From: Antedon mediterranea
Lineage: Eukaryota; Echinodermata; Crinoidea; Comatulida; Antedonidae
Direction of reading: 5' to 3'
Assembly: GCF_964355755.1 (NCBI RefSeq)
Contig: NC_092670.1
Coordinates: 38,179,795 to 38,243,794, forward strand
Length of the DNA: 64,000 bases
In this document: positions 1 through 64,000 of the stretch, piece after piece
Position numbering within the stretch: the stretch's first letter is position 1
How the letters are laid out: the number at the start of each line of letters is the position of its first letter
Program-made: the position numbers and the translations under genes
The notes under the pieces: model-generated
Database searches by the model: none
What the model was told of the DNA's origin: nothing
What the model saw: only the letters and a program-made list of their open reading frames with translations

Positions 1-651
1 GTAAAGTTATGCAAATTGCTGTTGTAAATATAGCGAACGCACAACGAGCGATCTCGCTCTCTCTCTGCGTCAAGTTTTCAACGAGAAGACATCGACATAT
101 TTATGAGCAAACCATTGCGAGTTTTAGTACAAGTTTTACGATAATAATTAGTTGTCCTAATTATTAGCACTATTACAGTACATTTTGATATTTAGCGTTT
201 TAACTTTACATATTTTACTACGTGTTACTGTATGTTATCGTGTTTCAATTATTGTACCGTTGTATATTATTATTGTCCTGAACTAGCCTAGCCTAACCTT
301 ACACTGCGCACGTACGTACGCGCTTCGTGTGGATATGTGGTTTCTACACTCCGTATAGTTTATTTACTTCGAGCCTAGGATACTTCCAGCTTTGGACATC
401 GTTTGACTGCTACAATACTCCATTACCGTATTCTAAATAGGGGGCCTAGGGTAGGCCTAAGTAGAGACCGAATTACTTATTCCCTAAACCTACTTACTAC
501 TACTATAGTAGAGCTAACATGCAAGCATGTAAGGATGATCCAAGCATAGAGGATTTTCCATTAGTCACTACCTAAGTACCGAAATAGTGCAGGCTATTGC
601 GTAGTGCGAACTGACTAGAAAACAAACAATATACCAAAAAGGTGTCTGATC
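1..651. other. Intergenic sequence, no gene seen
   Basis: I see no credible exon, RNA gene or long ORF here. The stretch contains several copies of the word TAGGCCTA or close variants and a short CG-rich patch near 300-330 (alternating CGTACG). It ends where the inverted-arm element begins at about 652. Confidence 0.5.
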
Positions 652-2916
652 ATTTCGGCCGCCAGTCATTTCGGCCGCCGGTTATGGAACGCCCAAAATC
701 ATGAAACGCCAAAAAAGACAAAATATGTATTGTTCATTTCGGCCGCCAGAATCGTCAATATTGTTAATAACGTATTGTTACTTACTTACTTGTCAAAAAG
801 GGTGTATACATGTGCCTATCGCCTGAATAGACGTGTGTAAATGGTGTCAGATGAAATCGGTCGCGCTTGAAATCGATCGCGTTTGAAATCGGTCGCGATA
901 AAATAAACATCCGGTATTTTGTATGGAGCGCCGCTAGATACGCTTTTTATCCTATTAGTTACGTTTGATATCGGTCGCGTTTTATTTTGGTCGCGCTAAT
1001 TTGTATATGGCGCATTAGATACATTTTTAATGAAAACGGTCATTAGACATTATGTTTTTAGTTAATTGTGAATATTGGAATTTCTAATAATACTGTTTGA
1101 CATTTTTTTAAACCTCGATCGTTATTTTTTAAGTACAGTAAATATTAATATTTATCTCATTATTTATAAATAATTTGTGTTTCCATTTTATCTTACAGGT
1201 TTTAATGAATTGTAATGTGTTCTTTTAGCATGCCGTTGTTTAAGGTTTTGAAAATAAATAATAATTTAATAGTTAAACAAGTAGTAGACGCGCCTATTGC
1301 GTATTTTTTAATCACAGTTAACTACGAAACTCGTTCTATACCTGCAAGTGGATACCAGCTCAATGAGGTTTATGCAATAAAGGAATTTGATGCATGATGA
1401 TGATTTTTGCATTCGATATCCGCCACTCTGACGACGTGAGCATGGTTTAGGATAATAATAAAATATATAGATAATATTCCGTTATAAATCAATCTACCAG
1501 CCCTACAGTATGTCTATGATGTACAATGATAGATGTGAGAATAATGTTTGGATAATAAAGGTGGACACGATTTTCAAAGAGGTACTGATATTTAAACATT
1601 TAGATTTACGAACGTCGTATGGATGTTATGTGAGACTACTTACTTAATTATTTACATTAAATGATTATTGTAAATAAAGAAATAACAGATATTTTTCAAA
1701 TTAAAATCTATAGTATCGACGTACAGTATACGTAAATTATATACATCGTTTCCCAAAAACACGTGCAGGAGGCCTATAGACGTTTTAAAAGTATGGTTAT
1801 TAGTAATAGACGTCATCTTTACCTGGCCATGAACAACGATCGTACGTGTTTTGTCCATGATTTGACACACTAACAAGTGCGTGCTTTTTAAAAAGGGGAA
1901 ACCCCGTCAGCAAAATAACGCATTGTTAGAGGAAACATTAGAAATAAAAGTATACACGTGATTTGTCTCAACAATTATTATTGTACACTTAATAATATTA
2001 TCCTACATAAAGTATGTAAATAAAATAAAAAAATAAAAATTATGTGATCGAATAGTATGTTGTTAACGACATGATATAATCTGCCACAGTATGCATAAGT
2101 ATAACAATGGATACGCTGGCTTTACGGGCTATACATTGTAACAATTATTGTTTTTAAATAAATTGTTCTCTTTTACGTAATTGTTTGCATAATAAAGGAC
2201 AGACGTATATTCTCTATATAATATATTAATTACAGTACATATAACTGGAGGTAAATTATTATATGCCTGATATAATATTTACCTAATTTAATATTTAAAC
2301 GTGTTTAGAAATGACTATTTTGGAAAGACATAGTCCATCTCCGATACCTGTGAAATACATTTAAAATTAATAATGATTGATAACCAAATAAAAAATATCC
2401 ACATAAATAATCTAGCCCCTAAAAAATATCAATTAAATCTATATAAATGAAGAAAATGTATATCCCGCTAGCATGCATCCCGCTCCATACAAAATAGGGC
2501 GACCGATTTCAAACGCGACCGATATCATCAAAAAACCGTGTAAATCATTAGTTTAGTAGTTTTAACTAAAGTATTTCTACACGACTTATTTTATTTCACA
2601 GTGGTTGTTGTGGGGGGGGGGGAGGGGCTGAGAGGTTGTAGGGCTCAGTCAGGAAGAAGCCGACGAATGACAGTAAAATAGCGCAACTCTATACAAATCA
2701 TCAAAAAGTATGATCGTTTTTGTTGATTGCTGCTTGAATACGCACGTCTATTCAGGCGATAGGCACATGAATACACCATTTTTTATAATTGAGGCGTGCC
2801 ATACATTAACAATATTGACGATTGGCGGCCGAAATTAACAATACATATTTTGTCCTTTTTGGCGTTTCATGATTTTAGGCGTTCCATAACCGGCGGCCGA
2901 AATGACTGGCGGCCGA
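652..2916. mobile_element. Foldback-like DNA element with long inverted arms
   Basis: The two ends are inverted copies of each other. The left end starts TTTCGGCCGCCAGTCATTTC (653 on) and the right end, read on the minus strand, gives the same string from about 2916 inward. The arms stay alignable with indels for roughly 290 bp on the left (652-940) and 450 bp on the right (2468-2916). Shared blocks include the segment with CCTATCGCCTGAATAGACGTG (left near 815, right near 2745) and GATCGCGTTTGAAATCGGTC (left near 863, right near 2505). Short sub-repeats of ATTTCGGCCGCC occur within the arms. The roughly 1.5 kb core has no convincing transposase; the 60-codon ORF at 1215-1397 matches nothing I recognise. 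Long arms with internal sub-repeats resemble Foldback elements or non-autonomous elements with extended TIRs. I could not define a target-site duplication. Confidence 0.7.
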
Positions 2917-4099
2917 TATGCACTGTGACCACCAAAAAAGGGCATTTTTTTTGTCCACACCACTGCACTGGCACAGTTCGGCCTAAAAACGCATGGCCTA
3001 CATTCTAGGCTTAGATCAAATGAATAACAACCACCTAACAAATACTTACCAATCATCAGGATCCTTACTTTCCATGTTTAAAGGCAATGATGGCTTCGTA
3101 CAATTTATAAACAACAAACTAGGCCTTATTAGGCCTAGCCCTATTTTATCTTACCATACACACGCCAGGCAGCATGCAGTGCAAAGATCGATGCAGTGTG
3201 ACCGATACCGACTCTGTACACGTAAGACGTGTGAGAGTGTGACGAAAAAAACAGCGAAAGTCGAGCGTTTTTTTTAGGAGTATTTATAGTATGACACGCC
3301 ATATTGGAAATAAACGGTTCGTTTTTATTTCTAATTTTCAATTACAGAATTATTATATTAGATCAAAAACATTCTAATAATTTAACTATCATTTGCTTTA
3401 TGTTTCATACATTTTGGGATTGTTTGCTTTTATTTTATTTTTCCATTTTCTTGGAAGTAAAACATCAGATTGAACTACTATAAAAATTCTGACTAGTTTT
3501 TATAGCAGAATTTTGCTCAATTTTGTATTTGATCATTTTAGGAGATTCAGGTGTTTTTTGTTTGTTTGTTTTTTTTTTGCCGTGATTTTTTCATGCCCAT
3601 CTATACTAGCTGAGCTTTAGGGGGGAAATGGAGTAAAAAACCCATACACAAAAACCAAAACACGTCACCGTTTCTCATTTATTGGTGTTATGCACCTCAT
3701 GAACTGACCAATCTTTGGCGTCAATGTAAAATCATCAACAGTTGATTTTCGATTAATTTTAAGACAGTAGACAGTTTTCGAATTGTTGATTATAAACCAT
3801 AAAATGAAGAGGTGGTCAAAAGGACGTTCGATGTAAATTTGTCTTCCTCCGCTCAACTGGAATTATGACGTACCAAAGTGACGTAGGCAAAATCAGAATC
3901 ACCATATCTGACATCTAATCAGATATGTATTGTTTTCTTCTCGGTTCATCCGTAGAGCAAAAACCGGTGTATGGTTTATGGTTTATCAATATGAACTTTA
4001 GATCGAAACTTCCCGGCCCTTTCAACCTGTGTGACGTCATGTGACGCGAATTATTCACATCGCAATCTATTTCCGTTTTATGTCAGAACAGTCAACCAG
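2917..4099. other. Intergenic sequence, no gene seen
   Basis: Short overlapping ORFs on both strands (for example 2993-3277) have no recognisable domain and poor start context. No RNA gene was recognised. Confidence 0.45.
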
Positions 4100-4370
4100 A
4101 ACAGTAATCACATTGACAGCAGGACTAACGAACGTTCCTCCCGTGGAACCAGTGCATTCATTGCGGTAACGATTACGTTTGTTGAGATCTATTTACATAC
4201 CCGCTAGCCAACTGCTCATGCAATAACACATCATTCATAACTTTGAGTTGAGTCACCGGGCGTACGGTTACCGCAACCACCCGGGCGTCGTGGCAGTAGT
4301 AGTTAGTTGGTAACGGAGGACTGTAGGCCTACATTAGAACTACCGAAAAGTGTACCACCTCAACAAAACG
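4100..4370 (+). other. Probable 5'UTR exon of the TRIM gene (approximate 5' end)
   Basis: A strong splice donor (AAAACG followed by GTAAGTTT, junction 4370/4371) follows a stretch richer in CG than its surroundings. No gene of its own starts here. On the same strand a good acceptor (TTTCCCTCATATAG, exon from 7528) lies 44 bp upstream of the TRIM start codon. The simplest reading is that this is the noncoding first exon of the TRIM45-like gene, joined across a 3.2 kb intron. The 5' boundary is a guess, and the link is inferred from splice signals alone. Confidence 0.35.
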
Positions 4371-7300
4371 GTAAGTTTTTTTTTCAATCTTACTTTCTAA
4401 TAAAAAAATTTACAATTTATGATTAAGAATTAATTATCTATATGAAATAATTAAAACAAACAAACTAGGTCTGGCTTAACTTTGATTTAATTTTAAAGTT
4501 CACCGAGATGGCAGCTATCATCAATATCAGTTCAATAACATATCATGGTTCAATTGTATCGGATAGATTTACCTCAAGGTCAACAAATTGAAAAGTAATG
4601 CATTACTTAGACACAAAAGGGCTTAACAGCTACTACTGGAATTGTGTTAATAACAATTAAACGAATTAGGTAGGCCCACGTCCTGTATAAAATTAAGAAA
4701 AACAAACATGCCACTAACTAAGTTACTAACAATTGAATACAGTAGCTGGCCTACATACTATTTTCAGATCCAAAAGTCACGTCTTGTTGTGGTAAATTTC
4801 CTTATTTTTCATTCATTCAATTCACATTTATTTATAGTCATATCGTTTATAATTACCTTATTTCAGGTACACGCGAGTCCTCGCGCATTCATCATGGTCC
4901 ACCTCTCCCTAAATTAATAAATATCGACATTGTACTGTATTTTAAGTAGACCTAAAATGACAAAACACGTTCCCTAAAACATAGGCCAATTTTCAATAAA
5001 TTTCATGGTTTACCATGTCTGTGTTTCAAGTAATAACTTCATAGTGTATTCCCACGAAACGAGGCGATTAATATTACCTCACACCTTATCTGAGCCACTC
5101 CTGCTATATACTTAGAAATTTAACATGCGTAATTTATCAAGAATTAGGTTTATACAAAAACTTAATGATTGTGAAATTATAGCTTTGGTTAATTTTTACT
5201 AAAGTAGGCTACTGCTACTACTACCATTCAACTACCGGTCAATAAACACTCCCGTGTTTTATGTGGTGGAACATGATAATTAATACGGCCGCCGTAGGGA
5301 TAATCATTAATTTTCCATGGTGGTTTTACACACAAAACGCAACACAATATTTGAGCAATAAAAGCGACTGTGTATTGATTGAAAGTTGATACGAACGTGT
5401 TAGAGCATTGTCGTCACATATTGGTAAAGATTTCTTGTAATAAACTTCCCCAAATTGATTAATTGAATTTTTTTTTATGTGTTCAAACATGGTTCAAAAT
5501 TGAAGAACGTGTCACTCCAAATTAGGTTCCACTGCCAAATTAGGTACCGAACTTAATTTGGCGTCTAAGGCGCGGTACAAACGCAACTACTAGCCTACAG
5601 TAGGCCTATATTATCTAAGTATTATAACAGTAGGCCTACATCGTGGAAACACATACCACTGCGATGTGTCAAAAGAAAGTCCTACTGTGAGATGTTAAGT
5701 GTATAAATGTACAATTGTCACGTGCTTGTGATGTAACACAGCTTGAGGTCTACTTTTATTCAGTATGGTAAAACGATCTATGAAACAAAAGCAGTATTAT
5801 TACTAATAATGTAGAATCATGTATTACTTTCTTTTCTGGTGGTAAGTACGTACACAACGGAACTAAAACGTCAAATTAGTTTATATCTTTCTACTACTAT
5901 TCAACAGGTAAACTTTACCTTACATTTTATAACTAAGCTAGTTTCTATTTTTTTTTTCTGTTTTGTTGGGATTTCACCGAATTATTTCTTCAGGGAGTTT
6001 GCTTCTTTGGTTAATTCATGGAACATACAATATTTGTCTTTACTCCATGAATAGATCACCACATTTTACCAGTAAAAATGATAGCATAACATTATATACA
6101 GTCATTTCAACTCCTAAATACCGTAAACTATTTTTAATGAACAGCATAGAAAAAATCGTAATTCAAAAAACCAAAATCCATGTCCTGTTTGACTGTATGT
6201 CTCAAGTGTCACGTCTAAACCTACTAGCATACAGTAGCTGTCGATCATCCTATTGATAAGGCCTCTCCATGGATTAAAGCAAGGTTTGTCAATGGAAAGT
6301 ATACGTAATCGTCGGAAGAGGGGTTCCTGTATTGCAAAATCTAATTATTGTAGTTTTTAATCGAGGCCTATATGTTAGAACATATGTAAATAACAAATAT
6401 TTAAACTGCTACATGGGATATGGCATGTAAACAACGAATGAAGATATGGAAAATATCTTCTGAAGAAATGTGCGAACACTGCCAAAACGAAATTGAGACA
6501 GACAAGCACATGCTTTTGAAATTTAAAAGTATCCAAAAAGTATGGACAAAATTCAACAACATGATTCTAAAATGCTATACACTTGAAGAAACCGTACATG
6601 ATTGGCTAGACATTGTTATTGGAACAAAAAGTGAAAATGTCAATGAATTATTATCATTGTTTACTTTTGTATTTATAAAACAAATTTTATTAAATCATTA
6701 GAAAAGCATTCAAAAATTAGATCAAAGGTCGTCTGGAACTTGTTCCGATTGAGCTAAAAAATCTTATACAGAATCAATATGCTTGTAACATAAACAAGGC
6801 AAAAAAGAAATGGGGTAACGTAAAAAGAAAATTATTAACTTGTATTTCTTAAAATTACTACAATGTGTAATATGAAGAATGAAATAAAAGTGGGTTGGCC
6901 CCACGAAAGAGAAGAAAAAAAACATATGTTAATTATGACACTGTGTATATACTAAGAAACATAAACATTCTTATATTATATCACGGACGAGATCATAGCA
7001 TTATTTACACATTTCGGCTCAAATTGTTCCCTTTAGGCGTGTCCTCCATTGAATAAGCCCCTTGTCTCCCCTTTTGGTGTCCCCCAATAAGGCTGTAGTG
7101 TTATGGAATATTTCCCCTTGTTCTTTCACACAGAAAGGTGACCCTTTTGGTGTTCCCTGAGTAGGCGTGTCCCAAAGGTAACAGTACTAGAAAATGTTAT
7201 ATTTGAATTCTCCCCCAAATACGCGGGATACGCCCCACCCCTAATTTTAAAAAGGTGGATCACCCATCCATTATTAAACAACTCGGCAATGATTTCAATC

Positions 7301-7527
7301 CGATTGTGAGATGACGTAGGCCTACTCAAAATACTGTTATGAGGAAGTATAATTTAGGAATAATTTTAATACGCAAGAGTACACTACGACAATACAACGC
7401 TTTTAAAAAGAAATATTGTTTATTGCTGACGTTTCTGACTTGCCATATTTAAATCGAGCTTCCTTCTGTTAGACATCAGAACAGTGCGTAATTACTTCCT
7501 TTAACCGTTTCCCTTTCCCTCATATAG
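4371..7527 (+). other. Presumed TRIM 5'UTR intron
   Basis: No coding exon is recognised apart from the LINE remnant at about 6400-6900. ORFs such as 5963-6256 and 5839-6054 have no domain signal. The part around 7030-7170 has several GTGTCC and CCCCTT words that resemble ends of short DNA transposons, but I could not delimit an element. Confidence 0.35.
6400..6900 (+). pseudogene. Non-LTR retrotransposon ORF2 C-terminal remnant
   Basis: The open stretch 6420-6701 encodes a 93-residue peptide with a zf-RVT-like pattern: C-x2-C in MCEHCQNEIETDKHML, followed by a KVW motif. This is the layout of the zinc-binding region near the C terminus of L1-type LINE ORF2 proteins (C-x2-C, E-T, H-x-L, then VW). 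Downstream to about 6860, Lys-rich coding-like sequence continues with frameshifts and stops and ends with words typical of LINE tails. No reverse transcriptase core is visible upstream, so this is a 5'-truncated, decayed copy. The family assignment is inferred from this short motif. Confidence 0.45.
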
Positions 7528-7571
7528 GATAACAACAGAGAAGAAGGGAATATATACGCCACATTGAAGCT

Positions 7572-10500
7572 ATGACCACTGAAGCAATGAACTCTGAACG
7601 CGATTCGAGAAGTAAATGCCCGAACATACTTCAGAACTGCGATGATTGTGGAGAACAATTCGACACGAAAAACAGGCGGGCAAAGTACCTCCCGTGCCTA
7701 CACACTTTCTGTGAACGCTGCTTAGTGAAAGAAACGAAGGGTAAAGACTTGTTTACCTGTTCAGAATGTACCATGCAGGTAAGTTTTATCCATCATAATA
7801 TGATTATAATTAATTTCACGACAATAAGTTTACACATAAAAGTTTACGATGGGGGTATGAACTTTGTGGTTTAACTGTCAATAGCATATTAGTTAACAAT
7901 AATTGTATGGAATAAGGCGGCGTCTGAGCGGAAACCTTCAGGCCCAATTTAGTACTAACTATTTTAAAGCATTCCTGTACAATCTAACTGAATAAACTGT
8001 CTATTGTTCGATAAATTATTTCAATTACATATGCTATACTGTAGCTTCATTTAAAAAAAAACGAATCATAAATATGTGGTTTTAGAATGTTAGTATACAA
8101 GCATATTATTTAATGAAAAATTATCCGGTATTCGAAATTGATACTGAAATCGTTCGGTGGTTGTTCAGTGTTATTTACAATTAGTTCGCGTACTTTGAAG
8201 GTTTTAGTTTCACACTGCAATTAATTCTTCTAAATTATTCACATACGATAAACATTTTATCCAAACGACAGAGAGGACGAATAAACATTTAAATTAGATA
8301 CTAACAACAGCATGTCGGCTCTCAAGCGCGTCGACTATGATGTATATATGAGGATATGTAAGTTTAACGGTTAGTTGTAATGTACAGCATCATAAACAAA
8401 ATTAAAATACAGAAGCGATTAGAGGTTGTTGATCACTGTCAGTACAGTTTTATCATCCATTAATCGCTCTAAAGCATCCGAACGAATACTATTTGAAAGC
8501 ATTTATTTTCGCGGTTTAAATATTTGCGATTTAAATATTTGCGATTTCAAAACGTATAATACACTTATCCATTGCCTATTGGAAAGTCAGTCATTTTCAT
8601 GCGCCCTCGGTTAATTTGAGCAAATTTGCGAGCATTAAAATGTGTTTACGGTATAATATCCGGGAAGATCAATCAAAACAATCATGATTGATCAATAGGC
8701 ATAAGACCATTAAATAATGGTACAGTATATACAACTAGTATTAAACAGACAGTGACAAAGAGGCACAAAGTTGACGCGCACGAGGGCATAAATTATTGTT
8801 GTACCACTAATTACACGCGTGCGTGCGTGAATATGCACGATTTAAAACAAAAAGTACGTATCAATTTCTCACTCTCGGACGGCAATTCGATTCCCTATTA
8901 AAGCTTGGTTTCCACTAGGATGCAACGCAAGGACGCAAACGCCACCGTGTTGACCAATGGCAAGCAAAACAGTTCAAATAATCCATCGTATGTGATTGGT
9001 CAACTCACTTACGTTGCGTTACGTCCTTGTGTTGCGTCTCTAGTGGGAAACAGGCATAAGGAAACTATGGTTTTGCGTAGCGCATAAGGGTTTGGATCCT
9101 GTTTATTGTGGTAGTAATATCTTTCCACGTGACCCAACCCACACATCCTAACATTTTCCTTTGTGTATTGTAGGTTTACGTTCCTTCAAATGGAGTCAAA
9201 GGTTTCCAGGAAAACTATTTCATCATGAATCAACTTGAAAAATATAAAAAAGATCAAGGTGTCAAAAAGCGTCGGAAGCTTAGTTGCAGACGGTGTAACC
9301 GAAATGCTCCCGCCGAAGCATGGTGCGTAGAGTGCGGTACGTTTATATGTATGCGCTGCATACGTGCGCACAACGAACACCCTTTGGTCACTCACGAGGT
9401 TTGCCATTTATCCAGGCTCAACTCTTCGATGAGGAGAAAAGTTGCTCAGTCTAGGGAAAGATGCGTTAATCACATTAAAGAAGCCGTAGAATATTTCTGC
9501 CAGACGCCCGGATGTAACAAACCGATATGTAGGAAATGTCTACATAACGAGCACAGTGAGCATAACCACGACGTGACGTCACTGACTGACTTGGTCACCA
9601 GGTATAAAGAAGAACTTCAACGACTTTTACAAGCGGTGAAAGTGAAGGAAGATACGTTGCAGAAACAGTCAGAAAATATACAGTTAGAAATGAAAGAATT
9701 AGAAAATTCAATGAATGATACAGAAAAACAGGTACGCTACTTTACGGTATATTTGTGGCGATTTTAATGATTGAATTGGCTAAAACGGTTTAAGGAGAGT
9801 AGAATCCAAAACTCGACGTGGGGAAAGTGGAAGTTAAAACTAACGAATAACGAATCTCAGATAACTTTAAGCTCTGTCTACACACTATCAAACTTTATGT
9901 GATAAAAAGTGTGATGTATCCAGCTGATATGACATCGTGTCCATATAAGGGAACATCACATTTTGTGTCACATAAAGTTTGATAGTGTAGACAGAGCTTT
10001 AAGGACATACAATATTGATACTAAAAAAGACTGACACATAGTTGACGCGGGCGCACAAATACAATTTATAAATTTGAATACGAGAATGTGGAGATGTATC
10101 TTAATTACGGCTAACTTGTTTTGGTAAATAATTAAAGTTGTAAAAAGCTATTCGTGTTCTCTGCGCCACATTGCTCACAATTTGTTTATTCTTATTTTGT
10201 AGGTCAGAGATTATTTTGATGAATGTCGACAAACAATCAACCAGCAAGAACAAAATAGTTTATCTCAGTTGAACAAATTAAGGTCGGACTGGTCGACGTT
10301 AATGGGCAAACAGAGTGCTGATGTCACCAAAACGTTGTCTCGTATGTGCGCTGGCTCCACATTTACCGCTAACTCAATGGAGTATGGCAGTGACGTACAG
10401 ATCGCTCGATCCCAACCACTAATGAAAGCTAGACTAGAGGAATTATCCTCAACCAATGTAACAATAGGTCCTCAAACAATGGGAACGTTACGTTTTAATA

Positions 10501-11411
10501 AACCGGTCATAATAGACGTGGTCGATGACGTCATACAAAGTGGAATTATTGTTGCGAGTTGTGTTCACCCACCTAAAACGGTAGTCTCAATTCCATCCGC
10601 TCTCGTACATACCGATTGCGTGGTGACTATTGAACCGCGAGATAAGTTTGGTAACAAATACAACGGGTTGACTAAAGATGATATTTCGACAACGTTATCA
10701 TGTGAATTGTTTTCAAACGAAGCAATCGGACACAAGTTGAGGAGCGGTGCTAATGGATCGTTTGAAGTTCTCTACAACCCATCCTATATCGGAGAGCATA
10801 AACTAGGCGTGACGATTTTCGGTCACGAATTACAGAAGAAATTTTCCATTCGGGTTCATCCATTTATTTTACATCCGCAAGTAGGCTACAAGGGCGAACT
10901 GTCTTATATTATTATAGAGACGCCAAATTGTACTTGTGCCGGTACGCCTCACACAATTGAAATTGATGACATAACCACTGTGAAAATAAAAGCGCCCTCT
11001 GGTCAACACCTAAGTTTCAAACTTCGAGACAATCACGATAGCACATACAGCGCCACCTTTAGGCCAACTGAACACGGTGAGCATATCGCTGACGTTAGCG
11101 TCAAATGTAAAGCGACGTTCATCGCTGAACGAAAAGTTGCCAAGATCAATGTGGTAAACCGCCACGTAGAAAGTTTGTTACCGCCGTCAAAATACGCTGT
11201 ACGCCGCAGTCCAATTCTCAGTTCACGGACAAACGGCCCTCGTGTGAATCTAAAAACAGGTCCTAAAATTAACCATAGGCCTAAGAACGATTTGATGCGA
11301 GACTCGAGTCCGTTCAACTCGCCAAAGAGCTCACCATCAGGGAGTCCTGTCTTGCCGCGTGTGCCCAATCAGAGAATTTCAATTGTAGCTTTTGAAGAAG
11401 ATATATCGTAA
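7572..11411 (+). CDS. TRIM45-like RING/B-box/coiled-coil/filamin protein
   Basis: Three coding exons: 7572-7778, 9174-9731 and 10203-11411, both introns phase 0 with GT-AG ends, giving 657 residues. Exon 1 carries a C3HC4 RING (C23, C26, C42, H44, C47, C50, C63, C66). Exon 2 opens with the VPSNGVKGFQENYFI segment typical of TRIM linkers, then B-box 1 (about 107-143), B-box 2 (about 166-203) and a coiled coil (about 206-290). Exon 3 holds two filamin/ABP280-type repeats, about 368-475 (DKFGN, then YNPSYIGEHKLGV) and a more divergent one at about 482-570 (APSG, YSATFRPTEHGEH). A basic, Ser/Pro-rich tail follows. There is no NHL or SPRY domain. RING plus two B-boxes plus filamin without NHL is the TRIM45 layout. 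By family knowledge it is a cytosolic E3 ubiquitin ligase, with the filamin region for partner binding. The chosen ATG is the first after the acceptor at 7528. Orthology is unproven because echinoderms have many TRIMs. Confidence 0.9.
8901..9053. mobile_element. MITE family A, copy 1 (TRIM intron 1)
   Basis: A palindromic element with end AAGCTTGGTTTCCACTAG on the left and its inverted counterpart CTAGTGGGAAAC on the right. The sub-terminal arms carry ACGCAACGCAAGGACG and its complement, and the centre has ACCAATGGCAAGC against TGATTGGTCAACTC. It lies in intron 1 of the TRIM gene and carries no ORF. Confidence 0.7.
9868..10003. mobile_element. MITE family B, copy 1 (TRIM intron 2)
   Basis: Inverted ends TTAAGCTCTGTCTACAC and GTGTAGACAGAGCTTTAA flank a core with AGTGTGATGT, TATGACATC and GTCACATAAAGTTTGATAG. 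This is the same consensus seen in about 18 other places in the window. Confidence 0.85.
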
Positions 11412-11442
11412 CATTACATAGAGAAATATTATGAAGAAATGT

Positions 11443-11627
11443 AAAGCGTGGTTCCCACTAGCGACGCAACGCAAGGACGCAACGCAACGCAAGTTAATTG
11501 ACCAATCACAAGCGATGGCTTATCCGATTGTGATTGCTAACTGTCTATAACTTCGCTTGTCATTGGTTAAAACGCTTGCGTTGCGTTTACGTCCTTGCGT
11601 TACGTTCTAGTGGCAACCAAGCTTTAA
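11443..11627. mobile_element. MITE family A, copy 2
   Basis: A nearly complete palindromic copy that starts 32 bp past the TRIM stop codon: AAAGCGTGGTTCCCACTAG at the left, CTAGTGGCAACCAAGCTTT at the right, with arms of ACGCAACGCAAGGACGCAA type. It probably contributes to the TRIM 3'UTR. Confidence 0.8.
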
Positions 11628-11696
11628 CGTGTGCTTACAAAACTGAAACTGTATGAATGTATAATTGTTCTGAGCATCGCCCCAAAATCATCTAAT

Positions 11697-11855
11697 GATG
11701 ATCCCACTAGAGACACAACGCAAGACGTAACGCAACGTAACAGTGATTTGACCAATCACAAGCGATGGATTATTCGAACAGTCGCTTGTCATTGGTCAGC
11801 TCGATTGCGTAGTGTCTACGTCCTTGCGTTGCGTCATAGTGGGAACCAAGCTTTA
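11697..11855. mobile_element. MITE family A, copy 3
   Basis: A second copy about 70 bp after copy 2. The left end is trimmed (begins ATCCCACTAGAGACACAACG) and the right end TAGTGGGAACCAAGCTTTA is intact. Confidence 0.75.
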
Positions 11856-12655
11856 GGAGTGAGTTTATCGCCAAAAGTGGTATAGGCCTACCACAACTGT
11901 ACTTCCGTAGAGGCAGTTTCATTTAATAACAGTACTATGTAAAGATTTAACTTATACTGACTTATGACAGTATTATTGTATTTTAGCTAGTCTGGGTTCC
12001 AGACGGAGTTTTGTCTTAATATTAGTTAAAAGATAAATATTTTGGCACATATGGCGTTTCATACGTATACTACTTGATTTTGGATTTTTCAAACAAAAAT
12101 CGCGGTCGAAATAAAAACAAATAAATAAAAAAAAAAAGATAATACAGACTTGGGGCAAGTCTATATTTTAGCGTATAATATACACATTCCTATTTACTGT
12201 ATTAGTTTTTTAAAATAATCGTTTAGTTTTTAGCACAAAAAAACATCAAAGGTACATTTTTTATTATTTTATTCATTATGACTATTATTTTATTGTTAAA
12301 TTTATAAATTATTTATGTAGCTTAAACTTGATTAAAAAATGTTGGCCAAGTAATTTCTGTTTGTTTTGTTTGTTAATGTCTAATGGATTTTTAAATATAT
12401 TTTACATTATGTACGTCAACACAAAGGTTAAGACGGTGACATCCTTTTTAGCTATACTGAGGTAATATAAAATAGGCCTACAAGCAACTAAAGTACATTG
12501 AACGGTGTGAAACTTAAATAAGACGATTTGCTTTACATGACATTCCTTTAAACTCGCATCTAAAAGTGGAAGCAAACGATTGTATACACTATTACTATTA
12601 AATTGGAACGAAAAAGAAGAATAAATAATTTCGTCAAACTTTAAACATGAATTTG

Positions 12656-12980
12656 TAGCTTGGTTCCCACTAGAACGAAACACAAGAACGAATCGCAACT
12701 AAACTGATTTAACCAATCAAAAGCGATGGATTATTCGAACCGTCGCTCATCATTGGTCAACTCGCTTGTGTGGTGTCTACACGTCCTTCTTGTGTGTTGC
12801 GTCTCCGAGAACGGAACGCAGTGACGCAAAGTGCTGCATAGCGTAATCACAAGTGGGAACCAACGACGCAAACATCGTAGATTTGACTTCACGCAGGCGG
12901 AGACTAACACAATTATCGGAAGGGCATTTTCTTACGTTGCGTAGGTTACGAATTGCGTTACGTTCTAGATGGAACCACAA
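12656..12980. mobile_element. MITE family A, degenerate or composite copies
   Basis: The left end GCTTGGTTCCCACTAGAACG (from about 12659) is followed by the usual CCAATC...GATGG core and a right arm with CGTCCTTCTTGTGTGTTGCG. A second set of family-A motifs follows (AAGTGGGAACCAACGACGC near 12850, CGTTACGTTCTAGATGGAACC near 12960). The block looks like two overlapping or nested copies rather than one. Confidence 0.6.
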
Positions 12981-13256
12981 CTATTACAGGATTAATTGCG
13001 CAGTCCTAAAAGCCTTTAAAGCAAATTATAAATAGATTAGATTATATTAATCTAATTCCTAAATTACGAAATAAATAGGTTCACCACGAACACATTAACT
13101 GACCTACCCAAGTTTACGTAAACATTAAATTATACTCTTATCAGTCTATGTGCAATAGAACAGTAAAAACATTAACTTTCGCCTCGATAGCCAAACCCAA
13201 GCTAAACTAAATATTTTAACTGATTTTACACGTAACAAAATACCGCTTAAGGCCAA

Positions 13257-13418
13257 TTTACACAGACGAGCGGTAACGGTAATATATATATAGAATCTAT
13301 GTTATTCCTTATGACTATTTCACACACAATGGGCGGTTTCCCCCTCAGGATAGATACAGATTTTACGTGGGACAAGCTACGCGGTTTTCCGCTTACCGTT
13401 ACCGCTCGTCTGTGTAAC
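13257..13418. mobile_element. MITE with 25-bp TIRs abutting the GPCR 1 stop codon
   Basis: The left end TTTACACAGACGAGCGGTAA continues with CGGTAA. The right end (13393-13417) is its inverted copy, TTACCGTTACCGCTCGTCTG then TGTAA. The roughly 110 bp core has no ORF. The element ends about 13 bp from the stop codon of the minus-strand GPCR, so the start of that gene's 3'UTR is transposon-derived. It is distinct from families A and B. Confidence 0.8.
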
Positions 13419-13430
13419 TTAAAGCAGCAT

Positions 13431-15146
13431 TTAACAAATGCAAAATATGGGTAGAGGCTCTTTGGAAGAAGCTGGGCCTCTCGAATCATCCAACTTAGAG
13501 CAATCTTCTGCTATAGTTTCAGAAGCTGCAGTCGTCGTACGAGGCGACGGTAATTGCGAAGAAGATATTTCCTTGCCTGTTATATTTGGAGTTTCTTTGA
13601 TTGACGAGATTGTACGTTTGCTTGAGTTTACCATTTGTGGTTGAAGAGGAATTTCCTTATTTTTTTCTTTACAACATCCACATTTTCTAAACATGTGTTT
13701 AATCGCTTTTCTAAAGTCTTCAGTTCTCAAAGAGTAAATGACAGGATTGACTCCACTATTCGCGTAGCCTAGAATCCCGAACCACACGCGTATAGATGGC
13801 GTTACACCACATTGGTTTGGACACAAACACTCCAGGAGCATAATGATCATAAACGGTAACCAGCAGACGACGAACGCCAGAACAACAATGGAGATCGTAA
13901 CAGATGTTCTTTTTTCTCGAGTCATAGACGAACTATTCCTTCGTAGAAGGCGGGAAAGTCTATTAGCTGATAAACTTTTCTTTGGCGCCATCATTTTCCT
14001 TTTTCTTTCAATATCCGAATTCGTATTCTCCGCCTGAGAAGAAGGTTTAACCTCATTGATGCTGAGGCTTCGTTTGAGTTTACTACCTTTTCGACGTGAT
14101 CCAGTACTACTTTTTGTACTCGATCCGCGATCACCCTTTTGCCGCGACTCATTATCCACTGTTGTCAAACCACCTGTATATGTTTCATTACAAAACGTCT
14201 GGTTACTTAAATTACTTGACTTTCTTTCAAACCTCTTTTCGGGCGAATCTTCCTTTTCGTTGCTAATCGACTTACGCGCGCTGTCAACCGGCGGACAACT
14301 ATCATTGTTTTCAATTGAATATTTTGTCTTTGGTTGCCCCTCAATTGTAGGCTTACTTGGTCTGTGTTTTCCAATAGCCTCATCGAACATTTGTTGTCTT
14401 TGATCTCGCATACGAGAATGATTAACAGCAATTTTAAATATCTTGCTGTACAGAATGAGAATTACTACTATAGGTAAAAGCAGTCCAATATTTGCAAAAC
14501 CTATGATGTACAAATCTGTGATGATTGTATCCCATGTGCACAGAAACAGTTCACCGGTGTCGCCCCAGTAGTACGCCTCCTCGTGCCAATACAGCGGCGT
14601 AGTCCCTACTAAAATGGCGCCAGACCACGCACACGCGATAATGGCGTTACTCCTTGATGATGTCATCAGTAGAGGATATTTCAGCGGATTTGTAATTGCC
14701 ACGTAACGATCAAACGACAATGCCATCAGGTTAAATATCGACGCACAGCAGAGCGTTATCATAAGACAAAATGGCATAACACAAATCTGAACTGACCGGA
14801 AGAAGAAATCTGGAAAGTATTTCGACACAAGTCCGATCGGTATGACCAATCCAACAAGAAGGTCACTAATAGCAAGACTTAGAAGATAACGGTTTGTTTT
14901 CGTTCGACGCAATGACTGGTAACCAATAATTGAAACAATCACAAGAATGTTTCCAAAGACAATGAATATTTCCAGAACTGCTTCAATTCCAACGGCAATG
15001 TGTAAATCCACCCCTTCTAGTGTTCCAAGACCAACGCCCAGGTCGACAGGAATGGCAGGCTTCATTGGTATTACCGGGACCTCTCCCATTGATGTTGTGG
15101 TGTCGTTCATATCGTCCGAAGTCGCGTTAATTACCGTTGTAGCCAT
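13431..15146 (-). CDS. Class A (rhodopsin-family) GPCR, paralog 1; ligand unknown
   Basis: A single coding exon of 571 residues. The N terminus has N-glycosylation sites (N7, N14) and a hydrophobic TM1 with GN (N66). TM2 has SD (D95), TM3 ends in DRY (146-148), C122 and C203 are placed for the conserved disulfide, TM4 has W174, TM6 has CWLPF and TM7 has NPVIY. A palmitoylation-like CGCC follows helix 8. The third intracellular loop is very long (about 170 residues) and rich in Ser, Lys and Arg. Counting back from DRY, position 3.32 is Met, so the Asp that binds monoamines is missing. The TM7 string YANSGVNPVIY and the TM3-TM4 layout are closest, by eye, to adenosine-type receptors, but this is weak. 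A good acceptor (TCTGTCTTTCTAG, exon from 15179) precedes the ATG, so a 5'UTR intron is likely. Its paralog lies 2 kb away on the same strand. Confidence 0.92.
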   Translation of the reverse strand: MATTVINATSDDMNDTTTSMGEVPVIPMKPAIPVDLGVGLGTLEGVDLHIAVGIEAVLEIFIVFGNILVIVSIIGYQSLRRTKTNRYLLSLAISDLLVGLVIPIGLVSKYFPDFFFRSVQICVMPFCLMITLCCASIFNLMALSFDRYVAITNPLKYPLLMTSSRSNAIIACAWSGAILVGTTPLYWHEEAYYWGDTGELFLCTWDTIITDLYIIGFANIGLLLPIVVILILYSKIFKIAVNHSRMRDQRQQMFDEAIGKHRPSKPTIEGQPKTKYSIENNDSCPPVDSARKSISNEKEDSPEKRFERKSSNLSNQTFCNETYTGGLTTVDNESRQKGDRGSSTKSSTGSRRKGSKLKRSLSINEVKPSSQAENTNSDIERKRKMMAPKKSLSANRLSRLLRRNSSSMTREKRTSVTISIVVLAFVVCWLPFMIIMLLECLCPNQCGVTPSIRVWFGILGYANSGVNPVIYSLRTEDFRKAIKHMFRKCGCCKEKNKEIPLQPQMVNSSKRTISSIKETPNITGKEISSSQLPSPRTTTAASETIAEDCSKLDDSRGPASSKEPLPIFCIC

Positions 15147-15179
15147 TGTTAATGTCGATCAATTCCTACGACCGTATCT

Positions 15180-16363
15180 CTAGAAAGACAGAGAGGGAAG
15201 TAAGCAACTAAAAAACAAACATAATAGACCTACTTGTCTGACAAAGTTTGTCTAATCTCGTGTTTAACAGAGTAAATATAGCCTCAATATGTGCCTTATC
15301 AATTCAAATTATCAATGTAACTCCCACTGATCGATTTTTATAAATAGCAGCAATGTTTCAATCTACGGGGTCCAAAATATCTCAAATTTACAATTTTTAA
15401 AAAACAGTAAAGGCCTAACTTCCAAAGTTTTAATGACAGACTATGGGAAATGTAAAAACAAAATGACAGGGAATTCGAAGTTATGAACATGAAAAAACAA
15501 TGTTCAAATTTTCAAATGAAAAATATAAATCAACTATCAACTTAACTATTATTAGTTAAAATGTAATAATAAAGTGTGATGTCCAAGGTGATACGCACAA
15601 AGTGTATTTGTCGTTAAATGAAAATCATAAAAAAATTCGATGCAAATCTAACATTAGTTTGATTTTATTACAAATAATAACTTATATAAATAATGAGTCA
15701 CTATTGAAACTGATGAACATGTCACGAGAAAAAGGATTACATAAGTTTTAACCGACGGAAAAACTAACTTAATGTTATAATCAAAAAAATGAATAACTTA
15801 AACAACAAAATGGAAAAAGTTTGAGGCCTACCTTTATCGAAGATATTATACAAAGCGTTCACCAATACTGTAGCAAATGAAATAAAAATGCGGACAGCAG
15901 CGGATAAAAGGAAATAGAGAACTGCGCGTAAAAGCTGTTTTATAGACTTGATAGATATATGAACTTTGTACCGTCATTACTTGCAAACTATTACAATAGT
16001 TGACACTAAATAAACCAAAAACACCTGAACAATGTAACACAACAATATTGTGAAATTGGTTTGTTGACGAATATGCTTGAGCATATTAGTCAATGTTGAC
16101 CGGGAGATCTTAAAACTCCTTAACAGCTGTACTATAAATGTTTCCAAGTAAATGTATCTTTAAATTGACATACGTCATTTACAAGTACAAGTGTTTATTC
16201 GATGTTTAAATATTAGTGTAAATAATGAGTGTTACGCCAATTGCAGCTTGTCATACACATTAGTTACTACGACAAATAGGAACATTGCTATAATACCTTT
16301 ACAGATATCAAATGTTTTTCCTATTATTTCAATTAAAGTTATAAAGTTGTTGATAATCCCTTT
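15180..16363. other. 5' flank or 5'UTR intron of GPCR 1
   Basis: AT-rich sequence with no recognised coding exon; the ORF at 15846-16040 (-) shows no domain. If the acceptor at 15179 is used, part of this stretch is a 5'UTR intron of GPCR 1. Confidence 0.4.
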
Positions 16364-16419
16364 TTAAGCATATCTACTTGAAGTCTTACATAATGTTTGG
16401 ATTTGCGATAGAAGATATC

Positions 16420-17052
16420 CCGCGTCAGATAAGATTTGAACACACAGAATACTGTGTAACCAAAAGGATTTTAACAGAATCTTGGCTTCCGACAGGACTT
16501 GAACACGAAGAATACTGGTATTCGAAAAGATTTGAACAAATACAATCTTTACGTCCGACAGAAAATGAACACACAGAACCATGGCGTCCGACAGGACTTG
16601 AACACGAAGAATACTGGTATTCGAAAAGATTTGAACAAATACAATTTTGACGTCCGAAAGAAATTGAACACACAGAATCATGGCGTCCGACAGGACTTGA
16701 ACACGAAGAATACTGGTATTCGAACAGATTTGAACAAATACCATCTTGACGTCCGACAGAAATTGAACCCACAGAATCATGGCGTCCGACAGGACTTGAA
16801 CATGAAGAATACTGGTATTTGAAAATATTTGAACATATGCAATCTTGACGTCCGACAAAAATTGAACACACAGAATCATGACGTCCGACATGAATTGAAC
16901 ACGTAGCATCCTGGCGTTCGACAGGAATTGAACACACAACAATGGCGTCACAGGAATTGAACACACCGTTAATTCTGACGTCCGACGGGAATTGAACACT
17001 CAGAATCATCGCGTCCGACGGAACACATCAGCATCTTAACCACCGAGCTACA
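16420..17052 (-). repeat. Tandem array of tRNA B-box-like units next to an A box
   Basis: On the minus strand the block opens with a Pol III A-box-like string, TAGCTCGGTGGTTAAGATGC (about 17029-17050). About 50 nt on comes a B-box/T-arm-like string, GTGTTCAATTCCCGTCGG. That second element then repeats as roughly 33-bp units (GTTCAA..CC or a variant, then GTCGGACG) to about 16430. In the far half, three units form a higher-order repeat of about 99 bp present roughly four times (for example the shared TTCGAATACCAGTATTCTTC). The ORFs at 16364-16999 and 16425-17009 are by-products of the multiple-of-three periodicity. I read it as the tail of a tRNA-derived SINE expanded into a minisatellite. Confidence 0.65.
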
Positions 17053-17158
17053 AATCAGTACTTCAAAAACACACTTTATTTAAACTTAAATGTCTACCAA
17101 TTTTTATTCAGAACAGCATATATTATTTACAAATATCTTGTGTCGGTCTGTCTGTAGA

Positions 17159-18541
17159 TCACGACTTCATTGATGCACCGACAGCGCGACGTCTACTTGT
17201 TCTATCCATCTGTGATGACCCCTCACAGCAGCTAACACGTAATAACAAACCTTTGAAGGTTTTTCGAAACTCATCGGTCCTGAATGTGTATATAACGGGA
17301 TTCGCACCACTGTTGGCGTAGCATAATAAACCAGTCCACACATGCACAGACGAAGGTATATTGCATTCTTCAGTGCATAAGATTTCAAGAAGAATAACAA
17401 CAAGAAACGGCAACCAACATATGAGAAAGACGAGTACCACCAATAAGATGGTAAACGTTGTTCTTTTTTCTCGACGGCTTCTTCTGGATCTCGACAACTT
17501 GGAACAGTTTCTTCTGCCAAATACAGAGCAGGGAGGAGTAACACTAGGGCTGCTAGAGGTTTTTGTTCTTCTTACACTATCAGGGTTATTAAACATATCT
17601 TTGCGTGGTTCATGTTCTGTTGTCTTATTCGCAAACTTATTTCTTAATATCTGGAAACAACTCGAACTTTGATTTGTGTACAAAGCTGATGAAACATCGG
17701 TTGTAGACTGGCCTTCTTTGGTTGCTGCATGGCAAATCGTGTTAGGTTTGTTAGAAATGCCATTGGTTGTACTTTGTCGATGCTTTAAGACAATATCTTC
17801 AAACAGCTGCTGTCGTTTATCGCGCTGTCGTGAATGACTAACAGCAACCTTATATATTTGTCTGTAAAGTAGGAGAATAATTATCGTAGGTATTATAAGT
17901 CCAACAAATGCGAATGCTATGATGTACATGTCTTTAATGACTTTATCCCATTTACAAACAAAGTTTCCAATCAAACCTGGTTCTTCGTGCCAATATAACG
18001 GAGTAGTTCCAATGATAACGGCGCACACCCATGCCAACGTAATGATGACGTTACTTCTGGACGGCGTCAGCAAGTGGTACTTCAATGGCTGCGTAATGGA
18101 TAGGTAGCGATCGAAAGACAAACACGTTAGGTTGAATATGGACGAAGAAAAAAAGGTTACCATCACACAAAAAGGTGTTACACAAACCTTAACCGATACG
18201 ATGAAAGAATCTGAGAACTGACTGGTTGCAATCCCAACTATAGGGATAGCTAATCCGCACAGAAGATCACTAACAGCTAGGCTCAAGATGTACCGATTTG
18301 ATTTGGTTCGGCGCATTGACTTCTGGCAGACGATGGAAGCTATGACTATCAAGTTGCCGACAACGATGAATACTTCTAAAATGGCTTCCACTCCATAAGC
18401 GAAATAATACTGAAAGCCTTTCATAGCACCGACACCAGTACCGATGTCTATGGGAATCGGTACGGTATTAGAATCCATCGGAGTGGATAACTGAGAAGAA
18501 CTATTGCTTCCGTTTGAACTATAAATAAACATCTTGGACAT
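17159..18541 (-). CDS. Class A (rhodopsin-family) GPCR, paralog 2; ligand unknown
   Basis: A single coding exon of 460 residues, clearly a tandem paralog of the GPCR at 13431-15146. Shared strings are NRYxLSLAxSDLL in TM2, SIFNL...LSFDRY in TM3, GTTPLYWHEE before the second extracellular loop, SHSRxRDxRQQ at the start of loop 3, and YANSGxNPVIY in TM7. The TM6 motif is CWLPF. Position 3.32 is Met here too. The N terminus is Ser/Asn-rich with an N-glycosylation site (NGS) and the third intracellular loop is shorter than in paralog 1. The ATG at 18541 is followed by a second in-frame ATG three codons on. An acceptor (TATTTCCTGCAG) ends just upstream at 18563, so a 5'UTR intron is likely. By family it is a plasma-membrane receptor coupling to G proteins. 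The ligand cannot be told; an adenosine-receptor-like affinity is only a suggestion. Confidence 0.92.
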   Translation of the reverse strand: MSKMFIYSSNGSNSSSQLSTPMDSNTVPIPIDIGTGVGAMKGFQYYFAYGVEAILEVFIVVGNLIVIASIVCQKSMRRTKSNRYILSLAVSDLLCGLAIPIVGIATSQFSDSFIVSVKVCVTPFCVMVTFFSSSIFNLTCLSFDRYLSITQPLKYHLLTPSRSNVIITLAWVCAVIIGTTPLYWHEEPGLIGNFVCKWDKVIKDMYIIAFAFVGLIIPTIIILLLYRQIYKVAVSHSRQRDKRQQLFEDIVLKHRQSTTNGISNKPNTICHAATKEGQSTTDVSSALYTNQSSSCFQILRNKFANKTTEHEPRKDMFNNPDSVRRTKTSSSPSVTPPCSVFGRRNCSKLSRSRRSRREKRTTFTILLVVLVFLICWLPFLVVILLEILCTEECNIPSSVHVWTGLLCYANSGANPVIYTFRTDEFRKTFKGLLLRVSCCEGSSQMDRTSRRRAVGASMKS

Positions 18542-19079
18542 ATATTCAAAACGGCTTTAAACTCTGCAGGAAATACTAAAAAAATCAATATTCAATATTA
18601 TATAGGTGTGCCACATTCCGAGAGAGGAGCGATGACGAGGTTACGAACAAGATGGCTGAGATGGGTTGAGCTAAGAAGAAACGAAAAGTTGCATCCAATA
18701 CCGCATGGTGTTGAATACAGATACATGGTGGATAACACTCATGTCTGGCTCATTTAACAAGCCAAACAAGATTCTGTTCCTTCTTAATAATTACATTTTC
18801 CTCCCAATCAATTTAGGGCTGAACTTCAACGTGTCTGCTAATTGTAGCAACCATTAATCAAGCATCTAATTAACAAAGAGTATTAATATGGACATTCGTT
18901 AGCGATGAATTTATCACTATGCTTAGTTTAAGAGTGTTTGTCTTAAATTCTGTCTTGAAGACTAATACATCTTACGAAAATCTATTTTGTAATAACTGGG
19001 CTGCATTCAGAAGAACATTAACTTGCTAATTTGTCTGTTAATTAAAATATTTTAAATAAGTAAATTGTTCGCATGTAAA

Positions 19080-19505
19080 GTGAAAATGGGATTGTCGATG
19101 ATGACGATGCAGTAATAAATCCGTTACTACTGATCGCTATAGATTCTATATCTCCAGTTGACTGAACTGTAATGTCATAATACGTTTATTATTCTCACAA
19201 CCGGCAGCCGTTCAGATTGCTTTTAGGAGAGATTGGTTACGTCAACAATACAGATATGGATAGACGCTGGCCGTATGTATAGTGAAATTGGGATCGTCGA
19301 TGATGACAATGCAGTAATAACCCCGTTACTACTGACCGCTAACGATTCTATATCTCCATTTGACTGTAATGTCACAATACGTTCATTACGTTTATTATTC
19401 TCACAACCGGCGGCCGTTCAGATTGCTCTTAGTAGAGAGCAAGTCTATAATTGGGTTACGTCAACAATACAGATATGGATAGACGCTGGCCGTATGTCAT
19501 TACTA
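19080..19505. repeat. Direct tandem duplication, about 200-220 bp, roughly two copies
   Basis: The string CAGATATGGATAGACGCTGG occurs at 19251 and 19470. GATGATGAC followed by AATGCAGTAATAA or a variant occurs near 19095 and 19297. The segment with CTCACAACCGGC.GCCGTTCA occurs near 19195 and 19402. The copies differ by several substitutions and small indels. The 94-codon ORF at 19233-19517 spans the junction and has no recognisable domain. Confidence 0.75.
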
Positions 19506-20120
19506 AGGGTTAAATAAACTTTGTTAGGTGCATACTGTGTTAGGCAAACTGTCAAACATGTTGAACAAATACGAGCCTACGAGATGTCTGTATTTACATC
19601 ATACTGCGATTAGAAAACAATTGACTGCAGTTGAAGTTGGAAGTATATAATTCAATAAATATGTCGCCCCCTGGAAATTCATTGTGATTGACCGTTTTAT
19701 CAATCTAACAAATAGCCTAAAAAACACAAATGAAAAAAAATCATAGATAACAAATTTGATGAACTGTGCGCTAACGGTAAAAAACAAAACACAAGGCTGT
19801 TGAGGGTGCCATGTTTGCACGGATGAGGTTCATTGCACATTTGAAGGAAAATTTTTTGCACAAATGTGACTTCTTGCACATTTCACGGCTCCAATTGTTG
19901 ATTGTTAAAGAATTTACAATACATTATTTGTTAGTGGCCCAGCCAGTATAATTATTATTACATAATTAATGCTTATGACTTGGCTAAGAATAAACGTTTC
20001 ATTTAACGACTTAAATGGAACAGTCACTCTTTTAACGAATGACAATATTCTCTCCATTCAATACAAATATGTACAACACTAAAAATTAGCAGCGGCTTTC
20101 TTGAATCGGATGTCACAGGC

Positions 20121-20287
20121 TAAGCTTTTATCTGTCTACACTATCAATCTAATTTGACAAGTGTGATGTGCCCAAATATGGTAGTGATATGCCCAAATAT
20201 TGATATGACATCATCATGTACCCATATATGGGCACATCATTTTTTTAGTCACATAAGGTTTGATGCAGTAGTGTAGACATAGCTTTA
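20121..20287. mobile_element. MITE family B, copy 2
   Basis: Starts TCTGTCTACACTATCAATCT and ends GTGTAGACATAGCTTTAA, with the family core (GTGATGTGCCCAAATATGG, TGACATCATCATGT, CATATATGGGCACATCA). Confidence 0.85.
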
Positions 20288-21289
20288 AATTTTTGACGTG
20301 GGCAGCAAAGCTGCATTTATCGGCCTGTCGTGTGACACAAAGCGACATTTGAATAATTATCATCGGATATCGATATGAAAGCCAATCAAACGAACTTCAT
20401 AACTTTTTTACTGAAATATGAATAAAGACAAAAGAAATTAGTTGACAATAAATAATTCACACAACATCATCATAAAATTGAGATAACAGGTTTTATACAA
20501 GGGTACAGTACTATATAATACAAATATATTAGGCTTAATTTAGACGTTTAGAAATTCGATAAAAAATAACTAAAATATTGTTGAACTACTAATACTTTAC
20601 ACTGGGACCTAACATAACGTTAAAAAACGTGTTAATTAAATATTATTAAACTTTTTTAATGATTAATAACTAGTAACTATTAGCAATAAATTATAGCTTT
20701 CAAAATATTTACGTTACAAGTATTAAATAAAAAGAGGGGGAACAGAACAGGGTTTGCAGGGAATCCTGTATTAACTGATATCACCAAAGTACATTGTTTA
20801 ATTAAACTGCAGATTGAGCACAGGGCGGAGATTAGGACATAAAATTTCCAAACGACGCCCCATACAGTGGGCACCAATTTATGTTTCCATTTAGTTGGTT
20901 TGGACATTAAATGTTCGAAACGGCGCCCCGTACGGTGGCCACAAATTGATATTAAATACGAATCGAACAAATGCACCTTACCTATTTTACTTGTTTAGCT
21001 ATAGAAGAAATATGAGGAGCATAGTAGAACAAAAATATATCTTTATTATATTTGCAGTTTTACATATTCAATCATGGCTAAAAAACTTATTTTATTTAAT
21101 TTCTTCAGTGGATTCACATAAAAGGCAAGAGGTTTTTTCATGATTGTAGATAGATATCTAAATAAAATCAGAAATTACTTGCATACCCATACCGACACAA
21201 TATTGGGAGTTCTACAGGGATAATAATTAGTGAACAAAATGTAGAGGATATCTTAAAGTCAGTTTGTGGGTAATCGTGCTTTGTGTCAG

Positions 21290-21420
21290 ACAAGTATTTT
21301 TGGAGATAAAAAATCCTCTCAAAAAGATTCTATTAGCAATTACCGTGGCATAATGGCTTTTACAATTCAATGTCTTTTCTATAAATTGAATGAATATATC
21401 CTGTTTTGGGATAGGATTAC
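21290..21420 (+). pseudogene. Possible reverse transcriptase remnant
   Basis: A short open stretch contains GDKKSSQKDSISNYRGI, which resembles the K-x-G-D ... NYRGI segment at the start of non-LTR reverse transcriptase domains. Nothing else of the enzyme is readable nearby, so the call rests on this motif alone. Confidence 0.3.
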
Positions 21421-21765
21421 GACAAAACTATATTTTGATACGAAAGATATAGACTGGTATCAACCAACCCCGGTCTTTACAGTTAAAATATTAGCACTCT
21501 GGCAAAGACCACATGTGAACTATTAATTAAAATTGTATGAAAATTTTTATTAGGGGAATGGACACTGAAATGTCAGAAAATATTTAGCAATTACAACCTA
21601 AACATTTTGTAACAAATTGACAACAGGACAAGATTGGTACTGTCTCTTCTATAAACTTGTCCCAACAATTGTAGAACACTTGCATCTATCTGCGGACAAC
21701 CAGAAAACAACCTTCTCTCTAAATCCTGCTCTAAATTACCATTGTCCTTTAAACTAAAATCTGAC

Positions 21766-21907
21766 TAAAACTTACACTATCAAACTAGTTTGACAAAAAA
21801 AAAGTGTGATGTGCCCAAATATGGTAGTGATATGACATCATCATGTCCATATATGGGCACATCAAATTTTTTGTCACATAAAGTTTAATAGTGTAGGCAG
21901 CATTTTA
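21766..21907. mobile_element. MITE family B, copy 3
   Basis: Core identical in layout to the other copies (CTATCAAACTAGTTTGACAA, GTGATGTGCCCAAATATGG, CACATAAAGTTTAATAGTGT). The outer ends are worn. Confidence 0.8.
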
Positions 21908-22164
21908 GTTGGTAAGCATATTTTGTTGCTCTCTCAAAAAAGCATCTCTTAACATGTGCTAGAATTGTGCTATTTCAGTTAGTGGGTATACAGTCTGTAA
22001 ATGTAGTGTAATATGTATACATCAACCATTAATCAATCAACTTCTTGATTAGTTAAAATAAATGAAACACAGACTGAACACTACACCACAATTAGACAAA
22101 CTTAGCAAGCCGACATTTTCTTGATGGTATTATTTAGCTGCTCATTCTTTCACAAAACATTTGA

Positions 22165-22826
22165 CTTGTTGAATATTAATGAGTTGATGACCAACTTGTT
22201 GAATATTAATGAGTTGATGACCAACTTGTTGAATATTAATGAGTTGATGACCAACTTGTTGAATATTAATGAGTTGAAGACCAACTTGTTGAATATTAAT
22301 GAGTTGATGACCAACTTGTTGAATATTAATGAGTTGATGACCAACTTGTTGAATATTAATGAGTTAAGACCAACTTGTTGAATATTAATGAGTTGATGAC
22401 CAACTTGTTGAATATTCACAATATGATAACCGACTTGTTGAATATTAATGAGTTGATAACCAACTTGTTGAATATTCACAATATGATAACCGACTCGTTA
22501 AATATTAATGAGTTGATAACCAACTTGTTTAATATTAATGAGTTGATGACCAACTCGTTGAATATTAATGAGTTAAAGACCAACTTGTTGAATATTATTG
22601 AGTTGATGACCAACTTGTTGAATATTTTTGAGTTGATGACCAACTTGTTGAATATTATTGAGTTGACGGCCAACTTGTTGAATATTAATGAGTTAAAGAC
22701 CAACTTGTTGAATATTTATGAGTTGATGACCAACTTGTTGAATATTATTGAGTTGATGACCAACTTGTTGAATATTATTGAGTTGACGGCCAACTTGTTG
22801 AATACTAATGAGTTGATGACCAATTA
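22165..22826. repeat. 30-bp minisatellite, about 22 copies
   Basis: Unit beginning TTGTTGAATATTAATGAGTT and ending GATGACCAAC, period 30 bp with one single-base deletion near 22365 and one variant unit (ATTCACAATATGATAACCGA) that recurs twice. Because 30 is a multiple of three, both strands stay open: the plus strand reads LLNINELMTN repeated and the minus strand reads a repeat with SLIFNKLVIN. There is no start context, signal peptide or flanking exon to suggest a gene, so I treat it as noncoding. Confidence 0.9.
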
Positions 22827-22829
22827 GAA

Positions 22830-23886
22830 AAAATACTCAATTGGAAGATACTATATTTTATTAATCAATTTCATTACTGTTGAGAAAAAGATGAAAAAAA
22901 TGTCATCTAAAAAAAATATTAATACATTTTTATTATGGGTTCAGAAAAAATGTCTGCTTGAAGTAACCACATGACAAAACCATTTAATAGCCATGAGTTT
23001 TTGAGGGTGACTGTTAGGGGCAAAATTCGTCACGAGATAGCTCATGAGTTAGGCCTATTTACTGTACTGCTGTGAGTTTTAAGTTTGAAACTTCAGCAAA
23101 AAAAAGTAGGGTACCGAAAGCACATATTGAATATTGGATTGGGCAATGAAAGGAGGAATGCCACATATAATACTATTTGGCTGAAGGTGTGTTTGATTTT
23201 GACAGAAATAACTTTTAAAAAGAACATTTTAGAATATTTAAATAGAAAACCTCTTACTGTAGGTGTGTCCTAAAGTGAAATAACTCAAGCATAAAAACCC
23301 TTTGAATTTGTAATGCAATAAGTGGTATGAACAGTTATCCAAACAATAAGGACCTAGACCAGGAAAGTATTTAACAGCACTACAGTATTTTTGTCTTATA
23401 CACTGAATAAAAAAAGTGGAGATGATCTGGAATTGTTTAACCAGAGCTGTACCGTAAACAATGTAAAACGTTACATGGATCGTTAAACCAAATGGGTATC
23501 TGATACAAAATACATTCAGCGCCAATTCTACCCAGGACGTACCCGTGTACGGTGTTCGCAATGTAAACCTCCGGTGTATGATTGCTATCCTCGCTCTCTA
23601 TTATATTTAATATTTTTACACCAAGTTAAAGACATTTTTTAAATATAGGGCCTGAAATAATCATTTTCCATGCAACCGATGTAAACAAATTATGTCCTCT
23701 GTTGGCTGCTTGGCAAATGCATGAATAACAAAGTATATTTATATTTGCATATAAAATTACATTTCTAAATAAATGCATATAGATATTTTTCGAGACTGCC
23801 CAAGCTCTTAAGGTGTTGTTTTGGAATTGAAAGGCGGGGAAATTAAGAAAAGATTCTTACCAAACCAAAGGTCAGCATGCCAAAGG
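22830..23886. other. Intergenic sequence and 3' flank of the ARL5 gene
   Basis: No coding signal is recognised. Sequence near 23590-23886 is likely the 3'UTR or 3' flank of the minus-strand ARL5 gene. Confidence 0.4.
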
Positions 23887-26357
23887 TCACCTCTTGATTC
23901 TGGATCCTATCCATTCTAATCCTTGGTATAATCTAAAATAAAAAGCAGAATAAATTAATTTTCCAAAACTGTTTCAAACAAAGTGAATGTATTGTGTTCT
24001 TACTTTAATAATTAATTTTAAACAGCTGGTTTTACCTAAATAATTTTCACTAAATCCAATTTTATAGAGTTGGAAGTGGTGGATTCTCACGATATGAAAA
24101 ACAGGCAACAATATTGTAATACTGTATTTGAAATATATATCCTTAAAATTAATATTTCTATTTTATGTACAGTATATGGGTTTTGGAAGATACATTGAAT
24201 TTGTTTCTTTATTTACCCTCAAAAGACTGGTCACCCAGTAATGATTAGTGTGTGAGCTAGTACACCGGGGTAACCCCCTACTCGTCTTTAAAGATGTACT
24301 AGGTACCAGAACCATGGATCAAAGGAGCCTTGAACTCTTGGCGACCTTATGGCTATGTAATTACGGTTCCACTGTCTTAACCGCTCGGCCACTCACTACT
24401 CGGTCACTTGCTCGGCCACTTCAATAAAGTTTAACTCCAGACAAAGCAACTCCAAAGTACATAGGCATGTGTTTTACTTACCCTTCACCAGTAAGAGCAC
24501 AGCAAGCCTGTATATGCCATCCATGATCCTTGACTGATGTTAAATTTAATTGTTGAGATATTTCAGTTGCTGACATTGAACCCTTTACATCTTGTTTATT
24601 GGCATATAATAAAACAGCTGCATGTTTTAAGTCCTAAATAAAAAATATTATTTAATAATCATATTATTTATTTACATAATGTAAAAACAGAAACTTCCCT
24701 GAGAATTTCATGTAGTGATGAATAATTTTGAGGAAAAGACACCCCAGCTTAAGTTTGACAGAGTTTTACATGTCTGATGGTTTCATGAGGTCGTGGGTTC
24801 AAATCCCATCCTATACACTAAGTTCCGCTGTATAAACTTTGGTACTTAGAAATATCTCCTTCAGCAACATAGTATACAACCCTGCCCTCATGGCTCACGG
24901 AGAGAAACTTGTATGTAAACATTATTATACCATAAAACGTACCTCATTAGCTAACATTTGATATAGTTCAGCTTTTGAAATGTGTAGCCTCTCACGATCA
25001 GTACTGTCTACGACTAAAATTACAAACTAAAAACAAAAAAAAACATATATTATTTAACATTAAATATGAGCACATTTTCTATAATTTACCAGTATAATTT
25101 ATATATAACATGAATACAGTATTCGTACAGTAGACTTAATGATAAAGTTTATTCTTTATATCTGTACCTTTATTTTTTTTATAAATTACATTTTGTAAAA
25201 TTACATAACAATTACAAAAACTACAAAGCTGCACTATCAACTAAGATACTATACTGTAGCTACCTCCGTGCCTGCATAATATGTACTCCACGATGACCTA
25301 AGTGACTCTTGACCTCCGATATCCCACATCAAAAATTGGATATTCCGCCACCTGACTTCCTCAACATTGCTACCAATTGTGGGTGAGGTATGTACAACTT
25401 CATTCATTAATCTATTTTAAAACAAATGATGACTGGTGACAAAAATAGTAGTGATATGTCAAAATATGGCAGTGATATGACATCATCATGTCCATATATG
25501 TACACATCACATTTTGTTGTCACAAAGTGTAGACAGAGCTTTAGAGATTTGAAGTGCGTGACATTTGTTGGTTGAAACGTACTGTATGCATGCTACATCT
25601 ATTAGAGAGAGTTGGACGGATGCACATGTACAATGTAACGGTCATATGTGATGACATAAGCACCATGGTTGGGGGTGAGGTATGAACATTTTTTATATAT
25701 GGACCTATAGGTCATTGGAAATGGCATTGAAATTTTGTTTTTGGAGTAAACATTTCACTGATGATCCACCGAAATTCAGAGCATTCTGGGGGTTTCACCT
25801 TCAAAAATATTTTGCGGCCCTATTGGGCCACAACCTATAATTTTCGGAACGTTGGTGTAATACACACTTTATTAACACACAAATAATAAGGCCATAATGA
25901 CCTAACAATAAAATTCCTGATATGTGAAATAAGAAGTCCTTTTTAATACGCCAGATAATCATACTTACATTTGATACAAAATAGTAGTTTTTCCAGCATT
26001 ATCCAGCCCAACTATTATAACCTTATGTTCTATTAAATAGAATTAAAAAGAAAAATAAATAATTAAGGATGATTAACTTTCTCCTTTCTTAAAAGGGGTG
26101 CAGTAGAGTAATTAAATATTTTATGTATTCTATTTTATATTAATTTTATCAGTTATAATATTATTAATTTACTACTATTATAGTAGTAAATTAATAATAT
26201 TATAACTGATTACTACAGCAGGTACTATTAAATCTTCCCATAAATACCATATCGATTACAAGCTGGGCCTAGCTAGACCTGACCTAGGCCAGCCTGTCTA
26301 GGCATACGTACCTTCGTTTGTGAACAAACTCCATATCTTGGAGAAAAGAAACCCCAT
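23887..26357 (-). CDS. ARL5: ARL5 (ADP-ribosylation factor-like 5) small GTPase
   Basis: Six coding exons on the minus strand: 26312-26357, 25969-26029, 25264-25411, 24943-25026, 24482-24633 and 23887-23932. All phases agree and the total is 537 nt, 178 residues. No exon is long enough to stand out as an ORF. The protein begins [12 protein letters not shown] (Gly2 is a myristoylation site in this family), has the P-loop GLDNAGKT (23-30), switch I with [10 protein letters not shown], switch [10 protein letters not shown], and NKQD. It ends [15 protein letters not shown]. Length and sequence match animal ARL5A/ARL5B (179 residues). By family knowledge it acts at the trans-Golgi, recruiting the GARP tether for endosome-to-Golgi transport. 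Exon 2 encodes the P-loop. A 63-nt perfect palindrome and a family-B MITE lie in its introns. Confidence 0.96.
24230..24420 (-). mobile_element. tRNA-derived SINE-like element in an ARL5 intron
   Basis: On the minus strand the head reads GTGGCCGAGCGGTTAAGACA, an A box of the tRNA-Ser/Leu type, followed about 50 nt later by a B-box-like AAGAGTTCAAGGCTCC. A non-tRNA tail continues to about 24230. It lies in the last ARL5 intron. The D-arm and T-arm pairings are imperfect, so it is not a working tRNA gene. Confidence 0.6.
24770..24830 (+). repeat. Isolated B-box-like sequence, possible SINE fragment
   Basis: GTGGGTTCAAATCCCATCC is a perfect T-arm/B-box match (GGTTCAAATCC with a paired stem). 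I found no A box at the usual distance upstream, so this may be a decayed SINE rather than a tRNA gene. Confidence 0.35.
25424..25543. mobile_element. MITE family B, copy 4 (ARL5 intron, partial)
   Basis: The right end GTGTAGACAGAGCTTTAG and the core (GTGATATGACATCATCATGT, CACATCACATTTTGTTGTCAC) are present. The left TIR is missing. It starts only about 13 bp from the exon at 25264-25411. Confidence 0.7.
26148..26210. repeat. Perfect 30-bp-stem palindrome in ARL5 intron
   Basis: The left arm (26148-26177, starting ATCAGTTATAATATTATTAA) and right arm (26181-26210) are exact reverse complements separated by 3 nt. The composition is mostly A and T. Confidence 0.9.
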
Positions 26358-26462
26358 GTCCAACTCGCACTCCGCTCTGTTTTGAAATGGCCTTCTTGAG
26401 GTTGGGCCTAGCCTAACCGCCGTTCGTTCTACTTCAGTCACAAATTCCACATTAGTTAGACT

Positions 26463-26650
26463 CTGAAAACATCATCAAAATAAAATCTAAACATCCGAAT
26501 CACAATATCTAAATATTATTATATGTTCGGGTGTTATTCCTTAAAATTAAGTGATTTTTAATCAAACACTTACCAAGCTTATCGTCTGATAAAAATGTGT
26601 AGATGTGTTCTGCGGTGCGTGTGGGATTCTTCTGCGCATGTTCACAATAG
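26463..26650 (-). other. Probable ARL5 5'UTR intron and noncoding first exon
   Basis: Minus-strand sequence from about 26650 down to 26574 ends in a strong donor (AAGCTTG then GTAAGTGTTTG). An acceptor (TTTTGTTTTCAG) at 26463 opens the exon holding the ARL5 start codon at 26357. The arrangement suggests a noncoding first exon near 26574-26650 and a 111-bp intron. This is inferred from splice signals only. Confidence 0.45.
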
Positions 26651-27009
26651 GTTGTGACCGTGGAGAGCCGGTTCCGTGGATGACCGAAGTTTCAACTTGA
26701 CTAATAATTTATGACGTACTGTATGACATCATTATAAGGTATATTAACGCTTCAAATAAATACAGTTTTGACATCACAATAATACATGTTTTGTAAACAC
26801 AAATTAAAATGTATGTAAACTAATTGAAACGTCGTCTTAGCCTGTGAACGTGTGTGTATGTGTCATTGAACATAACTCAGTGATTGTCGAGATTTTAATA
26901 TTATTGCATTTTTTATTCTACAAATAATAAATATACAAATAAATATATAGCTTATATTTATATATAAGGTGGTGATTCGATTGTACGCGTGTGGTTTTTA
27001 ACATGGTGT

Positions 27010-27425
27010 AGAATAGTTAAAAGAGCCAATCAAAGAATGTTTATACTTCGCAAAATGAAATCACTTAGTATTGATAGCTCCCTGTTAAAATTGTTAAATT
27101 ATACCACCATGATCCAAAGTAATTATCGTCTTTCTGTTTGATATGCAAAAAATATTAATAAAAAAGATAAAAAGAAATTGAATCGCATTACAAAGAAAGC
27201 TGAATATATTGTTAAAGATCCGTTGGTGCAGTTAGATGAAATATAAATAGATTGGATAGTGAAGGCAGCTCATAAAATAATTAAGGATGTTGATCATCCC
27301 CTTAGCAAATACTTTATTATCAAACGCAATGGTAGAATACATGTTCCAATAACTAAGACAAACAGATCGAGATATGTCTTTGTTGCAAATGCTATTCATA
27401 TAATTAATTCACGTCACCATCGATA
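27010..27425 (+). pseudogene. LINE (CR1/L2/Jockey-like) ORF2 C-terminal remnant
   Basis: Translation in pieces gives KRANQRMFILRKMKSLSID, then LLKLLNYTTMIQS, then HPLSKYFIIKRNGRIHVPIT and KTNRSRYVFVANAIHIIN. These match the usual order at the C terminus of non-LTR reverse transcriptases (ANQRMFFLRKLK, FY-S-IQS, HPLH...SGRRYR-P-T-TNR-K-SF-P-AI-LLN). In-frame stops and frame changes show it is dead. The 5' part is absent, as is common for truncated insertions. Confidence 0.75.
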
Positions 27426-27429
27426 AAAT

Positions 27430-28275
27430 GTTATGTAATACAAGACTATGTAAACAATGAAACTTTTAAAACGTAAATTTTTTCGATTTATAAATGTTTT
27501 TATATTTTTAATATTTTTAAACGTTTTTAACATTTTTAGCCTATTTGAAATTTTAGCAATTTATAAATTGTAAAGGTTTTATGAACATTCTAATGGTTTG
27601 AATCCTTTTAAAGCTGTTTTTAATCCTTTTAAAGCTGTTTTAAACTATTTTAATCTCCTGAATCCTATATTCAATTTTAATACCTAGTCATTTTTACACC
27701 GTGTTTCATAACTTTTTGTGCAATTATGTGTGTACTTAATATATTATATTGTATATCTATTTATTATTGTACTAATAATTGTCAATCTTCAAGAAGAATT
27801 TCTGTTGTTATTTTATGATGATGATGGACAAATAAAGCATCTCAGTATTCAGTATGGTGTGAGTTATTTTGCTATTTATGATTTCAATATTCTATATTTT
27901 TGCTATTCGGGAAGCATATACAGTATGATTTTAGTAAAATATATTAGTTATTATATTTTTTCCATTTTATATTGGTTAGCTTTACAAATGTTATCAGTGG
28001 TTATTAGATTGATTGATCTTTTAATATAATAAATAAATAATAATAAATAATAAATTACCGTATAAAATACAAGAATAACACTAATAGTAATAATCTACTC
28101 TCGGTTGTCAAACCAGCTGACAATCGCACATTAATTCATAAACTTGAGAGAAGAAACTTGCAAACCCACCCGTGCGGATGAGACCAGCAGCATGCTACCA
28201 CTTAATATTGCACTTAAAGATTGATTAATATATTAATACTAACTAATTAAAAATGTTTTTAAATGATTTTATTGA
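27430..28275. other. AT-rich intergenic sequence, 3' flank of the adhesion GPCR gene
   Basis: The 103-codon ORF at 27718-28029 (+) is AT-driven and hydrophobic with no domain, so I do not call it. The adhesion GPCR transcript probably ends in or before this stretch. A polyadenylation signal AATAAA (28268-28273, minus strand) lies only a few nucleotides past its stop codon. Confidence 0.4.
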
Positions 28276-31200
28276 TCACCGCCTCATCAGAATGACGTCA
28301 TTCGAAGATAACGAATTCTTTCCCAATACAACTTCACTCTTCTCGCTTCGCTTGATTCGAGATTCACTCGGATACGAAGAAGAATAGGATTTAGAATTTG
28401 GGTTATTATAAGACTTTGAGTAAAATGTTGATTGGGCTGTGGAGCCTGACTTAATTGATCGAAACATTTTGGTATGTTTTGGAACAGCACGTAACATTTT
28501 CCACCAGTGTGAACGCACCTCTGAACTTCTAGCGCAATACATAACGAAAATAAGGAAACCTTGGAAAGAGTTGAGAATACAAAATAACCATAGTACAAAC
28601 ACCGAAGCTTCTCCAATAGCGAAGAAACCAACGAGCCACGTCAGACCCAACACCATCACTATGCTTGCTCCATTCTGAAGCATTTTTATTCCTCTGCGTT
28701 TGGTTCCCTTCGGCCTAGCTTGATTACTGTTTTTTCCCATTTTGCTTAAACTGTGTAAAACCATCACAAATATGATCATGTTAAACAGTAAACAGAGTGC
28801 GACTGGTATAGCCACTCCATAGTACATACGCTGAAGTGTTAAGAAACAACTGAAAACAAACGGAGAATGATTAACAATATACTATTAATTATATACACTA
28901 GCAAACTTTACGTGAATAAATGGTAGCGATATTCCCAAATATGGTAGATATGAATTCATCATGTCCATATTATATGGGCACATCACGACATCACTCAGTG
29001 CGCCACTTCATAGCAATATTCAAGTAGATAATTTTCCCAAAATAAAACTTACTGAGCTTCGCCGTTGACGTAACCATCAATATCAATTAAAACACAGATT
29101 AAGACGATTGCAACAGGTAGACCTAATGAACGAAAGGTGTATAAATTAAAATTATGGTATCAGTCAGTAGTTAAGTATCTAAAAACAAGCCAATATAACA
29201 ACAGAACACTGAGCTTTCCTTGCCAAGATAGGAACTCGTAATAGTCTTTTGACAAAAACAAAGCTATACCACTGTTTGAAAGTTGGGTTGGAATCCAAAT
29301 GTCGTACTAACTATCTGCCTACACTATAAAACTAGTTCGACAAAAAAGTGTGATGTGCCCAAATATAGTATAGTGATATGCCCAAATATGGTAGTGATAT
29401 GACATCAAAATGTCAATATTTGGGCAAATCACACTTTTTTGTGAACAGAGCTTAACACTTACCCCATGCAAATAAGGAAGCTTTCACTAAAAATCGAGAC
29501 ACGTGAGTATCGAAAACTTTCACAAACAAGTAGTACATATTAACGGCCTGAACTGTCATCCAGAAAATGGAAGAGAGTAAGAAATAATGCACCAAGGCAC
29601 CAGCTGCGATGCACCCTCGTCTGTTACCAGTTTGGTCGATTCCAGCAAGAAAGACAACGTACAGAGAAAGCAGCGACACACAGAGGTGACATAAGATTTG
29701 TTTCGGTTCTGATCTTCGGAATTTTCTAAAAACAATAGTAAATATTCTACCAACAATATTTCTCAACATGCATCAAACTTATATTTGCGTTAAATGTTAG
29801 CAGCCTTAAAAAGACGATAATTCTAAAAGATAATTTCAATAATTCGCGCTTATAGAATTGCAATTTATGTATGCCTCGATTAGGATTAATAGAGTTGTAT
29901 AACCAATAGTGTTACAGTATATATATTGTTACCGTGACAAATAATAAAAAAAAATTATAAGCAATTTACCTTTTTGTTAAAAACGTGATGATTGTAAGGC
30001 AAAGGGACACTATGGATAGAATTAGACCAACTAGAGTTACAATATCGGCCGCTGGAGGCAGAACAATGTCAGTGTTATAGAAATCCTATGGAAAAAAAAG
30101 ATATATAACTAAAATACTACCGATTTCAAAAGACTTGTTATCATTGAAAACCATTCATTGTGATGTTTTTTATTCTTTAAATCTGTTTATTAAGGGGACA
30201 CTTTCTGGACCAAAAAAATCTACCATTCAAGATTCAAGATTCAAGATTCAAGAAATTTTATTTGTCCATAAAATGGAAATTCACTTTGCTTGGTAGATTA
30301 AAACAACAGAATAGCAACAATTTAAAAACGTGCAGTATGATAACAGATTAAAAATACAAGATAAAAAGTTAAAAATACTGTTAAAAATGTAAAACTATTA
30401 AAAATTGCATTAACGTCTTACATTAGAATTAAAAATATGAATGCTATTTACAACGAAGGATTTTCTAGTTCTACAAAGATTTGCTCTCGGAGGTCGTAGC
30501 CTAATGCCTGATCTATTTAAGTTATAACAGTAATGTAACGGATGAGTGGGGTCTTTCATAATATTGTTAACTTTTTTTAGAATACTCTTTTCATAGATAA
30601 ATGAACAAGGCGTTAGATCAGCTTTAATAATACGTTGTGCAATTTTTTGTCCAAAAAAGAGGAATTTAACCAGGGAAGAGTTAATTTAACTCTTCAAACT
30701 GGTTTAACTGTAGTTGCCTCACCATAAGTATAGCGAAGTTGGTAAGATGGGTACATTCACAATATTGCCTGTCACTACCGTCAGTGGATCCATTTACAAA
30801 AGTGCAGCCTTCTGATGACCAGCCGCCGGTTCCAAACAAGTTGAAATCCCAAAACACACAAGTTGTGTTTATGTTTGTTTCAGAAATCTGAGATTAAAAT
30901 CAGAAAATGATATTTACCTCCAGAATACTAATTTTCTGACATACAAACACATTTGCTGGTCATCATGTGCATTGGTCAAGAGTCAAGTACAAAAATGATT
31001 ATTAATTATTAGAAAAGTGTGTTTTGTTTAATTATTTCCCATATCAAAAACACTCAATTTATCTTTAAAAGTGGCAATGTTTGGTGTAATTAACTAAAAC
31101 TCTGTCTACACTATCAAACTTATTTGAAAAAAAAGTGTGATGTGCTCATATAATTGTAGTGTTATGCATAAATATGGTAGTTATATGACATCATCATGTC

Positions 31201-34200
31201 CATATATGGCACATCACATTTTTTGTCACATACAGTTTGATAGTGTAGACAGAGCTTAAGAAAGTACAAATTCAAAGCATGGATGAATATGGTATTTAGT
31301 ATTCAACATGCTTCACGTGCCAATATCTATCTAATTTCTATTTTTTGTAAAAAAACCTTTTCCTTTAAAAGTTGGTCTAACTGATATTTAAAAAGAATGA
31401 ATTTAAAATGGATACCTCAAGTGGAATAAAAGTAATCACAATCGGATCTTCCAATTCCACTCGTTCCAAATCCGGTATTGACAGAGAAATCACCTGACTG
31501 TTTGGTCGCCGACCAGAGCTTTCATTGATGAACTGACTTGACTGGAACAAGCGACTGTCATTATAAACAACAACTACAACTCGAAAATCTATCAGAAAAG
31601 GTTTTACATATTATCTTTAATCTTCTTTCTTCATAGTTTAATGATATATTAGAGTCTTCAGATGAAAATGGTAAATGTCGATGTTAAATCTTAATTTAAA
31701 AATTGCAGTTGATGATCTATTACCTGTCATGTTGTTTTCTTTGATGACGTCAGAAATGCTAGTTGGCAGGGCAATCGACACGTTTGCAGTTTCAGGTATC
31801 TGTGTATCATCAGTAATTACTTCGACGTTGCCAACACCATCCTGATTCGACTTGGAGATATAGCTCAAGTAAGTGGTGTTGACTTGACTGATTTGGTCAG
31901 CGTTGATCATCTGTGCCTGTACTGCGACGTTCGGTGTGATTTCCATGTATGTACCATCTTCATCAAGCTCAACCTGACTAAGTTGTTGTTCAAGAGCCTC
32001 GACAATCATAGTAGGAGCTTGATCCTCCACCTGACTTTCCATCAAAATGTCCTCATCAACTCCAAACAAATTATCCACTACAGTCACCATCGAGTCGGTT
32101 ACCTATTTAGAATTAATATCATCTTATTTGTTTGAATTCTTCTCATGATATACTATGAATAAATCAGCATTCATCATGAATATCGATAAAAATTAATAAA
32201 TTTGCATTAACTATAATTACTTAATGGTAGGATGGAATATTTTAAATACGGCGTGGTTTTCATCTGGAATTATGATTATGATGATATTTCATAATTAGTG
32301 TAATAAATGTATGGATTATTTTGTCGAATGTACAGCAATTACCTCTGTAGAGTTGGAACCTGTCTGTGAGATCTCTTCTAGAACTTCTGCAGTAGATTCT
32401 AAGGCATTGACTGTTATTTCTTCCGTATTACTTGTAATCTCCTCTACGTCATTGCTGACCTCTTCTACATTCTCCATTGTAACATTCATCTAACAAATTT
32501 TTGCAAGAATTTATTTAGACTGTCAAATCCAATCAAATTGTGTCAATACTTTAATAATTCCTTCACAGACAAAACTCAACTTATTTTTAAGGTAGAAGAT
32601 TAAGTATAAAGCCGATTCTCCACTAGGCGAATCAGCTTATATACGCATGCGTATTCATCTTTCCATCTTCTAAATCCCGGCCCTCTCTACTCATGCGTAT
32701 AAACTGAAGCTTTCGATTCGTGCTAAAAAATTCGCCTAGTGTAAAATCTGCTTAAAGATTGCTTTACAATGTATGGTTGTTAAAATACGATTTTTACCAT
32801 TACGATACGGTCCAATAATTGTTCTGCCGTTGCGTCTGGCCCACAGTCGGTCTGCGCTGGATCTTCCCACTCAGCCGGACTAAATCCATCACCTCCACAG
32901 GCTCGTGTTGCAATCGGTAGAAGATCTTATTTTAAAATAAAATTTAATTTCTATAAGCACGCATGACGATCAGGACAATCTTAGATACGTAAGAGACCAT
33001 GTACAATTACATCTACTGCAGTTACTGCAGTAACTATGCTTTGTTTACTCAACTTGTTACTGCAATTGCTTAGCAAGTTTGTTTTTTTAGATTGAAACAA
33101 ATTAAATCATACATTACTGCAGTAAAAATGTATAGTTACTGCAGTAACTATATTATAATAACTGTGACATGATCCTTAATCGAAATACACTCTATACTTC
33201 TTTTTTGTAATCTCCAAAGTACAATAAATTGGGTGGTGTAGTAAATATATTACAATAATTATGACATGATCCATAAACGAAATACAGTCTATACTTCTTT
33301 TTGTAATATCCAAAATAAAATAGATTAGATGGGTGTAGAAATGTATACGTTAAAGGTACTTACAATTTACTTTGCTTTCGTCACAAGTCTCTTCAGAATT
33401 GGCAATAGTATCAACTTGTGTCTCTGGAAACGCATACAAACCATCATACACGTCTTCGTAGCATGATTCTGTCGGAAAAACAGTGCATAAAGGATTACCG
33501 TAAAATCAATTTCAAACGTCTGACAAAGTAGGCCTAACATACAACTGGTAGAGACGTGTTGAAAGCTTGGGATCGAGAAGGAAGAAACTTTTTGAGGCAT
33601 GTTAATCTATATGCAAGTTAATTCAGTAAGCGGAAAAACACACGTAATTATTGTCTTTTTCTAACATTATTTTTATATTTTCGGTATTAATGCACTTAAT
33701 ACTGTACATATTGTTTCATAATAATTCATAATTTCATTTCAATTGTGAAAACCACATTTCTGTTTTTTACTTATATATAATGATATTATGAATATAATAT
33801 TGTTATTATATTGTTAACGTTCTCTACTGAACCACTTTGGAAATCAATGATTTAGCACTGAAAGTATCATTCAGTATAAAGACAGAATAAATAAATAAAT
33901 AATATTATGACAATGATATAATATATTCGAAATTATTAATTATTAAACGTATTAATTAATTGAATGTATAAAGTACCACATACCTGTACTGCTTAAGACG
34001 ATCATATCAGCTAGAAGGTATCCATCAGAATTATTGCCAATCCTTATTAGTTCTACGGTAAGAGCTTCAGAAAATTCACTATACGACGTGTTGGCGTTCA
34101 GTAACACATAGAAGTTAACCAACGATATGATACTACCTTCTGAAAAACTACGAACTTGCAAGAAAGTCTCACCACCATCCAACATCAGCTCTTTATTCAA

Positions 34201-37200
34201 CTGAACAAATACAAAAGAAATATATATAATTTGCTCAGCTTGGAAGAAATTATCTTTTCAGTTTTAGCCCAGCACTGGTGTGCATATATGTTTTTCACGA
34301 AACTGACTATCAAACTTTATGTGACAAAAAAATGTGATGTACTCTATCACTACCATATTTGGGCATATCACTACCATATTTGGGCATATCACTACCATAT
34401 TTGGGCATATCACTACCATATTTGGGCACATCACACCCTTTTTTTTTATCAAACTAGTTATATGTAGACATATCTTTATATACACAGTATGGAGAAATTA
34501 ATTTGATCCTGAATAGTATACAAAACATACAAAGACAAGACATACAAACGTAGTTATATTCGAGGATTCATCTTTAAAAGCAGTTGACGATGGATCGTTA
34601 AGGTTCTCAGTAAATGTTTTACTAAATGCCATAGATACAGGGATTACTGATATACCTGAAAAAGAAGTAAAAAAGAAATTTTCTAAAAGAAATCTCAGTT
34701 GAGAATTTAGAAAAATGTTGTGAAGCCATCACTGCATCGCACATAATTTCACATTGTATAATATTAGATGTATGAGATAATATATTTGTATAAAGAATTG
34801 TATTCAACATTTAAATAATAAGCCTACAGTCTTACCTTGAACAAGAAGTGGTACCCCATCTGAGGAAAATAAAGTTGCACTGTGTGGGCCTGCTCCATAG
34901 CCACTGCAGGTGTAATACCCTTGGTTGTCAATAGTAACCATCACTGTTATTGATTCTCTGTTGCTTGTCGAAACAAGAGATACGCCATCTTTGTACCATT
35001 GCCAGTTGTCTGAGTTGAATACTGCGCAGATCATTTCAACACTATCATACAGATTAGCTGTTACCGAATTTGGAAGAACTGTAAACACCGGAGGATCTGA
35101 AACATAAAATATGATAAATTGGTAAAGAGAGCAAACTACTTGTTTTTCAGCTTAATCTAATAAATCGCTTTCATATACTTGTGTCATTATATTTTCTCAG
35201 TAACTTTTCTCACCTGGTTCAATTTCGCAAAACTCTCCACTATAGAATAATTGGCAAATACATTGAAATACTCCATTGTCGGCCTGGCAGACACCATCAT
35301 TTAAACATACTATATCTGTACATGCATCTGTAATAAAAATCATATAGGTAAAGAAATCGGTGACTGTATGTGGCAGTCAATGAATTGAAGACTCTTTAAA
35401 AAGAGAAACGTAAGATAAGTTAAACAAAGAAGACCAGCACTCACACACATTGATGTACGAGATACTGGTATGCAGAGAGAATGAACTGGCTGTCACAATG
35501 ACAGATAAGAAGTTATGGAGGAATTTAGTCATAAAAGTTCGGTTATGTCCCGGAGTAAGTAAGTAAGTAAGATCGAATTAACAAAATAAAAATAAAAGCA
35601 GAACTTACCAATAACAGAAACCATAAAAGAACATGTTGCAGTATTCTCATATATATCAGTAGCAGTATATGTAACTGAATATGTGCCAACTTCCCATTCA
35701 TCGTCTGGTGATGCAGAAGCAGATAAGGTAACTTCTTCTCCAGAGTTATCGTCAGGTTCTGGAACTTCCCAAGTAACGCTTCTGTCAATGTCGCTAACAA
35801 CATTACTAGGGCATACAAGATTTGGGATTTCTTTATCTGAAAACAATTATTAATAGGCCTATATAAATATGAATTTTAACTGTTTACCAGGAAATAGATT
35901 ATATGAATCCGTTGTTTATGTTGTAATTTCTTCTTATCTGAATAAAAAAAATACTGTTGGTTTGTTTCGGAAAAAGGACATATTGACTTTTACCAGTACT
36001 GTATAGGTTTTGAGTGTTACGTTTTGTCAACCTTTCTCATTACATATGGCAGACATTGCACTAGGGATCATTCAAATGAATTCTAAATGTTTTATATTTC
36101 TTTAAAAAAAGATCTGCGTGTGCTCACCTTCGACATTTATATCAAAGGAACATTCTGCAACATTTCCCGATGAGTCTGTAGCAACATATTCGACAGTTGT
36201 ACGTCCAATAGGGAAGCTGTCACCCGGTGAATGAGATGACGATGTCGCCACTTCACCAGAGTTATCTTCAACTTGAACAACCCAGACGACAATGGCTTCT
36301 GGGCTCCTGGAATCGGTTTCAACAACAGGAAATAAAGGACACGTGATAGTGGGATCTTCAAAATCTATAATTAGAATATAAAAATGGATTCAATTGAATG
36401 ATAGATACCTCATATTAATAAAATCAATTTCACTTCATTTCAATAACATTTATTCAATAATGGTAAGACAAATAATACAAGAATAATAAACAATAAGAAA
36501 CAGTAAATACAAAACAAAAACAAGAAGAGGTAAATAAGAGAAAGGAATGCCATCATTGAGGTCATGATATAGATATTGAAATATTGAATTAAAGATTGGA
36601 ACTCGCATTAACACCACGAAGTTACTATTTTTATACCTACACATGAGGTATACCTATTCATGATTAATACTAATTAATCAAATAAATTAATCAAATATTC
36701 CATCTACTTACCTTTCACTGAGATCGTAAATGTGCATTCTTTTGTGTTACCAGCAACATCGAATGCCATAAAAGTGACCTCAGTTTCCCCAACGGGAAAC
36801 GAGGAACCAGCAGGAACACTAAAGGTTTCTGAGGCAATATCTACGTTGTCAGTTGCAGTTGCCGTGTAGTTTATTACAGCTGTTTTGGCGCCATCAGTTA
36901 AATTGGTGGTTATATCACTGGGGCAAGTTACCGTAGGAGCCTCGTTGTCTTAAATGAAACATATTAAAACCGCAATAATGTAATATTGTCATTATTTTCG
37001 TAATTACGTTATCGCATGAGTGTCAGTATATTAAATGAAAAGTTCAATAATGACTTTTTATAATGAAATTATCTTAGCGAGTCCAGTTTCTTAAATAAAA
37101 AGCAGGACAATAACACTGTAATATACATTACTGGAAATTTGATACAAGATATTTTTGTTTTGTATTATATCAATAAATTATGCATAGAATAAGTAACTTA

Positions 37201-40200
37201 TACAGTAAAGACATACAGTATATGCATTAACTGTTGACAGATTTAATGAAAGGGAAACAAATATAGCCACACTGCAGATATGTTATTTAAATAATAATTA
37301 TTAAGTCAACATTACACAAATACTGTATATGAAACTATTGAAAAATTGCTATTAGGAGGAATAGACACTTCAATAATAAGTATAAATATAATAATAATAA
37401 TAATAACGAGGCAAGCAGTTTATATTTAATATTACTTATATGGTACAACTGTCGAACAATTGAACTTCAATCAAAGTGTAATAAGTAAAAAACAAGCAAA
37501 TGACATTTGATAAAGTTATTCTTACCAACTACTGTGACAGGGAATGAACAATTTCCCATATTTCCAGCTTCATCAAAAGCTGTAAAAGTTACAATGGTTT
37601 CACCGAAGCTAAACATTGAACCCGAAGGTATATCAAAACTTTCAGAGGTAATACCAACATTGTCAGAAGCGGCTGCTGTATAGTTTACAACTGTCATTCC
37701 AGCACCCTCATTTAAAATTGTGGATACATTGTTTGGACACGACACAGCAGGAGGATCGATATCTGAAAATATATATTATTAGTAATAAATACTACTGTTA
37801 GAAAAAGTTACATTTTTTTGTGGTTTTTGTAGTGGTTAAATATATTACAAATTCGGCCTACCTGCAGGTAGTGTTGTTGATATCAGTGTCGTTAATACTT
37901 CAGTTGTTGCTGCTTTTGTTGTTGATACTTCAGTTGTTGCAGCTTTTATTGTTGATTTAGTTGTTGATGCTTCTGTCGTTGGTGCCTTTGTCGATGATGT
38001 ATCTGTTGTTGATGCTTCAGTTGTGGCCGCTGCTGTTGTTAATATTTCAGTTGATGATAATTTAGTTGTTGGTGCTTCTGTCGTTGGTGCTTCAGTTGTT
38101 GGTGCTTCTGTCGTTGATGACTTTGTCGATGATGCATCTGTTGATACTTCAGTTGTAAATGTTTCTATCGTTGATGCTTCTGTCGTTGGTGCTTCTGTCG
38201 TTGGTGCTTCTGTCGTTGACGCTTCTGTCGATGACGCTTCTGTCGTTGATGCTTCTGTCGATGATGTTTCAGTTGTGGCCGCTGATGTTGTTGATATTTC
38301 AGTTGTCGATACTTCAGTTTTTGGTGCTTCTGTCGTCGCTGCTTCTGTCGTCGCTGCTTCTGTCGTTGACGCTTCAGTTGTTAATGGTTCTGTTGTCACT
38401 GCTTCTGTCGTTGACGCTTCTGTTGTTGACGCTTCAGTTGTTGACGCGTCAGTTGTTGCTGCCTCTGTTGTGGATGAGGCTGTTGTGATTGATACTTCAG
38501 TAAACATTTCAGATGTTGATGCTGCAGATATAGATAATTCAGTTAACGGCTGGTCAGAAGTTGATGTTGTAGCAGTAAGCTCTGGGAATGGTTCTTCGGT
38601 GTTTATTAATTCAGTGAACTCTCCTTCAATTTCTGTTGCCTCTGTAACTGGTTCTTCGGTGTTTAATAATTCAGTGAACTCTCCTTCAATTTCTGTTGCC
38701 TCTGTAAATGGTTCTTCGGTGTTTATTAATTCAGTGAACTCTCCTTCAATTTCTGTTGCCTCTGTAACTGGTTCTTCGGTGTTTATTAATTCAGTGAACT
38801 CTCCTTTAATTTCTGTTGCCTCTGTAAATGGTTCCTCGGTATTTAGTGATTCAGTTAACTCTCCTTCAATTTCTGTTGCCTCTGTAACTGGTTCTTCGGT
38901 GTTTATTAATTCAGTGAACTCTCCTTCAATTTCTGTTGCCTCTGTAAATGGTTCTTCGGTGTTTATTAATTCAGTGAACGCTCCTTTAATTTCTGTTGCT
39001 TCTGTAACTGGTTCTTCGGTGTTTAATAATTCAGTGAACTCTCCTTCAATTTCTGTTGCCTCTGTGAATGGTTCTTCGGTGTTTAGTGATTCAGTTAACT
39101 CTCCTTCACTTTTGGTGGCCTCTGTGGCTGGTTCTTCGGTGTTTATTAATTCAGTGAACTCTCCTTCAATTTCTGTTGCCTCTGTGAATGGTTCTTCGGT
39201 GTTTATTAATTCAGTGAACTCTCCTTCAATTTCTGTTGCCTCTGTAACTGGTTCTTCGGTGTTTATTAATTCAGTGAACTCTCCTTCAATTTCTGTTGCC
39301 TCTGTAACTGGTTCTTCGGTGTTTATTAATTCAGTGAACTCTCCTTCAATTTCTGTTGCATCTGTAAACGGTTCTTCGGTGTTTATTAATTCAGTGAACT
39401 CTCCATCAAATTCTGTTGCCTCTGTAACTGGTTCTTCGGTGTTTAATAATTCAGTGAACTCTCCTTCAATTTCTGTTGCCTCTGTAACTGGTTCTTCGGT
39501 GTTTAATAATTCAGTGAACTCTCCTTCAATTTCTGTTGCCTCTGTAACTGGTTCTTCGGTGTTTATTAATTCAGTGAACTCTCCTTTAATTTCTGTTGCC
39601 TCTGTGAATGGTTCTTCGGTGTTTAATAATTCAGTGAACTCTCCTTTAATTTCTGTTGCCTCTGTAAATGGTTCTTCGGTGTTTATTAATTCAGTGAACT
39701 CTCCTTCAATTTCTGTTGCCTCTGTGAATGGTTCTTCGGTGTTTATTAATTCAGTGAACTCTCCTTTAATTTCTGTTGCCTCTGTAAATGGTTCTTCGGT
39801 GTTTAATAATTCAGTGAACTCTCCTTTAATTTCTGTTGCCTCTGTAAATGGTTCTTCGGTGTTTATTAATTCAGTGAACTCTCCTTCAATTTCTGTTGCC
39901 TCTGTAACTGGTTCTTCGGTGTTTATTAATTCAGTGAACTCTCCTTTAATTTCTGTTGCCTCTGTAAATGGTTCTTCGGTGTTTATTAATTCAGTGAACT
40001 CTCCTTTAATTTCTGTTGCCTCTGCGAATGGTTCTTCAGTGTTTAATAATTCAGTGAACTCTCCTTCAATTTCTGTTGCCTCTGTAAATGGTTCCTCGGT
40101 ATTTAGTGATTCAGTTAACTCTCCTTCACTTTTGGTGGCCTCTGTGGCTGGTTCTTCAGTGTTCAATAATTCAGTGAACTCTCCTTCACTTTTGGTGGCC

Positions 40201-43200
40201 TCTGTGGCTGGTTCTTCAGTGTTCAATAATTCAGTGAACTCGACTTCACTTTTGGTTGCCTCTGTGAATGGTTCTTCGGTTTTTGAAAATGTAAGCCTTT
40301 CCTCAATTTCTGTTATCCCTGTGAGCGATTCTTCAGTGCTTAAATCAGTGAATGTTCCACGAATTGTTGTTGCATCTATTGCCGATTCTTCAGTGTTAAA
40401 ATCAGTGAACGTTCCTTCAATTTCTGTTATACTTGTGGGCGATTCTACAGTGTTTAAACCAGTGAATTTTCCATCAATTGTTGTTACATATATTGGAAAT
40501 TCTTCAGTGTTTAAATCAGTGAACGTTCCTTCAGTTGTTGTTGCATCTATTGGCGATTCTTCAGTCTTTAAATCAGTGAACGTTCCTTCAATTGTTGTTC
40601 CATCTATTGGCGATTCATCAGTGATTATATCAGTGAACGTTTCTTCAATTGTTGTTGCATCTATTGGCGATTCTTCAGTCTTTAAATCAGTGAACGTTCC
40701 TTCAATTGTTGTTCCATCTATTGGCGATTCATCAGTGATTATATCAGTGAACGTTTCTTCAATTGTTGTTGCATCTATTGGCGATTCCTTAGTGTTTAAA
40801 TCAGTGAACGTTCCTTCAGTTGTTGTTGCATCTATTGGCAATTCTTCGGTCTTTAAATAAGTGAACGTTCCATCAATTGTTGTTGCATCTATTAGCGATT
40901 CTTCAGTGTTTAAATCAGTAAACGTTCTTTCAATTGTTGTTGCATCTATTGGCGATTCTTTAGTGTTTAAATCAGTGAAAGTTCCTTCAATTGTTGTTGC
41001 ATCTATTGGCAATTCTTCAGTGTTTAAATCAGTAAACGTTCCATCAATTGTTGTTGCATCTACTGGCGATTCTTCAGTGTTTAAATCAGTAAACGTTCCA
41101 TCAATTGTTGTTGCATCTATTGGCAATTCTTCAGTGTTTAAATCGGTGAACGTTCCTTCAGTTGTTGTTGCATCTATTGGCGATTCTTTAGTGTTTAAAT
41201 CAGTGAACGTTCCTTCAATTGTTGTTGCATCTATTGGCGATTCTTCAGTGTTTAAATTAGTGAACGTTCTTTCAGTTGTTGTTGCATCTATTGGCAATTC
41301 TTCAGTCTTTAAATAAGTGAACGTTCCATCAATTGTTGTTGCATCTATTAGCGATTCTTCAGTGTTTGAATCAGTGAACGTTCTTTCAATTGTTGTTGCA
41401 TCTATTGGCGATTCTTTAGTGTTTAAATCAGTGAACGTTCCTTCAATTGTTGTTGCATCTATTGGCGATTCTTCAGTGTTTAAATCAGTGAACGTTCTCT
41501 CAGTTGTTGTTGCATCTATTGGCAATTCTTCAGTGTTTAAATTGGTGAACGTTCCTTCAGTTGTTGTTGCATCTATTGGCGATTCTTTAGTGTTTAAATG
41601 AGTGAACGTTCCTTCAATTGTTGTTGCATCTATTGGCGATTCTTCAGTGTTTAAATCAGTGAACGTTCCTTCAGTTGTTGTTGCATCTATTGGCAATTCT
41701 TCAGTCTTTAAATAAGTGAACGTTCCATCAATTGTTGTTGCATCTATTAGCGATTCTTCAGTGTTTAAATCAGTGAACGTTCTTTCAATTGTTGTTGCAT
41801 CTATTGGCGATTCTTTAGTGTTTAAATCAGTGAACGTTCCTTCAATTGTTGTTGCATTTATTGGCGATTCTTCAGTGTTTAAATCAGTGAACGTTCGTTC
41901 AATTGTTGTTGCATCTATTGGCAATTCTTCAGTGTTTAAATCGGTGAACGTTCCTTCAGTTGTTGTTGCATCTATTGGCGATTCTTTAGTGTTTAAATCA
42001 GTGAACGTTCCTTCAATTATTGTTGCATCTATTGGCGATTCCTTAGTGTTTAAATCAGTGAACGTTCCTTCAATTGTTGTTGCATTTATTGGCGATTCTT
42101 CAGTGTTTAAATCAGTGAACGTTCGTTCAATTGTTGTTGCATCTGTGGTATCGACATCAGTTGTTGGATTTTGTGCAGTTGATTTTTCAGCTAATAATTC
42201 AGTTGTTGCTTTCGTAGTTGTCTCAACATCAGTTGTTGGATTTTGTGCAGTTGATTTTTCAGCTAATAATTCAGTTTTTGCCTTAGTTGTCTCGGCATCA
42301 GTGGTTGGATTTTGTGCAGTTGATTTTTCAGCTAATAATTCAGTTGTTGGCTCAGTTGTCTCAACATCAGTGGTTGGATTTTGTGCAGTTGATTTTTCAA
42401 CTAATAATTCAGTTGTTGTCTTAGTTGTCTCGACATCAGTGGTTGGATTTTGTGCAGTTGATTTTTCAGCTAATAATTCAGTTGTTGCTTTTGTGGTCTC
42501 GACATCAGTTGTTGGATTTTGTGCAGTTGATTTTTCAGCTAATAATTCAGTTGTTGCTTTAGTGGTCTCGACATCAGTTGTTGGATTTTGTGCAGTTGAT
42601 TTTTCAGCTAATAATTCAGTTGTTGCTTTAGTGGTCTCGATATCAGTGGTTGGATTTTGTGCAGTTGATTTTTCAGCTAATAATTCAGTTGTTGCCTTAG
42701 TTGTCTCGACATCAGTAGTTGGATTTTGTGCAGTTGATATTTCAACTAATAATTCAGTTGTTGCTTTAGTGGTCTCGACATCAGTTGTTGGATTTTGTGC
42801 AGTTGATTTTTCAGCTAATAATTCAGTTGTTGCTTTAGTGGTCTCGACATCTGTAGTTGGATTTTGTGCAGTTGATTTTTTAGCTAATAATTCAGTTGTT
42901 GCTTTAGTGGTTCCTACCTCAGTGGTGGGATATTGTGCAGTTGATATTTCAGCTAATAATTTAGTTGTTGCTTGTGTAGTCTCGACATCAGTTGTTGGAT
43001 TTTGTGCAGTTGATTTTTCAGCTAATAATTCAGTTGTTGCTTTAGTGGTCTCGACATCAGTTGTGGGATTTTGTGCAGTTGATTTTTCAGCTAATAATTC
43101 AGTTGTTGCTTTAGTGGTCTCGACATCAGTTGTTGGATTTTGTGCAGTTGATTTTTCAGCTAATAATTCAGTTGTTGCTTTAGTGGTCTCGACATCAGTG

Positions 43201-46200
43201 GTTGGATTTTGTGCAGTTGATTTTTCAGCTAATAATTCAGTTGTTGCCTTAGTTGTCTCGACATCAGTAGTTGGATTTTGTGCAGTTGATATTTCAACTA
43301 ATAATTCAGTTGTTGCTTTAGTGGTCTCGACATCAGTGGTTGGATTTTGTGCAGTTGATTTTTCAGCTAATAATTCAGTTGTTGCTTTAGTGGTCTCGAC
43401 ATCTGTAGTTGGATTTTGTGCAGTTGATTTTTTAGCTAATAATTCAGTTGTTGCTTTAGTGGTCCCTACCTCAGTGGTGGGATTTTGTGCAGTTGATATT
43501 TCAGTTAATAATTCAGTTGTTGCTTTAGTGGTCTCGACATCAGTTGTTGGATTTTGTGCAGTTGATTTTTCAGCTAATATTTCAGTTGTTGCTTTAGTGG
43601 TCTCGACATCTGTAGTTGGATTTTGTGCAGTTGATTTTGTAGCTAATAATTCAGTTGTTGCTTTAGTGGTCCCTACCTCAGTGGTTGGATTTTGTGTAGT
43701 TGATTTTTCAGTTAATAATTCAGTTGTTGCGTTCGTAGTATCGACATCAGTAGGTGGATTTTGTGCAGTTGATTTTTCAGCTAATAATTCAGTTGTTGCT
43801 TTAGTGGTCTCGACATCAGTGGTTGGATTTTGTGCAGTTGATATTTCAGCTAATAATTTAGTTGTTGCTTGTGTAGTCTCGACATCAGTTGTTGGATTTT
43901 GTGCAGTTGATTTTTCAGCTAATAATTCAGTTGTTGCTTTAGTGGTCTCGACATCAGTTGTGGGATTTTGTGCTGTTGATTTTTCAGCTAATAATTCAGT
44001 TGTTGCTTTAATTGTCTCGACATCAGTGGTTGGATTTTGTGCAGTTGATTTTTCAGCTAATAATTCAGTTGTTGCTTTAGTGGTCTCGACATCAGTTGTT
44101 GGATTTTGTGCAGTTGATTTTTCAGGTAATAATTCAGTTGTGACTTTAGTGGTCTCGACATCTGTAGTTGAATTTTGTGCAGTTGATTTTTCAGCTAATA
44201 ATTCGGTTGTTGCTTTAGTGGTCTCGACATCAGTGGTTGGATTTTGTGCAGTTGATTTTTCAGCTAATAATTCAGTTGTTGCTTTAGTGGTCTCGACATC
44301 AGTGGTTGGATTTTGTGCTGTTGATTTTTCAGCTAATAATTCAGTTGTTGCTTTAGTGGTCTCGACATCAGTAGTTGGATTTTGTGCAGTTGATTTTTCA
44401 GCTAATAATTTGGTAGTTGCTTTAGTGGTCTCGACATCAGTGGTTGGATTTTGTGAGGTTGATTTTTCAGCTAATAATTCAGTTGTTGCTTTAGTGGTTT
44501 CGACATCAGTGGTTGGATTTTGTGCAGTTGATTTTTCAGGTAATAATTCAGTTGTTGCCTTAGTTTTCTCGGCATCAGTGGTTGGATTTTGTGCTGTTGA
44601 TTTTTCAGTTAATAATTCAGTTGTTGCTTTAGTTGTCTCGTCATCAGTAGTTGGATTTTGTGCAGTTGATTTTTCAGCTAATAATTCAGTTGTTGCTTTA
44701 GTGGTCTCGACATCAGTGGTTGGATGTTGTGCAGTTGATTTTTCAGCTAATAATTCGGTTGTTGCCTTAGTTGTCTCGACATCAGTGGTAGGATTTTGTG
44801 CTGTTGATTTTTCAGTTAATAATACAGTTGTTGCTTTAGTTGTCTCGACATGATTCGTTGGATGTTGTGCAGTTGATTTTTCAGCTAATAATTCAGTTGT
44901 TGCTTTAGTGGTCTCGACATCAGTGGTTGGATTTTGTGCTGTTGATTTTTCAGTTAATAATTCAGTTGTTGCTTTAGTTGTCTCGTCATCAGTAGTTGGA
45001 TTTTGTGCAGTTGATTTTTCAGCTAATAATTCGGTTGTTGCTTTAGTGGTCTCGACATCAGTGGTTGGATGTTGTGCAGTTGATTTTTCAGCTAATAATT
45101 CGGTTGTTGCCTTAGTTGTCTCGACATCAGTGGTTGGATGTTGTGCAGTTGATTTTTCCGCTAATAATTCGGTTGTTGCTTTAGTGGTCTCGACATCAGT
45201 GGTTGGATTTTGTGCAGTTGATTTTTCTGGTAATAATTCGGTTGTTGCTTTAGTGGTCTCGACATCAGTGGTTGGATTTTGTGCAGTTGATTTTTCAGCT
45301 AATAATTCAGTTGTTGGCTCAGTGATCTCGACATCAGTGGTTGGATTTTGTGCAGATGATTTTTCAGCTAATAATTCAGTTGTTGCTTTAGTGGTCTCGA
45401 CATCAGTGGTTGGATTTTGTGCAGTTGATTTTTCAGGTAATAATTCAGTTGTTGCCTTAGTTTTCTCGGCATCAGTGGTTGGATTTTGTGCTGTTGATTT
45501 TTCAGTTAATAATTCAGTTGTTGCTTTAGTTGTCTCGGCATCAGTATTTGGATTTTGTGCTGTTGATTTTTCAGTTAATAATTCAGTTGTTGCTTTAGTG
45601 GTCTCGACATTAGTGGTTGGATGTTGTGCAGTTGATTTTTCAGCTAATAATTCGGTTGTTGCTTTAGTTGTCTCGACATCAGTGGTTGGATTTTGTGCAG
45701 TTGATTTTTCAGCTAATAATTTGGTTGTTGCTTTAGTGGTCTCGACATCAGTGGTTGGATTTTGTGCTGTTGATTTTTCAGCTAATAATTCAGTTGTTGC
45801 TTTAGTGGTCTCGACATCAGTGGTTGGATTTTGTGCAGTTGATTTTTCAGCTAATAATTCAGTTGTTGGCTCAGTGATCTCGACATCAGTGGTTGGATTT
45901 TGTGCAGATGATTTTTCAGCTAATAATTCAGTTGTTTCTTTAGTGGTCTCGACATCAGTGGTTGGATTTTGTGCAGTTGATTTTTTAGGTAATAATTCAG
46001 TTGTTGCCTTAGTTTTCTCGGCATCAGTGGTTGGATTTTGTGCTGTTGATTTTTCAGTTAATAATTCAGTTGTTGCTTTAGTTGTCTCGGCATCAGTATT
46101 TGGATTTTGTGCTGTTGATTTTTCAGTTAATAATTCAGTTGTTGCTTTAGTGGTCTCGACATTAGTGGTTGGATGTTGTGCAGTTGATTTTTCAGCTAAT

Positions 46201-49200
46201 AATTCGGTTGTTGCTTTAGTTGTCTCGACATCAGTGGTTGGATTTTGTGCAGTTGATTTTTCAGCTAATAATTCAGTTGTTGCTTTAGTGGTCTCGACAT
46301 CAGTGGTTGGATGTTGTGCAGTTGATTTTTCAGCTAATAATTCAGTTGTTGCTTTAGTTGTCTCGACATCAGTAGTTGGATTTTGTGCAGTTGATTTTTC
46401 AGCTAATAATTCGGTAGTTGCTTTAGTGGTCTCGACATCAGTGGTTGGATTTTGTGAGGTTGATTTTTCAGCTAATAATTCAGTTGTTGCTTTAGTGGTT
46501 TCGACATCAGTGGTTGGATTTTGTGCAGTTGATTTTTCAGGTAATAATTCAGCTGTTGCCTTAGTTTTCTCGGCATCAGTGGTTGGATTTTGTGCTGTTG
46601 ATTTTTCAGTTAATAATTCAGTTGTTGCTTTAGTTGTCTCGTCATCAGTAGTTGGATTTTGTGCAGTTGATTTTTCAGCTAATAATTCAGTTGTTGCTTT
46701 AGTGGTCTCGACATCAGTGGTTGGATGTTGTGCAGTTGATTTTTCAGCTAATAATTCAGTTGTTGCTTTAGTGGTCTCGACATCAGTGGTTGGATGTTGT
46801 GCAGTTGATTTTTCCGCTAATAATTCGGTTGTTTCTTTAGTGGTCTCGACATCAGTGGTTGGATTTTGTGCAGTTGATTTTTCAGCTAATAATTCGGTTG
46901 TTGCTTTAGTGGTCTCGACATCAGTGGTTGGATTTTGTGCAGTTGATTTTTCAGCTAATAATTCAGTTGTTGCTTTAGTGGTCTCGACATCAGTGGTTGG
47001 ATTTTGTGCAGTTGATTTTTCAGCTAATAATTCAGTTGTTGGCTCAGTGATCTCGACATCAGTGGTTGGATTTTGTGCAGATGATTTTTCAGGTAATAAT
47101 TCAGTTGTTGCCTTAGTTTTCTCGGCATCAGTGGTTGGATTTTGTGCTGTTGATTTTTCAGTTAATAATTCAGTTGTTGCTTTAGTGGTCTCGACATCAG
47201 TGGTTGGATGTTGTGCAGTTGATTTTTCAGCTAATAATTCGGTTGTTGCTTTAGTTGTCTCGACATCAGTGGTTGGATTTTGTGCAGTTAATTTTTCAGC
47301 TAATAATTCAGTTGTTGCTTTAGTGGTCTCGACATCAGTGGTGAGATGTTGTGCAGTTGATTTTTCAGCTAATAATTCCGTTGTTTCCTTAGTTGTCTCG
47401 ACATCAGTGGTTGGATTTTGTGCAGTTGATTTTTCAGCTAATAATTCGGTTGTTGCTTTAGTGGTCTCGACATCAGTGGTAGGATTTTGTGCAGTTGATT
47501 TTTCAGTTAATAATTCAGTTGTTGCTTTAGCGATCTCATCAGTACGATTTTGTGTTGTTGGATCTCGTGTAGTTTCAATTGTTGCATTAGTGGTTTCTGT
47601 TTTAGTAGTATGTTCTTTTGTAGAGAATATTTCAGTTGAAATAGTCGTCTCTTCTTCTTGGTTATTTCCTGTAATTTGAATATGAGTTGTGGTATAAATT
47701 CTTACATTTGAATACCGTAGGTAAAAAAACAAAATAGGTAAGAAATAATCACGAATACTAACAAATAATACTATTACGGACACACAACATTCAGAAATGA
47801 ATAATTGTTATGATACTGCAATAGCCTACCTCCTTTAGTTACTGATAGGAACAGAGAGTATGGCATGAAATTCCCCGGTAGGAAATATGTTAAAATGTTT
47901 TCTCCGGTGTGTTTGTCAGCACGAAAAATGTTATCGTCATTTAATTGAGTCCAATATAGGTTCTGTTTATAGATCTGCAAACTGACAACTGGTACATCAG
48001 TGATGACGTCAACTCTGCTACGATCCGAGAGTTCCAAATATGATATCATCCGAGCGACTGTGTCTCCCCAGTAAATTCGATCAGCTATCAAAAACAAAAA
48101 ATTATAAAATTATCTTTACCCCAAAAAAATGTGGACCATTCTTTTCTTTCGCACTAACACTTACATAGTCAAATTGGCTGAGGCTCTCTATTATTTTACG
48201 TACGCATGCGAATACAACGATTGTATTAACGGTTCGTTATTTTTGCCGATTCTTAGTACTGTAATGACGGTACAAAATCATAGGCAAATTTTATAATACA
48301 GTGTTACATAGTATCACATGTGATTCTGTATCATGGCAATAAGATGAACCTAACCAATTCTACAGACGAAACGTGCTTATATATGGACATAATATTTTCT
48401 TACTGTATGTGCACATATACTTAGTGGAGTACAGAAAATGATCATTTCTGTATACTTTATAAAAGACGCCACGCGAATGTAATAATATATTACTAATAAA
48501 GAGCTGTATTGATTTCTGACTTTCACGTGTCAGATGGACATTTAGGTACCCAAACAAGTACACTTTATTAAACCAAATTTTTCGCTTTAATTATTCTATT
48601 CATACTACAAAATGAAATGGTGCAAACCACAAAGAGTTTTACAAGTGTTTACGTCCGAGCAACAATGAAATCCAAGGCCAATTCTCGTGAATTCATTCTG
48701 GCCCACTTTGTCACGCTTCTGTCGAATTTTGTTTTGATATATAGAATAATAGATTAGAAATTAAAGTCCGGGTATTACTTACGTTTAGGTGCTATGAATA
48801 CTGATATCGGTTGTATTAATCCATTTCCTAGCAAGGTTATCACGTTACTACCATTAAAGGCGGCCTGTTGAATAGACGGGGCAGTTCCTCCTGTCGACCA
48901 AACTATTAGACTATAAAACACATAATATATAGTGAAAGTACACTCTTCCCTGATCAAATTTATTTTCATCAATTGGCCCCCCGCTTCTGAATGAATATCA
49001 GTTTCTGAAGATTTATTTGTGGATTTCGTAGACTCAAAGTAGGACGGAACCCATTAAAGTGTCCCCTAGAAAAGATTAGTTAGAAAAATTATTATAAATC
49101 ATCCATACTTGTCTTATGTTAAGCTCTGTTTACAAACTAGTTTGACAAAAAAGTGTAATGTGCCCAAATATGGTTATGACATCAACGTCAGTTTGATAGT

Positions 49201-50721
49201 GTGGCTTCAAACGTACTTTTCATCTGAGTTTACTGCAATGGACAACGGTTGGATTACACCTTCAATAAGAACCTCTCGATTTTCACCGTTTAAATCAGCT
49301 TTCTCGATTGTTTGGGAAGCAGAATCAGTCCAGAATAATGTATTAGTACGCACATCAACAGAAAGTGACATATCTATGGAATGGAAATGGAATTAAACAA
49401 AATGCGAAATTGAATTAATGGATAATGATTAAATTGTACGTATGGGATGAGAAGAAATGTGGAATAGGAAAGTGTGGAATAGGATGAAAGTGTGAAATTG
49501 GATGAAAGTGTGTACTGGAATGAAAGTGTGAAATTGGATGAAAATGTGGAATGGGATGAAAGTGTAGAATGTGATGAAAATGTGGAACCTGATGAAAGTG
49601 GGAATGGGATGAAAATGTGGAACCTGATGAAAGTGTGGAATGGGATGAAAGTGTGGAATGGGATGAAAGTGTGGAATAGGAAGAAAGTGTGGAATGATGT
49701 GAAAGTGTGAAATGGGATGGAAACGTGGAATGGGAAGAAAAGGTGGAAGCGGATGAATAGTTGAATATGATGTTTAAAGTTAATGATGAAAATGTGAAAT
49801 TAGAAGATGAAAATGTGGAATAAGATAAAAGTTTGGAACAAAATAATATTGTGAAAGCAGATGAATTTCATATCATATAAAAGTTAATACGGGTACGCGT
49901 TATACATTGTAGAACAAATCAAATTATCAGTTTAATTTAACAGTTTTTTTGTTGTTAAACCTAGTTTATAAGATTTAGACATAACTTGCATAGTTGCATC
50001 TTTGTAATTATTACACAAATCCCACACATTCCAACCTAGCTTTCTGTATTGTGCAATTTTACAAAAGAGAGTACAATACATACATTCAATATTTAAAAAA
50101 CTAAATTAAATTTAAAACTAAATGAATGAAATAATTGCCTTACTTCTTGAAACTCCTGCCATGGATTCTTCTTCTTCAGAAATCACGACCTCGGAGGTCT
50201 CGTCTGCTAAGAAGTAGCGCCATATACTATTAGTAGATTCTTCTACCCAATATACTGCACACATTCGACGATGAAAGTCCACGGATTTTGGGGAGAAATG
50301 TTCTGCCATAGTGGGTAGTGGTTCAAAATTAACCTCGAATTCAACATTTTCATAATCGAACAATGAGAAGTATATTCCTGGTGTTGTTACACTACTAACA
50401 ATCACAAATTCACTCGTTACATCTATTGAATAAAGTTTTAACTGTTATTAAAATAACATTTCAATATTAATAGTTGAAGATTATGGGACAGTCAACATTA
50501 TTCAATTAAGATGATCCGTATCTAAAAGCATAATGATTTAAAAATCGATTGACTGATATAGGGCCTAAGCCTAGTATAATATCCACCCTCGGTGCCCTCA
50601 TGTGCCTCCATTCATTTATATATATATTTTTTTAATTAAAAAACTCACTTATAGCAGTCGAAAATTTAAGCAATCCCACAAGAAAACAGAGCCAAAGCTG
50701 GATCGTCGTTATAAACATCAT
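28276..50721 (-). CDS. Giant mucin-like adhesion GPCR (propeller/mucin/HYR/SEA/GAIN-GPS/7TM)
   Basis: I reconstructed 24 coding exons: 50649-50721, 50144-50422, 49217-49373, 48783-48910, 47830-48084, 37862-47668, 37526-37762, 36712-36948, 36128-36364, 35609-35836, 35214-35327, 34836-35096, 34546-34655, 33984-34200, 33364-33468, 32798-32925, 32343-32489, 31724-32102, 31416-31588, 30723-30887, 29970-30085, 29463-29725, 29053-29122, 28276-28849. Every junction has a GT donor and AG acceptor and the phases match throughout; the sum is 14,460 nt, 4,819 residues plus stop. Domains: signal peptide 1-23; YWTD propeller about 25-297; Thr-rich mucin about 298-3566; HYR x4 3567-3879; EGF 3880-3917; Ig 3918-4004; SEA 4005-4113; hormone-receptor-like 4114-4191; GAIN/GPS 4192-4479; 7TM about 4483-4740; Ser-rich tail. 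By family knowledge it is a self-cleaved surface receptor activated by a tethered peptide. Its ligand is unknown. Splice joins are inferred from the genomic sequence. Confidence 0.9.
28896..28990. mobile_element. MITE family B, copy 5 (adhesion GPCR intron, partial)
   Basis: A core fragment only (TGGTAGCGATATTCCCAAAT, TCATCATGTCCATAT, GGGCACATCAC). Confidence 0.55.
29309..29455. mobile_element. MITE family B, copy 6 (adhesion GPCR intron)
   Basis: Left TIR ACTATCTGCCTACACTAT, right end GAACAGAGCTTAA, with two internal CCCAAATATGGTAGTGATATG-type units. It ends about 8 bp from the exon at 29463-29725. Confidence 0.8.
30222..30690 (-). pseudogene. 5'-truncated CR1/L2-like LINE in an adhesion GPCR intron
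   Basis: On the minus strand, 30660 to about 30414 reads as a LINE ORF2 C terminus: HPLHYCYNLNRSGIRLRPPR, then RTRKSFVVNSIHIFN and a stop. This matches the SGRRLR-PR...R-RKSF-P-SI-IFN end of CR1/L2-type proteins. After a short 3'UTR the element ends in a (TTGAATC)n tail at about 30223-30254, as expected for a LINE 3' end. It lies between the GPS exon and the TM1 exon in the same orientation as the gene. Confidence 0.75.
31096..31260. mobile_element. MITE family B, copy 7 (adhesion GPCR intron)
   Basis: Complete, from AACTCTGTCTACACTATCAA to GATAGTGTAGACAGAGCTTAA. Confidence 0.85.
32609..32753. mobile_element. MITE with GATTCTCCACTAGGCGAATC end
   Basis: The left end AAGCCGATTCTCCACTAGGC and right end GCCTAGTGTAAAATCTGCTT are imperfect inverted copies. 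The inner arms CGCATGCGTATTCA and CATGCGTATAAACTGAAGC also pair. It is a separate family from A and B, in the intron between the hormone-receptor-like and GAIN exons. Confidence 0.65.
33000..33345. repeat. Short direct duplications in an adhesion GPCR intron
   Basis: A segment of about 90 bp containing TGACATGATCC.TAA.CGAAA and CTATACTTCTTTTT occurs twice in tandem (about 33165-33250 and 33255-33340). Just upstream, TTACTGCAGTAACTA or a close variant occurs several times. Confidence 0.65.
33984..35327 (-). other. EGF, Ig-like and SEA modules of the adhesion GPCR
   Basis: The EGF exon (35214-35327) has six cysteines in EGF spacing (CTDIVC, VCQADN, CICQLFYSGEFC). The Ig exon (34836-35096) has ICAV, WQWYKDG and the YYTCSG motif. 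The SEA domain is split over 34546-34655 and 33984-34200. It contains VRSFSEGSII, where G4063-S4064 matches the G/S-V/I-V/I autoproteolysis motif of cleavable SEA domains such as MUC1. SEA next to an Ig domain recalls the ADGRF (GPR116) subfamily. Confidence 0.85.
34301..34475. mobile_element. MITE family B, copy 8 with expanded internal 21-bp repeat
   Basis: The core unit CATATCACTACCATATTTGGG occurs about four to five times in tandem, giving open frames on both strands. The outer ends are partly worn (GACTATCAAACTTTATGTGAC at left). It lies in the intron that splits the SEA domain. Confidence 0.8.
35609..37762 (-). other. Four HYR modules, one per exon
   Basis: Exons 37526-37762, 36712-36948, 36128-36364 and 35609-35836. 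Each encodes one hyalin repeat (76-79 residues): D-x-x-x-P-x-x-x-C-P at the start, V-x-Y/F-T-A-x-D-x-x-x-N in the second half, and C-S/T-F near the end. All are bounded by phase 1 introns, and three are exactly 237 nt. HYR modules have an Ig-like fold and mediate adhesion in hyalin and complement-related proteins. Confidence 0.9.
37890..38560 (-). repeat. Mucin block D: short STTEA-type repeat tract
   Basis: About 220 residues of ASTTEA, APTTEA, VSTTEI and similar 5-residue units (15 bp in DNA), almost purely Thr, Ser, Ala, Glu and Pro. It joins the VNTR blocks to the first HYR module. Confidence 0.85.
38590..40320 (-). repeat. Mucin block C: 60-bp (20-residue) VNTR, about 29 copies
   Basis: The unit contains NTEEPFTEATEIEGEFTEL, with F/V/A after P, E/K before GEF and I/L at the end. 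It is more acidic than block A. The DNA period is exactly 60 bp across almost the whole block. Confidence 0.92.
40345..42145 (-). repeat. Mucin block B: 57-bp (19-residue) VNTR, about 31 copies
   Basis: Unit DATTIEGTFTDLNTEESPI with common changes G to R after IE, S to L before P, and TTIE to TTTE. Degenerate units at the C-terminal edge grade towards block C: the sequence there has TFTDFNTEE, then EFTELLNTEEP. Confidence 0.9.
42145..47540 (-). repeat. Mucin block A: 69-bp (23-residue) VNTR, about 78 copies
   Basis: The unit contains ELLAEKSTAQNPTTDVE followed by TTKATT. Variation is concentrated at a few positions: A/T/P before EK, N/H after Q, and V/A/D/I in TTDVE. Runs of several units recur together, showing duplication of multi-unit blocks. 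Copy number is estimated from length divided by 69. Confidence 0.9.
49121..49206. mobile_element. MITE family B, copy 9 (partial)
   Basis: Left TIR TTAAGCTCTGTTTACAAACT; the core is shortened and the right side ends at CAGTTTGATAGTGTGG, about 10 bp from the propeller exon at 49217. Confidence 0.7.
49440..49810. repeat. 18-bp minisatellite in an adhesion GPCR intron
   Basis: Unit GTGGAATGGGATGAAAGT and variants (AAATTGGATGAAAGTGTG), about 18-20 copies. Being a multiple of three it keeps one plus-strand frame open (49492-49710), but it lies within an intron between two propeller exons and is not coding. Confidence 0.8.
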
Positions 50722-51945
50722 TAATTAAAAAACAGTCATGATCCAGTCTTGTATGAACAGTAAATAATCCTATATTGATCTTACGTCAAATCAACAAGAA
50801 ACCGAGATGAAATGTACCCTGATTAAGTTTTAAAAAAATAGTGCAACGTAACAATTGGTTAGTGAGTCATGGCTCAATGAATTTCAATGACAATACTGGA
50901 TTGTCAGAGTGTAAATAGAAAATCCCTTTTATAAAGACCACAGTATTCTATTGTAGCCTACATTTCTTCAGTGACTGATCCTTCACCTGATCCTAATCCT
51001 TATTACTAAAGTGCCTCTTCAAATGCATATATAATTTAGTCGCAATTGATTGAACACTGCTTTAAAAACGAAACTAACAAAAAAAATGTTAATGAATATC
51101 ATTGAAATATAAAAGAAAGATAATAAATGCGGTTTACTGTTAAATGTTTACGCCCCCTTTTGTGTTTTACACATCCATCTCCATTTGCAAACATTGATTA
51201 TTCTTTGCTGGTTTTATTTACAGCGTGACGTCATCATGACATCATGTAAATGTTTTCGCATGGTCCCATGAAAGAATTCATTGATGGTCATGCATACGCG
51301 CACAGACAAACAACATGGACAATAATACAATATAGTAGTAAAACCGTTACGTTGGGTGTTTTCGTATTGCAGTAAAGGCCAGGGTTCAAAAGAAATCCAT
51401 TTACTGAAAAGGATTCCTCTATTCAGATCGGCTACCACACAAACAATGGACAGGATACTCGGGTATATATTTCCAGTCGAAGATTACATTTCTCGAGTAC
51501 ACTTTTTCCCCCTCGGCATAACTCAAAACCTCAAATATTTCGCCAAAAATTGTAGATGAAAAAAAGAAAAAGAGGACAAAACCCTTTCGATGTTATCTAA
51601 AATCATGGAGGAAACTCGGGGCAATATGACAACAGGACACTGAGCTCACCTCGCTAAGATAGGAACTCGTAACAGTCCTTTTATCTCATGTATGGTTGCG
51701 ACAAATACCACTAACAGTACTGTACAATGTACGCGCGGTATCTGATTAAGGGGCGTGGAACTGATCGTCTCGCGGCCACATATAATCCTTTTGAACTCCG
51801 GAGTTCATCATCTTGTTGTTTCCTCACTTATTTATAGTGTACCTCTTCTTCTTCCAGTACCATTCAGTGTCAAATTGGCCGTCTCATTTGGGGAGGATGC
51901 TTCTTCATGTCATGCTTCAAGTGAGCTTTTGAGTCAACATCCCTT

Positions 51946-52125
51946 TAAGCTTGGTTCCCACTAGAACGTAAGGACGTAAACGCAACGCAAGCGTTTTAAC
52001 CACTGACAAGCGAAGTTATAGACGGTTAGCAATCACAAGGGAATAAGCCATCGCTTGTGATTGGTCAATTCACTCACGTTGCGTTACGTCCTTGTGTTGC
52101 GTCGCTAGTGGGAACCACGCTTTAC
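51946..52125. mobile_element. MITE family A, copy in the intergenic region
   Basis: A nearly complete palindrome: TTAAGCTTGGTTCCCACTAG at left, CTAGTGGGAACCACGCTTTA at right, with arms of CGTAAACGCAACGCAAGCG and ACGTTGCGTTACGTCC. Confidence 0.85.
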
Positions 52126-53132
52126 TGTGCAGAAATCGCAATTTTTCGCTCTCTCTAAGTCTCGGCTCAAATCCAATCATTTCCCTATGTTTTAAATTAT
52201 CTTTCTAACTTCTTTTCTCTTGTTTTATTCTTCATTTGGTTGTGTTTTAGCGCATATTGGGGAATTACTGTATATACGCTATATAAACACATCACCATCA
52301 TTCCAACATAATGCATACACAATGATATTGTTGTATACACTAGTTCACAATGTCTAAACTGCTAGGTAAAAATATTTTTAGAAAATATACAAAAATTTAT
52401 ATATTTTTGTCATTTTTATTTAAACTTTTTGTTGAAGAAAACATTCGTGAACAATATTGGTACAAATTAAAACAAAACAGATAAAACCATGTGTTGAAAA
52501 TCCAGTAAAATTTGACAGCTAGATAATTAGAAAGAATGACAATTGCATATATTACTTCTTACTTTGTATAGAATGACCGCACCTCATATCTAAAAAAAAA
52601 GTCGCATGCCAGAAAAAATTACAAAACACGTAATATAATACTTTATATAATATTAATTTTACAGTAATAATATATTTATATACGAAACAGTACCATATTG
52701 AACACCCCATTTTATATAAGCATTACCACGTCCTTTTTATATTTTAATATACTTGAAAATACGATCAGTTACAAATAAAAAAAAATCCTGAATATGTTGC
52801 ACAGTAATATGATCATTATCAAAACATTTCTGCAGAAAAACTTGCGTAAATTAAAATAAATTTCAGACCAATTGAATGTAACAAACTATATATATATATA
52901 TATATACTCTTAATGTGCGATTTTTATATGATCATGTATCTATTTATATAAATTAATAGCATTTTTTTATATAACAATTATAAATTTAAATATAGTCAAT
53001 GTTATGTTATCCATGATTTTTATATTTACAGTACTATATTTGAATTAATAAAGAATTTAAAGCACAAACTTAATGTTCGCTAGTGCCAGAGTACTGTAGT
53101 ATGTGGGTATGATAGTGTATACATGATGTATT

Positions 53133-53255
53133 GAGCTATGCCTACACCATCAAAATTGATGTGACAAAAAATGTGATGTGCCCATATATGGACAAGATGA
53201 TGTCATATCACACTTTTTTTCACAAACTAGTTTGATAGTGAAGACAGAGCTTTAA
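53133..53255. mobile_element. MITE family B, copy 10
   Basis: Inverted orientation of the core relative to most copies; ends GAGCTATGCCTACACCATCA and GATAGTGAAGACAGAGCTTTA. Confidence 0.8.
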
Positions 53256-54501
53256 TAATGTACCAAATATTTAATAATATAATGTACAAAATGTAATATT
53301 TGTAGTAATATAACATGTTGTGTAGTAGTATTACACTGACTAATATCTAACATTATACTTTAATACAAAAAGGGTTATATATAAAAGTCATCTCAAGTGT
53401 GACTTATATCTTCTGCTTGTTATGGTAATAAGTCTCCTGATATACTCTATTTCTACACTACTTTAGCCTAATGCATTATAATTGAATTGTTTATATGAAT
53501 ATAAAAACTTATCTTTGCAATAATTAAAAAACTATGATCAACGTTATCATATAAAAATGCCATAATAGTCACCCTCATCATCCTCATAATCAGCTTAAAT
53601 TATATTAATTTTCTTTATATTATTAAATATATATTATTACCATAATCTGTATTATATCCTAACCATCAATCCTATTAATCTAATATTCAACATTCATTGT
53701 TAATTTAGTGTGCTGTATATGATGGCCAGGAATAGTCACTCTCATAGCTATTCTATTTCATGGTATTTTATTATGTTCTTTTATCATTATTATTATCACC
53801 AAAATTAACTCATCATTATTCATAATTATTTACTCACAGTATTAAAATTATATAAATAAAAAACATATTAGTTTTCATATTGATATAGTTAATATTAATA
53901 GGAAACCAGTAATTGAAACTTATGTTTCAAGACAGCAAACTACATATTAATATACTAATTGAAACCAGAGGAAAATGTTTTCACTATATTAGTTTTCAGT
54001 ACATGAAAATTATTGAATTGCGAAAATGAAATACATACAACAATGATCTCATACAAAATGTTGAAAATGATACAAATATTATTGTTAGATATGAAAACAA
54101 CAATTAAGGAGACAATAATGGTGATGATAATATTAATAATAATAATAATAATAATTCTTGCAGTTTAGCTTATAAATTTGTTTGATTTTATACTATTATA
54201 ATAATATTTATTAAAATAATCTTTGAATTGGCCAACAATAAGTTATATATATATATTTCTCACTCACTATGGTTATATTACAAAATGAAAAGCATGATGG
54301 GATAGAAAGCCCTGTTTAACATACTTTACCCACAATGCCCAGTATCCTACTTTTATTATCAGAGAACATTTGAATATTAGTAATTAACTTTTATAACATT
54401 CGTATATAAATGTTCATTGCTAGTAAAGTCTTACATTTATTTAAATCAAGTTTATTAATTTTGTGTTCCCTCTGATTCATTTATTTTAAAATTGGTGCAA
54501 T

Positions 54502-62215
<7,714 letters not shown>

Positions 62216-62595
62216 CTGTAATGAAAAATAAATTATATAATATTCAAGTTTTAATTTAGTATATATATTTTAAAATATAATTTCAAAGTTTTAATTTAGT
62301 AGATATAAATTGTTTGGGAGGTGGTAAAAACTTGAAAGGGGAAATAATCTACTTTTTTGAGACACTAGACATTAAGGGACACTCTACTATTATGTGTAAA
62401 ACACGAGAAGCAACACTATGGCAAAACCACTAATTAGGACACACCCATATTCAGGTATATGAAGGTGTCCCCTTAATAGAGGTTCAATCATTTTAAGATG
62501 TCCCCCTATAGGAGTTCTACAGTGTAATCATGAATCATTTTCAATAAAAATTAAACAAAAATTGGGGCGAGTTGAAATTGTTCAAAAAGACAAAC

Positions 62596-62670
62596 CTTTG
62601 TTTGGCTTTCATTCAGATTTATTGTATTATTTAAAAACTTATCATTTCCTGTTATTTGGAAAATAGCCAT
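62596..62670 (-). CDS. Candidate alternative first coding exon of HECW
   Basis: Minus strand: an ATG at 62670 opens 25 codons (MAIFQITGNDKFLNNTINL then NESQTK) and ends at a GT donor (AAAG/GTTTGT). The phase is exactly right to join the exon starting at 62215 (QAFKMYQ). This could be a short-isoform start or an ordinary internal exon (an AG lies 21 nt upstream of the ATG and keeps the frame open). It may also be chance, since 75 nt is short and I recognise no family similarity. Confidence 0.22.
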
Positions 62671-62809
62671 ATGTACGCATTTGACAAAATACTAAATTAG
62701 GATTTATAAATTGTGGAGGTGTGATTTATTCCTCATTCAATATTTTACGTTGTGACAAATACACTAAACAAATGGGATATAAGAATAAAAACAAAATTAA
62801 TTTGTTTTA

Positions 62810-62846
62810 CTAGATGGTACGCTCGCTTCGCTCGCGTACCATCTAG
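62810..62846. repeat. Perfect 13-bp-stem hairpin
   Basis: CTAGATGGTACGC and GCGTACCATCTAG flank an 11-nt loop (TCGCTTCGCTC). The sequence is much richer in GC than its surroundings and ends in CTAG. It could be a transposon terminus (Helitron 3' ends carry a hairpin near CTRR), but nothing else supports that. Confidence 0.8.
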
Positions 62847-63011
62847 GTCGTGCCCACAGATGGTTCTCGAATAACTGGCGATTTCAAATGTACGTACCGC
62901 AGGACTATAATACATTGTCGTTTACAGAAACGAATAAATAGACACGATGATTTATGTAGTCAACTAAAATTAGCACCCTGGGAATTACTTCCGAAGGAGA
63001 AACTTATCACA

Positions 63012-63044
63012 AAATGAGTCCAAATTTTTGATTTGGACTCATTT
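63012..63044. repeat. Perfect 14-bp-stem hairpin
   Basis: AAATGAGTCCAAAT and ATTTGGACTCATTT flank a 5-nt loop (TTTTG). It lies about 165 bp from the hairpin at 62810. Confidence 0.85.
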
Positions 63045-64000
63045 AAAGAAACCCAATTTGTGTTTTGTATGGGTTTTTTTATATTAGGGTTGAGGGATGG
63101 GAAAGCGGATAGGTACAAAGAGGAACAATTTTTAAATATATTCTTTATCCACTCAGTAACGAAATATTGTTTTCGTGTTTTATAGGCCTATAAATAATAT
63201 ACCTCTAAATACAGTAAAACATTTGCGATTTAATACTTTGTTAAAACTGTCACTGTCATAATCGATTGAAATATTAAAGTACATGTCACGATACACCACT
63301 ACGACGTTTATTTTATTGGTAATTATTAATTAATACAAACGTTGAGAAGGAACTGTCAGTATAAAGTTTATTTGTATATAATAATGTGTTTATATATCTA
63401 ACAGTAGATCCTATCCACAATCTCAGTAATAAAGTTTATCTGTATATATTTTTATATTACACCTAACAGTACTTTACATTACAGTACTTTATATTACATC
63501 TAACAGTACTTTACATCTAACAGTACGAATATTCACAGTAAGAAATGTTCGATTCAAATGAGGACTAAAAATAGTTAATATATATTTATAGTATTGCCAA
63601 CGTATTGCAAGTTTATTCTCAAAGGGCCCATATATTTACCTACCGTATGTGTTAAATCAAGGGCTCATAAATTTACCTACTTGTGTTAAACCAAACTCTG
63701 GCAGACTGAGAGATTGGGATGTTCCATTCATCGCAAATCAATACATTTGTATAATCTTATATTAAATCTATCAAAATAGTATTTTTTAAAGAAAATCGGC
63801 CTGTCTTCAACATTATGATGGTGTACTCTAGCTGTTCAACCGGTTTTCAGCTATTGAAAACAATTATCGTAGGAGGAGATAGGGAAATGCGAAGTGTCCT
63901 CGTATTATTGTGTGCGGGTATTTTTCAAATTGTCATCCATTAGACAGTGTATACTACGATCGGAAAACACCCCTATTTGGGGCAAATCGTTGAACCTAAA

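Follow-up and report, generated by a model that had tools for sequence, protein, structure and literature searches.

A predicted Antedon mediterranea adhesion GPCR in which an LRP-type propeller and a giant repeat stalk precede a GAIN-7TM receptor

Does the minus strand of this Antedon mediterranea locus encode one giant receptor, or do its propeller, stalk and receptor exons belong to different genes? In the window (the whole stretch of DNA analysed, 64,000 nucleotides) the model comprises 24 exons running from an ATG at 50721 to 28279, followed by a TGA stop at 28278-28276. The joined exons encode 4,819 residues with no internal stops, and all 23 junctions are GT-AG and in phase. The coordinates, exon and junction counts and length proposed by the first-pass annotation were reproduced exactly, and its stalk of about 3,270 residues was computed at 3,268. 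From the N- to the C-terminus the predicted protein displays a signal peptide, a six-bladed YWTD (LRP-type) propeller, a Thr-rich tandem-repeat stalk, four HYR domains, an EGF, an Ig, a SEA and a HormR-like domain, a GAIN/GPS region and a 7TM bundle (Table 1), in support of the domain order read earlier. We hold with high confidence that this adhesion GPCR, as modelled, is the product of a single gene, and we infer equally firmly that propeller, stalk and receptor are joined in it. The Pfam scan covered residues 1-345, a stalk segment of 230 residues and the C-terminal 1,487 residues; an Rfam search of the window returned no matches at gathering scores.

Table 1 Exons of the predicted receptor and repeat blocks of its stalk (window positions).
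Feature	Position	Strand	Phase	Basis or remark
Exon 1, start codon and signal peptide	50649..50721	-	ends in phase 1	hydrophobicity 2.72
Exon 2 (P1), propeller first blades	50144..50422	-	1-1	same phases in locus B
Exon 3 (P2), propeller	49217..49373	-	1-2	Ldl_recept_b E 2.9e-10, residues 128-164
Exon 4 (P3), propeller	48783..48910	-	2-1	LRP-type homology, codon usage, locus B phases
Exon 5 (P4), propeller last blades	47830..48084	-	1-1	LRP-type homology, codon usage, locus B phases
Exon 6, Thr-rich repeat stalk, 3,268 residues	37862..47668	-	1-1	skippable in frame
Stalk block, 23-aa repeats	42144..47525	-		78 unit starts
Stalk block, 19-aa repeats	40251..42143	-		30 unit starts
Stalk block, 20-aa acidic repeats	38589..40250	-		28 unit starts
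Last 242 stalk residues, TTEAx-type	37862..38588	-		S+T 50%; only in-frame ATG, 38507
Exon 7, HYR 1	37526..37762	-	1-1	Pfam, P0001
Exon 8, HYR 2	36712..36948	-	1-1	Pfam, P0001
Exon 9, HYR 3	36128..36364	-	1-1	Pfam, P0001
Exon 10, HYR 4	35609..35836	-	1-1	Pfam, P0001
Exon 11, EGF-like	35214..35327	-	1-1	read by eye; Pfam EGF in P0002
Exon 12, Ig-like	34836..35096	-	1-1	Pfam; Ig fold in P0010 model
Exon 13, SEA first half	34546..34655	-		fold model of P0010
Exon 14, SEA second half	33984..34200	-		GSIIS at residue 4063, candidate self-cleavage site
Exon 15, HormR-like first half	33364..33468	-		GPR128_N below cut-off, fold
Exon 16, HormR-like second half	32798..32925	-		GPR128_N below cut-off, fold
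Exon 17, GAIN subdomain A	32343..32489	-
Exon 18, GAIN	31724..32102	-
Exon 19, GAIN subdomain B	31416..31588	-
Exon 20, GPS with HL|T and start of tethered agonist	30723..30887	-		H = residue 4471
Exon 21, TM1	29970..30085	-
Exon 22, TM2-TM3	29463..29725	-
Exon 23, TM4	29053..29122	-
Exon 24, TM5-TM7, cytoplasmic tail and stop	28276..28849	-

The C-terminal part of the model coincides with a public record, as its last 1,468 residues are those of the NCBI protein P0001 (Antedon mediterranea, 1,468 aa), in which 18 of the 23 junctions recur. Pfam recognizes the four HYR domains (E 4.6e-54), the GPS (E 8.9e-12) and, over profile positions 5-250 of 250, a 7tm_2 domain (E 4.7e-38), so that a secretin/adhesion-type 7TM is present. 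The Ig-like domain matches Ig_3 with E 5.4e-6 at 27.3 bits, under the 30-bit cut-off. The GPS motif and the tethered agonist are contained in the segment HLTNFAILM at residue 4471. A GAIN profile constructed from four family members matches ADGRG6 (E 4.8e-25), while GAIN_subdom_B reaches 17.1 bits in the 4,819-aa protein (cut-off 21.7) and GAIN_subdomA 22.6 bits (cut-off 22) in the relative P0005. The HormR-like part matches GPR128_N at 20.9 bits, below the cut-off of 27.2, and also matches HormR and GAIN folds; in P0014 the same profile scores 35.6 bits. SEA obtains no Pfam score in the 4,819-aa protein. At the matching place in relatives it scores 26.2 bits against a cut-off of 26.4 in P0006 and, weakly, 18.7 bits in P0010, the fold model of which supports the predicted SEA assignment.

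The five upstream junctions (SP-P1, P1-P2, P2-P3, P3-P4 and P4-stalk), for which no public protein record was found, are predicted from LRP-type propeller homology, codon usage, splice phase and one signal-peptide exon. Exon 1 is the sole signal-peptide-like phase-1 first exon (two ATGs) in 52500-47669, against five candidates of this kind on the minus strand over the window as a whole, and its codon-usage score of 0.06 is equivocal. Exons P1-P4 score 0.29 to 0.58 in the model frame, above every other frame of these exons, including certain antisense frames of P1-P3 that are also positive (up to 0.36), and the five adjoining introns are negative in all frames (-0.36 to -0.86). Six YWTD-like motifs, chosen by eye from eight pattern matches, are located at residues 41, 81, 130, 172, 216 and 255. 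Pfam scores one of the repeats, as Ldl_recept_b (40.9 bits, cut-off 21), and reports Ldl_recept_b, SGL, DUF5050 and CGLA_M in residues 1-345 at E<=0.1. The similarity to the propellers of LRP2/4/6 and LDLR continues across the P1-P4 joins. No crinoid protein with a propeller was found among the best 120 of 956 matches listed (from the 7,992 candidates with the greatest word overlap). A separate annotated propeller gene was sought and rejected, weakly because candidates were limited by length and word sharing, with no right-size protein at E<=0.001 among 1,152 candidates. A second propeller protein search, limited in the same way, gave 30 matches, none from a crinoid: names or Pfam domains mark 29 as LRP-type, and the other is a bacterial peptidase.

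A second locus 31 Mb from the window locus (locus B, G000:C1:7249066-7298483) displays on one strand a signal-peptide-like exon (7249066), a four-exon propeller, HYR, EGF, Ig, SEA, HormR, GAIN and 7TM, with no other receptor end between propeller and 7TM. Its propeller phases, 1-1, 1-2, 2-1 and 1-1, are those of the window. Locus B thus lends independent support to the predicted link between propeller and receptor. Its signal-peptide-like exon has a hydrophobicity of 3.64, the best of ten rows in the scan (next 2.44), and its P3 acceptor scores 3.9, second to a phase-0 acceptor at 4.2. The propeller there sits within the HYR array and not at the tip, and P4 is separated from the next HYR exon by 532 bp, so no such stalk exon is present. 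The window propeller reaches 85.9 bits against that of locus B and 84-90 bits against LRP propellers, and the locus B propeller is closer to LRP1 (149 bits). Since the two are no closer in sequence to each other than to LRPs, their putative kinship rests on the shared exon phases, a pattern that LRP genes may also have. Among 18 close-base loci, window included, seven have a propeller exon upstream on the same strand and none on the opposite strand, the corresponding counts for 111 7tm_2 loci, the window not among them, being 7/111 and 0/111. Same-strand propeller exons also occur downstream (4/18 and 2/111), and clusters therefore blur the strand and position controls. Loci A, C and D also carry propeller exons upstream of GAIN-7TM; as judged from their translations, reverse-transcriptase-like ORFs lie nearby or between, and for this reason they are not taken as proven single genes.

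The stalk exon spans 9,807 bp and contains 136 unit starts across three arrays, with an S+T content of 33%. The first-pass annotation had termed it a mucin stalk. A strict PTS-domain test demands S+T>=40% and P>=5% per 100 aa, and 94 of 3,169 windows (starts 3295-3467) pass it, the final TTEAx part passing and the bulk of the stalk failing. A lenient test formulated for whole proteins, S+T>25% and at least 4 repeats in the available text of PMC2515642, is passed when applied to the stalk. The mucin label thus stands in the lenient sense and mostly falls in the strict one. In the 23-aa block, 22 of the distinct changes are synonymous (13.8 +/- 2.4 expected) and no stops occur where 3.7 would be expected, and by these counts the block is evolving as coding sequence. 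No synonymous excess is seen in the 20-aa block (23 against 17.5 +/- 3.5) or the 19-aa block (13 against 21.1 +/- 3.7). Codon usage leaves the strand undecided, with 0.55 for sense and 0.57 for one antisense frame, and in antisense frame 1 the 23-aa block splits into 23 synonymous, 36 nonsynonymous and 2 stop changes, similarly to the coding frame. With ORFs of 1006, 151, 1045 and 941 aa, the plus strand is almost free of stops, because short stop-free repeats mirror. An antisense reading was rejected: 5 stops interrupt even the best plus frame, whereas the minus coding frame contains none, and P0001 is read from the minus strand.

The stalk exon may be real and yet optional, with HYR 1 spliced directly to P4 (or to the signal-peptide exon) in the main product and a long form that is rare or tissue-specific, a reading that we regard as a serious although minority possibility. 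Skipping keeps the frame because exon 6 and every HYR, EGF and Ig exon are of phase 1-1 and P1-P4 taken together have phase 1 at both ends, and locus B dispenses with such an exon. In contrast, the coding constraint on the 23-aa block makes it probable that translation includes the stalk on at least some occasions. A repeat exon whose skipping preserves the frame would offer a natural test of stalk-length function.

For the predicted receptor with its full stalk, self-cleavage would occur at HL|T in the GPS, the fragments staying associated. The presumably O-glycosylated acidic stalk, at 2.5 angstrom for each of its 3,268 residues, would hold the propeller up to ~0.8 micrometre away from the membrane, where it may bind a matrix, mucus or cell-surface ligand, and a pull or shear along the stalk would free the tethered agonist TNFAILM and switch on the 7TM. 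The SEA domain with its GSIIS motif could act as a second breakable joint, shedding the stalk and capping the force, and skipping of the stalk exon would generate a short-stalked form. GPS-type activation is likely, judging from the predicted protein, and long-range force or distance sensing is put forward tentatively. The propeller might instead capture ligands for endocytosis or scavenging, as LRP propellers do, the stalk being a protective glycocalyx and activation proceeding without force; its similarity to LRP1/2/4/6 and LDLR and the barrier role of membrane mucins fit such a function. We consider it the less likely reading, as the HL|T site and tethered-agonist sequence are kept and joined to a full 7TM, and the LDLa modules typical of LRPs were absent at E<=0.1 from the three scanned pieces, most of the repeat stalk lying outside them.

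P0001 has neither signal peptide nor propeller and only a minor part of the stalk, starts at the only ATG of the stalk frame (38507) and has an N-terminal hydrophobicity of 0.61 against 2.72 for the model. The first-pass annotation had named transcripts starting inside the mucin exon as evidence against its gene, and P0001 does start there; it looks like a truncated prediction because it begins at the sole in-frame ATG and has no hydrophobic N-terminus. With that single ATG, a secreted N-terminus needs an upstream exon spliced in phase 1, and the model exons SP, P1, P3 and P4 end in this phase, P4 adjoining the stalk. A two-gene reading, with one gene (50721 to about 47774) for a propeller protein that is secreted or short and another for a receptor that starts in or near the stalk exon, would accord with the P0001 start and with retention of the P4 intron, which reaches a stop ending at 47774, but is improbable, since P0001 would then be an adhesion GPCR devoid of a signal peptide, the acceptor at 47668 needs a phase-1 partner that P4, 161 bp off, supplies, none of four poly(A) hexamers sought in 47860-47600 is present, and locus B places its propeller between a strong signal-peptide-like exon and the 7TM with no intervening receptor end. 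The single gene remains the preferred reading. None of seven family records has a hydrophobic N-terminus, which suggests that automatic annotation can drop the N-termini of giant repeat-bearing receptors, and receptor diversity may therefore be under-counted.

The SEA-HormR-GAIN-7TM base is common to P0006 and P0010 of Antedon and to P0002, P0003, P0005 and P0014 of Anneissia japonica, P0005 breaking off before the GPS and P0014 being without a visible SEA. All six family records possessing a GPS, P0001 included, have HL|T. The N-termini of these relatives (P0003 being outside the scan) vary, with CUB, EGF arrays or long HYR arrays, and none has a long stalk. P0002, in which Pfam detects EGF, shows 20 HYR stretches and no stalk or propeller, its model being probably truncated. 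As far as these predicted proteins and exons reveal, this is a crinoid receptor group with a common base and differing N-terminal modules on mostly phase 1-1 exons, the propeller cassette included. A broader proposal, to which we give even chances, is that feather stars evolved an adhesion GPCR family with this one base and swappable phase 1-1 modules and recruited an LRP-type YWTD cassette. Here the propeller would tip a stalk exceeding in length the entire extracellular region of ADGRG4, the ADGRG4 plan being reached independently, with SEA and GPS as breakable joints in series and an optional stalk exon tuning reach.

Should transcripts bear out this gene, it would rank, so far as literature searches show, as the first adhesion GPCR to carry an LRP-type propeller and apparently as an independent case of the ADGRG4 plan. 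A tip domain, giant stalk and GAIN receptor in two lineages would then argue that stalk length is itself functional. According to the available text of PMC10687090, ADGRG4 (GPR112) carries a tip domain, a very long Ser/Thr-rich (mucin-like) stalk, SEA, HRM, GAIN and 7TM, the same order as here, and shear sensing through its stalk was proposed in 2023. Its tip is pentraxin-like, whereas here the tip is YWTD, with no pentraxin among the Pfam matches of residues 1-345 at E<=0.1. Four HYR domains, EGF and Ig lie between stalk and SEA in the present receptor, modules that the same text does not mention for ADGRG4, and the ADGRG4 SEA is described as lacking the G-S-[V/I]-V-V site, whereas GSIIS is found here. 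The likeness is probably convergent, because the scanned crinoid relatives, the models of which look truncated, show no stalk.

In a GAIN-7TM sequence search ADGRG2 scored best (202.6 bits), followed by ADGRL3 (181.4) and ADGRG6 (174.3), an ADGRG4 7TM construct reaching 134.4 bits. Among Foldseek matches of the P0010 model, the extracellular region of ADGRG6 (GPR126) ranks first (E 1.0e-14), with TM-scores of only 0.19-0.24, and Pfam models of ADGRG7 (GPR128) match the present receptor below cut-off. HYR, YWTD propellers and stalks of comparable size are not known from ADGRG6, ADGRG2 or ADGRG7. Latrophilins (ADGRL; olfactomedin) and ADGRV1 (EPTP) are adhesion GPCRs with a propeller-type domain far out extracellularly. 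Pfam reported neither olfactomedin nor EPTP in the first 345 residues of the present receptor, the propeller of which is of the YWTD type. LDL-receptor family members (LRP1/2/4/6) likewise have a six-bladed YWTD propeller, anchored by a single helix and not by a 7TM, and the transmembrane mucins MUC1 and MUC16 also have one helix, whereas this receptor has a 7TM with GAIN and a stalk of 33% S+T.

Lineage-specific swapping of N-terminal modules is shared with amphioxus, the adhesion GPCRs of which have added LDLa, CUB, Ig I-set and other domains (available text of PMC2246102). The LDL class A domains described in those receptors, and in rhodopsin-type GPCRs of Ciona (available text of PMC2396169), are cysteine modules, whereas the YWTD propeller is class B. 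In the text searched, YWTD and hyalin do not occur in PMC2246102, nor YWTD in PMC2396169, and in PMC12716839 YWTD, HYR, LDL receptor and propeller are absent, LDLa occurring once, for rhodopsin-type GPCRs. Of the novelty first claimed, the YWTD propeller in an adhesion GPCR holds, as literature searches found no paper describing one, while the union of a mucin-like stalk with a self-activating receptor already exists in ADGRG4 (available text of PMC10687090). The parts and the overall plan are known from other proteins; their combination looks new.

Rebuilding the gene on the minus strand, by a consensus splice-site score and the phase rule followed by joining of the exons, gave a model of 24 exons with 23 in-phase GT-AG junctions and no stops, encoding 4,819 residues (14,457 nucleotides without the stop codon) and identical in exons, junctions and length to the chain described in the first-pass annotation. 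A protein search with the model devoid of its stalk found P0001, an uncharacterized protein of the crinoid Antedon mediterranea, whose sequence matches the C-terminal 1,468 residues of the model letter for letter. Thus, 18 of the 23 junctions are shared with the NCBI prediction. The original observation, an in-phase exon chain from propeller through stalk to receptor, is confirmed, and a single gene is probable.

The main doubt is carried by the join between propeller and stalk. P0001 begins at model residue 3,352, the sole ATG in the 3,320-codon stalk frame, and its start is not hydrophobic (0.61 against 2.72 for exon 1, the signal-peptide exon); it therefore looks like a truncated record rather than a genuine start, and the five upstream junctions rest on other support. 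A hydrophobic start is absent from all seven public records of the family, with the six besides P0001 (P0006 and P0010 of Antedon; P0002, P0003, which is marked partial, P0005 and P0014 of Anneissia japonica) scoring 0.39 to 1.36, and N-termini look to have been dropped throughout these records. P0003 also displays a reverse-transcriptase-looking stretch (by eye) between HYR domains and is probably a chimeric prediction. Similarity to the propellers of LRP2, LRP4, LRP6 and LDLR crosses the joins of the four propeller exons, P1 to P4. Their codon usage, scored after training on NCBI-supported exons, is 0.36, 0.58, 0.36 and 0.29 in the model frame, above those exons' other frames, with antisense frames reaching up to 0.36 (in P2); the five adjoining introns are negative in every frame and the signal-peptide exon is equivocal (0.06). 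The acceptor of the stalk exon is in phase 1 and the neighbouring P4 ends in phase 1. Exon 1 is the sole signal-peptide-like phase-1 first exon within 52500-47669 (its two ATGs counted once), against five such rows on the window's minus strand as a whole, and none of the four poly(A) hexamers tried occurs in 47860-47600.

Independent genomic support for the propeller-receptor link comes from locus B, 31 Mb from the window, which itself lies at C1:38179795-38243794. Searching the whole assembly with the window propeller gave 128 matches at E<=10, mostly weak, comprising the window's four exons and lower-scoring copies of these exon types at numerous sites. Locus B contains P1-, P2- and P4-like exons and a P3 exon found with LRP1, followed on one strand by HYR exons, EGF, Ig, SEA, HormR, GAIN, GPS and 7TM. 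Its propeller exons can splice 1-1, 1-2, 2-1 and 1-1, the phases of the window, through the second-best P3 acceptor (3.9 vs 4.2), and the joined propeller (266 residues, no stops) is 25% identical to that of the window over 253 aligned positions. In this alignment, read by eye, the P2-P3 and P3-P4 splice points occupy matching columns and P1-P2 falls in a gapped stretch. The window propeller, scoring 85.9 bits against locus B and 84-90 bits against LRP propellers, is no closer to the former, so the tie between the loci rests on exon phases as compared between these two; the locus B propeller scores 149 bits with LRP1, above its score with the window. The preceding 7TM ends near 7245857. The strongest signal-peptide-like phase-1 exon of the stretch scanned lies at 7249066 (hydrophobicity 3.64; next best 2.44 among ten rows, one inside the preceding 7TM and several overlapping HYR exons), and no further receptor end appeared from there up to the 7TM at 7298423. 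In contrast to the window gene, whose propeller is at the tip, locus B carries it within the HYR array.

Among the 18 loci whose GPS exon scores highest against the window's (at least 72.5 bits; the window is one of them), 7 have a propeller exon on the same strand up to 80 kb upstream, uninterrupted by another locus of the set, and 0 have one on the opposite strand; the downstream counts are 4 and 1. In a set of 111 7tm_2 loci, built from 150 listed of 160 matches without the window's own, 7 have one on the same strand up to 45 kb upstream and 0 on the opposite one (downstream, 2 and 0). Apart from the window's own, the propeller matches used for these counts have E-values of 0.0004 to 6.6. 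A tandem cluster at C1:6.53-7.30 Mb, with P1-like propeller exons interspersed among the 7tm_2 and GPS exons of such receptors, may be a propeller-receptor cluster. A possible second group is formed by C9 loci L029-L031 and L037-L044 (15.92, 14.90 and 16.76 Mb), where propeller exons precede same-strand 7TM exons by 12-30 kb, HYR, EGF and SEA were not detected, and reverse-transcriptase-like ORFs are nearby.

Features of the window, of the stalk and of locus B (bare positions are window positions)
Feature	Position (strand)	Details
Receptor gene	50721-28276 (-)	ATG 50721; TGA 28278-28276
Stalk exon (exon 6)	37862-47668 (-)
Stalk block 1		23-aa repeats; 78 unit starts; S+T 35%
Stalk block 2		19-aa repeats; 30 unit starts; S+T 32%
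Stalk block 3		20-aa repeats; 28 unit starts; S+T 21%
Stalk end		TTEAx; 242 residues; S+T 50%
TRIM-like gene	9174-11408 (+)	ORFs with B-box and filamin repeat
Rhodopsin-class GPCR ORFs	13434-15158, 17162-18556 (-)	Single exons; 7tm_1 E 6.6e-55, 2.8e-53
33/99-bp tandem array	16433-17023	Between the two GPCR ORFs
30-bp unit, 22 copies	22164-22823	One plus frame open for 154 aa; no Pfam match
Arf-family GTPase exons	24478-25416 (-)	Downstream of receptor gene; Pfam for 24928-25026, remainder by eye
HECT ubiquitin-ligase exons	about 55193-58166 (-)	Upstream of receptor gene; Pfam for 56384-56785, remainder by eye
Short arrays, 21-bp unit like ATGCCCAAATATGGTA	34345-34434, 54727-54776, 55073-55122, 59736-59785, 60667-60734 (either strand)	In an intron of receptor gene and outside it
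Locus B (L045, L032-L036)	C1:7249066-7298483	Signal-peptide-like exon, HYR array, YWTD propeller, further HYR, EGF, Ig, SEA, HormR, GAIN, 7TM; boundaries sketched
Locus B EGF-type exons	C1:7279280, 7280863	Almost identical; before EGF

The 3,268-residue stalk contains neither Cys nor Trp and is 28% T, 16% E, 5% S and 5% P, with a net charge of -479 and six N-glycosylation sequons. A strict test for mucin-like sequence requires 40% S+T and 5% P, and at these thresholds 94 of 3,169 stalk windows pass. The stalk does qualify under a lenient test, S+T above 25% with repeats, applied to whole proteins in the available part of PMC2515642 and here to the stalk; the mucin stalk of the first-pass annotation thus holds in the lenient sense but in few windows under the strict one. 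The 23-aa block is under coding constraint: of 61 distinct changes, 22 are synonymous (13.8 +/- 2.4 expected) and 0 create a stop (3.7 expected), distinct changes in tandem arrays being not fully independent. The 20- and 19-aa blocks show no synonymous excess.

Adhesion GPCRs are cleaved at the GPS, and a tethered agonist switches the receptor on. The parts, their order, the cleavage motif and the exon phases are directly visible here. The propeller would bind an external partner, the stalk would set the reach (about 0.8 micrometre extended, at 2.5 angstrom per residue from the available part of PMC10687090) and tension would free the tethered agonist; SEA may shed first, thereby capping the force. 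Force or distance sensing by the receptor is proposed tentatively, as somewhat short of an even chance. Exon 6, being phase 1-1, can be left out in frame, which makes a short form possible.

Among the papers listed by searches of the open-access literature (PMC), no adhesion GPCR with YWTD, LDL-receptor-type or hyalin domains was found; a 2026 review was consulted in part (PMC13197933). LDLa and CUB are among the extra domains of adhesion GPCRs in amphioxus (PMC2246102, in part), but LDLa is distinct from the YWTD propeller of the crinoid gene. Among solved structures the GAIN-7TM sequence is nearest to ADGRG2, ADGRL3 and ADGRG6, and a revised vertebrate classification places ADGRG2/4/6 together and ADGRG7 separately (PMC8584163, in part). 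ADGRG4 is described, in the available part of PMC10687090, with a pentraxin-like tip, mucin domains at residues 279-2244, predicted SEA, HRM, GAIN and 7TM, and is proposed there as a shear sensor. Of the earlier interpretation, which is partly supported, the parts, their order and the adhesion-GPCR type stand, whereas the plan of tip, mucin stalk and receptor already exists in ADGRG4. The predicted gene follows the ADGRG4 plan, its tip being a YWTD propeller and HYR, EGF and Ig being additional. Because scanned crinoid relatives, whose models look truncated, display other N-termini (CUB, EGF, HYR) and the tip differs from that of ADGRG4, we read the likeness as convergent.
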